64,000 bases of DNA from Levilactobacillus tongjiangensis (GTDB taxonomy: Bacteria > Bacillota > Bacilli > Lactobacillales > Lactobacillaceae), in assembly GCF_003946345.1 (NCBI RefSeq), contig NZ_RHNY01000014.1, forward strand, positions 1 through 64,000, given 5' to 3'. Both the position numbers and the translations under genes were made by a program. Each line of letters opens with the position of its first letter. Positions within the stretch are counted from its first letter, which is position 1. The notes beneath the pieces were generated by a model, which made no database searches, was not told the origin of the DNA, and was given only the letters and a program-made list of their open reading frames with translations. Positions 1-64,000 of this stretch are shown here, one piece after another.

Positions 1-20
1 GGGGCAGTGTGCCCCTTTTA
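1..20 (+). terminator. Possible intrinsic terminator at window edge
   Basis: A short GC stem (GGGGCA, loop gtg, TGCCCC) is followed by TTTTATT. It would end a transcript entering from the left, but the upstream context is cut off. Confidence 0.45.
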
Positions 21-100
21 TTATACAAAAAATTGGTGTTGATAGATTTCTCTATCAACACCAAATATCATAGAACCGCCTTTTGTCGCACGTTTCAAAG

Positions 101-136
101 CGCAAAAAGGGTCTGAGACTTCTGTCCCAGACCCTT
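101..136 (-). terminator. Intrinsic terminator of the small membrane protein gene
   Basis: AAGGGTCTG and CAGACCCTT pair around a 12-nt loop. Read on the minus strand the stem is followed by TTTTT, so it ends transcription of the minus-strand gene at 157-336. Confidence 0.75.
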
Positions 137-156
137 CCTACGTTTACTCGGTAAGT

Positions 157-336
157 TTAACTGATACCCATAATGCCGACGCCACCGACGCCCATGCCAA
201 CGATAGCAAAGCAGATCCCGATAATAATGACCCACTTGTGAGTGGTTTCGGTTTTAGCTTTGTGGGCCTGGCTCATCAGAAAGATGCCAACGGCAAGTAG
301 AAAAATACCATTAATGATGTATTGATAGTAGCTCAT
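157..336 (-). CDS. Small two-helix membrane protein, 59 aa
   Basis: I do not recognise a family. The ATG at 336 has a strong upstream ribosome-binding site (AGGAGGAATT). Two hydrophobic segments (about residues 6-21 and 35-58) flank a short polar loop, SQAHKAKTETTHK. The second segment is very glycine-rich (GMGVGGVGIMG), which suits tight helix packing. It is followed directly by its own terminator. It lies 71 bp downstream of the gene at 408-764 on the same strand and may share its transcript. Function is unknown; the gene itself is well supported by start, RBS and terminator. Confidence 0.72.
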   Translation of the reverse strand: MSYYQYIINGIFLLAVGIFLMSQAHKAKTETTHKWVIIIGICFAIVGMGVGGVGIMGIS

Positions 337-407
337 GACTAATTCCTCCTAAGTCGTTCGTTGTTGTGGTTAGTTGGATGTTCGCGAGGGTTAGGGTGAT
401 GTAGCAA

Positions 408-764
408 TTATTCTCGCTCGGCGTCTTCGGCTAATTCCAGCCAAATGGTGAGCGGTGAAGGGATGTAGTCTGGCCAAGCCTCCATCTTTTTGGCGCAGCG
501 GGAGAGTAATGTGCTCTGCCCATCTACAGCTAAGTCTTCGAAAACACTTAACGCCTGCGCGTTGTCCTCAAGGTCGGCCATCAACGTGGGAACGTTGTGC
601 CGCCATTCTTCGACCAAGTCCTGGTAGATGACGATGCGCCGGGCCTGGCTGATTGTGTATTCGACACCCTCATCGTGAAGGTGCTTAACAAATCGATCGT
701 ACTCATTGAAGACGGCCAGCTGGGCCCGTTGCCAATCTGTTTTTTCAAATTCTTTTTCTTTCAT
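408..764 (-). CDS. Hypothetical soluble protein, 118 aa
   Basis: The ATG at 764 follows AGAGGTCGACGAAG. The product is acidic, with no signal peptide or membrane segment, and looks mostly helical (MKEKEFEKTDWQRAQL at the start, LELAEDAERE at the end). It has two cysteine-poor halves and no motif I can name. The small membrane protein gene follows 71 bp downstream on the same strand. No function is proposed. Confidence 0.6.
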   Translation of the reverse strand: MKEKEFEKTDWQRAQLAVFNEYDRFVKHLHDEGVEYTISQARRIVIYQDLVEEWRHNVPTLMADLEDNAQALSVFEDLAVDGQSTLLSRCAKKMEAWPDYIPSPLTIWLELAEDAERE

Positions 765-922
765 CTTCGTCGACCTCTTTGTTTCGTTAGAATAACAGCT
801 TAGTGCTTGGATAAATCTTGAACGTTATCGATTAAGAAATCGTATCATTTATTAGTATATCATTTTCATCGTCAATAGTAAGCGGATTCTTGACAGAAAA
901 ACGGGTGGTTAGGGCCCGGCAA

Positions 923-966
923 CTTAAAACGAGGCTAGGAATTTTCTCCTAACCTCGTTTTAAAAT
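923..966 (-). terminator. Bidirectional intrinsic terminator
   Basis: TTAAAACGAGGCTAGGA and TCCTAACCTCGTTTTAA form a near-perfect stem with A/T tracts on both sides. It ends the minus-strand secreted nuclease cluster. Confidence 0.8.
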
Positions 967-974
967 TCATGACA

Positions 975-1226
975 TTATTTTTCCCAACCACACAATTTGT
1001 AATGATGTTGCTTGGCCCACTTAAGCGAGACGCGTTTTAATTTTTTGGCATGATTCAGGCCCCGACAGTGCTTGTCGTAGTGGTACTTCTTTCCGTGATT
1101 CGGTGCAATCCAGATTTTCTGCGTTTTGGCTTCTGCAGTGGTGGTTGGTGCGGCCAGTGGTTGGGCGGCGCCACCCAATGTAAAGGTGATGGCCAGTAAC
1201 ATGGCGGCTTTGCGTAGTGTTTTCAT
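975..1226 (-). CDS. Small secreted protein with Cys/His C-terminal motif
   Basis: The 83-residue product starts at the ATG at 1226 behind AGGAGGAGCC. Residues 1-25 form a signal peptide (MKTLRKAAML, hydrophobic core, cleavage near QPLA|AP). The mature part carries a C-terminal module with the pattern YHYDKHCRGLNHAKK...LCGW. I know this Cys/His pattern from lactobacillal exported nuclease-associated proteins, where it resembles excalibur-type metal-binding tails. It is the last gene of the minus-strand group with the nuclease (1286-2125) and the tail protein (2125-2721). A metal-binding or substrate-binding accessory role is inference. Confidence 0.68.
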   Translation of the reverse strand: MKTLRKAAMLLAITFTLGGAAQPLAAPTTTAEAKTQKIWIAPNHGKKYHYDKHCRGLNHAKKLKRVSLKWAKQHHYKLCGWEK

Positions 1227-1285
1227 AAGGCTCCTCCTAGGAATAAGTCAGCTTTTTACGTCATCGGGTTTTGGACGACTGGCGC

Positions 1286-2125
1286 TTAGCTAGCTTGACT
1301 ATAGCCAGTGCTGTAGTCAATTTTGTAGCCAGATTCAACGTTAAAAATGTAGACGTTGAAATGGATGGCATTGGAGCCAACAGACTGGGCCCGCATCTGA
1401 ACGCCTCGGGCGACTAGTTCTTGCCCCTTGAAAATGGGAGTCACGGCGTAGCGGACGTAATTGTGACGACTCTGCTTGAGGTAGGTGGCGACATCCATTT
1501 CATTGTGCAACATGGCGGGATTGTTGAGCGACCGGGTCCCAGTCATTAGGTTCTTCAGATTATTGTTTTGACCCGTAAACTGATAGCCGATTAGATGACT
1601 TCGATTGTAAAGCCAGCCATGACTCGTACGTTTGTTATGCCAACCAGTTGGATCGACCGTCAGGGGCTCGCGCTTAGCAGTGGGCATGAGGGATTGGTTC
1701 AAGAGGGCTTCGGCTCCGGTAACGCGGTTCAGATTATCCAATTGGTGGTACGTTTGCCAAGCGCCCGACTTGGTGGCTAGTTGTTTTTTACTGAAACCAG
1801 GATCATTTTGATTGATTGTAATTTCTTGTTCTCCCTGGTAGGTGCGGTCAGCCAATTTTTGCTTAGTGGTTGTTTTCTTTTTGGTTGGCGTCTTTGATGG
1901 CTTTTGGGTAGTTTTCCTGGTGGCTTGCCGGTGATCTAACTTTACTTGGACAGCGTCTAAACGCTTCTTTTCTGCCGAGTTGGCTTTTTCCAGTTTGACG
2001 GCCTGCTTTTCGGGCGTGTGGTTATAAACGGTCTTGGTCTTGGCGGCATCACTCGAACTTGAGCAGCCACCCAACCCGAGCAGCAAAAGACTAAGAGCAA
2101 TCCATAGAAACTGTTTTTTCTTCAT
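1286..2125 (-). CDS. Secreted DNA/RNA non-specific endonuclease (lipoprotein)
   Basis: The 279-residue product is of the beta-beta-alpha-metal EndA/Spd nuclease type, hydrolysing extracellular DNA or RNA with a divalent metal. Residues 1-21 form a lipoprotein signal with lipobox LGGC, so the mature protein should be lipid-anchored. Residues 25-95 are a Lys/Thr-rich linker. The catalytic region (about 150-215) holds YNRSHLIGYQF, with His as general base, and a downstream Asn-rich stretch (NNLKNLMTGTRSLNNP) for metal binding. The motif is NRSH rather than the classical DRGH, as in some streptococcal Spd enzymes. Its ATG overlaps the TAA of the upstream gene (TAATG), implying translational coupling. 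Roles in nucleotide scavenging or DNA uptake are possible. Confidence 0.88.
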   Translation of the reverse strand: MKKKQFLWIALSLLLLGLGGCSSSSDAAKTKTVYNHTPEKQAVKLEKANSAEKKRLDAVQVKLDHRQATRKTTQKPSKTPTKKKTTTKQKLADRTYQGEQEITINQNDPGFSKKQLATKSGAWQTYHQLDNLNRVTGAEALLNQSLMPTAKREPLTVDPTGWHNKRTSHGWLYNRSHLIGYQFTGQNNNLKNLMTGTRSLNNPAMLHNEMDVATYLKQSRHNYVRYAVTPIFKGQELVARGVQMRAQSVGSNAIHFNVYIFNVESGYKIDYSTGYSQAS

Positions 2126-2721
2126 TAGCGTAGCGCCTTTCTATAACCGCCTGCCTGAGCCGCCGCTTCCGACTTGAAGTAGACGGCGTTGGCACTGTTC
2201 ATATGGTAACCAGCTTGATCAGGAGTATGGTAGATTTTCGAATTTTTGTTGCCAACGATGGTCCCAGCCTTGTCAGTTTCCAAGTCACCCTTAGGTTTGG
2301 ATCGACTAGTCTGTGTGGCATGACTGGTGGCGGTGTTGCTGGCCGCAGCCTTGGATGCTGCTCGGCGACTAGCCTGAGCAACACTGCTAGCTTTGTCAGC
2401 TTTGGCAGTAGAGGCGGCGGATGCCGCTTCTTTAGAAGAACTATCGGCTTCATTCAGGGCTAAAATGGCAGTGGCCTGTTTACTAGAAGAGGCTGCCAAC
2501 TTGCGTGATTCTGCTTTGGCCTTGGCTAAACGGTGTGTGCCGATGGCAATGGTCTTCGTTTTGGGCGCAGGTTTAGCCGTGGCCAAACTCCCCAGTGCTC
2601 CAAAGACTAGCAGACAAGCAAAAATGCTTCCCAGAATTTTACGTTTACGAGGCCCCTTGAAGGCCCAATAGGTTGCGGCACCCCATAGAAGCAGCCAAAA
2701 TACGGTAAAGATAACAATCAC
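2125..2721 (-). CDS. Membrane-anchored protein with nuclease-tail domain
   Basis: A 198-residue protein with two N-terminal hydrophobic segments (about 3-21 and 31-48), a long Ala/Ser/Lys low-complexity spacer (50-150) and a C-terminal module with GNKNSKIYHTP, HMNS and EAAAQAGGYRKA. That module is the small Ada-like or nuclease-tail domain often found fused to lactobacillal secreted nucleases; here it is a separate gene one base upstream of the nuclease. The start is GTG at 2721. The SD-like run AAGGGGA is almost adjacent to it, so the exact start is uncertain. The context suggests it positions or assists the nuclease at the cell surface. Confidence 0.72.
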   Translation of the reverse strand: MIVIFTVFWLLLWGAATYWAFKGPRKRKILGSIFACLLVFGALGSLATAKPAPKTKTIAIGTHRLAKAKAESRKLAASSSKQATAILALNEADSSSKEAASAASTAKADKASSVAQASRRAASKAAASNTATSHATQTSRSKPKGDLETDKAGTIVGNKNSKIYHTPDQAGYHMNSANAVYFKSEAAAQAGGYRKALR

Positions 2722-2862
2722 TCCCCTTATTGTGTACGCCCCGACAATCCCCGGTTTAGTGTGACTTAGTTAAAAGTAGTGAAGGGGCTTCTCTAAGCTT
2801 ATGGGTTTTAGCCGTAGATTTCAACGAAAAAAAGAATAATTTCTTAAAGATTGGGAGACTGA

Positions 2863-2927
2863 ACAAAAAAAGCCGATACTTTTGCGTACCGGTCTTCAAT
2901 ACCAATAAAATTGGGGCAACTACCGGT
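2863..2927 (-). promoter_or_regulatory. Candidate transcription attenuator before the nuclease cluster
   Basis: On the minus strand a terminator hairpin (CCGGTAC, loop gcaaaa, GTATCGG, then CTTTTTTT; 2892 down to 2863) is preceded by a second possible fold. ACCGGT at 2922-2927 can pair with ACCGGT at 2888-2893, enclosing a small CCAAT/ATTGG hairpin (2902-2914). The downstream ACCGGT overlaps the 5' arm of the terminator, so the two folds exclude each other. It lies about 140 nt before the nuclease-cluster start and after the mscL terminator. I could not place a convincing promoter or name a ligand. Confidence 0.4.
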
Positions 2928-2979
2928 TCATGGGGAGCCATTTTTGCCGCTGGCTCGGACCATCTTAGTTTTAGAGCAG

Positions 2980-3015
2980 CAAAGAAGGGTTGAGAAAAAT
3001 TCTCAACCCTTCTTC
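2980..3015 (-). terminator. Intrinsic terminator of mscL
   Basis: AAGAAGGGTTGAGAA and TTCTCAACCCTTCTT form a long perfect stem 36 bp beyond the mscL stop codon. It could act in both directions. Confidence 0.8.
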
Positions 3016-3050
3016 TACTAATTTTATTTCGTTGAAACGTGAGCCACTAA

Positions 3051-3437
3051 TTATTTTTGCTGATCATCATGTTTGAGTAGCGTCACGATTTCTTTTAAGT
3101 ATTTTTCTTCATTGGTTGGTTCTGGTTCCGTCGGTTCGTCATCCGCCTTGGCAGGGGCAACCTTGTTTAAAACCTTGACTAGGATGAAGACGACGAAAGC
3201 GATGATCAGAAAGTTAATGATGGCATTGATAAATGCGCCATATTTAAAATGGGCATCCCCAACGGTGAAGACCAGGTTGGAGAAGTCAATACTACCAACG
3301 AATAGGCCAATGAGGGGATTAATCAGGTTATTGACCAAGGAATTAACGATAGCTGTGAATGCAGCCCCAACGATAACCCCAACAGCTAGATCCATGACAT
3401 TGCCGCGAGCAATGAACTCTTTGAACTCCTTTAACAA
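3051..3437 (-). CDS. mscL: Large-conductance mechanosensitive channel MscL
   Basis: The 128-residue product matches MscL in length and pattern: an amphipathic N-terminal helix ([20 protein letters not shown]), TM1 with the glycine/alanine-rich [16 protein letters not shown], an extracellular loop, TM2 ([21 protein letters not shown]) and a charged cytoplasmic C-terminal helix ending in [10 protein letters not shown]. It forms a homopentameric pore that opens under membrane tension during hypo-osmotic shock. The start codon is TTG at 3437, supported by GGGAGGACG 9 nt upstream. It is monocistronic with its own terminator. Confidence 0.96.
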
Positions 3438-3562
3438 AATAAACGTCCTCCCATATGAAATTTTCTTTAACTTCCATTCTTAACGATTCCGGGTGAAATT
3501 GCAACAGAAATGCTGGGGCTAGTTTTTCAAGTTATCCAGCGAATTGGGCGGAAATTGCGTAG

Positions 3563-3783
3563 CAGCTATGTTATAATGTAAGTGGTTTCACAAACGATAA
3601 CGGATAGCTGAAAGTTGGTTTCAGAGGTCGCATAAAAGTCTTGGCAGCGTGGACTTTTTGCTTGCAATCCTCGCCGAAATCAACTATTATCAATTATTGA
3701 TACATTTTAATGGGTTTGGGCAACCGAAGAGGCCTTAAAATGTTTTGAGAACCGAGTAGATTGTCATTTAGGAGGTGATTACC
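3563..3783 (+). promoter_or_regulatory. Promoter -10 and structured leader before 3784
   Basis: TATAAT at 3571-3576 opens a stretch of about 200 nt without a gene. Two hairpins follow: CTGAAA/TTTCAG (3608-3624), then AAAAGTC/GACTTTTT (3634-3659), a weak stem ending in a U-run. The stretch ends in a perfect anti-16S sequence, AGGAGGTGAT, before the ATG at 3784. It may be a leader with an attenuator or a short independent RNA. I recognise no known riboswitch. Confidence 0.35.
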
Positions 3784-4101
3784 ATGCTGAGTCGAACCAA
3801 GGAGTTTTTACGGCAACATAACTATCGTTACGAAAAGTCGTATATTCGGCCACTGATGGCGCCAGAGAGCGTCTACGTCTTTAAATTCGGTCAAGATTCG
3901 CTCAATAACCGGGTAATCATTCGTTATGGTCACACCTGGACCGGGCGTCAGCGAATCAACGAGATTGATTTGCGACTGCACAAGCAAAAGCATCCACGGG
4001 TGTTTCAAAATGAAGCGGATATGTTAGACTATTTAGAAGTCAACTTGGCGAAGCGTGAACAACACAATGCCAAACATCCCAACGATGCCGAGAAAGTCTA
4101 A
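3784..4101 (+). CDS. Conserved hypothetical protein upstream of prmA, 105 aa
   Basis: The start is set at the ATG at 3784, which follows the perfect Shine-Dalgarno AGGAGGTGAT at 3770-3779; the in-frame GTG at 3775 lies inside it. The product is soluble and basic, with no signal or membrane segment. Recognisable stretches are MLSRTKEFLRQHNYRYEKSY, YVFKFGQDSLNNRVIIRYGH and ADMLDYLEVNLAKRE. I do not know its function. A strong terminator at 4135-4174 separates it from prmA. Confidence 0.7.
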   Translation: MLSRTKEFLRQHNYRYEKSYIRPLMAPESVYVFKFGQDSLNNRVIIRYGHTWTGRQRINEIDLRLHKQKHPRVFQNEADMLDYLEVNLAKREQHNAKHPNDAEKV

Positions 4102-4134
4102 GGCTGTTCCATCAATTATTTAATGTTTAGCGGT

Positions 4135-4174
4135 GAGCTGGTGACAATGTTTGGTTGTTACCAGCTCTTTTTTT
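4135..4174 (+). terminator. Intrinsic terminator between 3784-4101 and prmA
   Basis: GAGCTGGTGACAA and TTGTTACCAGCTC pair fully with one wobble and are followed by TTTTTTT. Confidence 0.88.
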
Positions 4175-4208
4175 AATATTTTTTAAAATTATAGGAGGAA
4201 ATCTATCC

Positions 4209-5159
4209 ATGCAATGGACCGAAGTCAGCGTTTTGACGACTAACGAGGCCGTTGAAGCGGTCAGCAATATCTTACAGGAAGCCGGGGCTAGTGGCGTTAA
4301 AATCGACGACGCTCTAGACTTTGCTAACCTCAAGCCAGGCAAATACGGCGAAATTGTCGACTTAACGACGATTCCGCACAGAACGACCGGTGCTGAGATT
4401 ACGGCGTACTATCCAGAGACAGTGTTCGTTCCAGAAATTTTGCCAACTATTCGGCAACGCGTTCAGGAACTCGCTAAGTTTGGATTGGACGCAACACCAG
4501 GAAAAGTCACGAGTCAGGCTGTTGATGATGAAAGCTGGGCGACAGCTTGGCAAAAATACTACCATCCAGTCCGGGTGACCCGGTACCTGACGGTCAGTTC
4601 CAGCTGGGAAAACTATCAACCAGTTCAGGACGGCGAACACGTTATTCGTTTGGACCCAGGGATGGCGTTTGGGACGGGGGCCCATCCAACGACGCGGCTA
4701 TCCATGACAGCGTTAGAGATGGTCGTCCGTGGTGGTGAATCCATGTACGACGTTGGAACCGGTTCTGGTGTCCTGAGTATTGCCGCCAAATACATGGGTG
4801 TCGACAAGATTACGGCCTTTGATTTAGATGATGTTGCCGTGCGTTCAGCTAAGACTAATTTAGACTTGAATCCGGTGGCTAAGGACATTATTGCGAAGCC
4901 CAACGACCTTTTAAAGGGGATTCATCAGCCAGTTGATTTGGTGGTGGCCAATATTTTGGCGGAAATCATTTTGCCATTGATTCCACAAGCCTGGGAAAAC
5001 CTCAATGAAGGGGGCTACTTCCTGACATCTGGTATCATTGCTGACAAACTGGATGAAGTGGTAGCTGCCCAGGTCAAGCAAGGGTTTATTATTGATAATG
5101 TATTACAAATGAAGGATTGGCGTGGCGTCATTGCCCACAAACCGACGGAGGATGAATAG
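4209..5159 (+). CDS. prmA: Ribosomal protein L11 methyltransferase
   Basis: PrmA transfers methyl groups from S-adenosylmethionine to ribosomal protein L11. The 316-residue protein has an N-terminal substrate-recognition domain (1-about 110) and a class I methyltransferase domain with SAM motif [14 protein letters not shown] (about 177-190), an acidic ribose-binding motif (AFDLDDVAV) and the catalytic-region signature [13 protein letters not shown] start at ATG 4209 behind AGGAGGAA rather than further upstream, because the alternative start lies in the preceding terminator. rsmE follows 2 bp later, the usual pairing in Firmicutes. Confidence 0.95.
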
Positions 5160-5161
5160 GC

Positions 5162-5908
5162 ATGCAACGGTATTTTCTTGAAGATGCCCATCAAGATCAG
5201 GATGTTTTAACATTACCAACGGATATTGCGCATCACTGGGTCACCGTGCTGCGAGCACAGACGGGCGCCGTCGCGGAGTTTGTTGACCAGACGGCTCACT
5301 TGTTCCATGGTGAGTTGCAGACGCTGACAGAAGACAAAGCGACAGTCAAATTGACGGCTGTGGCGACACCACCAGTGGAGTTGCCCGTGACGGTCACGAT
5401 TGCCTGTGGCTTACCCAAGCAGGAGAAAGCTGAGTGGATCACGCAGAAAGCCACTGAACTAGGCGTTGATCACATTATTTTCTTCGGTGGTGACTGGTCG
5501 GTGGCTAAGTGGCAACCCAACAAAGTGGCCAAAAAGTTAGCTCGCTTAACCAAAATCGCGCATGGTGCGGCTGAACAGTCACACCGGTTGCGGCGACCGA
5601 TGCTGAGCTACGCGTCTGACCTGCGGGCGGTATTTCAAGCAGCACCGACAGACGTCCGGTTATTGGCCTACGAAGAATCGGCCAAACAGGGTGAACAAAG
5701 TGCGCTGAATCAGCAGTTACAGGCGTTAAAACCGAAGCAAAGTCTCCTAGCTATCTTTGGCCCCGAGGGCGGTATCAGTCCGGCTGAGGTCCAACTAGCA
5801 CAGGAAAATCAGGCAATATTGGCGGGGTTAGGTCCCCGGATATTACGAACCGAGACGGCACCGTTATATTTGTTGTCAGCGGTTTCGGTGGTTATGGAAC
5901 TACAGTAA
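5162..5908 (+). CDS. rsmE: 16S rRNA (uracil-1498-N3)-methyltransferase
   Basis: The 248-residue product is a SPOUT-family methyltransferase that makes m3U1498 in 16S rRNA. It has an N-terminal PUA-like domain (MQRYFLEDAHQDQDVLTLP) and a C-terminal knotted SAM-binding domain. The diagnostic motifs QKATELGVDHI, FGPEGGISPAEV and LGPRILRTETAPL are all present. The ATG at 5162 lies 2 bp after the prmA stop, so the two are co-transcribed. Confidence 0.95.
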   Translation: MQRYFLEDAHQDQDVLTLPTDIAHHWVTVLRAQTGAVAEFVDQTAHLFHGELQTLTEDKATVKLTAVATPPVELPVTVTIACGLPKQEKAEWITQKATELGVDHIIFFGGDWSVAKWQPNKVAKKLARLTKIAHGAAEQSHRLRRPMLSYASDLRAVFQAAPTDVRLLAYEESAKQGEQSALNQQLQALKPKQSLLAIFGPEGGISPAEVQLAQENQAILAGLGPRILRTETAPLYLLSAVSVVMELQ

Positions 5909-5974
5909 CCAAGACAACCAGGTGAAATCTCCCCTGAAACATGCTAAAATAGTTGCAATTATTAAGAGAGATGG

Positions 5975-6319
5975 GTGAGTTGGATGGCGTTTTTGGAACG
6001 CATTGGGTGGCGGTATTGGGTCGTTGCCTTAATTATGGGATTGGGGTTACCAGCATTAGCGATGGGAATTGGTTTGAGTCCCGTCTGGCGATTTGGGGGT
6101 CTGCTGGTCATCATCAATGGCTGTTTAGCCATCGTGCTGGGGCGCGGTATCTATCGGCGCACACAACCGGGCTGGTGGTTATTGATTTGGCCCGTAATCT
6201 ATTTGTTGGGAGCCGTTTGGTTTCTACCAAAGTACACACGGTATTTTGCGATTGTTTATCTTTGTCTGTCCTATCTCGCATACGGACTGACGCAAAACAA
6301 GATTGAAAAGGAATCATAA
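5975..6319 (+). CDS. Small multi-pass membrane protein, 114 aa
   Basis: A hydrophobic protein with about four membrane segments (roughly residues 12-34, 38-57, 66-83 and 87-105). It sits between rsmE and the (p)ppGpp gene. The frame starts at GTG 5975 or ATG 5984; AAGAGAG at 5964-5970 suits either. A second overlapping frame at 5953-6306 lacks membrane-protein composition and is a shadow. No family is recognised and no function is proposed. Confidence 0.6.
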   Translation: MSWMAFLERIGWRYWVVALIMGLGLPALAMGIGLSPVWRFGGLLVIINGCLAIVLGRGIYRRTQPGWWLLIWPVIYLLGAVWFLPKYTRYFAIVYLCLSYLAYGLTQNKIEKES

Positions 6320-6347
6320 TTTAAAAAACTAAGGGTGGTGGCGTCCA

Positions 6348-8585
6348 ATGACCAAAGAACGCGTCTGGACGGCTGATGAAGTAATTGCCAGAGTCAATGA
6401 ATATATGAATGCAGAACACGTTGAAATGGTGGTGCAAGCCTGTCATTTTGCGACGATTGCCCACAAGGATCAACACCGCCAGTCTGGCGAGCCTTATATT
6501 ATGCATCCAATTCAGGTTGCGGGTATTCTGGCAGACTTGAATATGGACCCAGAAACGGTTTCCGCAGGTTTTCTCCACGATATTGTTGAGGATACGGGGG
6601 CCACTCTGAGTGATGTTCGAGAACTTTTTGGCGACGACGTGGCTTTGATCGTTGATGGTGTCACAAAGCTTGGTAAGATCAAGTATAAGTCGAACAGGGA
6701 ACAACTGGCTGAAAACCACCGGAAATTGTTGCTCGCAATGTCCAAGGACATTCGGGTCATGATCGTGAAGCTGGCTGACCGGCTGCACAACATGCGGACC
6801 CTGGAGCATTTACGTCCTGACAAGCAACGGCGAATTGCCAATGAAACTTTGGAAATTTACGCACCATTGGCTGATCGGTTAGGGATTAGCACCATCAAGT
6901 GGGAACTGGAAGATATTTCGCTGCGGTACCTAAATCCACAGCAATACTACCGCATTGTCCACCTGATGAATTCTCGGCGTGATCAACGAGAAGAATACAT
7001 TGCGGCGGCCATCAAGGTCATTCAGGAGTCGATCAGTGACTTGAAGATCACGCCTGATATTTACGGTCGACCTAAGCATATTTACTCCGTTTATCGGAAA
7101 ATGAAGGATCAACACAAACAATTCAGTCAAATTTACGATCTCCTGGCTATCCGGGTAATCGTCGATACCATTAAGGATTGTTATGCTGTGTTGGGCGCCA
7201 TTCACTCACAGTGGAAGCCAATGCCCGGTCGGTTCAAGGACTACATCGCGATGCCTAAGGCCAACATGTACCAATCCTTGCATACCACGGTTATTGGTCC
7301 AGAAGGTAAGCCACTTGAAGTTCAGATTCGGACCAAGGAAATGCACGCGGTCGCTGAATACGGGGTCGCTGCGCACTGGGCTTACAAGGAAGGTGTCAAG
7401 GACAAGGTTCAAGAGACCAATTCTGGTGACAAGCTGAACCTGTTCAAACACATTATTGAGTTGCAGGAAGATACCGATGACGCGTCTGATTTCATGGACA
7501 GTGTTAAAGGTGAACTCTTTGGTGACCACGTTTACGCGTTCACGCCAAAGGGCGATGTCTTGGAACTGCCCAAGGGTGCTGGGCCACTTGATATGGCTTA
7601 TGCAATTCACACCGAGGTTGGTCACCATACTACTGGGGCGACTATCAACGGAAAAATTGTGCCGTTGAACTACGAAATTAAGAACGGGGACATCGTGGAT
7701 ATTCGGACGTCCTCCAGTTCAGCGGGACCAAGTCGTGACTGGATGAAACTGGTTTCCACGCGGCGCGCACGCAATAAAATTAAGCAATTCTTCCGGCAGA
7801 CTGACCGGGAGCAGAACATTGTGGCTGGTCAAGAAACCATTGAGCGTACGATTCGTGAGCTGGGTTATGATCCGAAGCAGTTAATGACCAAAGAAAACAT
7901 GGATAAGGTCACAGCTAAGCTTCATTATCAACACGGGGATGATCTGCTGGCCGCCGTAGGTTTTGGTGATATTCAACCACGGGGGGTCGCTAACCGGTTG
8001 ACTGATGGTATCCGCCAAGCCGAAGAGGTTAAGCGGCGGCGTCAGGAAGAAAAGGAATTACTGGAAGAACACCAGACGATCAAAAATGATGCTGATACGG
8101 ATAAAAAAGTTCGTAAGGACAAGGATAAAGACTCCGATGGTGTGGTTATTGAGGGTGTTGATAACTTGCTCATTCGGCTGAGTCATTGTTGTTCACCGGT
8201 CCCTGGGGATGATATTGTTGGTTATATTACCAAAGGCCGGGGAGTTTCCGTTCACCGGACGGATTGCCCGAACGTGAAGAACGCCGAGGACAATGGTGAA
8301 CGAATCGTGGCAGTTCGCTGGGGGAATATGGCTGGCGATAAGACCAATTACAATGCCGATATCGAAGTTCAGGGCTATAACCGTAATGGGTTGTTGAATG
8401 ATGTCTTACGAACGATCAACAACAATACCAAGTATCTCACCTCCATCAATGGGAAGGTTGACCACAATAAGATGGCCACGATTTCTGTGAGTCTGGGTAC
8501 GCGGAGCACCTTGGAATTGCAACGGATTTTGGATAACATTAAGAACATTGCGGACGTTTACGTCGTTAAGCGGGCGTTCCACTAG
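6348..8585 (+). CDS. rel: Bifunctional (p)ppGpp synthetase/hydrolase (Rel/RSH)
   Basis: This long RSH protein (745 aa) makes and degrades the stringent-response alarmone. In order it has an HD hydrolase domain with intact HD (LHDIVEDT, residues 77-78), a RelA/SpoT synthetase domain (about 230-400, with [11 protein letters not shown] and [14 protein letters not shown]), a TGS domain ([19 protein letters not shown]), a charged linker rich in Lys/Glu/Asp, a conserved-cysteine region ([16 protein letters not shown]) and a C-terminal ACT/RRM domain. Both catalytic halves look intact. The ATG at 6348 follows a GGTGGTGG-type RBS. dtd follows closely, the standard Firmicutes arrangement. Confidence 0.97.
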
Positions 8586-8599
8586 AAGGGCGGTTGACG

Positions 8600-9046
8600 A
8601 TGCGAATTCTATTACAACGGGTCAGTGAGGCTCAGGTTGCCATTGACGGTGACGTTCATGGTGCCATTCAACAAGGCTTTTTATTGTTAGTCGGGGCCGA
8701 AGACAGTGATACAAGTGAACAAGTAGATTATTTGGTGCATAAGATCAGTAAACTGCGAGTCTTTGAAGATGAAGCAGGGAAGATGAATCTAAGCATTTCA
8801 GATGTGGGTGGGAGTGTGCTCTCCGTCTCCCAGTTCACCTTGTATGCGAATACTAAGAAGGGCAACCGACCGAGCTTCGTTGCGGCGGGTGACCCTAAGC
8901 ACGCCAACCAAATGTATGAAGAATTCAATCAAAAATTGTCAGCAACCGGTTTGACCGTTGAGACGGGAGTCTTTGGTGCGGATATGCAGGTGTCTCTAAT
9001 CAACGATGGCCCGGTCACGATTTGGTTCGATACTGATCAGCCTTAG
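8600..9046 (+). CDS. dtd: D-aminoacyl-tRNA deacylase
   Basis: DTD removes D-amino acids (and glycine mischarged on tRNA-Ala) from tRNA. The 148-residue product has the typical start [13 protein letters not shown], the motif SVSQFTLYA (about 77-85) and the cross-subunit motif NDGPVTIW near the C-terminus. I chose ATG 8600 over the in-frame TTG at 8594 because GAAGGG at 8585-8590 is better spaced for it and the family begins M-[KR]. It is co-transcribed with rel and ends at a terminator. Confidence 0.95.
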
Positions 9047-9076
9047 GTTTTAGTTGTCAATTTAACGGATAAACCC

Positions 9077-9108
9077 AAAGGGGCGAGACGTTGGTCTCAC
9101 CCCTTTTT
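9077..9108 (+). terminator. Intrinsic terminator of the rel-dtd operon
   Basis: AAAGGGGCGAGAC and GTCTCACCCCTTTTT pair with a single internal mismatch, ending in a U-run. Confidence 0.85.
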
Positions 9109-9122
9109 GTAGGCTACAACTC

Positions 9123-9298
9123 GCCAGTGACGGCCCGAGACGGTGTCTGCTGTGGGGACGTTTCAGCCAAAGGGCGGGCTTCTCGCTCGGTTTGAAGCCA
9201 CGAACATGTGTCTTCAAAGCCGCCCATGACCTAAGCTAGCTAAAAAACGCTAGCTAACGTCATTTTCACAGCTAGCACCATTTCTGGCCGCCACTGGC
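9123..9298 (+). repeat. Dispersed structured element, type A copy
   Basis: The outer arms GCCAGTGACGGCC (9123-9135) and GGCCGCCACTGGC (9286-9298) pair at 12 of 13 positions. Inside lie the family block GCTGTGGGGACG, the TTTGAAG...CTTCAAA hairpin and a GCTAGC-based hairpin. It follows the rel-dtd terminator and precedes the HAD gene. The blocks match the copies at 17.7, 45.6 and 52.8 kb, whereas the arms differ in sequence. Confidence 0.85.
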
Positions 9299-9434
9299 TT
9301 AGATTGTCCCCACCTGCGAGAAGCGTAACGGGCAACAGAATTGATTTTTGTATTTATAAGTATAATGTCGTGCATAACACGTCAACGGCGTCAGTGGTAT
9401 TTAATAATTTTCATAATCCAAGGAGGAACTTAGC

Positions 9435-10076
9435 TTGCGGTATCAACAAATATTTTGGGACTTTGATGGCACGTTGGTCGATACGTATCCGGGGATGGTG
9501 GCGGCCTTTCATCAGGCCTTGGTTGCCTGTCGGGTCAATGATTTTGAAATTGACGACGATGATGTCTATCGAACTATGCGGCAACATAGTTTGGGGACAG
9601 CTCTGCAACGCTTCTCTGCGGAGTACCAGTTGGATCAGGATCGATTGGCCAAAATTTATCAGCGTAAAGTAGCGCCAATGCTTTCGTCTGCACAACCGTT
9701 TAAGGGGGCAGCCACTATTTTAGCGAGTATCGTTGCGGCTGGTGGGCGTAATTTTTTGCTAACTCACCGGGATGCCCAGGCTTTAAACCGATTGGATGAG
9801 TTAAACCTAAAACAATATTTTACGGGTTTTGTAACGGCTTCTGATAATTATCCTCGTAAGCCAGATCCAACGAGTCTACAAGCGCTGTGTCGGCAATTTG
9901 ATGCCGATCCACAGTTAGCATTAATGGTGGGTGACCGCACGTTAGATGTCACAGCGGGCCACCGGGCTGGCATGGCCGGCGCGTTATTTGATCTAGACCA
10001 TTTAATTGTGGCAGATAGCCAACCGGAGTTTCGGACAGCGGAATTGGCCGAACTACAGGCTTGGTTATTGGCATAG
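9435..10076 (+). CDS. HAD-superfamily phosphatase (phosphoglycolate-phosphatase-like)
   Basis: The 213-residue product has HAD motif I (DFDGTLVDT, residues 9-17, with nucleophile and acid aspartates), motif II (LLTHRD), the conserved lysine near RKPDP and motif III/IV (MVGDRTLDVTAGHRAG). A helical cap sits between motifs I and II, as in the HAD-IA subfamily. The start is TTG 9435, with AGGAGGA at 9421-9427. The substrate cannot be read from sequence; small phosphorylated sugars or phosphoglycolate are family precedents. It is monocistronic and followed by a strong terminator. Confidence 0.87.
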   Translation: MRYQQIFWDFDGTLVDTYPGMVAAFHQALVACRVNDFEIDDDDVYRTMRQHSLGTALQRFSAEYQLDQDRLAKIYQRKVAPMLSSAQPFKGAATILASIVAAGGRNFLLTHRDAQALNRLDELNLKQYFTGFVTASDNYPRKPDPTSLQALCRQFDADPQLALMVGDRTLDVTAGHRAGMAGALFDLDHLIVADSQPEFRTAELAELQAWLLA

Positions 10077-10126
10077 AAAAAATCCTCACAAACAGCTATT
10101 AAAAGCGGTTTGTGAGGATTTTTTGA
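10075..10126 (+). terminator. Strong intrinsic terminator after the HAD gene
   Basis: AAAAAATCCTCACAAAC and GTTTGTGAGGATTTTTT are perfect complements around a loop of about 13 nt. The stem could work in both directions. Confidence 0.9.
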
Positions 10127-10315
10127 TAGTTTATAAAGAGTATCCACAAGTTTTGATACTGGTAAGTTAGCGTGAATTGGTTGAATTTCAAAAATCAGGG
10201 AACGTAGCCATCTACGATTGTGTTTTAGCACGTTCAATATTTAAGTTATTATACGCATCCATTTACGGGACTAATTGATACCACGGATTAGTTGAGTTGG
10301 TTGCATACTGTGTAA

Positions 10316-10480
10316 GCCGAGAGGTCGCCAGATATGGGCTCAGGCGCGTCGTTCTGCTTAGTTAGTAGGCGGGTTTCCTGCTGGCTTAGCAGAACGACCA
10401 AGCTTGGAGACTCGGGTCTTTCGAGGCTTCAAGTTGTGTCCGCACCGTTCCAGCCCATATCTGGCGGCCGGCAAGGCGAA
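10316..10480 (+). repeat. Dispersed structured element, divergent type B copy
   Basis: The arms GCCAGATATGGGCT (10327-10340) and AGCCCATATCTGGC (10452-10465) are perfect complements. They replace the GCCAAATTTGGACT pair of the 18.0-kb copy with compensating changes. A second perfect stem, GTCGTTCTGCT with AGCAGAACGAC, lies inside. The flanking GCCGAGAG and GGCAAGGCG blocks are shared with type B. The rest of 10127-10512 shows no gene. Confidence 0.75.
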
Positions 10481-10512
10481 CGACCACACTATGCAGGTCA
10501 GGAGCAGAATAA

Positions 10513-11355
10513 TCAACCGCGAGCTAAGATTTCGTTGACGGCGCCGCCATAAGTCTCACCGAACAGGTTGAGGTGAGCCAAGAGATAATACAGTTGGTAG
10601 TGTGGCAGCCGTTCGGCGTAGCCCTCGGCCAATGGGTAGAGTTCCTGGTAGCCCCGGTAAAAGTCCGCCGAGAAGCCACCGAAAATCGTCGTCATTGCAA
10701 GGTCAAATTCACGGTCCCCGTACAAGACGTCGGGATCAATTAGGGTTGGTGTCCCGTCAGCCGTGAATAGGTAATTACCGGACCATAGATCACCGTGCAG
10801 GAGCGAAGGCACAATCTCTCGGTCCTGATTCTCCACGATGATATTTTGACGAACCCGGTCGTACGCTGTCTGCCGCTGTGGATTCCAGAGCTGATGTTGC
10901 TTCGCTCGGTCAACTAATGGGTCGAGGCGTTGGTTGAGATAAAATGTCGACCAGTCCGCTTGCCAATGATTACTTTTTGGTAACTTGGCTACCAGATTAT
11001 CCTGATCAAAGCCAAACTGCTTAGCGGTCACGTGATGCACGCGAGCCACCATTTGTCCTAGGGCGTACTGACTGCCGTGACCAGTTGCTAAAAATTCTAA
11101 AATTAAATAGGCATCGCCGTTGATGACGCCATTAGCAATGACGTCGGGAACGTTGGCGGCTTGGCTTAACGCCCGTAATCCCGCAATCTCGTGGGCGTAA
11201 AACGAAGCAGGAGTTTGGGGCTGAACCAATAAAAAGTAAGGGCCCTCCGGTGAATCAAGCTGAAAGGCCTCGTTGATGTCACCACCACTGACGGGGGTGG
11301 CCGTCAATGGTTGGGGCAACGGTAATTGCTTGAGCCAATTCTGTGCAAGTGTCAC
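10513..11355 (-). CDS. Fructosamine kinase family protein
   Basis: The 280-residue product belongs to the FN3K/aminoglycoside-phosphotransferase-like fold. Supporting motifs are VSGGDINEAFQL near the N-terminus (nucleotide-binding loop), LILEFLATGHGSQYALG (hinge), the catalytic loop LLHGDLWSGNYLF (about 190-202) and the metal-binding LIDPDVLYGDREFDLAM. Members phosphorylate ketoamines to trigger deglycation of glycated amines or proteins; the actual substrate here is unknown. The start is GTG 11355 with AGAAGGA upstream. It lies 39 bp downstream of the amidase gene on the same strand and is probably co-transcribed. Confidence 0.87.
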   Translation of the reverse strand: MTLAQNWLKQLPLPQPLTATPVSGGDINEAFQLDSPEGPYFLLVQPQTPASFYAHEIAGLRALSQAANVPDVIANGVINGDAYLILEFLATGHGSQYALGQMVARVHHVTAKQFGFDQDNLVAKLPKSNHWQADWSTFYLNQRLDPLVDRAKQHQLWNPQRQTAYDRVRQNIIVENQDREIVPSLLHGDLWSGNYLFTADGTPTLIDPDVLYGDREFDLAMTTIFGGFSADFYRGYQELYPLAEGYAERLPHYQLYYLLAHLNLFGETYGGAVNEILARG

Positions 11356-11394
11356 GAGAATTCCTTCTTTCTAAATAAGTTGGTGAAAATTGAG

Positions 11395-12246
11395 TTAACC
11401 GGCTGCTGAAAAATACTTGCTGAGTCCAGCGACAACGCGATTGGCTACCTGTTCTTGGTATTGGGCACTACTGATATTGCTGAAATCCTTCTTGGTATTG
11501 ATATAACCCATTTCCAACAGGAGAGCAGGGCGACTGTTATCACGAATAACTTCAAAGTTGCCGTACTTCACGCCGCGATTGGTGAGTGGTAAGTCGTTCA
11601 TTTGGTTGTTTACGTCGGTTGCCAACTCATAGGATGAATTCCGATGGTAATAGTAGGTGGTGGTGCCAGACCCAAGATTGTCCGAAGGGGCGGAGTCGAA
11701 GTGAAAACTGATAAAGGCACTGGCATCGTCGGTATTGGCCAGTGCTGGTCGATCAGCCAGACTGACGGTCTTATCGGTTGACCGTGTCATGATGACGTGC
11801 GTTCCCCGGGCCCGGAGCTTCTTAGCAACACGATTGGCTAACTCGAGTGTATAGGTCTTCTCCTCATGCTTCTGACCAATGGAGAGGGCCCCCGAGTCGC
11901 TACCGCCGTGACCAGGGTCGAGGACGATGGTTGCTTCAGACAAGTTAGTGACCCGTTTAAGACTTCCGGGATGATCGACCAACCAGCTGGCCACCCAACC
12001 GAAATGATTTTGACTATCTCGAACGTGGTACCAATTATCTTTTTCGCCTAAAATTGTTAAGCGGGTATTTTTTTTGACCTTGTGAGTGACCTTATAGGTC
12101 AGTCCCGGACCGTCCCGTAGGTTAAGATTGGTGAGGGTCGCGGTGACGGAATTATGGTGGGTGAAAGCTAGCAACAAACCGCTAGCCACCAAGAGAATGG
12201 CGAGACTGGTAATCAGTCCCGTCCAGTTTTTAGGTTTAAAGTGCAT
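11395..12246 (-). CDS. N-acetylmuramoyl-L-alanine amidase with SH3 domain
   Basis: A membrane-anchored peptidoglycan amidase of 283 residues that cleaves the MurNAc-L-Ala bond. In order: an N-terminal anchor or uncleaved signal (about 11-29), one bacterial SH3 domain (about 34-93, with NLRDGPGLTYKV and GWVASWL) and an Amidase_3 catalytic domain. The zinc ligands and catalytic Glu are visible in VLDPGHGGSDSGA, EEKTYTLELA, FISFHFDSA and LLLEMGYI. The ATG at 12246 follows AAGGAGACACAGT. It is divergent from the hisS T-box operon. A role in wall turnover or cell separation is expected from the family. Confidence 0.93.
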   Translation of the reverse strand: MHFKPKNWTGLITSLAILLVASGLLLAFTHHNSVTATLTNLNLRDGPGLTYKVTHKVKKNTRLTILGEKDNWYHVRDSQNHFGWVASWLVDHPGSLKRVTNLSEATIVLDPGHGGSDSGALSIGQKHEEKTYTLELANRVAKKLRARGTHVIMTRSTDKTVSLADRPALANTDDASAFISFHFDSAPSDNLGSGTTTYYYHRNSSYELATDVNNQMNDLPLTNRGVKYGNFEVIRDNSRPALLLEMGYINTKKDFSNISSAQYQEQVANRVVAGLSKYFSAAG

Positions 12247-12324
12247 ACTGTGTCTCCTTATTCAAATTAGGTTTCATTATACCACGATTACTTTCAGTAC
12301 CTGAAGATTCTGTGAGAAAGGGGG

Positions 12325-12353
12325 TTGACTTTTCAGGAGATTTTAATTATGCT
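12325..12353 (+). promoter_or_regulatory. Promoter of the hisS-aspS operon
   Basis: TTGACT (12325-12330) and TATGCT (12348-12353) are separated by exactly 17 bp, just upstream of the T-box leader. Confidence 0.7.
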
Positions 12354-12359
12354 TAACGA

Positions 12360-12577
12360 GAATTAAATATTTGCCAGTGAGAGAGACCAGTAGGAGAAAT
12401 CACGTTTGTAGAGAGACCGTGTTGATGGGAACGGTTAACGGTGTGACTCCGAAGACACTTTTGAGGCTAATGACGCTAGTCGTCATTCGTTTGCAACGTT
12501 ATCCTGCAGAGAATATAAAAGGTGGTACCGTGCATACTTTGCGCCCTTGTCAAAAGACAGGGGCGCTTTTTATTTTC
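12360..12577 (+). ncRNA. T-box leader of hisS
   Basis: The leader has the T-box hallmark GGTGGTACCG (12521-12530), which reads the uncharged tRNA acceptor end, followed by a terminator (GCGCCCTTGTC / GACAGGGGCGC then TTTTTATTTT, 12541-12575). The upstream part is stem-rich, as expected of stem I. Position before hisS implies tRNA-His sensing; I did not securely assign the specifier codon. Confidence 0.88.
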
Positions 12578-12603
12578 TACAGGCGCAGAAAGGGAGAATG
12601 CTC

Positions 12604-13899
12604 ATGCGTTACCAACGACCAAAGGGCACGGCGGACATTTTACCAGGAGATTCAGAAACTTGGCAGTTCGTCGAAGCTACTGCGCGCCAGTTGTTTGCTA
12701 ACTACCGCTTCGCTGAGATTCGAACACCAATGTTCGAAAACTTCGAAGTCTTCTCACGGACGTCTGGAGATACTTCAGACATCGTGACCAAGGAAATGTA
12801 CGACTTTAAAGATAAAGGCGATCGGCATTTGTCTTTACGGCCAGAAGGAACTGCCGGCGTGGTTCGGGCATTTGTTGAAAACAAATTGTACGGGCCTGAA
12901 ACCACGAAACCCTACAAGGTCTACTACATGGGACCAATGTTTCGGTATGAGCGTCCGCAATCAGGACGGCAACGTCAATTCCATCAAATCGGGGTCGAAG
13001 CTTTTGGTAGCGATGCTCCGGAATTAGACGTTGAAGTAATTGCCTTAGGCATGAACTTGTTGTCGAAGTTAGGGTTGACGCATTTACGTTTAGCCCTGAA
13101 CACACTCGGTGACAAAGCGTCCCGTGATGCTTACCGGCAAGCCTTGATTGACTTTCTCGAACCGCATTTTGACGAATTAAGTGAAGACTCGAAGGTCCGG
13201 TTACACAAGAACCCACTACGGGTACTTGATAGTAAGGATCAACACGATCAAGAGATCGTGGCTGATGCCCCTTCAATCCTCGATTTCTTAACGCCAGAAG
13301 CAACGGCTCACTTTGAACGGGTCAAGGCTAGCTTGGACACTCTGGGAATCGACTACGATGTTGATGCCACGATGGTTCGGGGATTGGATTACTACAATCA
13401 CACCATTTTCGAAATCATGGCAGACTCACCTGCATTGGGTGAGGGTTACACGACCGTCTTAGCAGGTGGCCGGTACAACGGACTGGTTGAGGAATTGGGT
13501 GGACCTGAGATGCCCGGTGTTGGGTTTGGATTAGGAGTTGAACGATTGGTTCTGCTGATGCAAGCAGAAAAGGTTGCCATTCCTGATGTGAATTCGTTAG
13601 ACGTTTACGTGGTTGGAATTGGTGACGAAACGTCGCTTGAAACACTCAAGTTAGTTCAAGCGATTCGTCGTGCAGGATTGTCTGCCGACCGTGACTACCT
13701 GGCTCGTAAGCCTAAAGCACAGTTCAAAACTGCTAACCGCCTGTCGGCAGCCTATACACTGACCATTGGGAATCAAGAATTAGCCAATCAAACGGCTAAC
13801 TTGAAATCAATGGCCACGGGTGAAGAGGTTAGCGTACCATTAGCCGACATTTATACAAGTTTTCAGGATGTCGTAAATACCCATTTTGCGACAAAATAA
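12604..13899 (+). CDS. hisS: Histidyl-tRNA synthetase
   Basis: This class II synthetase (431 aa) charges tRNA-His. Visible are motif 1 ([23 protein letters not shown] region with motif 2 arginines), histidine-binding motifs [11 protein letters not shown] and AGGRYNGL, motif 3 ([15 protein letters not shown]) and a C-terminal anticodon-binding domain (about 330-431). ATG 12604 is chosen because AAGGGAGA (12590-12597) lies before it and [15 protein letters not shown] is the family N-terminus; the longer frame runs into the T-box terminator. aspS follows 22 bp later. Confidence 0.97.
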
Positions 13900-13921
13900 A
13901 AAAAGGTAAGAGGGGATTACA

Positions 13922-15718
13922 ATGGAACAGAACTTGAAACGAACCACTTATGCTGGATTGGTTGATGAAAAATATCTCGACCAAACAGTTGTATTGAAGG
14001 GTTGGGTACAAAAGCGCCGTGACCTCGGGAACTTGATCTTTATTGATTTACGTGACCGTGAAGGAATTGTCCAATTAGTATTCAGTGATGAATATGGCAA
14101 GGATGCTTTGGCTGTAGCTGATCAACTACGGAGTGAGTACGTCATTGAAATCCAAGGGACTGTCGTTGCCCGTTCTGCCAAGGAAATCAATCCTGACATG
14201 AAGACTGGGAAAGTTGAAGTTCGGGTTACCGGCATCAACCTGTTGAACAAGGCCAAGACGCCGCCATTCTACATTCAAGATGGTATCAACGTTTCCGACG
14301 AAGTCCGGTTGAAGTACCGTTACTTAGACTTACGTCGTCCAGAAATGCAAAAGGCTATCAGACTACGTAGTCGGATTCTTCATTCCGTACATAGTTACTT
14401 CGATAACAATGGCTTCATTGATATCGAAACGCCTAACCTGACCAAGTCAACGCCTGAAGGTGCTCGGGACTACTTAGTTCCTTCACGGATTTACCCTGGT
14501 CACTTCTATGCATTACCTCAATCACCACAATTATTTAAGCAATTATTGATGGGTTCCGGCTTTGACCGTTACTACCAAATCGCGCGTTGCTTCCGTGACG
14601 AAGACTTGCGTGGTGACCGTCAACCAGAATTTACCCAAATTGACGTTGAAACGTCATTCTTAACTTCTGCAGAAATCCAAGACATGACCGAAGGCTTGAT
14701 CAAGAAGGTTATGAAGGATGCTCTGGGCGTTGACGTGAAGTTACCATTCGAACGTCTCGACTGGGACGACTCCATGGCTCGCTTCGGTACCGACCAGCCC
14801 GATGTTCGGTTTGGGATGGAACTGAAGGACTTGACCGACATCATGGGCAAGTCAGAATTCAAGGTCTTTGCTGATGCCGCTGCCGATGGCCAAGTTAAAG
14901 CAATTGCCGTACCTGGTGGTGCTGACAAGTACAGCCGTAAAGAAATCGACAAGTATGAACAATACATCGAACGTTTCGGTGCTAAGGGCTTAGCTTGGAT
15001 GAAGGTTACGGATGATGGTTACAGCGGTCCAATCGCTAAGTTCTTCAACGAAGGCGACTGGTTCAAGCGAATCAACGAAAAGACTGGTGCCAAGAGCGGT
15101 GACTTGTTACTCTTCGTTGCTGACTCCAAGCGGGTCGTTGCTGCTTCCCTTGGATACTTGCGTAAGGCAATTGCCAAGGAACAAGGTATGATTGATGAAA
15201 ACAAGTGGGCCTTCTTATGGGTTGTTAACTGGCCATTGTTTGAATACGATGTTGACGCTAAGCGTTGGGTTCCAGCCCATCACCCATTCACGGCACCTGC
15301 TATTGGTGACGAACACTTCTTGGATGAAGGCGAAGACCCAACTCAAGCCTACGCACAAAGCTATGACATTATCTTAAACGGTTTGGAATTAGGTGGGGGT
15401 TCAATCCGGATCCACTCACATGAACTGCAAATGAAGATGTTGAGAGCCTTAGGCTTTACGCCAGAACGTGCCGACAAGCAATTTGGGTTCTTACTAAATG
15501 CCTTGGATTACGGTTTCCCACCTCATGGTGGTATCGCCATTGGGTTGGACCGTTTCGTTCGGCTCTTAGCAAAGCGTGAAAACATTCGTGATGTTATCGC
15601 GTTCCCTAAGAACTCTAAGGCAACGGAACCAATGACCAAGGCACCAAGTGAAGTTAGCGAAGAACAATTAGGCGAACTTTACTTAAGAGTTGCTGACCCT
15701 GAGAAAACGAAGGAATAA
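13922..15718 (+). CDS. aspS: Aspartyl-tRNA synthetase
   Basis: This bacterial-type class IIb synthetase (598 aa) has an N-terminal OB anticodon-binding domain (about 10-110), a catalytic core ([18 protein letters not shown]-like [25 protein letters not shown], motif 2 [19 protein letters not shown]), the bacterial GAD insertion (about 300-410) and motif 3 [13 protein letters not shown]. The ATG at 13922 follows AGAGGGG. It is co-transcribed with hisS under the T-box and ends before a terminator at 15779-15837. The codon choice is noticeably more optimal than in the accessory genes nearby. Confidence 0.97.
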
Positions 15719-15778
15719 GTTAGCTCTTTAAAATAGCCATGGTCGAAACGTCTTAGCACGGTTCGACGTTGGTAAAAG

Positions 15779-15837
15779 AAGATTCGTAACAGACCTTAAT
15801 TCTGTGAAATTAAGGGTGTTATGAATCTTTTTTTATG
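15779..15837 (+). terminator. Intrinsic terminator of hisS-aspS
   Basis: AAGATTCGTAACAGACCTTAATT pairs with AATTAAGGGTGTTATGAATCTT through a long stem with small internal loops, ending in TTTTTTT. Confidence 0.82.
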
Positions 15838-15924
15838 GCATTTGTCAGAATTGACAGCGTCATTCGGGTCTTGACGGCACTTGAAAAAAGCCGTTTAATA
15901 GAATCATTAGAAAATGGAGTGATT

Positions 15925-16455
15925 ATGATGAGTGAAATTGAAACGGCAACGTTTGCGGGCGGTTGTTTTTGGTGCATGGTCCGACCCTTTGACACGTTCC
16001 CCGGAATCAAAAAAGTTTTGTCGGGATACAGTGGTGGTACGGTAACTGATCCGACCTATGAGCAGGTTAAGGCCCAACATACGGGACACACTGAAGCGGT
16101 TAAGATCTGGTTTGACCCCGCGGTGGTTAGCTACCGGCAGTTGGTTGATTTATATTGGCAACAAACGGACCCGACCGATGATGGTGGCCAGTTTCAAGAC
16201 CGGGGCTCGAACTACCGACCAGTGATCTTCGTGAACAGTGCGGCCCAGTTGGCAGTGGCTCAGGAATCCCGGGCGGCCTTGCAGGCGCGTGAACAGTTTA
16301 GCAAGCCCATCGTGACAAAAATTCAAGTGGTTCAACCGTTCTTTGTGGCTGAGGAACGACACCAGCAGTTTTACCGGAAGCAGCCGGAGCGCTTCGCCCA
16401 GGAAGAGGCTGGCGGTCGAGCAGCGTTTGTTGCTGCCAATTGGTCACAGGACTAG
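15925..16455 (+). CDS. msrA: Peptide methionine-S-sulfoxide reductase MsrA
   Basis: MsrA reduces the S-epimer of methionine sulfoxide in proteins. The 176-residue product carries the catalytic motif GGCFWC (residues 12-17), followed by [22 protein letters not shown] and the [14 protein letters not shown] signature. The usual motif is GCFWG or GCFWC; here a second cysteine follows the catalytic one. TGGAGTG at 15915-15921 can serve ATG 15925 or ATG 15928; longer upstream frames lack an RBS and overlap the aspS terminator. Confidence 0.93.
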
Positions 16456-16683
16456 CAATCGGGAATGAGATTAATTGCGGGGGTTTTCGATCTTCGGTAA
16501 TCATTTGGTCTAAAGATTAAAAGTCGCTAAGAGCCCGCGGGTTGGCGTGGCCGTCAGGCTAATAAAATGCTATACTAGGCCGAGCAAAGCGTCTACTAAG
16601 GAAAATGTTTCGTGTGTGTGATGGCTGTAATTGGTCTAAGCGATACGGGACATCAAAAAATAAGTGAGGTCTGTTTTTAAATC

Positions 16684-17559
16684 ATGGATGATGTTCAGCA
16701 GTTGTTAAAACGACACACATATATGGCAAAGTTTTCGGTTGCCTTCTTCTATGGGGTGTTGGTCTCCATTGCGGTGAACTTTTTTTGGACACCGGGTCAT
16801 ATCTATTCTTCCGGGGTTACCGGGCTGGCACAGTTGGTCAACACGTTAACTGCCGGGCTAGGGGCCTTTCACATCAATACTGGGTTAGGGCTGTTTCTGA
16901 TTAACATCCCCATGTTTTTCCTGGCATGGAAACAAATTGGTAAGTCCTTCACAGTCTTTACGTTTATCTGTGTGCTCTTCGCGTCGGTCATGATTCGGGT
17001 GATTCAGCCCATTCATTTGACTAGTGATCCGATTATTTGTGCGATTTTTGGGGGCGCCGTCAACGGGTTTGGGACCGGTTTTGCCTTGAAGAATGGGATT
17101 TCTACCGGTGGTTTGGATATTATTGGCATCGTCTTACGGCGCAAAACTGGCCGGAGCATGGGGACCATCAACATTGCGTTCAATAGTCTGATTGTGTTGA
17201 GTGCCGGGTTTGTTTATGGCTGGCCTTACGCACTGTATTCTGCGCTGGGACTGTTCGTCAACGCTAAGGTGATCGACATGACCTTCACCCGTCAACAACG
17301 AATGCAGGTCATGATCATTACCGATCGGCCTAAAACAGTGATTGATAGCATTCAAAATCATCTTCGACGAGGTATTACCATTGTCCACGGGGCCGAAGGG
17401 GCCTACCATCATGATGAAAAGACGATTCTATTTACGGTCATCACCCGTTACGAGATGGATGAACTGGAAGCAGCCATGACAGAGGCTGATCCGAAGGCGT
17501 TTGTCAGCATTTCGGACACGGTGAAGATCTTAGGACATTTCTACGAGCCAAAATGGTGA
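16684..17559 (+). CDS. YitT family membrane protein
   Basis: The 291-residue protein has five or six membrane segments in the first 190 residues (family signatures VNFFWTPGHIYSSGVTGLAQL and GNGISTGG-like KNGISTGGLDIIGIVLRRKTGRSMG). A soluble C-terminal DUF2179 domain follows (about 205-291, with QVMIITDRPKTVIDSIQNHLRRGITIVHGAEGAY). YitT proteins are widespread in Firmicutes, with no settled substrate. The ATG at 16684 has only a distant RBS (AAGTGAGGT). It is monocistronic, with a terminator right after. Confidence 0.9.
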   Translation: MDDVQQLLKRHTYMAKFSVAFFYGVLVSIAVNFFWTPGHIYSSGVTGLAQLVNTLTAGLGAFHINTGLGLFLINIPMFFLAWKQIGKSFTVFTFICVLFASVMIRVIQPIHLTSDPIICAIFGGAVNGFGTGFALKNGISTGGLDIIGIVLRRKTGRSMGTINIAFNSLIVLSAGFVYGWPYALYSALGLFVNAKVIDMTFTRQQRMQVMIITDRPKTVIDSIQNHLRRGITIVHGAEGAYHHDEKTILFTVITRYEMDELEAAMTEADPKAFVSISDTVKILGHFYEPKW

Positions 17560-17564
17560 TTTTT

Positions 17565-17601
17565 TCACCGATCGACTGGTCTTCCACGCGGAGGCTGGTC
17601 G
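17565..17601 (+). terminator. Intrinsic terminator after the YitT gene
   Basis: ATCGACTGGTCTT and GGCTGGTCGAT pair with wobbles and are followed by eight T residues. Confidence 0.75.
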
Positions 17602-17698
17602 ATTTTTTTTAAAAGTAGCTAAAGGTTGAAAGTTCGGAAACCATTGTCAAACCAAGACTAGTAAAGTGCTATAGACTTAAAATTAGTCTTACCCAGCC

Positions 17699-17875
17699 AC
17701 CTGCGGCAGTCAGAGATTACGCCTGCTGTGGGGAACGCCTGCGGCCTAAGCAGCGGTCCTCCGGCTCGGTTTGAAGCCTGGAAAAACCACCAGTCTTCAA
17801 ACACGTCCCACGGTGTAAGCCGAAAATCGGCTAACACCGTCGACACAGCTGGCGCCACCTCTGACCGCCTCCGGT
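17699..17875 (+). repeat. Dispersed structured element, type A copy
   Basis: Outer arms 17699-17715 and 17859-17875 pair over most of their length (GTCAGAG with CTCTGAC at the base). Inside are GCTGTGGGGAACGC, hairpin TTTGAAGCCTGG/CCAGTCTTCAAA (17770-17801) and hairpin 17810-17840 (ACGGTGT...ACACCGT). The CTGG/CCAG extension replaces CACG/CGTG of the copies at 18.3 and 52.8 kb, which is a compensatory change. Confidence 0.87.
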
Positions 17876-17957
17876 TAAACAGCTTCTTGGAAACTATGCT
17901 AGCTTAAATGTTGGAATGGACATCACTTACTCAGTACTTTTAGCGCGTCACTAGGTA

Positions 17958-18125
17958 GCCGAGAGTGAGCCAAATTTGGACTCAGACGTGGGATTTTTAA
18001 GTGATTTTCTTGAAAATGGCGACTTGAAGATGTGCATTGCGGCTTCAAGCGAGGGGTAAGACCGCCTTTTGGCTTGTCCCGTCCTTCCCGCCGCGTCCCA
18101 GTCCAAATTTGGCGAACGGTAAGGC
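17958..18125 (+). repeat. Dispersed structured element, type B copy
   Basis: GCCAAATTTGGACT (17969-17982) and AGTCCAAATTTGGC (18100-18113) are perfect complements enclosing about 117 bp. Read in reverse, the interior carries a GGGACAAGCC-type hairpin followed by the TCGCTTGAAGCC block shared with type A. It has close copies at 27.8 and 48.1 kb. Confidence 0.85.
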
Positions 18126-18249
18126 GGTAATTTTTCGCTATGTCTGGCTAAACATCAATGCCCAATCCTAGTTGTATCAGTTATAGTGGATGTTTCAGTA
18201 CTTTCAACCTTTTGGAAGTAATAGAAGGTTGGAATCTTTTAAAGGCAGA

Positions 18250-18381
18250 TAAGCTGGTGATTTTTCCAGGTTACAGCATGGGCGACTTTGAAGACACGGG
18301 TTTTTCGTGGCTTCAAATCGAGCGAGAAGCCCGTTCTTAGGCTGAAGCGTCCCCACAGCAGGCGGAATTCCTGGCCGCTGG
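18250..18381 (-). repeat. Dispersed structured element, type A copy, truncated
   Basis: On the minus strand it reads GCTGTGGGGACGC, an AGCC/GGGCT hairpin, TCGCTCGATTTGAAGCCACG paired with CGTGTCTTCAAA, then GTCGCCCATG. The arm GCGGCCAGG near 18380 has no partner on the other side, so one outer arm is lost or diverged. A short frame across it is not a gene. Confidence 0.8.
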
Positions 18382-18497
18382 AGTAGGACCACTTTAGAAG
18401 AGGTTGGCGGTGGCTACAGCTGTTAACTGGAAATATTTCCAAAGAAATTGAGGTCGAATCCTTAAAGGTTCTTAAAAATCCCTAGGTTCACAGGGTA

Positions 18498-18509
18498 GAT
18501 GTGGTATAA
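18498..18509 (+). promoter_or_regulatory. Extended -10 promoter of the teichoic-acid genes
   Basis: TGTGGTATAAT contains TATAAT at 18504-18509 preceded by TGg (extended -10). It lies about 30 bp before the first start codon; no good -35 hexamer is seen. Confidence 0.55.
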
Positions 18510-18537
18510 TTCTCGATGTTATGGGCAGCGAAAATAA

Positions 18538-19704
18538 GTGATATTGGTGATTAACGTGAAAGAGATTTATTTATGGTTGATCCGGCTAATGTCGTTTCTG
18601 AGTGCGGGCCGTCGGCAAACCGATGTGGTCTACTTAATGAGTTTTACGGACAATTTGCCGTTCATTAAGGCACTCGCGGCGGCACTTCCCGCCGGACAAC
18701 GGTTGGTAGTCTATTATCGGCCGGAACACGAGGCCTCGGCAACCAACTTGGCCGCGGTGGGCATCGTCACGCGACCGTTACGGGATAACCTGCAATTTGT
18801 TGTGAAGGGTATTCCCCAGATTATGCGAGCGCGAGTCCTGTTTTGCGATAATTACTACGCCTTCTTGGGGGGCTTGAGGCACCCCAAAGGCATGCGTATC
18901 GTACAGGTCTGGCACGCCGCTGGTGCCATTAAGCGGTTTGGGTGGGATGATCCCACGACCGCCGAACGGTCAAAGAGTGACCAACGGCGCTTCCAAGCGG
19001 TTTATGATCAATTTGATGAGTTCGTGGTGGGCTCTGCCGCCATGGGTGAGGTGTTTGCTCGGAGTTACCGGGTAGCTCCTGACCGCATGCAAGAACTTGG
19101 GTATCCGCGGTCCGATCGGCTGCAAGACGCTGGTTGGATCACGCGTACCAGGGCGCGGGTAGCCCGGTTGGCACCGGAGCTAGTTGGCCACCGAGTAATC
19201 TTGTATGCGCCAACGTACCGCGAGGGCGTCACGTTCACGCCACCAGCGGGGTTGGGTGTGGCTTTGGCTGCTGATCCGGACTCACGTGTGGTCGTCAAAC
19301 TACACCCGGCTTTACGCGCTAAGGCGACCGCATTGCAGCATGAACTGGGCGATCAGGTGGTAGTGGCTCAGCACCTGAGTACAACGGATCTATTGACCGT
19401 GGCGGACACGCTTGTTACGGATTATTCGTCCGTTGCTTTTGACTACAGCTTATTGCCAAACGCTCACAGCTTGTTATTTTTCCTGTATGACTTGAAAGAA
19501 TATACGCGTAATCCGGGGGTGCAGGCGGATTTGCAAGACTGGTTACCGGGCCCCGAGTTACGGACCTGTGAGCAGCTAGCTACGGCGATTCGTGCGGATC
19601 GACAGACAGATTTAACTGAATTTAATCTTCATTGGAATAGTGCTAACGACGGTGCGGCCACGCAACGTGTGATTGACCGCTACGTGGCACTATTATCCGA
19701 TTAA
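18538..19704 (+). CDS. CDP-glycerol glycerophosphotransferase (TagB-like)
   Basis: The product (up to 388 aa) transfers glycerol phosphate from CDP-glycerol during wall teichoic acid synthesis on the inner membrane face. Diagnostic motifs are QVWHAAGAIKRFGWDD (about 122-137), ILYAPTYREG, VVKLHPALR and VTDYSSVAFDYSLL near the C-terminus. Its length matches a primase-type or short polymerase-type enzyme rather than full TagF. The start is uncertain among GTG 18538, GTG 18547 and GTG 18556, since none has a strong RBS. The tagG-like permease starts 20 bp after its stop. Confidence 0.87.
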   Translation: MILVINVKEIYLWLIRLMSFLSAGRRQTDVVYLMSFTDNLPFIKALAAALPAGQRLVVYYRPEHEASATNLAAVGIVTRPLRDNLQFVVKGIPQIMRARVLFCDNYYAFLGGLRHPKGMRIVQVWHAAGAIKRFGWDDPTTAERSKSDQRRFQAVYDQFDEFVVGSAAMGEVFARSYRVAPDRMQELGYPRSDRLQDAGWITRTRARVARLAPELVGHRVILYAPTYREGVTFTPPAGLGVALAADPDSRVVVKLHPALRAKATALQHELGDQVVVAQHLSTTDLLTVADTLVTDYSSVAFDYSLLPNAHSLLFFLYDLKEYTRNPGVQADLQDWLPGPELRTCEQLATAIRADRQTDLTEFNLHWNSANDGAATQRVIDRYVALLSD

Positions 19705-19723
19705 ACTAAAGGAGTGCAGTGCC

Positions 19724-20533
19724 TTGAAAGAGGTCATGACCTTATTTAAAGAACAGATTTCAAGTATCGGGATTATTTTTCGGATTTCTCGTTACGAGGA
19801 TCAAGCAAGTTACCAAAGCCATTACTTAGGTTTAGCTTGGGAATACTTATACCCCCTGATTCAAATCGGGATTTACTGGTTAGTCTTCGGTGTTGGGTTG
19901 AAACATGGTCAACCATTGAACGGGGTGGGATATCTGCCTTGGATGGTGATTGGGATTACCCCCTGGTTCTTCATGAACCGGGCGACGTTGGATGCGTCTA
20001 AGAGTATCTATCAACGGGTCAACATGGTTGCCAAGATGAAGTTTCCAGTCTCAGCGCTGCCCACGATTAAAGTGGTCAGCAACCTCAGTTCTTTCTGGAC
20101 GATGATGGTTTTCTCCATCTTTATCGGTTTGCTGAACGGGGTCTATCCACAAGTTTCTTGGTTACAGTGGATCTATTACTTCTTCGCCATGATTTGTTTG
20201 TTAGTGGCGTTAGGGGTGTTGAACTCTTGTATCAGTGTCCTGGTTCGTGACTACCACATCCTGTTACAATCCGTGATGCGGATGTTATTCTACGTATCTG
20301 GTGTGCTGTTTAACTTTGTGACCACGTCTTTCCCAGCACCATTCGTGCACTTATTAGAATTAAACCCGTACTATTACATTGTTAACGGGTTCCGGGAATC
20401 CTTCATTGGGACTGGTTGGTTCTGGCAGCATCCAATGTTGACGCTAGAATTTTGGTCCTTCGTTTTCTTCGTACTGTTGATTGGGTCACACTTGCACTAC
20501 AAGTTCCGATCACGGTTCGTTGACTTAATTTAA
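19724..20533 (+). CDS. tagG: Teichoic acid ABC transporter permease (TagG-like)
   Basis: An ABC-2 type permease of 269 residues with six membrane segments (first near residues 35-60). Typical signatures are SRYEDQASYQSHYLGLAWEYLYPLIQIGIYW, LNPYYYIVNGFRESFIG and an aromatic-rich C-terminus. It should flip undecaprenyl-linked wall teichoic acid together with an ATPase (TagH), but no ATPase gene is adjacent. TTG 19724 is chosen because GGAG at 19711-19714 is 9 nt upstream; ATG 19736 is possible. It lies between the two glycerophosphotransferase genes in one operon. Confidence 0.9.
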   Translation: MKEVMTLFKEQISSIGIIFRISRYEDQASYQSHYLGLAWEYLYPLIQIGIYWLVFGVGLKHGQPLNGVGYLPWMVIGITPWFFMNRATLDASKSIYQRVNMVAKMKFPVSALPTIKVVSNLSSFWTMMVFSIFIGLLNGVYPQVSWLQWIYYFFAMICLLVALGVLNSCISVLVRDYHILLQSVMRMLFYVSGVLFNFVTTSFPAPFVHLLELNPYYYIVNGFRESFIGTGWFWQHPMLTLEFWSFVFFVLLIGSHLHYKFRSRFVDLI

Positions 20534-20552
20534 TTGAAAGGGGCAACCTCAA

Positions 20553-21773
20553 ATGGCTAAAGGTTTACAAGGTATCATTCGGTCATTGAAGCTTGTTGCT
20601 CGCTGTGGGCTCATCGTATTGAACGATGGGCTTATTTGTTTACCAATCAAACGGCAACAAGTCATCTTTGAAAGTTTCAATGGGAAGGACGTCAATGACA
20701 ATCCGGCCGCAATTTATCGTGAACTGGTGCGAGAAAATCCCGCGTACGCACAGACGGCGTATTTTAGTGTGAAGCCCAGTGAATATGCGAGCCTACACGC
20801 TAAGTATCCTGAGATTAAGTTGGTCAAGCGTTTTACACCGGGTTGGGTCGCACTGATGGCCCGGGCGGAATTCTGGGTATTGAATTCACGGTTACCCAAC
20901 TGGTGGCATAAAAACCGGCGGACCACGACGATTCAGACTTGGCACGGAACGCCCTTGAAAAAGTTGGGCGCCGACATCGAGCACGTCGCAATTCCTGGAA
21001 CCACTACAGCAGCTTACCATCAAGAATTTGTGACGGCGGCGCAACGGTGGGATTACCTCATTGCGCCTAATCAATACTCACAAGATATTTTTAAATCGGC
21101 TTTTGGGTTTCGCAACCACTCTTTGGCAATCGGCTATCCTCGTAACGACGTGCTATACGCGACCAGTGACCAACAAATCACGGCGATAAAGGCAGCACTT
21201 CTCGGGCCAGTTACTGGGCCAGTGGTCACCTACGCACCAACCTGGCGTGATGACATGGCGGTTCGGCCGGGCGTCTATCAGTTTGACCTGCCATTTGACC
21301 TGGGTGAGTTCTTTCAACACGTGCCCACGGGGACGCACCTGGTCATTCGGCCCCATTACCTGGTAAAGGATGCCATTGATATTCGTGGGTTTGAGGACCG
21401 AGTCACGGTACTGGCGGACACGGACATTGCGCAACTGTACTTGATTTCGGATCTGCTGATTACGGATTACTCGTCAGTCATGTTTGACTTCGCTAATTTA
21501 AAACGGCCAGAGTTGTTCTTTGCCTATGACTTGGAACATTATCGTGATCAGCTCCGAGGGTTTTACTTTGATTATGAAAAAGAAATTCCGGGACCACTGG
21601 TGACGACGGCGACCGCCTTTTATCAGCGACTAGATGATTGGGCAATGGCTGGTGAGTTTACGGGATTTGCGGACCGTCAAGCCGCCTTCTATCACAAGTT
21701 CTGTGAGTGGGAGGACGGAACCGCCAGTCGACAGGTGGCGCAGGTTATTCTTCACGGGAGGGATGCAGAGTAA
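20553..21773 (+). CDS. CDP-glycerol glycerophosphotransferase (TagF/TagB family)
   Basis: The 406-residue product is a second family member. Motifs are [15 protein letters not shown] (about 129-143), [28 protein letters not shown] and the nucleotide-binding [19 protein letters not shown]. It probably extends or primes poly(glycerol phosphate), acting with the 18538-19704 protein. The ATG at 20553 follows AAAGGGG. Its TAA overlaps the nfo ATG (TAATG at 21771-21775), so a DNA-repair gene is translationally coupled to the teichoic-acid operon. Confidence 0.9.
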
Positions 21774-22702
21774 TGGCAGAATTTTTAATCGGGTCACACG
21801 TTAGTATGAAGGGTAAGGACATGTTGTTGGGCTCAGCTCAAGAGGCGGCCAGTTTCGGTGAAAATGTCTTCATGGTTTATACCGGGGCACCTCAAAACAC
21901 ACGGCGCAAACCCATTGAAGAACTGAACATTGAAGCAGGTAAGGCGTTCATGGTGGATCACCAACAACGGGCGGTCGTGGTCCACGCGCCTTACGTGGTC
22001 AACTTAGGCAATACGACCAAGCCGCAAAATTACGGCTTTGCTGTAGAATTTTTAACAGCTGAGGTCGAACGAGCAGCTGCCATTGGTGCCACTCAAATTG
22101 TCCTGCATCCAGGGGCCCACGTAGGTGCCGGCGCCGACGTAGCCATTGCACAAATTGCGAAGGGGCTTGATGAAATTCTTGGTGCAGCCAAGGAACCCGT
22201 CCAGATCGCCTTGGAAACTATGGCTGGCAAGGGAACTGAGGTTGGCCGCACCTTTGAGGAGTTAGCGGCCATTATGGACGCTACGGCGGCCAATGACCGG
22301 TTGTCAGTTTGCTTTGACACCTGTCATACTAGTGATGCTGGGTACGACATTGCTGGTGATTTTGACGGGGTTTTGCGGGAGTTTGACCAGGTCATTGGGT
22401 TGGACAAGCTGAAGGTGATTCACCTGAACGATTCCAAGAACCCTCAGGGGAGCCACAAGGACCGCCACACCAACATTGGATTGGGAACACTGGGGTTTGA
22501 CGTGTTGAATGGCGTGGCCCATCATCCCCAATTGACGGCAGTACCGAAGATCATGGAGACGCCTGTGATTGGACCAGACCGCAAGCATGGGGTCAATCCT
22601 CATGGTTATGAGGTTGCCATGCTAAAGGCCCAGCGGTTTAATCCGGATTTAGAAGCGGATGTTTTAGCTGAGAAGCCGGTCGATGCATTTTTAACGCGGT
22701 AG
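21773..22702 (+). CDS. nfo: Endonuclease IV (AP endonuclease)
   Basis: Nfo cuts DNA 5' of abasic sites in base-excision repair using three metal ions. The 309-residue TIM-barrel protein shows [13 protein letters not shown] at the N-terminus, [40 protein letters not shown] and [22 protein letters not shown], which hold the His/Glu/Asp ligands. ATG 21773 is chosen because it overlaps the upstream stop and fits the family start. Confidence 0.96.
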
Positions 22703-22765
22703 TAATGTAGGATAAATGATTCATTTTTTTCGTAGGAGTAGGAAAAGTAGGGAGAGAAATTTAAG

Positions 22766-23452
22766 ATGAAAAAAGGTGTCGATGCGCCATTAGTGCCAAT
22801 CGTGTTTTTACTAGTTGGTATCGTGGGGACGGTGGTGGCAGTTACTTCTGGGGAGTGGACTAACTACCTTTTTCCACTGGCTCTGTTCTTGTTTGCGGGT
22901 ATGTATTTGTATACGTCGTTGTGGGGAAAATATAGGCTTATCAAGCGAGTAGTTGCAGAAATGCAGCTTGGTGGTCATGAGCGGGTACTGGATCTGGGGA
23001 CAGGTCATGGGGCTTTTCTATTGGAGATTGCCCAACGGTTAAGTGTTCCGGGAAGCGTGATTGGTTTAGACATTTGGAAACGGGGCGACCAATCAGGCAA
23101 CGCAATGGCGGAGACGCAGCAGAATATTGATCAAGCTGGTGTTAGCGACGTCAGTGAGTTGGTGACCGGAGATATGACTCGCCTGCCTTTCGAGGATAAT
23201 TATTTTGATGAAGTTGTGGCGAGTCTCTCGATTCATAACGTGAAACCCAAGGCTAGTCGCCAACAAGCGATTGCTGAGGCCTACCGAGTTCTGAAGCCAG
23301 ACGGCCACCTGGTGATTTTGGATATTGAACACGTCAACGAATATCGGAATCAATTGGGTCAACTTGGTGTGAGGGCAGTTAGTGTCCGACATGCTGGCCT
23401 CGATGGTATGTACGCGTTGCTGAGTACGCGAGTCTTAGTCGCTAAGAAGTAA
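22766..23452 (+). CDS. Membrane-anchored class I SAM-dependent methyltransferase
   Basis: The 228-residue product begins with two hydrophobic segments (about 11-29 and 35-52), followed by a methyltransferase domain with motif I VLDLGTGHGAFLLEIA (about 74-89), the acidic GLDIW, the post-I segment DMTRLPFEDNYFDEVVAS and YRVLKPDGHLVILDI. The fold is that of UbiE/COQ5-like enzymes, but the membrane anchors are not usual for quinone or sterol methylases. The substrate is unknown. ATG 22766 follows AGGGAGAGAAATTTAAG. A terminator lies after it. Confidence 0.82.
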   Translation: MKKGVDAPLVPIVFLLVGIVGTVVAVTSGEWTNYLFPLALFLFAGMYLYTSLWGKYRLIKRVVAEMQLGGHERVLDLGTGHGAFLLEIAQRLSVPGSVIGLDIWKRGDQSGNAMAETQQNIDQAGVSDVSELVTGDMTRLPFEDNYFDEVVASLSIHNVKPKASRQQAIAEAYRVLKPDGHLVILDIEHVNEYRNQLGQLGVRAVSVRHAGLDGMYALLSTRVLVAKK

Positions 23453-23493
23453 GTTAGCGCCGGGATGCATCGGTTCTAATTGAGTAGTGATAG

Positions 23494-23548
23494 CAAAAAA
23501 AGGAAAAACGTTTGTGACTAGTTTCGGTCACAAACGTTTTTCCTTTTT
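23494..23548. terminator. Bidirectional terminator between convergent genes
   Basis: AAAAAAGGAAAAACGTTTGTGAC and GTCACAAACGTTTTTCCTTTTT form a long perfect stem between the methyltransferase gene (+) and the kinase/pyrophosphorylase gene (-). Confidence 0.92.
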
Positions 23549-23554
23549 AGAAGG

Positions 23555-24382
23555 CTAATCGGCTAAAGGATGAGGTATCAAGTCATAATCCACACTTTCC
23601 ATAATTAGTGTGGCAGTTTCTTCAATCGACTTGTTTGAGACGTCGATTACTAGGCACCCAATCTTCTTGTAGATTTTCTGAGCGTAGTCCAACTCTTCAC
23701 TGATCTTCTTAGTATCGGAGTAGGCACTGTCCGCAGGTAGGCCGTAAGACAACATCCGTTCCTGACGAATCTTTCTGAGTGATTCCGGCTTGTTGGTCAG
23801 ACCGAAAATTCGTTTGGGGTCGACCTGCCACAGTTCGTCTGGAAGCTGCGTAGTAGGACCTAACGGCAGGTTGGCGACCCGTAAGTTCCGGTTGGCCAGG
23901 AACAGAGACAACGGTGTCTTAGACGTCCGTGAAACCCCGAGAATGACGATGTCAGCCTTAAGAAGACCAGTGGGGTCCTTACCGTCATCGTAGGTCACGG
24001 CGAACTCCATGGCGGCTATACGGTCGAAATACGTATCATTCAGGTTGTGGACCAGTCCGGGGACGCCCTCGGGTTCCAAATTGGTGGCCTGACGCATCAC
24101 GGCCATGGCTGGTTGAATGCAATCAAATTGTTGTAGTTGATTGGCGGCAGCAAATTCACGGACGTGCTTGCTGAGTTTGGCATTGACCAGAGTGTGGAAA
24201 ATCATGGCCCGCTGCTTCTTAGCGAGGTTGAGGATACCATCGAGAATCGAGTCCGTCTGAATGAACGGGAAGCGTTGATAGCTAGCTTTAATCGTGGGAA
24301 ACTGGGAGATAGCAGTTTGCGCAACGGTCAGGGCCGTTTCACCTGAAGAATCGGAAACGATGAAGATATTTATCTGTGGCAT
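23555..24382 (-). CDS. PEP synthase/PPDK regulatory kinase/pyrophosphorylase (DUF299)
   Basis: The 275-residue protein belongs to the family of bifunctional serine/threonine kinase and phosphorylase proteins that switch PEP synthase or pyruvate phosphate dikinase on and off. Signatures are IFIVSDSSGETA at the N-terminus, the P-loop-like ILGVSRTSKTPLSLFLANRN (about 150-169) and AYSDTKKISEELDYAQKIYKK. ATG 24382 is preferred over the in-frame TTG 24391 because TAGAGGAG lies 9 nt before it. No target dikinase gene is in the window. In this genus the target is unclear. Confidence 0.92.
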   Translation of the reverse strand: MPQINIFIVSDSSGETALTVAQTAISQFPTIKASYQRFPFIQTDSILDGILNLAKKQRAMIFHTLVNAKLSKHVREFAAANQLQQFDCIQPAMAVMRQATNLEPEGVPGLVHNLNDTYFDRIAAMEFAVTYDDGKDPTGLLKADIVILGVSRTSKTPLSLFLANRNLRVANLPLGPTTQLPDELWQVDPKRIFGLTNKPESLRKIRQERMLSYGLPADSAYSDTKKISEELDYAQKIYKKIGCLVIDVSNKSIEETATLIMESVDYDLIPHPLAD

Positions 24383-24459
24383 GGCGAGCAACTCCTCTAA
24401 ACGTTTTCTTCTAGTTTAACCCGTCTACGAAATCGGTTCAAATTTTATTGCCAGCGTTA

Positions 24460-24488
24460 TTGACGCGGTTTGGCTGTTTATGTATAAT
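24460..24488 (+). promoter_or_regulatory. Promoter of rpsU
   Basis: TTGACG (24460-24465) and TATAAT (24483-24488) are separated by 17 bp, close to consensus as expected for a ribosomal protein gene. Confidence 0.82.
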
Positions 24489-24562
24489 AGTTAAGAACCG
24501 TTACGCCGGTGGAGAGATTCCAACCGACGTTATTACTTGTGCTCGGAGGGAGGGAATTTTAT

Positions 24563-24751
24563 ATGGCAAAGACAGTCGTTCGCAAAAACGAGTCTTTTGA
24601 CGACGCTCTTCGGCGCTTCAAACGTACGGTTTCCCGTAGCGGTACTTTACAAGAATACCGTAAACGTGAATTTTACGAAAAACCAAGTGTGAAGAAAAAG
24701 TTAAAATCAGAAGCTGCGCGTAAGCGTAAAGCCAAGAAGAAGCGTTTCTAA
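24563..24751 (+). CDS. rpsU: Small ribosomal subunit protein bS21
   Basis: The 62-residue highly basic protein ([19 protein letters not shown]..., ending in a Lys/Arg cluster) is bS21, a 30S platform protein involved in initiation. The ATG at 24563 follows GGAGGGAGGG. It has its own strong promoter and a terminator at 24771-24814. In related genomes yqeY usually follows directly; here 3.3 kb of other DNA separates them. Confidence 0.97.
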
Positions 24752-24770
24752 TAGCTCTTTTTGCAAGTTA

Positions 24771-24814
24771 ACGAAAAAGCCTCAAGGTCTTCGGACCCTG
24801 AGGCTTTTTCGTTG
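24771..24814 (+). terminator. Intrinsic terminator of rpsU
   Basis: CGAAAAAGCCTCAAGGTC and GACCCTGAGGCTTTTTCG pair closely around a TTCG-type loop, followed by T residues. It may act in both directions. Confidence 0.88.
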
Positions 24815-24894
24815 CCATTTTAGTGATTCTTGGGCAGTTAGTTAATCGTTACCAGAAATAATTTTATAAACAAGTTGCGAATATATATGCAGAA

Positions 24895-25929
24895 CTAATC
24901 CGCGTTAGTTAACACAACTTTACCGATCATTCGGTTAGTTTCCACCAGGGCGTGAGCGGTTCGCATGTTGGCCGCATTGATGGGCGTCAATGTTTTGTTG
25001 AGAGTGGAGACTAAGGTACCGGCGTCTAGCAGTTGGGCGACGCGCTCCAAAATTTGGTGCTGACTGATCATGTCCGGGGTCTCAAAGTAGGACTTGGTGT
25101 ACATCCATTCCCAGGCGAAGGTCGCACGTTTGGTTTTCAACGCCTGCAGGTCGAGTGGGCTTTTGGTCTTTCCCGTGATGGAGACAATGGTGCCACTGGG
25201 CCGAATCAGCGACACGATTTCTGACCAGTGTTGGTTCAAGTTACTCAGTTCCAGAATGTAATCCACGGTTGGGTAGCCTAAGGCTTGGACTTGAGCAACC
25301 AAGTCTTGGCGATGATTGACGACCGCATTCGCACCGTGAGCCTTGGTCCAGGCAATGGTTTCGGGACGTGAGGCGGTTGCAATGACCGTCAGTCCGGCTA
25401 AATGAGCCAACTGGGTGGCCATGGAGCCTACGCCACCCGCACCGTTGATCACCAACAAAGTCTTACCGGCGTTGGCCTGGGGGGCGTCGAAATTCAGGTG
25501 CATTTGTTCAAATAGGGCTTCCCACGCCGTCAATGAAGTCAGTGGGACGGCTGCAATTTCCGCGGGGGTCAAATGTGTGGGGGCATGGCCGACGATTCGT
25601 TCGTCCACGAGGTGGTACTCACTGTCCGTCCCTGGCCGTTTAAACGAACCAGCGTAAAAGACCCGATCACCTGGTTCAAAGAGGCTGACCGCCGAGCCAA
25701 CCGCCTCTACGGTGCCATACGCATCCCAACCAATGACCTTTGGTTGGTCGAGCGGGTCCGTGGTGCCCCGCCGAACACTGGTGTCCACGGGATTGACGGA
25801 CGTCGCAATGATTTTGACCAAGATATCGTGGCCAATGGGCATTGGCTTGGGTTCAAAAAATTCGATGAAACTTTTTTCATCTGTAAGTGGCAGGTTCTGG
25901 GTGAACCCGATGGCCCGCATGTCTGACAT
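24895..25929 (-). CDS. Zinc-type alcohol dehydrogenase-like / quinone oxidoreductase
   Basis: The 344-residue product is an NADPH-dependent medium-chain reductase. It has the GroES-like N-terminal fold with ILVKIIATSVNPVDTSVRRG and VIGWDAYGTVEAVG. The Rossmann motif is LLVINGAGGVGSMATQLAHLAG (about 158-179), followed by TASRPETIAW. The catalytic-zinc cysteines of true alcohol dehydrogenases are absent, so reduction of quinones or enones is more likely. ATG 25929 follows AAAGGAAG. It stands alone between rpsU and a decayed insertion element, consistent with later arrival. Confidence 0.88.
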   Translation of the reverse strand: MSDMRAIGFTQNLPLTDEKSFIEFFEPKPMPIGHDILVKIIATSVNPVDTSVRRGTTDPLDQPKVIGWDAYGTVEAVGSAVSLFEPGDRVFYAGSFKRPGTDSEYHLVDERIVGHAPTHLTPAEIAAVPLTSLTAWEALFEQMHLNFDAPQANAGKTLLVINGAGGVGSMATQLAHLAGLTVIATASRPETIAWTKAHGANAVVNHRQDLVAQVQALGYPTVDYILELSNLNQHWSEIVSLIRPSGTIVSITGKTKSPLDLQALKTKRATFAWEWMYTKSYFETPDMISQHQILERVAQLLDAGTLVSTLNKTLTPINAANMRTAHALVETNRMIGKVVLTNAD

Positions 25930-26222
25930 AACAAAACTTCCTTTCGGTTTGACTGAGGGGTGAAAGTGACGCCATTTTGTTGATTTAAGCTAATCTTGGG
26001 CAATAAGAAATGACTATATCTAAATTGATTCACCTGACAGAGATTTAATATAAATTAGGTAGAATTCCCTTGCTTTCAAGCAAGGGATGAATGCCACTAT
26101 GCCTTTCGTTGATCAGTGAAGCTCATATGTTATCTCCATAAATATTATTGTAAGACACTTTACTATGGATACAGCATGCTCATATGGTACGCTTGCTATC
26201 AAGCAAAGGAGGGTGGCAGTTT

Positions 26223-27380
26223 ATGGCGAAAACAATGGCCCAATTACCGTATCATTGTGGGGTTAAGGTCCGAATCTTTCCTTCAACCGAACAAAAACGG
26301 CTGATCAAACGTAACAGTTATGCTAGTCGCTTCATTTATAACGAAATGAACGGGATGAACAATGATCTATTTTGGCTGAAGAAAGTTAAAACACCAATAT
26401 TTTGATAGCTTGATGAAAGCCAACGCTATCAAGAATTATAGGACTGCTTGGAAGCTATTCCGGCAGGTTCATCAGGCGGGGACCCCTAAGTTTCACAAGC
26501 GTGGTTACACAAAGACTTATCAAACATCGTGTCTTTACAGTGCTAAAGTGACAGTTCCAACTATGAAGAATGGTAGCGTTAGACTAACTGACAACTACCA
26601 CCTACAACTACCCAAGCTGGGACGTTTCCGATTCAAGGGACTTCCACTAAAGATTTTAGAACGAGCTAATGACATTAGGATCGGAACAACAACGGTCTCA
26701 ATGGACACTGCGGGTCATTACTTTGTGTCCTACAGATTGGGTCAGAACACCCCTTCGTTGCCAAACAAACCGCGGTTGAATCTAAAGTCGGTATCGATTT
26801 GAATCTTGACAATTTTCTGACGGACTCCAATGGACAGGTGATTGATAATCCACGTTACTACCGAACTATTAGAGGGAAACTAGCTAAAGCCCAACGAAAA
26901 CTGTCACGGCGGGCCAGACGAGTTAAAAGGAGCCAACGACGGTTATCAGAAGCAAAGAATTATCAAAGACAACGGTTATTAGAGGCCAGATTACAGCCTA
27001 AAGTTGCCAATCAACGTAAGAATTTCCTGCACCACGTCTCTACGGCCTTGATCAAAAACCACGATTTAGTCGTAGCTGAAGAACTGCGGAGTAAAAATAT
27101 GTTGCGGAACCACGCTTTGGCAATGAGCATCTCGGACGTCGGCTGGCGAACTTTACTGAGCATGTTGGCTTACAAAGCCGATTTGTATGGTCGGAAATTT
27201 TTGACGATTAATCCCCGGAATACAACGCAAACCTGTAGTCATTGTGGGCACATCATGACCGGTAAGAACAAGTTAACATTGGCTGACCGCGAGTGGACGT
27301 GCCCTAGTTGCGGGACGTTTCATGTTCGTGATCAAAATGCAGCTAGAAATATCCTAGCTAAGGGTTTAGCAACTTTGTAA
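26223..27380 (+). pseudogene. tnpB: tnpB/orfB (RuvC-like RNA-guided nuclease), two frameshifts
   Basis: Three consecutive fragments make one TnpB. 26223-26405 (ATG after AGGAGGGTGG; N-terminal part), about 26401-26798 in another frame, and about 26770-27380 back in the first frame. The first shift lies at the TATTTTGAT run near 26398-26406, the second near 26770-26798. All catalytic features are still encoded: the RuvC-I Asp in VGIDLNLD, the Glu in VVAEELRSKNM, the zinc finger CSHCG...CPSCG and the RuvC-III Asp in RDQNAARNI. TnpB proteins are RNA-guided DNA nucleases that help their element persist. As written no full protein can be made without ribosomal or sequencing frameshifts. Confidence 0.85.
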
Positions 27381-27535
27381 GGAGCGAGTCCGTCTGGCAA
27401 CCTGCGGACCTAAAAGGCTTTGGTAATTAGCGGATAAGTCCTATTCGTAGGCTAACGCTGTATCTAAGCAAATTGTGGTCACTATGCCAAAGGGTGTGGT
27501 TCTCGCAAGCGTCCGTTTTTAAACGGGCGTGGTTG
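27370..27535 (+). ncRNA. Candidate omega RNA (reRNA) of the tnpB element
   Basis: In IS200/IS605 elements the guide RNA scaffold spans the tnpB 3' end to the right end. Here the region after the stop codon is stem-rich and ends in the CCGTTT/AAACGG hairpin and GGGCGTGGTTGAC. The sequence after about 27537 would serve as guide. This rests on position and family knowledge; the fold was not computed. Confidence 0.5.
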
Positions 27536-27581
27536 ACAACTTTCTATTTGCTATTGTAACAGTCTGCGTTTCATAATATTG

Positions 27582-27985
27582 AACTAAAGGTCGAAGGCTC
27601 GAAAATCAATATCAAACCAGGAATAATAAGGCGTTATAGGCTTAAAATTAGTCTCATCCAGCCACCTGCGTCTGTCAGAGATTCCGCCTGTAACCACCTC
27701 TGGTTGAACGGGTTCTTGGCAATTAAGCTAGCTTAAACGTCTGAATGACAGCGCTTACACAATGTTATCGGCGATCCAGTAGGTAGCCGAGAGTGAGTCA
27801 AATTTGGACTCAGCCGTGAGATTTTCAAGTGACCTTCTTGAAAATGGCGACTTGAAGACGTATTTTGCGGCTTCAAGCGAGGGGCAAGACCGCTCTTTGG
27901 CTTGTCCCGTCCTTCCCACCGCGTTCCAGTCCAAATTTGGCGAACGGTCAGGCGGTACCACTATTGTGAGTTCTCACGGCAAGGA
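27582..27985 (+). repeat. Composite repeat unit, internally deleted copy
   Basis: The left flank (ACTAAAGGTCGAAGGCTCG, TTAAAATTAGTCTC) and the spacer (GCTAGCTTAAACGTC) match 17619-18153. The type A element is reduced to a remnant at 27661-27709 (CACCTGCG...CAGAGATTCCGCCTG joined to ACCACCTCTGG). The type B element downstream is complete. It lies just after the tnpB element, before yqeY. Confidence 0.78.
27786..27955 (+). repeat. Dispersed structured element, type B copy
   Basis: GTCAAATTTGGACT (27797-27810) and AGTCCAAATTTGGC (27928-27941) pair apart from one wobble. The interior closely follows the copy at 18.0 kb. A short frame at 27804-28055 comes from this repeat and is not a gene. Confidence 0.83.
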
Positions 27986-28091
27986 TAGCATGAAAACTGG
28001 GACGATCCAATTGGGAAGGATAACTTTACCTGACGCTAGCGCGGATAAGGTGTAAACTTATCTTAACGATGAAATTTTAGGAGGAACTACA

Positions 28092-28538
28092 ATGAGTTTA
28101 GAGACCCAACTCAACACTGATTTAAAGACGGCCATGAAGGCCCACGACAAGCTTTCCTTAAATGTTATCCGCATGATGAAGGCGGCTTTGACAAATGAAA
28201 AGGTCAAGGCTGGTCATGATTTAACGTCTGAAGAAGAGTTAACGGTGGTTTCCCGCGAGTTGAAGCAGCGGAAAGAATCAATGGCAGAATTTGCTAAAGG
28301 TAACCGGGATGACTTGGTTGAAGGCGTGAAGGCCGAAATTGCGATCGTTGAAAAGTATGCGCCTAAGCAGTTAAGCGCCGATGAAATCACGAAGATCGTT
28401 GCCGACAGCATTGCTAAGGTCTCCGCTAGTGGTATGAGTGACTTTGGTAAGGTTATGGGTGCTGTGATGCCTCAAGTTAAGGGGAAAGCAGATGGCGCCC
28501 TGGTTAACCAGACCGTCAAAGCCCAATTGAACAAGTAA
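28092..28538 (+). CDS. yqeY: GatB/YqeY domain-containing protein
   Basis: The 148-residue product is a stand-alone YqeY protein: MSLETQLNTDLKTAMKAHDKLSLNVIRMMKAA at the N-terminus, EKYAPKQLSADEI and SGMSDFGKVMGAVMPQVKGKADGALVN at the C-terminus. It resembles the tail domain of GatB, which contacts tRNA in amidotransferase, but its own function is not settled. ATG 28092 follows TTAGGAGGAAC. Its usual partner rpsU is 3.3 kb upstream because of inserted DNA. Confidence 0.93.
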   Translation: MSLETQLNTDLKTAMKAHDKLSLNVIRMMKAALTNEKVKAGHDLTSEEELTVVSRELKQRKESMAEFAKGNRDDLVEGVKAEIAIVEKYAPKQLSADEITKIVADSIAKVSASGMSDFGKVMGAVMPQVKGKADGALVNQTVKAQLNK

Positions 28539-28540
28539 AG

Positions 28541-28581
28541 TTTTTCGATCGCTGCGAACCTGTTTCGTAGCGATTTTTTTG
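28541..28581 (+). terminator. Intrinsic terminator of yqeY
   Basis: TCGCTGCGAA and TTTCGTAGCGA pair and are followed by TTTTTTT. Confidence 0.82.
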
Positions 28582-28603
28582 CTAAGTGAGGGGGAATCCA
28601 TTC

Positions 28604-29089
28604 ATGGCATTAACTTATCAGCGGGTTCAGACACTCACCGAGGATCAGAATTCCTTACTGTTACTGGCCGATCCCAGTCAACGATTGCTTGCATCGTATG
28701 TTCCCAAGAGCCACGTGTATGTGGCCACCGATCGGTCAGGGCTAGCCGGGATGTTAGTGTTACAGCCACGGTCTAATCAGGTTGTAGAAATTATGAACGT
28801 GGTTGTGACACCGGCCAAACAGCGTCAAGGTTATGGGCGAGCATTACTTACGTTCGCTCGGCAGTGGGCGATTGAACGGGGCTACCGGACAGTTCGGATT
28901 GCTACCGGAACGACTAGTCTGTGGCAACTCTATCTTTATCAGCAATGTGGCTTTCGGGTGGTGGCCGTTGAGCGGGATTATTTCACCACGAACTATAGTC
29001 AAACAATCGTGGAAAACGGCTTGGTATTGCGGGACCGGCTGGTTCTGGAATTAGCAATTACATTGCCGCAGTTACCCATTAATGAGTAG
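28604..29089 (+). CDS. GNAT family N-acetyltransferase
   Basis: The 161-residue product has the GNAT core: strand EIMNVVVTPAKQRQGYGRALLTFARQWAIERG, containing the acetyl-CoA-binding Q-x-x-G-x-G/A motif, then IATGTTSLWQLYLYQQCGFRVVAVERDYF. The acceptor is unknown. ATG 28604 lies after GAGGGGG; an upstream GTG at 28586 is less likely. It is placed between yqeY and phoH. Confidence 0.87.
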   Translation: MALTYQRVQTLTEDQNSLLLLADPSQRLLASYVPKSHVYVATDRSGLAGMLVLQPRSNQVVEIMNVVVTPAKQRQGYGRALLTFARQWAIERGYRTVRIATGTTSLWQLYLYQQCGFRVVAVERDYFTTNYSQTIVENGLVLRDRLVLELAITLPQLPINE

Positions 29090-29149
29090 TCGGGCGTGCC
29101 ATCAAGACGTCATAGAATGGATACCGAACGAGTTTTCACGCGCAATCCT

Positions 29150-29177
29150 TTTACAATCCCCGGTGTTATGCTAAAAT
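29150..29177 (+). promoter_or_regulatory. Possible promoter of the phoH-ybeY-dgkA-era operon
   Basis: TTTACA (29150-29155) and TAAAAT (29172-29177) are 16 bp apart, about 45 bp before the phoH start. Confidence 0.5.
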
Positions 29178-29223
29178 TTGAGTATCAGTAACGTCAAAAA
29201 TAAAGACAAAGGAGCCACCGTAT

Positions 29224-30210
29224 TTGACTGAGAACGCGACGATTGAAAAAGAATATATTTTGGAGCGACCAGAGGACGAAGCTGCCCTGTTGGGGGCTCA
29301 GGATCAATTTGTGACCTTGCTTGAAGAGGGACTGAACGTCACCATCAAGCCCTTTGGAAATTCAATCAAAGTTGCTGGGGCCGCTGAAGCGGTCGATCAC
29401 ACGTTGGCTATCTTACGCAACATGAGTGACCTCCTGGCTAAGGGCATTAAATTAAATAGTGCTGACGTCATTAGTGCCATGAAGATGGCGGACAAGGGGA
29501 CGCTGACTTACTTTAAAGACTTTTACACCGAGACCTTGATCAAGGATGCCAAGGGTCGGGCCGTGCGGGTCAAGAACTTTGGCCAACGCCAGTACATTGA
29601 TTCCATCAAGCACAACGACATTACCTTCGGGATTGGACCCGCTGGGACCGGGAAAACGTATCTGGCCGTGGTTATGGCGGTGTCCGCGTTAAAGCACGGG
29701 GATGTGGAAAAATTGATCATTACCCGCCCAGCCGTTGAAGCCGGCGAAAGCCTGGGCTTCTTACCCGGTGACTTGAAGGAAAAAGTTGATCCATACCTGC
29801 GGCCAATCTACGATGCGCTGTACGCTATCCTGGGGGCCGAGCATACGACGCGGTTGATGGATCGTGGGGTCATCGAGATTGCGCCACTGGCCTACATGCG
29901 TGGGCGGACGCTGGAATCTGCGTTCGTTATCTTGGATGAAGCCCAAAACACGACGAACATGCAAATGAAGATGTTCCTGACGCGGCTGGGTTTTGGATCT
30001 AAGATGATTGTCAACGGGGATATTTCACAAATTGACTTGCCACACAATGCTAAGTCGGGGTTGATTCAGGCCCAAAACATTTTACAAAACGTGTCGCACA
30101 TTAACTTTGTGACCTTTAACGCGGATGATGTTGTTCGGCACCCAGTGGTTGCCCGCATCATTAACGCTTATGAGGCCAACGATACTAAACCAAATGGAGC
30201 TAAAAAATAA
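29224..30210 (+). CDS. phoH: PhoH family ATPase
   Basis: The 328-residue protein has an N-terminal KH-like region (1-about 110) and a C-terminal P-loop ATPase with Walker A FGIGPAGTGKTYLA (about 137-150), Walker B AFVILDEAQNTT and the arginine-rich VRHPVVARIINAYE. It is predicted to act in RNA metabolism or ribosome quality together with YbeY. The start is TTG 29224 with AAAGGAG upstream. The TAA overlaps the ybeY ATG. Confidence 0.94.
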   Translation: MTENATIEKEYILERPEDEAALLGAQDQFVTLLEEGLNVTIKPFGNSIKVAGAAEAVDHTLAILRNMSDLLAKGIKLNSADVISAMKMADKGTLTYFKDFYTETLIKDAKGRAVRVKNFGQRQYIDSIKHNDITFGIGPAGTGKTYLAVVMAVSALKHGDVEKLIITRPAVEAGESLGFLPGDLKEKVDPYLRPIYDALYAILGAEHTTRLMDRGVIEIAPLAYMRGRTLESAFVILDEAQNTTNMQMKMFLTRLGFGSKMIVNGDISQIDLPHNAKSGLIQAQNILQNVSHINFVTFNADDVVRHPVVARIINAYEANDTKPNGAKK

Positions 30211-30698
30211 TGGATTTAGAGATTTTTGATAAAACTGCTAACGGTGTTCCAGACAAGCACGTCACGATGATTCGTGAGGTGTTGGAATTTGCCGGCAAGT
30301 ACATTAAATTGGCAGAAAACACGGAAATGTCCGTGACGTTGATGAATAACGAAGACATTCATCGAATCAATAAGGAATACCGGGGCGTTGACCGCGCAAC
30401 CGACGTCATCAGTTTTGCGATTGAAGACGACGATGACGAGGATGAAGAGTTCCCGCTGGTCATGGACGAAGAAATGGCTGCTGAAATTCCTGAAAACATT
30501 GGTGATATCTTTGTTTCGATGGATAAAGTTGAAGAACAAGCGGAGTACCTGGGCCATTCCTACGAACGGGAATTAGGTTTTCTCGTGGTCCATGGTTTCT
30601 TGCACCTGAACGGCTACGACCACATGAAGCCCGAAGATGAAAAGATCATGTTCAAGTTGCAGGCCGACATTTTAGATGCCTATGGCCTCAAGCGATAA
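30210..30698 (+). CDS. ybeY: rRNA maturation RNase YbeY
   Basis: A zinc-dependent endoribonuclease of 162 residues involved in 16S rRNA 3'-end processing and ribosome quality control. The metal motif HGFLHLNGYDH (H-x3-H-x5-H) is intact near residue 131. Upstream are NKEYRGVDRATDVISFA and an unusually acidic loop, DDDDEDEEF. It is translationally coupled to phoH, and its end overlaps dgkA. Confidence 0.95.
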   Translation: MDLEIFDKTANGVPDKHVTMIREVLEFAGKYIKLAENTEMSVTLMNNEDIHRINKEYRGVDRATDVISFAIEDDDDEDEEFPLVMDEEMAAEIPENIGDIFVSMDKVEEQAEYLGHSYERELGFLVVHGFLHLNGYDHMKPEDEKIMFKLQADILDAYGLKR

Positions 30699-31071
30699 GC
30701 AAACCGGGAAGAATCGGGCCTTTAAGCAATCGTTAGGCCACGCGTGGGATGGTCTGCGGGCTCTGTTTCACTATGAACGAAACTTTCGTAAACACTTGGC
30801 GGTCGGTAGTTTGGCCATTATTGCTGGGTTGATTTTACGACTGACGCTGAACGAGTGGTTGTGGTTGGTATTGGCCATCTTCTTGGTCTTGATCGCCGAG
30901 ACGCTGAACACGATTGTGGAAGCAGTAGTCGATTTGGTGGTGGGCCAGACTTATCACGATTTGGCGAAACGCGCGAAGGACGTTGCCGCGGGTGGTGTCT
31001 TAATGGCGGCCATCTTTGCCGTCATTGTTGGGGCGTTAGTCATGTTGCCAGCGCTAGGCCGCTGGTTCTAA
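30676..31071 (+). CDS. dgkA: Diacylglycerol/undecaprenol kinase family protein
   Basis: The 131-residue membrane protein has three hydrophobic helices and the DgkA motif AETLNTIVEAVVDLV (about 76-90) with the catalytic Glu and metal ligands. In Gram-positives this enzyme phosphorylates undecaprenol, recycling the lipid carrier for cell-wall polymers. It starts at ATG 30676 or ATG 30682, both inside the 3' end of ybeY. era follows 12 bp after its stop. Confidence 0.93.
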   Translation: MPMASSDKQTGKNRAFKQSLGHAWDGLRALFHYERNFRKHLAVGSLAIIAGLILRLTLNEWLWLVLAIFLVLIAETLNTIVEAVVDLVVGQTYHDLAKRAKDVAAGGVLMAAIFAVIVGALVMLPALGRWF

Positions 31072-31083
31072 TTGGAGGAAAAT

Positions 31084-31989
31084 ATGGATAATCCAGATTA
31101 CAAATCAGGTTTCGTCGCCATTGTTGGGCGGCCAAACGTGGGGAAATCAACGTTTTTAAACCGGGTGATTGGGCAAAAAATTGCCATCATGTCGAACACG
31201 GCACAGACGACTCGGAACAAGATTCAAGGAATTTATACAACTGACGAGTCTCAAATCGTTTTCATCGATACGCCGGGGGTTCATAAGCCTAAGAGTAAGT
31301 TGGGTGACTACATGGTGCAGTCAGCCATGTCAGCGTTAAACGAAGTCGATGCCGTTTTATTCATGGTCAACGCTGCTGAAAAGCGGGGAGCCGGGGACAA
31401 CTTTATTATTGACCGGTTGAAGAACGTGAAGGCCCCGATTTACCTGCTGATCAACAAAATCGACCAAGTAAATCCAGACGATTTATTGCCAGTCATGGAA
31501 CAGTACCAAAAGGCGTTGCCATGGAAAGCAGTTTACCCAATTTCTGCGTTGGAAGGGAATAACGTTGACGAACTGTTGACGGGATTAGTCGACCAGATGC
31601 CAAACGGGCCGCAGTACTACCCAGCCGACCAAGTGACTGACCATCCAGAACGTTTCGTGGTCAGCGAATTGATTCGGGAAAAAATCTTTATGTTAACGCG
31701 TGAAGAGGTGCCCCATTCAGTGGCCGTTGAAATCGAGAGTATGAAGCAAAAGGACGAAGATCACGTCCGCATTGAAGCCACCATCATCGTCGAACGTCCT
31801 ACCCAAAAGGGAATTATGATCGGCAAGGGCGGTAGCATGCTGAAGAAGATTGGGACCATGGCGCGCCAGGATATTGAACACTTGCTGGGTAGCAAGGTTT
31901 ACCTGGAACTCTGGGTCAAAGTGCAACCAAACTGGCGGGACAAGGCGAGCCTCTTGAAGTCTTACGGTTACCGTAAGGATGATTTATAA
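31084..31989 (+). CDS. era: GTPase Era
   Basis: The 301-residue protein binds 16S rRNA near its 3' end and supports 30S assembly. G motifs are [12 protein letters not shown] (G1), a switch segment with [26 protein letters not shown] (G3) and NKID (G4). A C-terminal KH domain has [22 protein letters not shown] 31084 is chosen because TTGGAGGAAAAT precedes it; the in-frame TTG at 31072 is part of that RBS. Confidence 0.97.
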
Positions 31990-32039
31990 AAAATTGCCTA
32001 CCGTGCATTTAAATTTAAGTTAGAAAGTAGGGAGGATTC

Positions 32040-32843
32040 GTGGCGCGGAATGTAACTGATTTTCACGGCATCCTCCTTTTTCGTCGGGACTATGCTGAGC
32101 GCGATTTTTTAATCAAGTTTCTTACGCAGGAGTTTGGTAAAAAGATGTTTCTGGTGCGGGGTGCTAAGAAGCGGGGATTTAAAATGGTAGCGGATATTTT
32201 GCCATTTACCACGGGGAGTTACGTGGGGGACATCGCTGACGATGGCCTGTCTTACATCCGGACGGCCCGCGAGACCAACCAATTTCAAAATATTAGCACG
32301 GACATTTTTAAAAATGCCTACGCCACGTATATCATGAGTCTGGTTGATCAGGCTTTTCCGGACGGGCAACCGTTGCCTACCTGGTATCATCGGGTACAAC
32401 GCGCGCTCACACTGATTGATGATGGAGTCAACGCATCGATCATCACCAATATCATGGAGATTCAACTGATGCCGGCGTTTGGGGTGGCCCCACAATTGCA
32501 GGGCTGTGCCATCTGCGGTCGCAATGACCTGCCGTTCGATTACTCTGAGAGCTACGGGGGTCTGCTCTGTCAGCAGCATTGGCAGATAGATCCACGGCGG
32601 TTGCATCTGGCCCAGCGCACAATCTATTATCTGCGCCAATTTTCGGTGTTGGATTTGGATAAGCTACACACCATTGATGTGAAACCGCAGACGGAGCACG
32701 CCATGCGACAGTTAATGAATGAAATTTATGACAGTCAGATTGGGGTGCATCCCAAGAGCAAACGGTTCTTGGATCAGATGCAATCCTGGTCGGCACGCTT
32801 GACGATGCCACCGCAGGCGTCACCGGACGATTCAACAGACTAG
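32040..32843 (+). CDS. recO: DNA repair protein RecO
   Basis: RecO acts in RecFOR loading of RecA on single-stranded DNA. The 267-residue product has an N-terminal OB fold (MARNVTDFHGILLFRRDYAERDFLIKFLTQEFGK) and a helical C-terminal domain containing a zinc-finger-type pair CAICGRNDL and LLCQQH, so it lacks one cysteine of the canonical four (C-x2-C...C-x2-H). The start is GTG 32040 with GGGAGGATTC. A strong terminator follows, closing the phoH-recO operon. Confidence 0.92.
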   Translation: MARNVTDFHGILLFRRDYAERDFLIKFLTQEFGKKMFLVRGAKKRGFKMVADILPFTTGSYVGDIADDGLSYIRTARETNQFQNISTDIFKNAYATYIMSLVDQAFPDGQPLPTWYHRVQRALTLIDDGVNASIITNIMEIQLMPAFGVAPQLQGCAICGRNDLPFDYSESYGGLLCQQHWQIDPRRLHLAQRTIYYLRQFSVLDLDKLHTIDVKPQTEHAMRQLMNEIYDSQIGVHPKSKRFLDQMQSWSARLTMPPQASPDDSTD

Positions 32844-32882
32844 CTGTCGTCTGGCAGACGGTTTAGCAAGATAAAATTAGAG

Positions 32883-32924
32883 TTAGCTCTGTAAAACCAC
32901 TTTGGTTTTACAGAGCTTTTTTAG
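32883..32924 (+). terminator. Intrinsic terminator after recO
   Basis: AGCTCTGTAAAACCA and TGGTTTTACAGAGCT are perfect complements followed by TTTTT. Confidence 0.92.
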
Positions 32925-32942
32925 CGATGATATTTTGCCGAT

Positions 32943-32967
32943 AAAACTTTCACAAATTGTGAGTTTT
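32943..32967. promoter_or_regulatory. Inverted repeat, possible operator
   Basis: TCACAA-a-TTGTGA (32950-32962) is flanked by AAAAC and GTTTT, which extend the symmetry. It lies about 250 bp before the surface-protein gene. I saw nothing else of note in 32925-33215 and no clear promoter. Confidence 0.3.
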
Positions 32968-33215
32968 GTCCAATGAACATTAGACCTTTCTAATAGTTAT
33001 ATGCTTAGCGACTGGCTGTCAAGCGGCCCCTGATTTCATTGTCGAGGACGGTTACGACATAGGGCGGATGGTTTCCCCCGTTGGATAATCCCTTGTCTGG
33101 AATTTCAAACTAATCGTGCTACTATGAGAAATATGGGGCCATAACTTGTTAAAAAAATTAACCTTTAAATCGGTGACTTTTGAAGTAGAGGAAAAGGTAA
33201 AGGGAAGAGTTAAGT

Positions 33216-36176
33216 ATGCAGACCAATAATCGGCAAGAACAACGACATGAACATGGGATGCGCCAACAGTTGCTGTACGCTGGCGTGACTTTGGCAGCCC
33301 TGAGTACTGGACTGATGGTCAGTGCACATTCAGCTCAAGCGGCCACGGTTGCTGAAGATTCGAGCTTAGTGGCGCAGAAAAATGAAAATGATCAGAGTAA
33401 ACAGGAAAGCCAAGAACAACCGAGCGCCGAGCAACCAGGTTCTGGGGATGAGCAGACTGGTAGTCAAGCTGTTCAAAAGCAGAGTGCCAGTGGCAGTCTA
33501 GCTCCCAAACGGAGTGCCGCGGCCTCGCTGAGTCAAGCAGCCGAGCCGGTAAGTAACGTGGAACAACCAGCGGGTTCCGGTACGACGGGGACCCCCGCAA
33601 AGCCAAAGCCATCGTCCGTATCGCCACAACCAGCGAAGGTTGCTGGTGCAGGTGAACGAGAAATTTCAGTTGCAAATTTGACTAAATTTAGTCGTTCACG
33701 AGTAATGCCGCGAATGATGGCAGTGCCGGCAACGGCCGATGTGACGACACCTGGTGATACCACTGATGAGGCCACGACGGATGATGGGTTTACCTATGCG
33801 TTAAACGCAGCTGGTAATGGGTATACCATTACTGGTTATACGGGTAGTGCGACGGCTATTGTCATTCCGGATACCCACCTCAATGACGAAGGCAAAGCAA
33901 TCAATGTATCGGCAATTGCTGACAACGTTTTTAAAGGGCGCAAATTAACGAGTTTAGTCATGGGCGCGCACGTCGCCACGATTGGCCAGGCGGCGTTTGA
34001 AAATAATTTACTGACGACCATTGATTTTTCTAAAAATAAAAGTGATCTTTGGGGAATTAGTGCGAATGCTTTTGCAGATAACAAGTTAACCGGAACGTTG
34101 ACGTTACCTGCTTCCATTACACAGATTGGTGAGAATGCCTTTGCTGGTAGTGATGCTAACGATGGGTCTGGGAATCAACTGACTGGTGTTGATTTCGGTG
34201 ACAATTTAAAGACCGTTCAAATTGGAAATGGTGCCTTTGCAAATAACATTTTGGCAAGTCTAGTACTTCCTGTTGGTACGTCGCTTATTGGTAGCACGGC
34301 TTTTGCCAACAATCGGTTAACAAGTGTAGATTTAGGTCATAGTTTGACTACGATTGGTGATTATGCATTTGATGGAAATACCATTGGTGGCAGTTTATTT
34401 ATCCCTGATACAGTAACGACGATTGGGGTTAAAGCGTTTAATGGCAATCAATTGACTGGCCTCACGTTGGGAGATGGCCAGTCCGTTCTCGACACAATTG
34501 GAGAATCGGCATTTGATGGGAATGCTATCACTGGTAGTTTGGTTATTCCTGATACAGTGAAGACAATTGGGGTTAAAGCGTTTAACGGCAATCAATTGAC
34601 TGGGCTCACGTTGGGAGATGGCCAGTCTATTCTCGATACAATTGGAGAATCGGCATTTGATGGGAATGCTATCACTGGCAATTTGTTTATTCCCGATGCA
34701 GTCAAGACAATTGGGGTCAGAGCGTTTAACGGCAATCAATTGACTGGGCTTACGTTGGGAGATGGCTAGTCCATTCTAAACACGATTGGAGAATCTGCGT
34801 TTCAGCAGAATAATCGTTCGTTGACAGGAACGCTGAAGGTCCCCGATAGTGTGTCTTTTATCGGGAAAAACGCATTTTCTGGTGATTCTTTGACTAATAT
34901 TGATTTTGGTAAGAGTACCGGAACTATTGGAGAAAGTGCCTTTGCTGGTAATCAGATGACTGGGGATCCGGAGACGGGAATTTTGACGCTGTCTGATGGT
35001 ATTCAACAGATTAATGATGCAGCTTTTGCTGGTAATCTCCTAAAGGGCGTTAAACTTGGGACCGGATTGATTACCATTGGAAATTCAGCGTTTGCAGCGA
35101 ATCCGCTGACGGGAACGTTGACCATTCCTGATCTAGTGACGAGTATTGGCGAGTATGCCTTTACTAACGGTAAGCTCACGGGGCTTATCTTGGGTCAGAA
35201 GGTGGATTCCATTGGGTCGTCTGCCTTCGCTGAGAATCAGTTGGCGGGAGCGCTGGAGATACCTGATAGTGTCAAGAGTATTGGGGACTCAGCCTTTGCC
35301 AGTAACAAGTTACGAGCTCTTCAACTGGATGGCACTGTAAATAGTGTTGGAATTGGTACCTTTGCCGGCAACGATTTACAGAAAATTCAGGCGGCTCAGC
35401 CGGTGACTAATCTCGGTGACTATGCTTTAGCTGGCCAAAAGACGTTAGCCGTTACTGTGAACAAGTCCGGTAATCAATTAACTGGGGTTCGTGCCGCAAT
35501 TGCCAAGCAACTACAATTGCAGAACTTTAGTTTAACGGATCCCATGATTTTTAAACTGGGCGATACGCCAGTTACGTATGATTTCAAAACTGATTCATTA
35601 ACGTTGCCGGCAGGCGTTACGGGAAATAGCTTAACGCTGTCACTATCGAGTGGAACAACTGGTGAAGCGACAGACCATTCCGGAAACTATGGGGTGGATG
35701 CCCTAACGTTGAGTTGGTCTGTACCGGCTAGTGGAACGGATCCGACGACACCAACGACACCGACGGAGCCAACTGATCCGGTCACACCGACGATACCAAC
35801 TACGCCTAAGAAGCCGACTAAGCCGACTAAACCAGGTAAGAAGCCTCAGACACCGACGAGCCCTAAGGCGCATCAACACCGAACAGGGGATACGAAGCGA
35901 GCGGGTCAGCGCCAAGTCTTTACCTACACGGGTTCCGTTGTAGGTAACGGCACACAACGAGGACTGAAGCCCACCGCATGGTCTTATGGCCAACAAGCGT
36001 CTAGCTTAAATGTTAGTTCTAAGGTCAGTGGGCTAGAGCACCTAGATAACCAGAACCAGTCGCAACCGGAATTACCGCAAACCAGTGAGCAGACGAGCTA
36101 CTGGTCAGTAATTGGTACGACAATATTAGCCGCATTAAGTTGGCTAGGATTAGGTGAACGTCGGCGGCGCCATTAA
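33216..36176 (+). pseudogene. LPQTxE-anchored leucine-rich-repeat surface protein, amber-interrupted
   Basis: One continuous frame of 987 codons encodes a cell-wall protein, broken only by TAG at codon 518 (34767-34769). Neighbouring repeats read CAG (Gln in GDGQS) at that position, so a single C-to-T change explains it. Layout: signal peptide (1-about 43, cleavage near AHSAQA), Gln/Ser/Pro-rich spacer (44-170), LRR_5/BspA-type repeats (about 205-740) including near-identical 48-residue units, a Thr/Pro/Lys wall-spanning stretch, LPQTSE (about 953), a hydrophobic helix and a basic tail. As read, the 517-residue product would be secreted without its anchor. Such proteins commonly mediate adhesion. 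Start: ATG 33216 after AAAGGGAAGAG. Confidence 0.88.
34386..34800 (+). repeat. Tandem 144-bp repeats within the LRR gene
   Basis: Near-identical units with a period of exactly 144 bp (ATTGGGGT at 34422, 34566 and 34710) encode 48 residues each (IGVKAFNGNQLTGLTLGDGQ...). About 2.7 units are present, and the amber codon falls in the last. High identity suggests recent expansion and potential for copy-number change. Confidence 0.85.
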
Positions 36177-36363
36177 GATGTTCAAAAGCACTTCTAAAAT
36201 GTCTTGAATAAAGTCGTAAATTCAAATGGTCGTCAGATTATTCTGACGACTATTTTTGTGTCATATGGCAGTTGTATTGGTAGATACTTCAACACTACTC
36301 GGAGTTACTTGCAAAAATAAATGAGTTTCAGTGAACCTTACTATTTTGAAAGCTAATCCGGAC

Positions 36364-36392
36364 TTTCAAAAATATACAGCTAGCTGTATAAT
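36364..36392 (+). promoter_or_regulatory. Promoter with overlapping palindromic operator of the MarR/MFS operon
   Basis: TATACAGCTAGCTGTATA (36373-36390) is a perfect 18-bp palindrome. It overlaps the -10 TATAAT (36387-36392), with a weak -35 TTTCAA (36364-36369) 17 bp upstream. A regulator bound here would block the polymerase; autoregulation by the MarR protein encoded 20 bp downstream is the obvious model. Confidence 0.75.
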
Positions 36393-36412
36393 AAACGTAA
36401 GAGGTGATCAAC

Positions 36413-36838
36413 ATGGAAAGTGAAGGACTGGTAACCTGGAAGCTAGTCTTACTGGGAAGAAAGATTAGACATAAGCGAAATCTATTTGTCCGCCAATTAG
36501 ATCTAACTAGTGAACAGGCGGACGCCCTCCGATTCTTTGAGGATCACCCGCAGCACACGATTACGGATTTTAAAGACCAACAACAGATTACCCACCAAAC
36601 GGCCAGGCTCATTGTAAAACGGTTAGTCGACCGGGGCATACTAGTTCTTAACCCTAATCCAAACGATGGGCGCACCAAACTAGTGGGGTTTACCGCCGCT
36701 GGTCTGGCCAAGTGTCAACAGCTTGATGACCATATTAAGGCCACGAGTCAGGAATCATTTGTTGGGTTTTCACAGGTTGAGCAGCAGGCGTTACTCAAGA
36801 TGCTTGCCCGAATTGATCAAAACTTGGAAAGGAGCTGA
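36413..36838 (+). CDS. MarR family transcriptional regulator
   Basis: The 141-residue winged-helix protein has a long N-terminal dimerisation helix, a helix-turn-helix (TITDFKDQQQITHQTARLIVKRLVDRGILV, about 55-84) and a wing (NPNDGRTKLVGFTAAG) followed by C-terminal helices. ATG 36413 follows AGAGGTGATCAAC; an upstream GTG at 36404 is part of the RBS. It probably represses its own operon through the palindrome at 36373-36390 and responds to a toxic ligand exported by the MFS transporter that follows 6 bp later. Confidence 0.9.
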   Translation: MESEGLVTWKLVLLGRKIRHKRNLFVRQLDLTSEQADALRFFEDHPQHTITDFKDQQQITHQTARLIVKRLVDRGILVLNPNPNDGRTKLVGFTAAGLAKCQQLDDHIKATSQESFVGFSQVEQQALLKMLARIDQNLERS

Positions 36839-36844
36839 AGTTGT

Positions 36845-38002
36845 TTGAAAACGCGTTTATATACCAAAGATGTCGTCTTAGTGTTAGCGGCCAGCTTCTT
36901 CTTTCTTATGAGTCCCATGCTGGTCAATCCCATCATTGCGGGATTTTCCAGTAATGTGGGCGCGAATAGCGTTTTGGCGGGGGTCGTCGCTGGGATGATG
37001 AACCTGACGTCGCTAGTGTTGCGACCGGTTGCAGGTAACCTGACTGACCGCTTCTCTAAGTATCGGCTCACGTTGATTGGGGGCAGTCTGATTCTCGTGG
37101 CGTGTGTCGGTTACGGGTTAACCACTGCCGTCCCATTGATCATGTTCTGGCGAGTTGTCAACGGGGTGGGGTACACGTTGTGCTCAGTTTGCATGGCCAC
37201 CTGGATGGCTAGCCTATTGCCGCCGGATCGAATTGGTTCGGGGATGGGAATCTATGGAATTGCTAATGCCCTGGGCATGGCAGTGGGTCCGGCCGTCAGT
37301 GTCTACCTGTACCACCACTATGGGTATCGGAGTATTTTCTGGGTCGCGGCTGGCTTCATCACGTTACTGCTCATCACGATTCAGTTCGTGGGCGACCGCA
37401 GCGTGCCCCATCCAGACTATCGGAATACCAAGGAAAAACAGCCGAAGCTACGGTTGGTTCAGCCGAAAGTGGTTCCAGTTGCGACGATTTTATTGCTGTT
37501 TTCTTTGCCATACTTTGCGACGATGACCTACCTCGTGAGTTACGTCGACCACCGGGGATTTGCGATTCCCGCCGGCGCGTTCTTTCCAGTCTATGCGTTG
37601 GTATTGCTGGCCATGCGGCTGGGCCTGCGGGATGCGTTTGACCACGTGCCCTTCAGAAAATTTTTTTGGGCTTGTCTTGGCTGTAATTTAGTTGGCCTGA
37701 TTGGTTTGACTGAGATGCGTAATTGGCTGATGTTGGTGGTCGGGGCCGTGGGACTTGCGGCTGGTTATGGCTTGATGTTTTCCATCTGTCAGGCAAAATC
37801 GTTAACGTTGGTGCCGCAGGCGGACCGTGGGCTGGCTAATAGCACGTTCTACATAGGCATTGATCTGGGGATGACCTTGGGACCAATGCTGGCGGGGGTC
37901 ATCACGACCTTCCTCCCGTGGGTCTGGCTCTATCCCGTCATGATGATCACGTTCCCACTGATTGTGTTGGTGTACTGGCGAAATCGGCGAGGGCTGGCGT
38001 AG
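36845..38002 (+). CDS. MFS transporter (drug-efflux type)
   Basis: The 385-residue membrane protein has about 12 membrane segments. The MFS loop 2-3 motif appears as RPVAGNLTDRFSKYRLTLIGG (about 59-79), and motif C-like glycines as GIYGIANALGMAVGPAVSVYLY. The start is TTG 36845 with AAAGGAG 10 nt upstream. It is co-transcribed with the MarR regulator, which suggests export of an inhibitory compound. The substrate cannot be told from sequence. Confidence 0.9.
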   Translation: MKTRLYTKDVVLVLAASFFFLMSPMLVNPIIAGFSSNVGANSVLAGVVAGMMNLTSLVLRPVAGNLTDRFSKYRLTLIGGSLILVACVGYGLTTAVPLIMFWRVVNGVGYTLCSVCMATWMASLLPPDRIGSGMGIYGIANALGMAVGPAVSVYLYHHYGYRSIFWVAAGFITLLLITIQFVGDRSVPHPDYRNTKEKQPKLRLVQPKVVPVATILLLFSLPYFATMTYLVSYVDHRGFAIPAGAFFPVYALVLLAMRLGLRDAFDHVPFRKFFWACLGCNLVGLIGLTEMRNWLMLVVGAVGLAAGYGLMFSICQAKSLTLVPQADRGLANSTFYIGIDLGMTLGPMLAGVITTFLPWVWLYPVMMITFPLIVLVYWRNRRGLA

Positions 38003-38045
38003 CGCTCAGACCCCAGCAGAGCAGTCAGCATTTCCGCTAAATTTA

Positions 38046-38074
38046 TTGACAACCTTTAGCCAGACGACTATCAT
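38046..38074 (+). promoter_or_regulatory. Promoter of the glyQS T-box operon
   Basis: TTGACA (38046-38051) and TATCAT (38069-38074) are 17 bp apart. Confidence 0.75.
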
Positions 38075-38081
38075 AAAAACT

Positions 38082-38298
38082 AGTTAAATAAGTCGATTAT
38101 GATGAATGAAAAACACAGCGTGCGTTTTCAGCGAGTCCGGGTCAGTGTTAGCCGGGTAACGTGTCCTGTGGGTTGGCACATTCGGAGTCGTTTCCAAGAA
38201 AGCTGCTAGTCATTGACTAGAAGTAGGGTGGAACCGCGAAAATAAAAATTCGTCCCTACGTGAATTTGCCTCGGTGAATTCTCGTAGGGATTTTTTTG
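38082..38298 (+). ncRNA. T-box leader of glyQS
   Basis: The T-box signature AGGGTGGAACCGCG (38225-38238) is followed by a terminator: CGTCCCTACG...CGTAGGGA then seven T (38251-38297). The upstream 130 nt are stem-rich. Glycine-tRNA sensing is inferred from the gene it precedes; I did not assign the specifier. Confidence 0.92.
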
Positions 38299-38366
38299 CG
38301 CTTATTTGTTCAACCAAGTTTCCTTGTGCATCTCACGGAACTTAAATTTAAGGAGGAACTGCACCC

Positions 38367-39293
38367 ATGACAGAAAAACTGTCCATGCAAGCAATTATTT
38401 TAAAGTTACAACAGTATTGGTCCGCACAGGGCTGCATGCTGATGCAAGCTTATGATACGGAAAAAGGGGCCGGTACGATGAGCCCTTACACGTTCCTGCG
38501 GGCCATTGGGCCAGAACCCTGGAACGCCGCTTACGTGGAACCTTCCCGTCGACCAGCCGATGGTCGTTACGGTGAAAACCCTAACCGGTTGTACCAACAC
38601 CACCAATTCCAAGTTGTGATGAAGCCATCACCAGACAACATTCAAGAACTCTACTTGAATAGTTTGCAGGAATTAGGAATCGATCCACTCGAACATGACA
38701 TTCGGTTCGTAGAAGACAACTGGGAAAACCCATCCATGGGTTGTGCCGGTGTTGGTTGGGAAGTTTGGTTGGACGGTATGGAAATCAGTCAGTTCACTTA
38801 CTTCCAAGTTGTTGGGGGAATGGAAGTTGATACCGTGACCTCTGAAATCACTTATGGTTTGGAACGACTGGCTTCTTACGTCCAAGATGTCAACTCCGTC
38901 TTTGACCTGGAATGGGCCGATGGCGTGAAGTACGGGGATATCTTCAAGGAACCCGAATACGAACACTCCAAGTACAGCTTTGAAGAAAGCAACCAAGACA
39001 TGTTGCTGCGGCACTTCGATGAATACGAAGCTGAAGCCAAGAAGCAAATTGCAAACGGCCTGGTTCACCCAGCCTACGACTACGTGTTGAAGTGTAGCCA
39101 TACCTTTAACCTGCTGGACGCGCGTGGTGCCGTCTCCGTTACTGAACGGGCCGGCTACCTCTCCCGTATCCGGAACATGGCCCGTGCCATTGCTCGGGCG
39201 TTTGTGGCTGAACGGAAGAAGCGTGGTTTCCCATTAGTTAAGGATGAAAAACTACGTGAACAATTATTAGCGGATCCAGAGGAGGCAAAATAA
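38367..39293 (+). CDS. glyQ: Glycyl-tRNA synthetase alpha subunit
   Basis: The 308-residue catalytic subunit of the bacterial alpha2beta2 synthetase. Class II motifs are visible: [30 protein letters not shown] at the N-terminus, [29 protein letters not shown] (motif 2) and [12 protein letters not shown] (motif 3). ATG 38367 follows AAGGAGGAAC. The stop overlaps the glyS ATG (TAATG). Confidence 0.97.
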
Positions 39294-41368
39294 TGGCACA
39301 CACATTTTTACTTGAAATTGGTTTGGAAGAAATGCCAGCCCACGTGGTGACGCCAGCCATTAAGCAATTGGTCAAGCGGACTGCGGACTATTTAAAGAAA
39401 CAACGCGTTGACTATACGGACATCAAGCCGTTCTCAACGCCCCGCCGCTTAGCCCTGTTGATTACGGGCTTGGCCGACAAGCAAGAAGACGTTAGTGAAT
39501 CCGTCAAGGGGCCCGCTAAGAAGATTGCGCAAGACGCCGACGGTAACTGGACCAAGGCAGCCATTGGCTTTACCCGTGGCCAAGGCCTGACCCCCGACGA
39601 TATTACCTTTAAGGAAATCAAAGGGACTGAATACGTTTACGTCGACAAGTTCATTGCCGGTGAAGACGTGGCCACCATTTTAGCTGGCTTGAAGGATGTT
39701 ATCACAGCGATGACGTTCCCAACCATGATGAAGTGGAGCACCCACCATTTCCAATACATCCGGCCAATTCGTCGGCTCGTGGCATTGTTGGATAGCGACG
39801 TGATCCCATTCAGTATCTTAAACGTGACGACCGGTCGGACTACTCGTGGTCACCGTTTCTTGGGCAAGGAAATTGAAATTGCCACGGCAGCGGACTACGA
39901 GGAAGACTTGACCCACGAATTTGTGATTGCCGATGCTGACAAACGTAAAGCCTTGATCAAACAGCAGATTGACAAGTTGGCTAGCGATAATGCTTGGACG
40001 ATCAACGTCGACGCTGGTTTGCTGGAAGAAGTCAACAACTTGGTTGAATGGCCAACTGCCTTTGCCGGGAAGTTTGACGAGAAGTACCTGACCATCCCCG
40101 AAGAAGTGTTGATCACGTCCATGCGGGACCACCAACGGTTCTTCTACGTGCGGGATGCGGAAGGCAAGTTGTTGCCTAACTTCGTTTCCGTTCGGAATGG
40201 TAACGACCACGACATCCAAAACGTGGCTGCTGGGAACGAAAAGGTTCTGACGGCTCGCTTGGAAGATGCGATGTTCTTCTACACGGAAGACCAAAAGAAG
40301 ACGATTGCCGATTACGTTGACCGGTTGAAGTCCGTTAGCTTCCATGACAAGATCAGTACTATGGCTGAAAAGATGAACCGAGTAACTGCTATTGTTGGCG
40401 TCTTAGCCAAGCATCTAGGTTTAAACGATGCGCAGACTAAGGCTGCCTTACGGGCAAGCGAAATTTACAAGTTTGACCTGGTTACTGGCATGGTCGGTGA
40501 ATTCGCTGAGTTACAAGGGGTCATGGGTGAAAAGTACGCCTTACTGCAGGGTGAAGACCCAGCCGTTGCGCAAGCCGTTCGCGAACATTACGAACCAATC
40601 TCAGCCGACGGTGCTTTGCCAACTTCCGTCCCAGGTGCTGTCTTGGCCCTGGCCGACAAGTTTGACAGTATCCTGACTTTCTTCGCTGCCGGGATGATTC
40701 CTAGCGGTTCCAATGACCCTTATGCTTTGCGGCGTCAAGCGACTGGAATCGTCCGGATTGCCACAGATCAAAAATGGTCCCTGCCAATTGATCAATTAGC
40801 CCAAGACTTTATCGCAGCTGAAACGCAAGCTAACGTCGCACCTGATTTGGATCAAGCTAGTCAAATCGAAGCCGTTATTGGGTTCGTTAAGGACCGGATT
40901 CGGAAAATCTTACATTCTGCTAAGCAACGCCATGACATCATTGATGCCGTGACAACTGGTTCCAGCAGCGACGTCTTACAGATCTTTACGGCCGCTGACA
41001 TCTTGGCCAGCCACGCTGACGACGCAAACTTTAAGGACGTGATTGAATCCTTGACGCGGGTTATTCGCCTAGCTCAAAAGGCCCCGGCTGAATTAGCTAA
41101 TGCTACGGTCAATGCCGATCTATTTGAAAATGACAGTGAAGGCGCCCTGGATAAAGGCGTGGCAGAAGTTGCGACGGCCGCTGGCAAATCACTGGCTGAC
41201 CTGTACGCTGCCTTAGCTGACATTCAACCTGCAATTGCGGCTTACTTTGAAGCAACGATGGTGATGGACAAGAACGACGATGTCCGGAACAACCGGTTAA
41301 CTGAGTTGAGCCGCTTGGCTACCTTGGCCCTGCAACTGGGTGACTTGGACCAACTGATCGTTAAATAA
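39293..41368 (+). CDS. glyS: Glycyl-tRNA synthetase beta subunit
   Basis: The 691-residue partner subunit provides tRNA recognition and has an HD-like region and a C-terminal anticodon-binding helical domain. Recognisable stretches are [55 protein letters not shown] and [18 protein letters not shown]. It is translationally coupled to glyQ and ends before a terminator at 41489-41533. Confidence 0.97.
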
Positions 41369-41488
41369 TTACGGAAATTGATGAGTCATTGGCGCCTTGC
41401 CGGTCGACCGAGATGGTGGTTTCACATCAGCTTTTAGACTAGGCAGTCACTGTGAATCAAATTACTCACCAAAGTGTAAAATCAACGT

Positions 41489-41533
41489 TAAAAACGCAGT
41501 TCTTTTCTCTCTGAGGAAAGGGCTGCGTTTTTA
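41489..41533 (+). terminator. Intrinsic terminator of glyQS
   Basis: AAAAACGCAGTTCTTT and AAAGGGCTGCGTTTTT pair around a short loop. A 64-codon frame running across this site is not a gene. Confidence 0.8.
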
Positions 41534-41578
41534 CTTACCTGGGTATTCTGATAGCTGGATTGCTACGGTCGCTCTAGT

Positions 41579-41653
41579 ATGGAAGACATAAATCGACCAT
41601 TGGTGATTATTGGTATTGCGGTCACCCTGATCAGTGGTGTGATTATCGGTTAA
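41579..41653 (+). CDS. Possible 24-residue hydrophobic peptide
   Basis: A short frame begins at ATG 41579 with MEDINRP and continues into one hydrophobic helix (LVIIGIAVTLISGVIIG) ending at TAA 41651-41653. That is 17 bp before the start of an SdpI-like immunity-type protein. The composition is that of a single-pass membrane peptide. There is no convincing Shine-Dalgarno sequence, so translation is uncertain. It could instead be the remnant of a longer membrane-protein gene. Confidence 0.3.
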   Translation: MEDINRPLVIIGIAVTLISGVIIG

Positions 41654-41670
41654 GAGGGGAGATGGTAGCA

Positions 41671-42276
41671 ATGCTGCTACCAAAGATGACAATGAAAAAA
41701 ATCATCGGCCTATTCGCAGGTGATTGGATTGTGGTCGGGATTCTCTGGCTGGGGATGTTGGGTCCCTTACAATGGAGGCTGGGTCACTCTAGTCAGACTT
41801 ACCCATTACTGCTACTTCTGACTGATACACTGGTCGGCCTCAGTTTAGGTGAGTTTTTTTGGTTGAATAAAACGAAAGTTCTGTCGAAGAGTCAAAAAAT
41901 TGTGGCTGATTTGAGTTTGGTTGTGGGCTTGATTGGCCTGTTATTACTGCTATTTCCGCACGCCCTAACTAGGCTAACGGTCATTAGTAATCCCAGCGTT
42001 TTGGGCCTGATATGGCTCATTTTGGCGGTAGCTCTAGCATACGTTCCCCGCAATCATTTGATTGGCATTCGGTTACCTTGGACTTACGACTCAGATCGGG
42101 TGTGGCAGCAAACGAATCTCCTGGGCGCTCGGCTCGTTCTCGCGACTGGTTGCCTAACCATCTTAGCCAATGGTCTAGGTGGGCTTAAGTGGGGGATTGG
42201 GATGCTCTTGGTTGGCTCGATTGGGATGCTGATTGCGGTGATTCCGTACTCCTTGTGGGTGGTCCGTCACCCTTAG
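41671..42276 (+). CDS. SdpI family membrane protein
   Basis: The 201-residue protein has about six membrane segments and the SdpI-family signature NHLIGIRLPWTYDSDRVWQQTNLLGARLVLATG (about 127-159). In Bacillus SdpI gives immunity to the SdpC killing peptide and acts as a signal relay; most homologues are of unknown role. ATG 41671 is chosen because AGAGGGGAG (41653-41661) is well spaced for it, not for ATG 41662. A possible 24-residue membrane peptide lies just upstream. No sdpA/B/C homologues are seen. Confidence 0.78.
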   Translation: MLLPKMTMKKIIGLFAGDWIVVGILWLGMLGPLQWRLGHSSQTYPLLLLLTDTLVGLSLGEFFWLNKTKVLSKSQKIVADLSLVVGLIGLLLLLFPHALTRLTVISNPSVLGLIWLILAVALAYVPRNHLIGIRLPWTYDSDRVWQQTNLLGARLVLATGCLTILANGLGGLKWGIGMLLVGSIGMLIAVIPYSLWVVRHP

Positions 42277-42373
42277 CCACTGGGTAAGGGGCTGAGCTAT
42301 TAAGCTTTTTTAGCGACAGGTTGACCAGAGTAGGGTATACTATATTCAGCTTGACCAGAAAAGAGCCTATAAG

Positions 42374-42401
42374 TTGACATAGGCTATAATAGGAGTAATA
42401 T
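42374..42401 (+). promoter_or_regulatory. Possible promoter of dnaG-rpoD
   Basis: TTGACA (42374-42379) and TAATAT (42396-42401) are 16 bp apart. TATAAT at 42385-42390 is another candidate -10. An inverted repeat, AGCCTAT/ATAGGCT, surrounds the TTGACA. Confidence 0.5.
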
Positions 42402-42438
42402 GTATAGTGTATTTTTGCGCACGAATTCTAATTAAAGA

Positions 42439-42476
42439 GTCGCACTTTTCGGGTTCCCGGGGTGCGACTTTTCAAG
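42439..42476 (+). terminator. Hairpin with U-run in the dnaG leader
   Basis: AGTCGCAC and GTGCGACT pair and are followed by TTTTC. It lies between the candidate promoter and dnaG, so it may be a leader attenuator or a terminator of upstream transcription. Confidence 0.55.
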
Positions 42477-42515
42477 GCTACGGGTGCGATGGACTCACGG
42501 TAAGGGAGTGATGGT

Positions 42516-44357
42516 TTGGCGAAGATACCCGAGGACGTGATTGAAACTGTCCGTTCGGCCACCAACATCGCGGATGTGGTTGGCCAGTACGTTCAGCTCA
42601 AAAAGTCTGGTAAGAACCTGTTTGGTCTCTGTCCGTTCCATGAAGAACGGACGCCCTCGTTTTCCGTGACCGAGGATAAACAAATTTTTCACTGCTTTAG
42701 CTGTGGTCGTGGGGGAAACGTCTTCAAGTTTCTGATGGAATTGGAACACGTGACCTTCCCTGAGGCCGTGGTCAAAGTCGCTGACTTTAGTCACGTTGAT
42801 CTGGCTAGTGAATACCGGCAGGATGCGGCAGGACCAGCAGTTGATTCTAAAACGAGTCAACTGATTGACCTCCAAGAACAAGCAGCCAAGTTGTATCACC
42901 ATATCTTGGTGAATACCGAGGGTGGGCAACCAGCCTTGGACTACCTGCACGACCGGGGATTGACTGATGACACGATTGAGGCCTATCAGTTGGGGTTTGC
43001 CCCCAGCCAGCGCCTACTCAAACCGTTTTTCGATCAACGCCAAAGTGATTACCAGCTATTGCGGCAATCTGGCCTGTTTATCGAAAATGCTGAGGGTGAA
43101 CTACGCGACCGTTTTTCGGAACGGGTGATGTTTCCCCTGCGGAATGCCAGTGGTCACGTGGCAGCCTTTTCCGGGCGACTCCTGAAGAAGGCGGATGATC
43201 AGCCCAAATATTTAAACAGTCCGGAAACGCAACTGTTTAATAAGAGTCGGCTGCTATTCAACTTCGACCGGGCCCGGTCCGCTATTCGGGCGGCCGGGGA
43301 AGTCACCCTATTTGAAGGGTACATGGATGTGATTTCAGCTGCCCAATCGGGGGTAGAAAATGGGATTGCTTCCATGGGGACCAGCTTAACGACCGAGCAA
43401 ATCTACGCCATTGAACGGACGACGGATAAGTTGAACGTTTGTTATGACGGGGATGAACCCGGTCAGCGAGCAATTGCCCGGGCACTGGATCTACTTAACC
43501 AGCACAGCCATCTGCAACTGAGTGTGATTCAGTTGCCAGAGGGGCAAGATCCTGATGAGTACCGGCAAGCGCACGGTGAGCCAGCGTTGAAACAAATGTT
43601 GACCACTGCCCGCGAGACACCCATTCAGTTTCACCTGCGGTACCTGCGACGTAACCGGTCCTTGGACACTGACAGCGAACGGCTAGACTACTTAAACCAG
43701 ATTATGCCGATGCTTGCTCAGGTTCAGGAACCCGTGGAGTTAGATTTGTATCTCAACCAGTTAGCGACGGAATTTAAAATCGACAAATCCGCGTTAACGG
43801 CACAGTTGAAGCAGGTCCAACGCGACACAGCCGCTAAACAAGAACGTTCCCGTCCGGCGACGAACGCAGCTCCCACACCAGCTGAGCCACCGGTGACGGT
43901 GTATCAGCAACAACGACCGCTGACCCGGTTGGAACGTGCCGAGCGGGGATTGCTGTACCGGTTGTTGCATGACCGGAATGTCTGGGCGAAGATCAGCAGT
44001 ATTGCTGACTTTAGCTTCGTTCACGACGATTACCAAATGATCTACACCTTGGCCCAAGGTTATTTTCAAACACATCAGACTTATCAGACCGCGCAGTTTA
44101 CGGACTTCATTCAAGAAGACCGGCTGCAGCAATTGGTCATCGACTTGGAAACGGCAACTTACGCGGCGGTCACCCCACGTGAGATCGATGATTATTTAGC
44201 GGTCATTATGGATGAGGCTCCGGTCGATGAGCAACTCCGGTTGAAAAAGAATCAACTGGCAGAGGCTTCACGACTCGGAGATGCCGCACAACAACGACAA
44301 TTAGTCATTGAAATTGTTCAACTGGAGCAACGACGCCAGGCGAACAAGCAACTTTAG
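42516..44357 (+). CDS. dnaG: DNA primase
   Basis: The 613-residue DnaG makes RNA primers for replication. It has a CHC2 zinc-binding domain (Cys39, His42, Cys60, Cys63 in [11 protein letters not shown]...HCFSCGRGG), an RNA-polymerase/TOPRIM core with [13 protein letters not shown] (about 268-280) and [11 protein letters not shown], a Gln/Pro-rich linker near 440-470 and a C-terminal DnaB-interaction domain. The start is TTG 42516 behind AAGGGAGTG. It forms the conserved dnaG-rpoD operon. Confidence 0.97.
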
Positions 44358-44373
44358 TCTAGGGGGTATTTTA

Positions 44374-45498
44374 ATGGCAAAAAAAACCACGGATCAACCA
44401 ATGTTTGACCAGAAAGCATACAACAAAACGGTGCGCGCTTTGATCAAAGACAACAAGAAGGCCGGTCACATCTCGTATGATGACCTGTCTGACAAGGTTG
44501 CAACGCCTTACACGCTGGATGCTAAGCAGATGGATAAGTTACTCGAAACGATTTCCGATGCTGGGATCAGCGTGGTTGATGCTAAGGGTGAGCCAGACCC
44601 ACGGGCCGTCAAAGCCCAAAAGGCCGTTTCAAAGAAGGAATTAAAAGACGCCTCTACTACCACTGGGGTCAAGATCAACGATCCCGTTCGGATGTACCTG
44701 AAGGAAATCGGTCGGGTCAACCTGTTAACGGCGGACGAAGAAGTCGCCTTAGCCTTACGGATCGAAAAGGGCGAGGAAGCAGCCAAGCAAGAGTTAGCTG
44801 AAGCCAACTTGCGGCTGGTCGTTTCCATTGCTAAGCGGTACGTGGGTCGGGGGATGCAATTCCTGGACCTGATTCAAGAAGGGAACATGGGTCTGATGAA
44901 GGCCGTCGAAAAGTTCGACTACCGGAAAGGATTCAAATTTTCAACGTACGCTACTTGGTGGATTCGTCAGGCGATTACACGGGCGATTGCTGACCAAGCA
45001 CGGACGATTCGGATTCCTGTGCATATGGTTGAAACCATTAACAAATTGATTCGGATTCAGCGGCAACTTCTCCAAGACTTAGGGCGGGAACCAACGCCTG
45101 AAGAAATTGGGGCCGAAATGGATATGCCAACGGAAAAGGTTCGCGAAATCTTGAAGATTGCGCAAGAACCAGTTTCCTTGGAAACGCCAATCGGTGAAGA
45201 GGACGACTCTCACTTGGGTGACTTCATTGAAGACCAAGATGCGACGAGTCCTGCCGACCACGCTGCTTATGAATTACTGAAGGAACAGTTGGAAAGTGTC
45301 TTGGACACGCTGACTGATCGTGAAGAAAACGTTCTGCGGTTGCGGTTTGGTCTAGACGATGGTCGGACCCGGACTTTGGAAGAAGTTGGGAAAGTCTTCG
45401 GGGTTACGCGTGAACGGATTCGTCAAATCGAAGCCAAGGCGTTGCGCAAGTTACGTCACCCATCACGTAGTAAGCAACTCAAAGATTTCTTGGAATAA
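44374..45498 (+). CDS. rpoD: Primary RNA polymerase sigma factor RpoD (SigA)
   Basis: The 374-residue housekeeping sigma-70 factor has region 1.1 (1-about 90), region 1.2-2 ([22 protein letters not shown] and [25 protein letters not shown] for -10 binding and melting), region 3 and region 4 ([23 protein letters not shown] for -35 binding). ATG 44374 follows AGGGGGTATTTTA; the longer frame overlaps dnaG. A strong terminator follows. Confidence 0.98.
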
Positions 45499-45506
45499 AC
45501 TTAGAT

Positions 45507-45545
45507 ATTGGGGACCAAATCTTAACGGATTTGGTCCTTTTTTTG
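45507..45545 (+). terminator. Intrinsic terminator of dnaG-rpoD
   Basis: GGACCAAATC and GATTTGGTCC form a perfect stem followed by TTTTTTT. Confidence 0.92.
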
Positions 45546-45563
45546 TGCTCTTTTGGATTAGAA

Positions 45564-45744
45564 GGTGGTGATCCGGCGACCAGGGACGGGACCCAGCTGT
45601 GGGGACGCTTCAGCCAAAGAACGGGCTTCTCGCTCGTTTTGAAGCCACAAAAATCGCGTATCTTCAAAGACGCCCATATCGTAGGCTAGCCCAAGACGCT
45701 AGCCTACGATGTTTTCACTGCTGGGTCCCATCCCTGGTCACCTC
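45564..45744 (+). repeat. Dispersed structured element, type A copy (best-paired)
   Basis: Outer arms GACCAGGGACGGGACCCAGC (45578-45597) and its near-perfect complement (45720-45739) form a stem of about 20 bp, extended by GGTG/CACC. Inside: TGTGGGGACGC, hairpin TTTGAAG/CTTCAAA (45638-45668) and a perfect 13-bp hairpin ATCGTAGGCTAGC/GCTAGCCTACGAT (45678-45710). The remainder of the gap to 46002 shows no gene. Confidence 0.9.
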
Positions 45745-46002
45745 CAGATAATCCAACCAAATAACTCTTCTGAAATGACGCAACCATGCAAGTGGTATAG
45801 GGGCAGAAACATAGGTAAACTCATCAGCAATAGCAAGTCTGAAGGCTTTCGTCGGCAACTCTTAACACCCCAGTTTGCGCCGCTTTAGCGTAAATGATAT
45901 ATTTAATGAGGTGAATGGTTGTGAATTAATAGTAATTTTAATTTGACCGAATGTCTCGTTTTGTACATAGGATTTAAAATGAATTTTCAGGAGGAAAACA
46001 AG

Positions 46003-46818
46003 ATGAAAAAGTTTTATTTAGCTTTAACCGTTTTGGCCATTGTGTCGGTCGGTTTAAGTGTCACGACAATGCCAGCTGCGGCCAAGATTGGTGCCAAGGT
46101 ACTCAGCACCAAGAAGGTCAAGAGGACCGCCTATCATGCCACAAAGGGGACCATTTACAAGACCAATAAGCTGACCAAGGTTGTTCACCACGCTAAGAAC
46201 CACAAATACACGACGCTGTACGTGACCAAGCAAAGCACCGTTCGTAAGGCTAACCACAAGAAGACCGTCTACAGTTACATCAGTACGAAGAAGGCCCGCG
46301 GCTGGATTCTGCGGAGCTATTTGAAGAAGGGGGTTGCGCCTAAGAAGTCGACTAAGACCGGCGTACGGACCACGGCGTCCACGTTTAACGCCCAAGCGGC
46401 CAGCTCTGATTTTTTAGCCATGGTGAACAAGGAACGGGCTAAGCAAGGCGCCACACCACTGACAATTGTAACCGACCTGACGAACTTGGCTAACCAACGG
46501 GCCGCCGACTGTGCTGAATTAGGCGATATTACCCACTACGATAGTGCGGGTAATGTCTTCTACCTACAAGAAGGACCTACTTTTGGCATCAACTTCGACG
46601 AGGGCCTGAGCTCTGAATGCCTGTACATGGCCGATGAGGGTTTTGTGGATGACTACCAGAAGGCTGGCACCAACGCCGCCGACCAGTACCTCTACCACGA
46701 CGCTGAGTCCAACTGGGGTCACCGGGACAACCTGATTGATCCTGAAGCTAAGACGATTGGGATTGGCTGGAAGATTTCTAACGGCACAATTTACAACGCT
46801 ATCGACCAACAAGGATAG
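46003..46818 (+). CDS. Secreted CAP-domain protein
   Basis: The 271-residue product has a signal peptide (1-about 27, cleavage near PAAA|KIG), a basic His/Lys/Tyr-rich region with SH3-like surface-binding character (about 30-125: YHATKGTIYKTNKLTK, GWILRSYLKKG) and a C-terminal CAP/SCP domain (about 145-271: FLAMVNKERAKQGATPLTI, LANQRAADCAELGDITH, HRDNLIDPEAKTIGIGW). Bacterial CAP proteins are extracellular and mostly of unknown role; wall association is likely here. ATG 46003 follows CAGGAGGAAAACAAG. A terminator lies at 46837-46889. Confidence 0.88.
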   Translation: MKKFYLALTVLAIVSVGLSVTTMPAAAKIGAKVLSTKKVKRTAYHATKGTIYKTNKLTKVVHHAKNHKYTTLYVTKQSTVRKANHKKTVYSYISTKKARGWILRSYLKKGVAPKKSTKTGVRTTASTFNAQAASSDFLAMVNKERAKQGATPLTIVTDLTNLANQRAADCAELGDITHYDSAGNVFYLQEGPTFGINFDEGLSSECLYMADEGFVDDYQKAGTNAADQYLYHDAESNWGHRDNLIDPEAKTIGIGWKISNGTIYNAIDQQG

Positions 46819-46836
46819 AGAATATAAGGTTCTAAA

Positions 46837-46889
46837 ATATCTGTTGTTCGGAATCAATCTATTTGATTACTGGCAGCAGATATTTTTGT
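46837..46889 (+). terminator. Probable terminator of the CAP gene
   Basis: AAAATATCTGTTG and CAGCAGATATTTTT pair at the base of a long hairpin and end in a U-run. Confidence 0.6.
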
Positions 46890-47242
46890 ATACTGGTAAA
46901 GTTAAAAAAGTGTACAAAAAAGGGATAAAGTCGCAGATCTATGTCCTTCCACTACCGCATTTCAAGAGAAATAAAGTGACTATATCCTATTGTTCAATGA
47001 ACTAAAATTATTTTTGGACTACCGTACAAAAGAGCCTGTGCCTTGCAACTTGGTTCATGGTCGGAGTGCATTGCGAATAGACTAGGATTACGCGTTACTT
47101 AAATAAACATCACTGTTAAACGGTTTTTTTCGAAATAGGGTGACAAAATCTCTATTTATTTCGTTAGTAAGGGTAGAGGGAATAAATAAAAACGGTAGGT
47201 CTTGTTTTGGTGGTTTAGCAGACAGTGTGGGTTACAAGTGTG

Positions 47243-47320
47243 TTGATTGTCCTGAAATTATTGGCGATTAGCCGGTAATTAGCAGCCATTTCAGGGCTTA
47301 GCAAGCCGCCCAACAATCAT
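47243..47320. other. Possible multi-branched structured region
   Basis: TGATTGT (47244-47250) pairs with ACAATCA (47313-47319). Inside, CCTGAAAT (47251-47258) pairs with ATTTCAGG (47288-47295), and GGCTT/AAGCC forms another hairpin (about 47294-47306), giving a three-way-junction layout. There is no own terminator. I see no gene or other feature in the rest of 46890-47395. Confidence 0.35.
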
Positions 47321-47395
47321 TAACCCCATTCTTAGGTTGGAATCGTTTACATAAAGGACTAATCAACATTGAGGTAATTTATTGAGTCAAAAGTC

Positions 47396-47431
47396 TTGAA
47401 AAATCGAGATAAGGGGATATAATGTATCTCG
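47396..47431 (+). promoter_or_regulatory. Promoter and inverted-repeat operator of the Rrf2 gene
   Basis: TTGAAA (47396-47401) and TATAAT (47418-47423) are 16 bp apart. CGAGATA (47405-47411) and TATCTCG (47425-47431) form a perfect inverted repeat around the -10 box, a likely operator for autoregulation. Confidence 0.7.
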
Positions 47432-47482
47432 TTTAGAAAAGCCCATCATTTGTTTAGTGGCTTAGGTGAAAGGAGGTGCACT

Positions 47483-48001
47483 GTGAAAGCCAAGCCAAGT
47501 TTGGAGCAGGCGCTCTGTATCGTTGCGTTACTCGGGATTCAAGATCGCCAAATTCCCTTACATAGCCGTTTAGTTGCGGAGCGTCTGGGAATCTCCACCA
47601 GTTATTTGAAAAAAATCGTTCAGAAATTAGCCGGTGCCGATATTGTTAAAACGGTCTCCGGCCGGGACGGTGGCATTGTGTTAACTCGCGACCCCCACAA
47701 GATTACCTTACTGGACGTCTTTGACGCCATCGAAGGGGCCAGCACGTTCATCAAGAACACGGGATTAGTTAAACGCGTTTTTGGTTTCGACCAAAAAAAA
47801 GCCTTTATGAAGACTTACGCGTTGAAAGACTTAAATAATCAACAACCGGTTGCCAACGTCCTCGCCGTTTTCGGTGAGGCTGAGCAGCGCTACCGCGAGC
47901 AGTTAGCCACACTGACTATCAGCGAGATCTTACCGATTACAGAGAACCAACCTCTGCAGCTCGATTGGACCAAGTGGCTTTTGCACCAATCAACAGAATA
48001 G
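47483..48001 (+). CDS. Rrf2 family transcriptional regulator
   Basis: The 172-residue protein has an N-terminal winged helix (SLEQALCIVALLGIQ, ERLGISTSYLKKIVQKLAGADIVKTVSGRDGGIVLTRDPHKITLLDVFDAIEG). The C-terminal half lacks the three-cysteine cluster of iron-sulfur members such as IscR and NsrR; only Cys13 (CIVALL) is seen. The ligand may therefore be something else, or signalling may be by thiol. The start is GTG 47483 after AAAGGAGGTG. The MMPL transporter gene lies 400 bp downstream on the same strand and is a possible target. Confidence 0.87.
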   Translation: MKAKPSLEQALCIVALLGIQDRQIPLHSRLVAERLGISTSYLKKIVQKLAGADIVKTVSGRDGGIVLTRDPHKITLLDVFDAIEGASTFIKNTGLVKRVFGFDQKKAFMKTYALKDLNNQQPVANVLAVFGEAEQRYREQLATLTISEILPITENQPLQLDWTKWLLHQSTE

Positions 48002-48053
48002 AAGTAAGTTTAATTAACTAAGGATTGAAACGAGCAAGCTCATAGGTATTGAA

Positions 48054-48334
48054 GTTTAGTCAGACATAGTGGAAATTGCCGCCTTACCGTTCGCCACATT
48101 TGGACTGGAACGCGGTGGGAAGGACGGGACAAGCCAAAAGGCGGTCTTGTCCCTCGCTTGAAGCCGTAAATCACGTCTTCAAATCGAGCCGAAGGACCGC
48201 TTTTCAGGCCGGAGGCGTTCCCCACAGCAGGCGGAATCTCTGACAGCCGCAGGTGGTTGGGTGAGACTAATTTTATATCTATATCGCCTGACTATTCTTG
48301 ACTTGATAACGTTTTCGAACTTTCAACCTTTAGT
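48054..48334 (-). repeat. Composite repeat, A-B fusion copy
   Basis: On the minus strand it reads the left flank (ACTAAAGGTTGAAAGTTC, ATAAAATTAGTCTC), the left half of type A (ACCTGCGG, GCTGTGGGGAACGC, CTCGATTTGAAG) and then directly the right half of type B (CGGCTTCAAGCGAGG...AGTCCAAATGTGGC). The joint falls at the TTGAAG block shared by both types, as expected for recombination between an adjacent A and B. Confidence 0.8.
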
Positions 48335-48404
48335 CAACAATCAGTGGAGCTCGGTTCAATCATTAGGTCATAAAATTTAGAGAATTGTTTTAGGAGGTTT
48401 TCCC

Positions 48405-51400
48405 GTGCGCTGGATGAATAAGCACTACATCTGGAACGTTATCGGCTGGCTAGTCATTGTCCTCTTGGCCGTCGTGACGATTCCAAACATGAGTAAGTTG
48501 GTGGCTGACAAGGGACAAATTACCGTTCCCAGCAGCTATCAAAGTACTCGTGCAACCAATATGCAAAAGCAGTGGGGTCGTTCCCAACGCGGTACCACTG
48601 CCGTTGTGGTTGTTTTCAGTAATGGTGATTCCGCGTTGACCAATGCGCAGAATACCCAGATTGATAACACCATTCAACGAATCAAGAACCACGAAGATCA
48701 ATATGAAATTCGGTCGGTGACCGCTGCGAGTGATAGTTCCACCGCCGCCTCACAGCTGATTTCAAAGGATAAGAGTACCCAACTGCTCCAACTGAACGTG
48801 CATAAATCGTCCAGCCATTCAATTACGAAGGTGCGCTCTGAAATTACCAGTTTGGCCAAGACCAGTGGTGTGAAAACCTACGTCACTGGGGCCGATGTTT
48901 TAAACCAAGACTTCTCCGATGCTACGCAGGCTGGGGTCCAGAAGACCGAAATCATTGCTGCCATCTTCATTTTCTTGGTGTTGTGGTTGGTCTTCCGTTC
49001 GCCGGTTACGCCGTTGTTCTCACTATTGACCGTCGGGGTCTCCGTGATCACGTCCATCTCCGTGGTAGCTAACCTGGTTGACCGGTTCAACTTTCCGTTC
49101 TCTAACTTCACGGAAGTCTTCATCGTTATCGTGCTGTTTGGGATTGGGACCGACTATAATATTCTGCTCTATAACGAGTTCCGAGAGCGGTTAGCTAAAG
49201 GAAAAGATCGGTATACGGCCACGAAAGAAGCCATTAAAATTGGTGGTCGGACCGTTCTGTATTCCGGCTTGTCCGTCTTAATCGGGATGAGTGTGCTGGG
49301 ATTCGCCAACTTTTCACTCTACAAGTCAGCGGTCGGTATTGCCGTTGGGGTCGTGGTCCTCTTGGCCGTACTCCTGACGCTGAACCCATTCTTCATGGCC
49401 ATCTGTGGTCGGAAGATGTTCTGGCCGATCAAGAAGTTCTCCGGTGAAGGAGACAGTCGTTTGTGGCACGGTATGGCCAAACACGCCATGATTCGGCCCA
49501 TTATTACGCTGATTGTTACCGGTATCGTGTTTATTCCGTTAGCTCTGTCGTCTCACGGGACGTTGGACTTCGACAACTTGGTGGAAATTGGCGATAATGT
49601 CCCCGCCAAGCAAGGGTTTAAGGTGGTGCAACAGCATTTTTCCAAGGGGACTGCTGAGCCAACCACTATTTATATTCAAAGTGATCATAAATTAGACAAC
49701 GAAAAGTCCCTGCTCCTGATCGACCGGTTAACGAAGCAGTTACAGGCTTCTGACGGGGTCAAGACCGTGGCTTCCGTCACGCAGCCTGGTGGGAAAGCCA
49801 TCAAGGAACTGTACGTCAGAAATCAAATGAGTTCAGTGACGAGCGGCTTAGTCAAAGCCCAAAAGGGTGTTGACCAGGTCAACAAGGGACTGAAGTCCGC
49901 TGATAGCCAATTGAGTAAGCAAAATGTTTCGGGGGAGGTTCAGGACGCTAACAAGTTAGCCAGTGGGGCTAAGCAAGTCAGCACCGGGACTAACCAGCTA
50001 CAGTCCGCCATTTCACAGGTCTCAACTGGGGTTAATTCCTTGAATAGCCAAGTGTCTTCCGCCTCTGGTGGGAAGCAGGCGGCCCAACTTGCTCAGTTGG
50101 AAGCAGCCTTGCCACAATTGAACAATGCCATTCAACAATTAAACCAGCAAGTCTCGGGTAATTCGGCCAGCACCAGCGGGGTTACGAGCTCACTGACGAC
50201 CATCAAGACCAGCACCCAAGACATTGGTAAGCAACTGGCCAATTTGCAGAGTGCCACGGCTAATTTGCCAACCATGAGCACGAGTACGGTGGCCAGTGCC
50301 TTCAGTTCTAACGGGGTGCCGCTGTCCGCAGAACAGAAGAAAGTCTTGGCTGGGTTGCTTCAACAGCAATCCACGGCGCAAAGTGCTTTGAAATCAGCTT
50401 TGAGCACGGCTTTGCCAAAGATCAAGTCGGACGCCACGTCCATCGGTGCTGCTGATCAAAGCGTGGCCACTCAGTTGACCAGCCTGCAAAGTTCAACCAG
50501 TCAATTGCAGACTGCGGTGGCCGCGTTGGCGCAAAAGTCAAACGTGGTCCTACCAGGTGCTCAAACGGCTTTGCAAAAGGCAGGTTCACAGAGTAGTCAG
50601 CTAGCTAGTGCGACGAGTCAGCTGTCCAGTGCCATGTTTACCATCAACGGTAAGATGCCTTCTCTGGTTTCCGGGGCTAATCAAGTAGCCGCTGGTAATC
50701 AAACCATGGCGGAGAAGTTAGCCGCGATGAGTAAGCAATTAACGGCATTGCGCAAGGGATTAGGCTCAGCAACGACCGGACTCACGCAAGTTTCCAGTGG
50801 GGTCGGTACCGCTAACGCCTACCTGAAGGGGTTGCAAAAGTCCGCCGCCACCAAGACGTTCTACATCCCAACGAAGCAGTTACACGGGAGTTCGTTTAAG
50901 CCAGCACTGACGACTTACATGTCGCCGAACAAGAAGCTGACCAAACTGACAGTAGTGCTAAATGATGATCCCAGTTCCGCTGCCGCGATGGCTCGGTTGC
51001 CGAAATTGGAAAAAGTTGTCAACGGGTCACTAGCTGGGACGAGTCTGAGTGGTGCTAAGATTGCCTTTGGGGGTAATACCTCACAGACCAACGATATCAA
51101 CGACATGGCTTCCAGCGACTTTACGCGGACGGTCATCATCATGTTAGCCGGTCTCTTTGTCGCCCTGATGGTGGTTACCCGCTCACTAGTTCAACCAATT
51201 GTGATCGAAGGAATTCTGTTAGTTGCCTACTCTGGGGCTTTGACCATCGTTCATTGGTTGGTCAAACCAGTTCTAGGGGCCGACATGTTGACGTGGAACA
51301 CACCATTCTTCACGTTCGTCATGTTGATCTCACTCGGGGTCGATTACTCGATCTTCTTGATGCGGAAGTATCGTGAGTTCCTGCATGAGCCGGGTGCTAC

Positions 51401-51686
51401 CAGTGACAAGATGTTGCGGGCAGCCACGGTTATCGGGACAGTTGTCATCTCGGCTGGGATTATCCTGAGTGGGACGTTTGCTGCCTTGATTCCATCTGGG
51501 GTCATGACGCTGATTCAAATTGCGTTAGCCGTCATCATTGGGATCATCTTGCTGGTCATCCTGTTGCCAATCGTGATGCCGGCTGTCATGAAGATTACGT
51601 ACCCGTATCCTTATTCCAATATGCGGGATGCGCCGGTCAATGGCACTGATTCTGATCAAGCGACACCCTCACGACGGCAGAAATAG
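48405..51686 (+). CDS. MMPL/RND family transporter
   Basis: A very large membrane protein (1093 aa) of the MmpL/YdfJ type with two six-helix transmembrane bundles (about 175-370 and 900-1070). Each holds the proton-relay GxxxDY motif (LFGIGTDYNILLYNEFRERL and LISLGVDYSIFLMRKYREFL). Between them lies a long extracellular Gln/Ser/Ala-rich segment (about 460-800) with heptad-like repeats, probably an antiparallel coiled coil reaching through the wall. In lactobacilli such proteins are linked to lipid or wall-component export and antimicrobial tolerance. The start is GTG 48405 after TAGGAGG. It is not adjacent to the usual TetR regulator; the nearest regulator is Rrf2. Confidence 0.92.
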   Translation: MRWMNKHYIWNVIGWLVIVLLAVVTIPNMSKLVADKGQITVPSSYQSTRATNMQKQWGRSQRGTTAVVVVFSNGDSALTNAQNTQIDNTIQRIKNHEDQYEIRSVTAASDSSTAASQLISKDKSTQLLQLNVHKSSSHSITKVRSEITSLAKTSGVKTYVTGADVLNQDFSDATQAGVQKTEIIAAIFIFLVLWLVFRSPVTPLFSLLTVGVSVITSISVVANLVDRFNFPFSNFTEVFIVIVLFGIGTDYNILLYNEFRERLAKGKDRYTATKEAIKIGGRTVLYSGLSVLIGMSVLGFANFSLYKSAVGIAVGVVVLLAVLLTLNPFFMAICGRKMFWPIKKFSGEGDSRLWHGMAKHAMIRPIITLIVTGIVFIPLALSSHGTLDFDNLVEIGDNVPAKQGFKVVQQHFSKGTAEPTTIYIQSDHKLDNEKSLLLIDRLTKQLQASDGVKTVASVTQPGGKAIKELYVRNQMSSVTSGLVKAQKGVDQVNKGLKSADSQLSKQNVSGEVQDANKLASGAKQVSTGTNQLQSAISQVSTGVNSLNSQVSSASGGKQAAQLAQLEAALPQLNNAIQQLNQQVSGNSASTSGVTSSLTTIKTSTQDIGKQLANLQSATANLPTMSTSTVASAFSSNGVPLSAEQKKVLAGLLQQQSTAQSALKSALSTALPKIKSDATSIGAADQSVATQLTSLQSSTSQLQTAVAALAQKSNVVLPGAQTALQKAGSQSSQLASATSQLSSAMFTINGKMPSLVSGANQVAAGNQTMAEKLAAMSKQLTALRKGLGSATTGLTQVSSGVGTANAYLKGLQKSAATKTFYIPTKQLHGSSFKPALTTYMSPNKKLTKLTVVLNDDPSSAAAMARLPKLEKVVNGSLAGTSLSGAKIAFGGNTSQTNDINDMASSDFTRTVIIMLAGLFVALMVVTRSLVQPIVIEGILLVAYSGALTIVHWLVKPVLGADMLTWNTPFFTFVMLISLGVDYSIFLMRKYREFLHEPGATSDKMLRAATVIGTVVISAGIILSGTFAALIPSGVMTLIQIALAVIIGIILLVILLPIVMPAVMKITYPYPYSNMRDAPVNGTDSDQATPSRRQK

Positions 51687-51695
51687 TCGTTGATT

Positions 51696-51793
51696 GCCGC
51701 CTCTGGTTGCCGGGCAAGCCACCAGCTGTGGGGACCGGGACAAGCCTGTGAAGCGGTCTTGTCCCGCGACTTGAAGCTTCGGCAACCTCCGGC
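51696..51793 (+). repeat. Dispersed structured element, short copy
   Basis: A compact 98-bp member 9 bp after the MMPL stop. GGTTGCCG (51705-51712) pairs with CGGCAACC (51780-51787). The block GCTGTGGGGACC is followed by hairpin GGGACAAG/CTTGTCCC (51737-51765) and GACTTGAAGC, but the second half of the TTTGAAG hairpin and hairpin 3 are missing. Confidence 0.7.
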
Positions 51794-51883
51794 TATGATG
51801 GATTTGTGTGATTTCTGCTGGTGTGTTAGTAGGCAGTGAGCACAACATCATTAGTTTTCAGTTTAGTAAATGTGTACTAACTT

Positions 51884-51934
51884 AAGATATCAGCGTACGC
51901 CACGCACAAGTGTGGGTATGCTGGTATCTTTTTT
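51884..51934 (+). terminator. Strong terminator downstream of the MMPL gene
   Basis: AGATATCAGCGTAC-GCCAC pairs with GTGTGG-GTATGCTGGTATCT and ends in TTTTTTT. It is 200 bp beyond the MMPL stop codon, so it ends either a long 3' UTR carrying the short repeat or a small independent transcript. Confidence 0.78.
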
Positions 51935-52174
51935 TCGAAATGATATGAACCAATCAATGTCACAACCTAAATTCAGCACCTTTAGAACGGTCGATGGCAT
52001 CGCTGAAGAACCGTCTATAAGGGTATCAATATACTTGGTTAAGGTTATACTTAAGAAGATAACAATCGTCCGTCGAAACGATCTTTAACGGGGGATGCCA
52101 TGAACCGCAAGCTCTCGTGGCAGACTAGCTGATTTGACGACTAGTCAAACAAGTTAGTTGGAGGCGTGTTACGA

Positions 52175-52546
52175 ATGAAAAAGACTGTTAGAATCATCTC
52201 GTGGATATTGGGGGTAATAGGGTTACTGGTCACTGCTGATTTGGCGGATAATTGTTTCTTTAACGCATCAGCCGTTTTTTACCATGACTTGGCGTTGTAT
52301 GTAAACGTTGTTTGGGGAATCTGGACGCTAGCGACGTTTGTCTTCACGGTGACGTTGTTCTTTAAGCGACAACAGGTGATCGGTTGGGTTGCCGCAGTGG
52401 TGGCGGTGATTTGTTTAGGATTTATTGGTACCTGGATCGGTCCCCTGGATGCGCATGATTACGCCTACGTTGGCTTTTTAGCGCTGGGGATTCTCAACGG
52501 TCTCTATGTCAGAAAAATGAATCCGGTCGAAGTTTCACTTGAATAG
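52175..52546 (+). CDS. Small four-helix membrane protein, 123 aa
   Basis: Four predicted membrane helices (about residues 5-25, 33-57, 67-88 and 93-112) with few charged residues except a basic loop (FKRQQ) and a basic/acidic C-terminus. ATG 52175 follows GGAGG with 10-nt spacing; the frame continues upstream to GTG 52166. It has its own terminator (52551-52605). The family is not recognised and no function is proposed. Confidence 0.68.
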   Translation: MKKTVRIISWILGVIGLLVTADLADNCFFNASAVFYHDLALYVNVVWGIWTLATFVFTVTLFFKRQQVIGWVAAVVAVICLGFIGTWIGPLDAHDYAYVGFLALGILNGLYVRKMNPVEVSLE

Positions 52547-52550
52547 AAAT

Positions 52551-52605
52551 GGCGTCTTCGCAGACAAGTCCAAGATAATTCGGTTGTCTGTGGGACGCTT
52601 TTTTT
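52551..52605 (+). terminator. Intrinsic terminator after 52175-52546
   Basis: GCGTCTTCGCAGACAA and TTGTCTGTGGGACGC pair through most of their length and end in TTTTTTT. I see no gene or clear signal in 52606-52811. Confidence 0.82.
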
Positions 52606-52811
52606 AGTTATCGGCAGAGTGAAAAAATTGAAGGCTAGCTAGAGAGGTGTCTTTCCACCATACCCGCTACCAGGTATGGGGATTAAACTGTGCCACCTTA
52701 AGCCCATATCGGGGACCTTCTTGGCTGACGTAAAGTTTCACTGTTACTTAGCTACAGAATCTTTTAACAGTTAGCTCACAAAGGCAGAAATCATGATAAA
52801 CCACAATCAGA

Positions 52812-52990
52812 GCCGGAGGTGGTCAGGGGTGGAGCCGGCCGTGAAGGTGGTGTTTGCTGGTGAATTTCCAGCTTACACCACGGGCGACTTTGAAGACACG
52901 GGGCCTTCGTGGCTTCAAATCGAGCGAGAAGACTGGTGTTCTTCCAGTCTGAAGCGTCCCCACAGCAGGCGGAATCCCTGACCACCGGAG
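52812..52990 (-). repeat. Dispersed structured element, type A copy
   Basis: Outer arms GGTGGTCAGGG (52818-52828) and CCCTGACCACC (52976-52986) are perfect. Hairpin 1 is AGACTGG/CCAGTCT (52930-52950), different in sequence from other copies but fully paired. Hairpin 2 is TTTGAAG/CTTCAAA (52889-52919). Hairpin 3 is built on GTGGTGT/ACACCAC. Short frames on both strands here are artefacts of the repeat. No other gene is seen up to 53146. Confidence 0.88.
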
Positions 52991-53146
52991 CGCAATCAAT
53001 CCAGTATAGTGATCGCCCATGTGGCACACTGCCAGAATTTCCCGCTATTCAATTGTCGATGAGTGCCTTATACTTGAGAGATGAGACGTGTGTTGGCGGG
53101 TAGCATTGCCGGCCAGCACCAACAGTAGAAAGGAAGAGTCATTCAT

Positions 53147-53854
53147 ATGGACGCAGATCATCTTTCGGTCCGGTTAGCTACCGTGGCCAAATACGTATTA
53201 CCGGGGAGCCGCATCGCTGATATCGGCACGGATCACGCCTATTTACCCGTTAATTTAGCTAAGCGCGGCGTCATCGCCGGCGGAGTCGCTGGTGAAGTTG
53301 TGCCCGGTCCCTTTAAGAATGCCCAACGCGAAATTGAACAGACTCAGCTGACCGACAAGATTACTGCCCGGTTGGCTAACGGTTTAAAAGCCATGGAACC
53401 CAGCGATAACATCGACACGGTCGTTATTGCGGGGATGGGTGGTGCGTTGATCACCCAGATTTTGACGCAGGACTTTGATCGCTTAGCTGGTGTTAACCGG
53501 TTGATCTTACAGCCCAACGTGGGGGAAATGACGCTGCGCACGTTCCTGATGACCCATGGTTTTCAGCTACAAGCGGAAGAAATTGTGAGCGAAGATGGTC
53601 ACGACTACGAAATTTTGGTGGCTGACCGTGCCGACCAACCTGAGCAATACACTGAGGAACAGTTGCGGTTTGGACCGTTCTTGTTGGCAGCCCACAACGC
53701 AACCTTCATCGCCAAGTGGCAACGGGAGTTGAAGCGCACGAAAGAGGTTCTCCAACAAGTCCAATCGGCCAAGGAGGTTCCCGCAGCGAAGGTCGCAGAA
53801 CTACACACGAAAATCAGTGAAATTGAGGAGGTCTTGCAACGTGTTGGTGCGTGA
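53147..53854 (+). CDS. trmK: tRNA (adenine(22)-N1)-methyltransferase TrmK
   Basis: TrmK makes m1A22 in tRNAs of Gram-positive bacteria. The 235-residue protein has an N-terminal Rossmann methyltransferase domain (LSVRLATVAKYVLPGSRIADIGTDHAYLPVNLAKRG, VIAGMGGALITQIL, LILQPNVGEMTLRTFL) and a C-terminal coiled coil (about 180-235). ATG 53147 follows AAAGGAAGAG. Its end overlaps the nif3-like gene, a conserved pair. Confidence 0.95.
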   Translation: MDADHLSVRLATVAKYVLPGSRIADIGTDHAYLPVNLAKRGVIAGGVAGEVVPGPFKNAQREIEQTQLTDKITARLANGLKAMEPSDNIDTVVIAGMGGALITQILTQDFDRLAGVNRLILQPNVGEMTLRTFLMTHGFQLQAEEIVSEDGHDYEILVADRADQPEQYTEEQLRFGPFLLAAHNATFIAKWQRELKRTKEVLQQVQSAKEVPAAKVAELHTKISEIEEVLQRVGA

Positions 53855-54647
53855 GTTAGTTGACCGTTTTGAACAATTTGCTCCTAAGACGTGGGCGGAG
53901 CCCGGTGATCCCGTTGGCCTGCAACTAGGCAGTCTCGATGCCGAGGTTCACAAGGTACTGGTTACCTTGGATGTCCGGCCTGAGGTAGTTGAAGAGGCGA
54001 TTCAGGTGGGGGCGGACTTTATCTTTGCCCACCATCCAATGGTCTTCCATCCAGCGAAGAATTTGGACTTGGCCGTACCGCAGAATCAGATGTATGCGAC
54101 GTTATTAAAACACGACATCACGGTCTACGGCGCCCATACCAACTTAGATAGTGCGCCGGGCGGTATGAACGATTGGCTGGCCGCAGCGCTCGACCTGCAA
54201 AACGTTCGTGGGTTGGTGCCCAGTGGTGGCAGTACCGCCACGCCGGCCATTACCATGGGTCGGGTGGGCGACCTCGCGGAGCCGACGTCGGTCATGACAT
54301 TTGCTGAACACTGCAAGACGGTCTTCAACGTTCCCGGGTTGCGGCTGATCAGTCACACGCCCGATGCCGTGGTGAAACGCGTTGCTGTGCTTGGTGGCAG
54401 TGGTGGGCCGTTCTATCAAGCGGCCATTGACCACGGGGCCGACGTTTACGTGACCGGGGACATCTCGTATCATCCCGCCCACGATATGATTGCGGCGGCA
54501 TTGAACGTTATCGATCCTGGTCATCACATTGAAAGCATTTGTAAGCCACACCTGACCCAGCTTTTTCAGGACTGGGCGGCTGAAAACCACTGGCCAATCA
54601 CCGTGGTGGCCTCACAATTAAATACTGACCCGTTTACTTTTATTTAA
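53841..54647 (+). CDS. Nif3-like dinuclear metal center hexameric protein
   Basis: The 268-residue NIF3/DUF34 protein shows the metal-binding blocks GDPVGLQLGS, DFIFAHHPMVFHP, GAHTNLDSAPGGMNDWLA, VYVTGDISYHPAHDM and HHIESIC. It forms a toroidal hexamer; proposals include GTP cyclohydrolase-type or metal-handling roles, none settled. GTG 53841 is chosen because GAGGAGG at 53825-53831 precedes it; it overlaps the trmK stop by 14 bp. Confidence 0.93.
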   Translation: MLVRELVDRFEQFAPKTWAEPGDPVGLQLGSLDAEVHKVLVTLDVRPEVVEEAIQVGADFIFAHHPMVFHPAKNLDLAVPQNQMYATLLKHDITVYGAHTNLDSAPGGMNDWLAAALDLQNVRGLVPSGGSTATPAITMGRVGDLAEPTSVMTFAEHCKTVFNVPGLRLISHTPDAVVKRVAVLGGSGGPFYQAAIDHGADVYVTGDISYHPAHDMIAAALNVIDPGHHIESICKPHLTQLFQDWAAENHWPITVVASQLNTDPFTFI

Positions 54648-54703
54648 TTTTGAAAACGGGTAAACTAAAACTAGTATCGAATTTGATTGAGGAGTGATTT
54701 ATT

Positions 54704-55945
54704 TTGGCAAAGTATGAAAACTTAATCCCCCGTTTCTTGAAGTACGTCAAGATCAATACGCGGTCTGACCCTAGTTCGACCACGATTCCCTCAACGCCCC
54801 GTTTGACGGCGTTTGCTGAGGGCTTGGTTAAGGACTTAGAAGCCATTGGGTTAGAGAATGTGCACATCAACGCGCAATCCGCTTACGTCTACGCGACCTT
54901 GCCGGCCAACACCGACAAGCAAGTCAAGAAGTTGGGGTTCATTTCCCACTTTGACACGGCTGATTTCAACAGTGAAAACATTGATCCACAAATCGTTGAA
55001 AACTACGACGGCAAGTCTGTCATTAAATTGGACGCTGCCGGGAAATACACCCTAGATCCAGCTGTCTTTCCCAATCTGAAAAACTACCAGGGCCACACCC
55101 TGATCACTTCCGACGGGAGTACCTTGCTGGGGGCCGACGACAAGTCCGGGGTTGCTGAAATTATGGCAGCCATGGAATACCTGTTGGCGCACCCAGAAAT
55201 CAAGCACGGTGAAATTGAAATTGGCCTGGGGCCCGATGAAGAAATCGGTACTGGTGCTGATAACTTTGACGTTGCCGATTTTGGGGCTGACATTGCGTAC
55301 ACCGTCGATGGTGGTCCGTTAGGTCAGTTGGAATACGAAACCTTTAACGCAGCTGACGCGCAGGTAGAGGTTACCGGGACGAACGTGCACCCGGCCGAAG
55401 CCAAGGGCGTCATGGTCAACGCGTCACAGGTTGCCATGGACTTCCATGCAGCTTTGCCAGAACATGATCGGCCAGAAAATACCGAGGGCCGCGAAGGGTT
55501 CTTCCACCTTTACAGCATGAACGGAACTGTTGATACGGCTCACCTGAGCTACATCATTCGGGACCATGACCGGGCCATCTTTGAAGACCGGAAGAAGCTG
55601 TTCCAAGGGGTCGCCGACCAGTTGAACCAACAATACGGGTCCGACCGAGTTCACGTTACCATTAAGGACCAGTACTACAATATGCGTGAAGTGATCGAGA
55701 AGGATATGACGGTGGTCGATTTGGCTAAGGAAGCCATGGAAGACTTGAACATCAAGCCCCTGATCTTCCCTGTTCGTGGGGGGACTGACGGGTCCAAGAT
55801 TTCCTTCATGGGCTTGCCAACGCCTAACCTGTTTGCCGGTGGCGAGAACATGCACGGCCGCTTCGAGTACGTTTCCGAACAAACCATGGAACAAGCAACT
55901 GACGTGGTGATCAAGATTGCGCAACTCTCAGAACAACAGGCTTAA
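54704..55945 (+). CDS. pepT: Peptidase T (tripeptide aminopeptidase)
   Basis: The 413-residue M20 metallopeptidase removes the N-terminal residue from tripeptides in the cytoplasm. Zinc ligands and catalytic residues lie in [10 protein letters not shown] (about 78-87), [31 protein letters not shown] and [19 protein letters not shown]. The start is TTG 54704 with GAGGAGTGA. It is one of the peptidases with which lactobacilli use milk or plant peptides. Confidence 0.97.
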
Positions 55946-55952
55946 TTTAATT

Positions 55953-55969
55953 AGTCAAAATTGGTCAAA
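55953..55969 (+). promoter_or_regulatory. CtsR operator upstream of clpB
   Basis: AGTCAAA (55953-55959), 3-nt spacer, GGTCAAA (55963-55969) is the heptanucleotide direct repeat bound by the stress repressor CtsR. It sits just upstream of the clpB promoter, and a further GGTCAAT lies in the spacer of that promoter. Confidence 0.85.
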
Positions 55970-55974
55970 TTATT

Positions 55975-56002
55975 TTGATTTTTGGTCAATATCAGTTAGA
56001 AT
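55975..56002 (+). promoter_or_regulatory. clpB promoter
   Basis: TTGATT (55975-55980) and TAGAAT (55997-56002) are 16 bp apart and adjoin the CtsR operator. Confidence 0.65.
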
Positions 56003-56014
56003 ATGAGTGAAAAA

Positions 56015-56046
56015 TGGAGGTTATCCTAAGGGTGGCCTCTTTTTTA
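56015..56046 (+). terminator. Hairpin with U-run in the clpB leader
   Basis: GGAGG...CC and GG...CCTCT pair with an internal loop and are followed by six T. It lies after the clpB promoter and before the gene, so it may attenuate clpB or end pepT read-through. Confidence 0.5.
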
Positions 56047-56087
56047 GACCCACTTAAATTTGCAACTTTAATTGAGGAGGAGTTTTG

Positions 56088-58703
56088 ATGAATCCAGATA
56101 AAATGACTGAAGCCTTAACTGCGGCCTTGGGTGAGGCCCAACGCATTGCGATGACGCGTAAGCACCAAGCGGTCACGGTCGCGCACCTATTCAAATACTT
56201 GATTCAACCCGGAGAACTTGGCCGCGAGATCTTGTCCAATGCTGGGGTAGATATCAACGCCTTAGACGGTGAGTTAGACCGGGAGCTGGATGGTATCAGT
56301 ACCGTCTCCGGTAGCGGCGTCCAGTACGGCCAAGAATTTTCCCGTAACCTGACCGACCTCTTACAGAAGGCCGACAGCATTCGTGAACGCTACCACGATG
56401 AGTTCATGGCAATTGACGTGGTCGTCATTGCGTTGATGCAGCTGAGCGGTGAGAACCTGACGGATTACCTGAAGAGCCAGGGCATCACCGAGCAAATGGT
56501 CCGTAACGCCGTAGATAAATTACGGGGCGGCGAACGCGTTACCTCAAAGAATCAGGAGGACCAGTACCAGGCCTTGGAGAAATACGGGACCGACCTGGTC
56601 AAGGCGATGCGCAGTGGGAAAATCGACCCCATCATTGGGCGGGATGACGAAATTCTCTCGGTGATCCGCATTCTTTCTCGGAAGACCAAGAACAATCCCG
56701 TGTTGATTGGGGAAGCCGGGGTTGGTAAGACGGCCATCGTTGAAGGCCTGGCCCAACGAATCGTGCGGGGGGATGTTCCCGACAACCTGAAGGACAAGAC
56801 GATTTTCTCCCTGGACATGGGTTCTCTGATTGCGGGGGCCAAGTACCGGGGGGAGTTTGAGGAACGGTTGAAGGCCGTTTTGAAGGAAGTCACCAAGAGT
56901 GACGGTCAAATCATCATGTTTATTGATGAGATTCACAACATTGTGGGGGCCGGTAAGGCTGAAGGTAGTATGGACGCTGGGAACCTCTTGAAGCCAATGC
57001 TGGCTCGGGGCGAACTGCATTTGATTGGGGCGACGACTTTAGACGAATACCGCGAGTATTTGGAAAAGGACAAGGCCCTCGCCCGGCGGTTCCAACGGGT
57101 TCTGGTCAACGAACCGAGCGTTGACGACACTGTCACCATCTTACGAGGCCTGCGCGAACGCTTTGAAATTCACCACGGGGTCAAGATTCACGACAACGCG
57201 TTGATTGCGGCGGCCAAACTGTCCGACCGCTACTTGACGGACCGCTTCCTGCCCGATAAGGCGATTGACTTGGTCGACGAGGCCTCCGCTTCCATCCGGG
57301 TGGAAATGAATTCGGCTCCCACGGAACTGGATCAAGCTCGGCGGCAATTGATGCGGATGCAGGTCGAACAGACCGCGCTGAAGCAAGAAACGGACGACGC
57401 CTCTAAGGAACGTCTGACCGAGTTGCAAAAGGACCTTGCGAACACTAAGGAAAAAGTCGATAAGTTGAGCGCCCGGTGGAATCAAGAGAAGACGGCCATC
57501 AAGAGTGTTGGTGACAAGAAGACTGAGCTGGACACAGCCAAGCGGGATTTGGAGAATGCGGAAGCCCAGTATGATCTGAACAAGGCGGCTGAATTGCAAC
57601 ACGGCACGATTCCTAAACTGGAAAAGGAATTGGCTACCATGGAACAACAGGAGGAGCAACAACAGGGTTGGTTAGTTTCGGAATCCGTCACGGAAAATGA
57701 GATTGCCGCGGTAGTCAGTCGCATGACTGGCATCCCCGTCACCAAGTTGGTACAGGGTGAACGAGAAAAACTGTTGAAGCTCGCCGACCGGTTACATGAC
57801 CGGGTCGTAGGACAGGACCAAGCCGTTTCAGCAGTGGCTGATGCCGTTCTGCGTTCCAGAGCGGGGTTACAGGACCCGACGAAACCACTTGGCTCGTTCC
57901 TCTTTCTGGGACCAACCGGGGTCGGAAAAACCGAACTGGCCAAGGCGTTAGCGGCCAACCTGTTTGATAGTGAAGACCACATGGTCCGCATTGATATGTC
58001 TGAGTATATGGAAAAGGAATCCGTCTCACGGTTAGTCGGGGCTGCCCCTGGCTACGTGGGCTACGAGGAAGGCGGCCAACTAACCGAGGCCGTTCGGCGG
58101 AACCCTTACACCATCGTGCTGTTTGATGAAGTTGAGAAGGCTCATCCGGATGTCTTCAACCTGCTCCTCCAAGTCTTGGACGATGGTCGTCTGACTGACA
58201 GCCAGGGACGGACCGTGGACTTTAAGAACACCATCTTGATCATGACCTCCAACCTGGGGTCAGACATCCTGCTGAAAGGGACCGACGACCAGGGCAACAT
58301 TCAACCGGCAGCCCAACAACAAGTGGCTCAGCTTTTACAGAGTCACTTCCGGCCAGAGTTCTTGAACCGAATTGATGAAACGATTATGTTTACGCCACTG
58401 ACATTGGCCGATGTGCAACAAATCGTGGTCAAATTGATCGGTCATCTGGCCACCCGGCTTCACGAACAGTCACTAGACTTAACCAGTACGCCAGCGGCTC
58501 AGGCCTGGATTGCCCAGAAGGGTTACTTGCCAGCCTTTGGGGCCCGACCACTGCAACGTTTCATTACGACGCACGTGGAAACGCCACTGGCAAAGGAATT
58601 GATTGCGGGTAAGATTCCAGCGGACAGTTTGATCACCATTGATGTGGTGGACGACCAACTGACGTTTACGCATCAACCCCAAGTCAAAGCGGCTAAGGAT
58701 TAA
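56088..58703 (+). CDS. clpB: ATP-dependent chaperone ClpB
   Basis: The 871-residue Hsp100 disaggregase works with DnaK. It has an N-terminal Clp repeat domain (1-about 145), NBD1 with GEAGVGKTA and [12 protein letters not shown], a long middle coiled coil (about 405-535, which marks ClpB rather than ClpC/ClpE) and NBD2 with [14 protein letters not shown] and [15 protein letters not shown] 56088 follows GAGGAGGAG, preferred to TTG 56085. The CtsR box indicates heat and stress regulation. Confidence 0.97.
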
Positions 58704-58725
58704 GCAAATTTGCATTTGTACGAAA

Positions 58726-58756
58726 GAGTCTGGCCTAGAGCTGGGCTTTTTTTTGC
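58726..58756 (+). terminator. Intrinsic terminator of clpB
   Basis: AGTCTGGC and GCTGGGCT pair with several G-U wobbles, followed by eight T. I see nothing further in 58757-58980. Confidence 0.65.
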
Positions 58757-58982
58757 TGGGAAGCGCTCGAATTGATGGGGTTGTCTGTGAGAATAGCTGG
58801 CAAATGAGCTTAGCCGTTGGCAGAGAAGTTAGTGGGGATGCTGACGAGAGACTGTCGGTAAGCGGCGATTAGAACCGCTTCAACACGGTTGAACGGATCA
58901 TCCGGTTGTCAATTGGAAGTGCGCAATGCGTTAATTTTAGAGCGGTGATCTGATTATCTAGGAAGTATGTTTTAACAACTAG

Positions 58983-58996
58983 CGAACAAATGTTCA
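58983..58996. promoter_or_regulatory. LexA/DinR-type SOS box upstream of dnaE
   Basis: CGAACAAATGTTCA matches the Gram-positive SOS operator (CGAAC-N4-GTTCG) at all but the last position. It lies 30 bp upstream of the dnaE -10 element. Confidence 0.75.
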
Positions 58997-59022
58997 CCCC
59001 GGGTAAAATCCGCCCCTTTTTC

Positions 59023-59031
59023 TGGTATAAT
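59023..59031 (+). promoter_or_regulatory. dnaE promoter (extended -10)
   Basis: TGGTATAAT contains TATAAT at 59026-59031 with an upstream TG, about 35 bp before the dnaE start. No strong -35 is visible. Confidence 0.65.
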
Positions 59032-59066
59032 AGCGATAATGAGATTTACAGAGAGGAGAATCGACC

Positions 59067-62000
59067 ATGTTTGTTCCTTTACAGGTCCTAAGTACTTATA
59101 GCTTGTTACAGAGCACGAACCGCATCGACCAACTGGTACAAACGGCGAAAGATCGCGGTTATACGGCGTTGGCGTTGACGGATAAGAACGTCATGTACGG
59201 GGAAGTTGCCTTCTATAATGCCTGTCAACGGGTGGGGATTCAGCCATTACTAGGACTGTCCCTGACGACTCAGAGTTTGAGTGGTGCCGAGGAGGACCAG
59301 GAGTGGTTGTTTATTGCCCAAGACTTTACCGGTTATCAGCAGCTGATGCAGTTGTCGACGGCGTACCAGGTAGCCCAGGGGGCCGTTGATCTACACGAGC
59401 AGGTCGCTAATCTGAGTCATCTCAGCGTTATTGCACCATTAGACAGTGAGGCGCATCAACTTCTGGCGGCTGGGGATGAAGCGGTGGCTAGTCGCGTCTT
59501 AAAGCAGTTTCAAGACTGGCACGTGGGGGCTCTAGCCGTGGGAATCGGGGCTAAGGCCGATGCGCCCTTACAGGCAGCGCTCCAACGGGTGGCAACGAGC
59601 GTTCAGGCGTCATTAGTTGCGCTGGCGCCCGTCGACTACCTCAATGCCGATGATCACTTTGCTGTGACGGTCTTACGGGCCATTGATGCTGGTGCCACGA
59701 TCAGTGACCCCGAGGCTGAGCAACAGAAGACGGGGGAGCATTGGCTACGCCCGGCTCAGGAACAGGCAGAACGGTTCAATGCGGCTGGCCTGCAGTCAGC
59801 GGTTCAAGCTACGGCCGACCTGGCCGCTAAAAGCCACGTGACGTTGCAATTTAAGCAGCCCCAATTGCCCGAATATCCGACGCCTAACCACCAGCCCTCA
59901 CAAGAGTATCTGCGTGAACTCTGTCAACAGGGCCTTCAGCGACGGCTGCAAGCAGATGGGATCACTGACACTCAGCCCTATCAGCAACGCTTAGAGCGCG
60001 AACTAGGCGTCATTCACCGGATGGGGTTTGACGATTATTTTCTCATTATTTGGGACGTCATGAACTACGCCCACCGCGCCCACATTCAAACGGGTCCAGG
60101 GCGGGGGTCTGCGGCGGGCTCCTTGGTCGCGTACGTTTTAGCGATTACCGAGGTTGATCCGTTGGCGTATAACCTGTTGTTTGAACGTTTCTTGAACGAG
60201 GAACGGGCCCAGATGCCCGATATTGATCTGGATATTCCGGATGACAAACGGGAACAGGTCTTGCAGTACGTTCACGATAAGTACGGTCATTCCAGAGTGG
60301 CTCAGATCATTACCTTCGGGACACTGGCGACTAAGGCCGCGTTGCGTGACGTTGGGCGGGTCCTGGGGATGCCACCGTATACGTTGAGCGATTGGAGTGC
60401 GGCCATTCCCAATCAATTGCACATTACTTTGCAGGCGGCCTATGACCAGTCACAAAAGCTCCGTAACTTGGTAGCGGATAGTCCGCAGAATCAGTTGCTG
60501 TTTGCGACGGCTCAGAAGCTAGAGGGATTGCCCCGTCACTATTCGACCCATGCGGCCGGCATCGTGTTGAGCCAAGGACCGTTGACTGAGCTCGTCCCCC
60601 TGCAACCGGGAAGTGAAGACCTCCTGATGACGCAGTATCCCAAGGACACTGTGGAAGCAGTTGGTCTGCTCAAGATGGATTTCCTAGGACTGCGGAATCT
60701 CAGCATTTTAGCCAACGCTCTGGCACTGGTTAGAAAACAGACGGGACAGGTGCTCGATATCAATCAAATTGATTTAAATGATGCAGCCACCCTCAAGCTC
60801 TTTGCCCAGGGGGAGACAAATGGCGTCTTTCAGTTTGAATCTTCAGGGATCAAACGGGTCCTGCGTCAACTTCAACCGGACAGCTTTGAACTAGTGGCCG
60901 CGGTCAATGCCCTGTACCGGCCGGGGCCAATGGAAAACATTGATAGCTTTGTTCGGCGGAAACACGGTCAGGAACCGGTCACTTATCCAGCCGAGGCCTT
61001 GGCTCCCATCTTGGGACCGACGTACGGTGTCTTGGTCTATCAGGAACAGGTCATGCAGGTGGCCTCCGTCATGGGAGGCTTCACGTTGGGTGAGGCCGAC
61101 TTGCTTCGCCGGGCAATGAGTAAGAAGAAGAAACAGACCATGGACGCCATGCAGAAGAAATTTGTTACTGGTGCCCGTCAATTGGGTTATGACGAGGACG
61201 TGGCCCAAAAGGTCTTTGCCTATATCGACCGGTTTGCCAACTACGGTTTTAACCGGTCCCATGCGGTGGCCTATAGTAAGCTAGCCTTCCAATTAGCTTA
61301 CCTGAAGGCCCACTATCCGGGACCATTCTACGCAGCACTCTTAAATTCGGTGGTCAACGTGCCAGTTAAGACGAAGATGTACTTGACGGAAGCTAAGCGG
61401 CACGGTGTTGGCATTCAGCCGCCAGATATCAACCGGTCGACGGCCTACTTTAATTTGCAGGGAGCCGACATCATCTTTGGGTTAAGCAGTATCAAAGGGG
61501 TGCGAAAGGACTTCCTCAGAGAAGTCTTAGCCGACCGGCATGAGAATGGCCCATACCGCGACCTCCACCAGTTCCTGCAACGGATCGATGGCAAGTATCG
61601 AAAGGCGGACCTATTAAACGCGTTGGTCTACGCGGGGGCGTTCGACGGCTTTGGCCATAACCGGGCAGAATTATTGGCGGCGTTACCGGAGTTCATCAGT
61701 AGTGTGGAGTTGTCTGGGGACAACGTGGAGCTCTTTGCGGCGTTAGCGCCGAAGGTCAAACCGTTGCCAGACCTCGACTTGATGACCAAACTAACGCAGG
61801 AGGAATCCGTACTAGGTGCCTATTTGTCCGGACACCCGGTCGCCCAGTACCAGGCGTTGGCCGAGAAAATTCACGCAGTTCCCATCACAGAACTAGCCGA
61901 GAACGCGCGGGTGGCTGTCGTGGTCTACGTGACCAAGATTCGGACGATCCGGACCAAACGGGGTGAACCGATGGCGTTTCTGACTGCCAGTGATGAGACA

Positions 62001-62414
62001 GCCGACGTGAGCATCACAGTCTTCCCCAATCAGTATCGGCAGGCCAGCGAGTGGCTGAAGACCGATCAAGTCGTTGTTGTCAGGGGCAAGGTCGAACAGC
62101 AACGTGGCCTACAGATCGTCGCAGATCAGGTCACGTTAGCTGAGACCATGCAGGACCAGTTGGCGCCTAAGCTGCCCAATGGGGCCCGGTGGTTTGTTCG
62201 GGTAGATGCCCAACACGATGAGCGGAATATTGCGGCGAAATTAGGCCAATTTCTGACTACACATCATGGGGATGTCCCGGTGATCGTCTACCAACCGCAG
62301 ACGGACCAAAAGCGAGTCTTGCCGCGGAATCAGTGGTTAGCGGGGGATGCAACTTTAGTTAGTCCCCTGGAAGAATTGATGGGCAGCGGTAATGTTGTTT
62401 TTAAGAATGGATAG
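59067..62414 (+). CDS. dnaE: DNA polymerase III alpha subunit DnaE
   Basis: This C-family polymerase (1115 aa) is of DnaE type, without the PolC exonuclease insertion. In order: a PHP domain (MFVPLQVLSTYSLLQSTNRIDQLV to about 210), the palm with catalytic aspartates in AQMPDIDLDIPDDKRE (about 385), GPGRGSAAGSLVAYVL, fingers and (HhH)2 regions (YRPGPMENIDSFVRRKHG, FNRSHAVAYSKLAFQLAYLKAHYP) and a C-terminal OB fold (about 950-1030). In Gram-positives it extends RNA primers for PolC and contributes to damage tolerance. ATG 59067 follows AGAGAGGAGAATCG. Confidence 0.97.
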   Translation: MFVPLQVLSTYSLLQSTNRIDQLVQTAKDRGYTALALTDKNVMYGEVAFYNACQRVGIQPLLGLSLTTQSLSGAEEDQEWLFIAQDFTGYQQLMQLSTAYQVAQGAVDLHEQVANLSHLSVIAPLDSEAHQLLAAGDEAVASRVLKQFQDWHVGALAVGIGAKADAPLQAALQRVATSVQASLVALAPVDYLNADDHFAVTVLRAIDAGATISDPEAEQQKTGEHWLRPAQEQAERFNAAGLQSAVQATADLAAKSHVTLQFKQPQLPEYPTPNHQPSQEYLRELCQQGLQRRLQADGITDTQPYQQRLERELGVIHRMGFDDYFLIIWDVMNYAHRAHIQTGPGRGSAAGSLVAYVLAITEVDPLAYNLLFERFLNEERAQMPDIDLDIPDDKREQVLQYVHDKYGHSRVAQIITFGTLATKAALRDVGRVLGMPPYTLSDWSAAIPNQLHITLQAAYDQSQKLRNLVADSPQNQLLFATAQKLEGLPRHYSTHAAGIVLSQGPLTELVPLQPGSEDLLMTQYPKDTVEAVGLLKMDFLGLRNLSILANALALVRKQTGQVLDINQIDLNDAATLKLFAQGETNGVFQFESSGIKRVLRQLQPDSFELVAAVNALYRPGPMENIDSFVRRKHGQEPVTYPAEALAPILGPTYGVLVYQEQVMQVASVMGGFTLGEADLLRRAMSKKKKQTMDAMQKKFVTGARQLGYDEDVAQKVFAYIDRFANYGFNRSHAVAYSKLAFQLAYLKAHYPGPFYAALLNSVVNVPVKTKMYLTEAKRHGVGIQPPDINRSTAYFNLQGADIIFGLSSIKGVRKDFLREVLADRHENGPYRDLHQFLQRIDGKYRKADLLNALVYAGAFDGFGHNRAELLAALPEFISSVELSGDNVELFAALAPKVKPLPDLDLMTKLTQEESVLGAYLSGHPVAQYQALAEKIHAVPITELAENARVAVVVYVTKIRTIRTKRGEPMAFLTASDETADVSITVFPNQYRQASEWLKTDQVVVVRGKVEQQRGLQIVADQVTLAETMQDQLAPKLPNGARWFVRVDAQHDERNIAAKLGQFLTTHHGDVPVIVYQPQTDQKRVLPRNQWLAGDATLVSPLEELMGSGNVVFKNG

Positions 62415-62509
62415 ACCAATTTTGCGAAAAATACCTCTGGACTATTTGTACCGGCTTTAGTATGCTTATACCAATGATTGATAACAAATATTTCGGGAGG
62501 TATTTTTTC

Positions 62510-63238
62510 ATGCAATTATCCGTAAAAGTATATTCAGATGGTGCCGAATTATCCGCAATGAAGGCTGTAGCTGCTCAGGGACTCGTCGAAGGGTTCACCA
62601 CGAACCCTAGTTTGATGAAGGCGGCGGGGATTACTGATTACCTGTCATTCGCGAAGGAGGCAGTTGCGACCTTCCCAGACCAATCGATCAGTTTCGAAGT
62701 CTTTGGTAACACGCCAGAACGCATGTTAGCTGAAGCCAAATTACTTTCGTCCCTCGGTAGTCACGTAGCCGTTAAGATTCCGGTTATCCGGGCCAACGGG
62801 GAAGACAATGGCGATGTGATCAGTGAACTCTCAGCTGCTGGGGTCCGGGTAAACGTGACGGCGATTACCACGTTAGATCAGGTGAAGCTAGCAGTTGCTA
62901 GCCTGGATGAAGCAGTGGGCGGGATTGTGTCCGTCTTTGCAGGGCGGATTGCGGACACTGGCGTTGATCCATTGCCACTGATGCGACAATCAGCAGACCT
63001 CTGCCACACCAAGGAAAATGTCGAGTTACTGTGGGCCAGCACTCGGGAAGCCTTTAACATCGTGCAGGCTGACCAAACTGGCTGTGACATCATTACGGTG
63101 CCACCCAAGATTTTGGGCAAGCTAAACAAGTTTGGTAAAGATGCCCTGACCGTTTCCGTGGACACGGTGAAAACCTTTGATCAGGATATCGCCGAATTAG
63201 GTTTCACGATTCCGGTCGAAGCAGAAGTCTTAAAGTAA
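62510..63238 (+). CDS. Transaldolase family protein
   Basis: The 242-residue product is a short transaldolase/fructose-6-phosphate-aldolase-like TIM barrel. It has the Schiff-base lysine in HVAVKIPVIRANGEDNG (about Lys89), GFTTNPSLMKAAG, VRVNVTAITTLDQVKLA, VSVFAGRIADTGVDP and DIITVPPKILGKL. Members exchange dihydroxyacetone units or condense with glyceraldehyde 3-phosphate; the exact donor is not clear. ATG 62510 follows CGGGAGG. It occupies the interval between dnaE and pyk where homofermentative relatives encode 6-phosphofructokinase. A terminator follows. Confidence 0.9.
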   Translation: MQLSVKVYSDGAELSAMKAVAAQGLVEGFTTNPSLMKAAGITDYLSFAKEAVATFPDQSISFEVFGNTPERMLAEAKLLSSLGSHVAVKIPVIRANGEDNGDVISELSAAGVRVNVTAITTLDQVKLAVASLDEAVGGIVSVFAGRIADTGVDPLPLMRQSADLCHTKENVELLWASTREAFNIVQADQTGCDIITVPPKILGKLNKFGKDALTVSVDTVKTFDQDIAELGFTIPVEAEVLK

Positions 63239-63259
63239 ATTAAAAATTATTCACTTGAT

Positions 63260-63291
63260 AACCTACCGATTATATAATCAGTAGGTTTTTA
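63260..63291 (+). terminator. Intrinsic terminator of the transaldolase-like gene
   Basis: AACCTACCGAT and ATCAGTAGGTT pair around a short AT loop and end in TTTTT. Confidence 0.8.
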
Positions 63292-63316
63292 AGTATCATG
63301 AGGCCCGCCACGACGG

Positions 63317-63330
63317 TGAAAACGTTTACT
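63317..63330. promoter_or_regulatory. cre-like site (CcpA) upstream of pyk
   Basis: TGAAAACGTTTACT fits the catabolite-responsive element pattern (TGWAANCGNTNWCA) at 13 of 14 positions. It lies 170 bp upstream of pyk. Confidence 0.6.
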
Positions 63331-63499
63331 TTGAGAATTTGTGTACAATCGGGCGAAAATTCGGTAAACAAAGGCGACAATAAATTTCAAAAGTGATAGA
63401 ATAATTTTGGAAACAAATTTGTGCCGAATGTTTCGGCCCGTTAATTTTGTATAAAATTGCCGAGCCGTTCGTGCCAATTCTAAAGGAGAGATTTTTCTA

Positions 63500-64000
63500 A
63501 TGAAGAAAACCAAGATCGTAAGTACCCTTGGCCCCGCAAGTACTGACGTTGATACGATTGTTAAGTTGATTGAATCAGGCGCCAACATCTTCCGGTTCAA
63601 CTTCTCACATGGTGACCATGAAGAACACTTGGGTCGTTTGGAAAACGTCCACAAGGCTGAAAAGATCACTGGTAAGACCGTTGGTATCATGTTGGATACT
63701 AAGGGTGCTGAAATCCGGACCACTGTTGAAAAGGGCGGCAAGCTCCAATTCAAGACTGGCGACAAATTCCGTATTTCAATGGATGCCTCACTTGAAGGAA
63801 CCAAGGAAAAGATTGCTGTTACTTACCCTGGTTTATACGATGATGTTAACGAAGGTGGCCACGTCTTATTCGATGATGGTTTACTGGACTCAGTTGTTGA
63901 AAGTAAGGATGACGCAGCTAAGGAATTAGTTGTTGTTGCTCAAAACGATGGTGTTCTGGGTTCCCGTAAGGGTGTTAACGCTCCCGGCGTTTCCATCAAC
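63500..64000 (+). CDS. pyk: Pyruvate kinase (5' part)
   Basis: The first 167 codons of pyruvate kinase, cut by the window end. The enzyme makes ATP and pyruvate from PEP. Seen are MKKTKIVSTLGPAS, GANIFRFNFSHGDHEEH (substrate-binding Arg/Asn), GIMLDTKGAEIRT and the start of the B domain with VLGSRKGVNAPGVSIN. ATG 63500 follows AAAGGAGAG. Codon use is strongly biased, as expected of a highly expressed glycolytic gene. The cre-like site upstream suggests CcpA control. Confidence 0.97.
   Translation, partial: MKKTKIVSTLGPASTDVDTIVKLIESGANIFRFNFSHGDHEEHLGRLENVHKAEKITGKTVGIMLDTKGAEIRTTVEKGGKLQFKTGDKFRISMDASLEGTKEKIAVTYPGLYDDVNEGGHVLFDDGLLDSVVESKDDAAKELVVVAQNDGVLGSRKGVNAPGVSIN

Follow-up and report, generated by a model that had tools for sequence, protein, structure and literature searches.

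Folded intergenic repeats of Levilactobacillus and related genera, probable MITE-like DNA elements with two convergent arms

We describe a family of folded intergenic repeats in Levilactobacillus tongjiangensis that probably represents old, small, non-autonomous MITE-like DNA elements, organised as two-arm units that are bounded by terminal inverted repeats (TIRs) when complete. The copies look more like the arms of larger units than like stand-alone RNA genes. Their covarying helices are real and, unusually for such mobile repeats, the two sides of each stem have changed in step, which preserves the fold.

Copies in the window and distribution of the family

The window analysed here is a stretch of 64,000 nucleotides (64 kb). 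A preliminary description had listed about ten related intergenic elements at eleven named places; we detected related sequence at all eleven, and the common motifs and stem variants quoted there were present in the copies. The following features were assigned:

9127-9295, plus strand: A arm, class I (cmsearch, 155.7 bits; TIR undetected)
10313-10483, minus strand: B arm, a relative of A without hairpin 1 (nhmmer; alignment A5)
17619-18214, plus strand: complete MITE-like TIR element with two convergent arms (TIR pair)
17619-17632, plus strand: left TIR, CTAAAGGTTGAAAG (exact match)
17703-17872, plus strand: A arm, class II, within the TIR element (cmsearch, 149.3 bits)
17962-18119, minus strand: B-like arm within the TIR element (cmsearch, 48.2 bits)
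18201-18214, minus strand: right TIR, one mismatch (pattern match)
18214-18381, minus strand: A arm, class I, partial, 3' part degraded (cmsearch, 96.3 bits)
27584-27947, plus strand: remnant of a TIR element, A arm deleted (left TIR at 27584-27597, two mismatches)
27790-27947, minus strand: B-like arm of the remnant at 27584-27947 (the 27.66-kb place)
45573-45745, plus strand: A arm, class I (cmsearch, 164.8 bits)
48073-48333, minus strand: TIR element collapsed into a fusion of A (class II) and B (TIR at 48320-48333)
51706-51789, plus strand: A arm, class II, with an internal deletion between short direct repeats (intact in the sister species G010)
52815-52988, minus strand: A arm, class I (cmsearch, 161.2 bits; ortholog in G010)

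The A arm at 9127-9295 has its ortholog in G010 at the corresponding place, and no arm was found at that place in the 21 other genomes of the genus examined. The complete element at 17619-18214 also has an ortholog in G010, with direct repeats offset by one base; in the window its flanks agree at only 3 of 8 positions and a target duplication is not visible. In place of the fusion at 48073-48333, G010 has, as read by eye, a longer unit with both TIRs. The A arm at 45573-45745 is missing from G010; this place was considered as an empty site of a solo arm and rejected, since the unrelated sequence found there in G010 gives no clean insertion boundary. For the B arm at 10313-10483, the copies among the matches listed were 87-96% identical within its own genome and 79-93% identical in other genomes of the genus.

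All 150 scored candidates from the same genome matched the family, which was also found in 22 of the 23 other Levilactobacillus genomes and in 25 of 121 Lactobacillaceae genomes (its own included), covering 9 of 40 genera. By extrapolation from 35 arms in 204 kb, the repeats would account for roughly 3% of the genome; no plasmid copies were found. As in BOX-type repeats, high copy number, intergenic location and conserved secondary structure occur together. Full arms were located between convergent genes in 25 of 70 cases and between divergent genes in 5 of 70, with gene contexts assigned by a crude open-frame caller.

Unit architecture, terminal repeats and decay

Arms are about 170 bp long, and type B is related to type A in diverged and inverted form (nhmmer; locus L266), the two scoring 63.7 bits in inverted and 28.7 bits in direct orientation at that locus. 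Because type A is itself close to a palindrome and is picked up on either strand, weak arms can be oriented with less certainty. Neighbouring arms were convergent in 60 of 71 pairs; the remainder were both on the plus strand (6), both on the minus strand (4) or divergent (1).

The 597-bp element at 17619-18214 gave 52 matching pieces and at least about 40 scored genomic places, with 13 end-to-end relatives besides the window copy among the matches listed. The TIRs are 14 bp long and fixed, and with up to two mismatches their pattern produced 116 hits, against 40 for the reversed pattern. Target duplications of 8 bp are present in a subset of units: among the 27 TIR pairs listed from loci of the same genome, an exact duplication (8/8) was observed at four (L002, L006, L007 and L014) and a 7/8 duplication at three, and a fifth exact one was found at L177. 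The TIR pairs bearing duplications span 266-618 bp and contain no transposase gene, being short as in MITEs. It had been stated that the outer ends vary, unlike the fixed terminal repeats of MITEs; the variable stem ends of the arms are borne out, and the contrast with MITEs fails in part because some units have fixed TIRs and 8-bp duplications. The inverted relationship of B to A, the convergent pairing and these features of some units had been missed earlier.

When A arms were searched with 220 nt of flank and up to three mismatches, an upstream TIR accompanied 29 of the 56 arms of class II and 17 of the 158 of class I, leaving 27 and 141 without one; 32 of the 46 TIRs were located 85-87 nt from the arm. 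The reversed-pattern control for class II was high at this threshold (22/56), but with at most one mismatch the true TIR was found in 22 of 56 and the reversed pattern in none of the 56. The spacers of nine arm-pair loci in the same genome lacked mutual similarity, so that a single ancestral unit is not demonstrated for those loci; in another genus, loci L328 and L329 have a common inter-arm spacer that is 86% identical. Open frames were listed beside six TIRs, and no autonomous element with matching TIRs was found among the loci examined; a candidate partner at L067, whose transposon-like frames resemble IS200/IS605 genes by eye only, was rejected.

Differences in arm sites between G000 and G010 were read on C40/C9, and four of the five look like deletions that end inside arms; the deletions bear short repeats at their ends. 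A TIR element present in G000 and missing in G010 was flanked on both sides by CTGAGTAA, the right copy lying about 20 nt past the right TIR.

These observations suggest the following history. A unit would consist of two convergent folded arms (A with A or B) around a spacer, carrying when complete the 14-bp TIRs and, where they have not decayed, the 8-bp target duplications. The TIRs and duplications point to movement in trans by a putative transposase. Most of the single arms in the window would be leftovers after loss of the ends, the spacer or the partner arm, and one ancestral unit may stand behind all copies. Deletions that end within arms distinguish the sister species. The fold could help one strand to be recognised when the element transposes; alternatively, it could block read-through from neighbouring genes and so make the inserts harmless.

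Covariation, strand and alternative explanations

In a sequence alignment of 50 copies, 85.2% of the cells were paired, compared with 74.1 ± 0.4% after shuffling; this agrees with the helices proposed in the preliminary description. Only 31-41% were paired when the partners were slid by 1-3 columns, and cells changed on both sides numbered 347, against 111 in shuffled and at most 55 in slid alignments; the structure had been drawn on one of the 50 aligned copies, which biases the slid control in its favour. Some helix columns paired poorly. A purpose-written tree-based null (20 simulations; R-scape itself is a different program) identified six significant pairs in A and three in B, all nine inside the proposed helices. 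Among 26 distinct copies from stretches beyond the original set, 18 of 20 of which came from other genera, 86.8% of cells were paired versus 63.0% shuffled, and both sides had changed at 49 of 55 pairs, in an alignment fitted to the model.

Of 50 arms in sister-species sequence, 22 had a full ortholog in the sequence available. From these, 15 pairs were obtained by dropping four duplicates, the partial L162:1110, the B-like L296:19623 and the weak or partial L309:224 and L309:9580, and by adding L309:2855. Divergence in these arms was 5.4% at paired and 7.0% at unpaired positions, compared with 11.0% in the 200-nt flanks; the rate in resident arms lies between one half and two thirds of that in the flanks. 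Twelve double changes were counted on pairwise alignments, nine of them Watson-Crick on both sides, where 2.3 of any kind were expected. A purely parasitic reading leaves the slower evolution and the compensatory changes of resident copies unexplained.

Both the excess of double changes and the reduced divergence of the arms would fit arms that act as structured RNAs, or as recognition structures of single-stranded form, that are read from one strand and kept in place by selection, with mobility only in the past, an alternative that we regard as unlikely. The uncompensated changes also favour it: on the written strand, A-C exceeded G-U by 113:43 in 128 A copies, 34:13 in 41 B copies and 29:10 between orthologs (p 0.003). 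A written-strand A-C is a reverse-strand G-U, so the pattern looks as if the reverse strand folds. In type B, two pairs consist of G-U on the written strand in almost every copy (38/41 and 34/41), which likewise favours an RNA and opposes folding of the reverse strand. Against it, G-U pairs are scarce, amounting in A copies to 38 of 2729 cells (1.4%) on the written strand and 115 of 2729 (4.2%) on the other, compared with 6.0%, and no A-C, in 15 control tRNAs. In B copies the values were 0.6% and 2.4% in well-paired columns, a filter that excludes columns below 70% Watson-Crick and drops the two near-constant G-U pairs; with these included, the written-strand value is 3.6% (86/2403).

Folding energies compared with shuffles were mixed: the written strand was favoured in A copies, the reverse strand in B copies and neither in a set mostly from other genera. 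The loops on the written strand were A-rich in B and neutral in A. Both measures were rejected for calling the strand, loop composition pointing in B to the written strand and contradicting the wobble test. Beside the arms we found no promoter or T-run signal, and at the tested sites arm position was mostly not conserved between genomes. Arm orientation in tandem gene contexts was split 19 versus 18, without preference, and a cis-regulatory leader or 3' UTR element was rejected on this count. A stand-alone RNA gene was rejected on the unconserved sites at 9.13 and 45.57 kb, the lack of a promoter signal and the Rfam result: the window had no match in Rfam 15 at the curated threshold, and one A and one B copy gave only sub-threshold hits (E ≤ 10, best E 0.16). 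The literature searched contained no description of the family, as the preliminary description had supposed, and no function was found for it. The earlier proposal of a fold under selection is sustained in part, by the maintenance of the stems, and weakened by the scarcity of G-U relative to tRNAs and the missing promoter signal.

It is rather improbable that the resident units are functional, direction-independent insulators under selection in many intergenic regions of several genera. If the reverse strand folds, transcription from either neighbour would traverse the first arm in the sense that does not fold; shortly before the next gene it would reach the second arm in the sense that does, and there the fold would stop or process the transcript. 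Were this true, the convergent design of the mobile element would be the regulatory device itself.

Covariation could also arise from DNA hairpin-templated repair (quasipalindrome correction) with no selection on the fold, which we consider improbable. It would account for the scarcity of wobble pairs on both strands of A copies, the 224 Watson-Crick to Watson-Crick double changes along tree branches, the short repeats that border the deletions and the outer stem, whose sequence is free to vary, as reported earlier, while complementarity is kept. It does not predict that unpaired blocks are similar between genera, nor that uncompensated changes differ between the strands.

An explanation by chance palindromes or by misalignment has almost no credibility: some helix columns are poorly paired, alignments A4, A6 and A7 were built against the model and the B structure was tested on the same alignment from which it had been predicted, but the sequence-only alignments A3 and A5 lay above all shuffles throughout, the one exception being further pair types in A5 (matched by 120 of 500 shuffles), the significant tree-null pairs sit in helices, and the fold recurs in other genera.

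Relation to known repeats

The closest known kind is that of the BOX/RUP/bcr1-type repeats. According to PMC3049150, BOX, RUP and SPRITE of Streptococcus pneumoniae are small, intergenic, multicopy folded repeats that are most frequent between convergent genes, are regarded as non-autonomous mobile elements in a dormant state and are almost restricted to S. pneumoniae and S. mitis, with BOX-like repeats in S. suis. The present family is equally small, intergenic, multicopy, strongly folded and enriched between convergent genes, and likewise probably consists of dormant non-autonomous elements; unlike these repeats, its fold is found in nine genera of one family, and, comparing descriptions and not sequences, its unit differs from BOX and RUP in having two convergent multi-hairpin arms. 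For Bcr1 of the Bacillus cereus group, PMC2267715 describes dispersed copies about 150-170 bp long that have a secondary structure in common and show traits of mobile elements. Our repeats are similar in dispersal, size, common fold and such traits, in a different host group. We know of no convergent arm pairing or TIRs in Bcr1.

With classical bacterial MITEs, as portrayed in PMC10969869, the proposed MITE-like elements share TIRs, target duplications, the lack of a transposase gene and a length below 620 bp; they differ in that covarying folded inner arms persist and evolve after loss of the ends, and in that no parent element was found among the loci examined. REP/BIME sequences, moved by RAYT transposases, are likewise extragenic, palindromic and often in opposed pairs, with REPs of 20-40 bp according to PMC2817692 and PMC3733652; the arms described here, in contrast, measure about 170 bp, and TIRs with 8-bp duplications accompany complete units.

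Folded intergenic repeats tend to be regarded as parasites, each confined to one species. The family described here joins a DNA-transposon signature with a fold kept by compensation, across several genera and in resident copies, and the question of whether such repeats are junk or recruited thereby becomes testable in food bacteria. Its share of the genome, together with the lack of an Rfam match, makes it relevant for annotation and for RNA-discovery pipelines, which could mistake the repeats for RNA genes.

Arm types and covarying helices

The window sits on contig C6 of a 2.72 Mb genome (G000). The preliminary description had placed one related repeat family at eleven intergenic places, and this was confirmed by reading of the places, by repeat finding and by profile searches. 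The type A arm, a folded repeat of about 170 bp, has three hairpins and an outer stem bearing an internal loop. Hairpin 1 separates two classes: class I carries TTCAGCC, and class II shows various forms, some with longer covarying stems, for example GGGACAAG/CTTGTCCC. Type B (e.g., at 10.31 kb), which is devoid of hairpin 1, is an inverted relative of A, scoring 63.7 bits when inverted versus 28.7 in the direct orientation. Type A is nearly palindromic, and its reverse strand also scores in the profile search.

The proposal that the helices of A covary was supported by a sequence-only alignment of 50 copies, in which 85.2% of the cells were paired and 42 of 57 pairs had both sides changed; this structure surpassed every one of 500 shuffles and each of the slid versions used as controls. 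For B (41 copies), 96.8% of the cells were paired and both sides had changed in 18/59 pairs; for further pair types, one measure out of five, 120 of the 500 shuffles reached its value. Under our own tree-based null, all the significant pairs were located in helices (A, 6/6; B, 3/3).

Fifteen orthologous arms from the two species, G000 and its sister G010, diverged by 5.4% at paired and 7.0% at unpaired positions, and by 11.0% in the 200-nt flanks, a value that misalignment may inflate. Double changes numbered 12, versus 2.3 expected, and nine of the 12 had Watson-Crick pairs on both sides. These results suggest that constraint still acts on the arms, or that hairpin-templated repair is at work.

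Regarding the strand that folds, whether as RNA or as DNA, mismatch-leaving changes on trees, read on the written strand, produced A-C more often than G-U (113 vs. 43 and 34 vs. 13), as did single changes between orthologs (29 vs. 10, p 0.003). By this excess, the reverse strand would be the one that folds, but the other strand signals conflict. Both strands of the A copies are poor in G-U pairs (38 on the written and 115 on the reverse strand, out of 2729 cells); for comparison, 15 tRNAs showed 20 in 333 pairs. Among 2321 cells in well-paired columns of B copies, the written strand had 14 G-U pairs and the reverse strand 55. Two B pairs outside this count are almost constantly G-U on the written strand, and their inclusion gives 86/2403 for that strand. 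The folding energies of A and B disagree, the loops of B are rich in adenine when read on the written strand, and neither a promoter nor a T-run signal was seen at the arms.

Paired-arm units and their ends

Neighbouring arms less than 700 bp apart were convergent in 60 of 71 pairs; stretches orthologous between two species are part of this count, as are loci picked for the class I motif. A 597-bp element at 17619-18214 contains one A arm of class II together with one B-like arm, and its ends are formed by the inverted repeat CTAAAGGTTGAAAG; among the matches listed, about 40 scored places match the element, 13 of them end to end. At up to two mismatches, CTAAAGGTTGAAAG gave 116 matches vs. 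40 for a reversed control, and class I/B units with the same ends are present in other species. The family had been contrasted with MITEs for lacking fixed terminal repeats; this contrast does not hold for the units bounded by the 14-bp terminal inverted repeat (TIR), where fixed inverted-repeat ends and, at some copies, 8-bp duplications were found. Among 27 TIR pairs listed, the target duplications were exact at four and agreed at 7/8 positions at three, while the flanks of the window's own pair agree at 3/8. When all the fetched loci were scanned more strictly, five had exact duplications and six had them offset by one base.

Upstream of A arms, the TIR was found with up to three mismatches in 29/56 class II and 17/158 class I arms (reversed control, 22/56 and 1/158), 32 of these 46 arms having a spacing of 85-87 nt. 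With at most one mismatch, the values were 22/56 and 9/158, vs. 0 in both classes for the control. The spacers of nine arm-pair loci in the own genome showed no likeness to one another, and two loci of another genus (L328 and L329) have a common spacer. At another G000 locus (positions 1-700 of L067, on contig C2), a copy of the terminal repeat adjoins open frames with a likeness, judged by eye, to IS200/IS605 tnpA and tnpB.

Gain, loss and spread among relatives

Long matches between the window and G010 are approximately 92-95% identical. The comparison of sites was as follows:

9.13, 10.32, 17.7 and 52.8 kb: arms at the same sites in G010 (the same B arm at 10.32 kb)
45.57 kb: arm not at that site in G010
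51.7 kb: arm with an internal deletion in the window, intact in G010
27.6 and 48.05 kb: deletions that differ between the window and G010
26021-27538: about 1.5 kb absent from G010, with pieces of an IS605-type OrfB/TnpB gene (PF01385, PF07282) in more than one frame

On contig C40, four of five arm-site differences between G000 and G010, judged by eye, resemble deletions ending within arms. The fifth is a TIR unit in G000, flanked on both sides by CTGAGTAA (the right copy approximately 20 nt past the right TIR), and G010 has no insert there. The orthologous loci of the 9.13 and 45.57 kb sites in 22 further genomes of the genus lacked an arm at that position, G010 at 9.13 kb being the one exception. 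The intergenic region of another member (G002:C16:27157-27345) orthologous to window 10.3 kb contains a B arm in the opposite orientation, either an independent insertion or an inversion. From the G010 comparison, the C40 differences and this survey, we therefore conclude that the family was mobile over long time scales and that, at the sites read in the G000/G010 pair, it is lost more often than gained.

With a covariance model, all 150 scored candidates of the own genome reached E ≤ 0.001; since they were drawn from 1249 first-look candidates, the copy number may exceed 150. The window and C40 contain 35 arms in 204 kb, which by extrapolation gives several hundred arms per genome. An exact-motif scan of named genomes found at least 80 loci of 110 stretches; among the matches listed, all were from Levilactobacillus, which is on this basis the probable genus of the own genome. 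Matches occurred in 22/23 other genomes of the genus, most having near 70 among the candidates scored; of G016 and G022, one has no detectable arm and one only ten weak arms, which may reflect loss or late arrival. The 16 genomes of the same order that belong to other families, examined along with the genus, gave no match. At the family level, a search with stricter filters gave matches at E ≤ 1e-4 in 25/121 genomes (the own one counted) and 9/40 genera. Twenty stretches fetched from beyond the close group (18 from other genera, two from the genus member G005) carry copies that differ in sequence and keep the fold, with 86.8% of cells paired and both sides changed in 49/55 pairs in an alignment fitted to the model.

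Gene context and nature of the family

Neighbour genes, called with a simple open-frame caller, placed 25 of 70 full arms between convergent, 37 between tandem and five between divergent genes; three had no neighbour on one side. Tandem contexts were divided 19 vs. 18 by arm orientation, and the gene was closer to the 5' side of the arm in 54/67 cases. These contexts fit tolerated insertions of paired-arm units, and those of the 70 full arms gave no sign of a gene-directed role. Elsewhere in the window, near-perfect hairpins like ordinary terminators lie at gene ends (10077-10124 and 23497-23548), and a large open frame contains three direct repeats (34349-34811, spacing of 144 nt, 80-86% identity to the first copy), with more short repeats nearby.

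No description of such repeats in Lactobacillus or Levilactobacillus was found in open-licence full texts, and within that literature the view that no described family matches stands. The closest parallels are BOX, RUP and SPRITE (PMC3049150), and also Bcr1 (PMC2267715). These folded MITE-like repeats make up a genuine and large family for which open-licence full texts gave no description, and why the fold is kept is a testable question.
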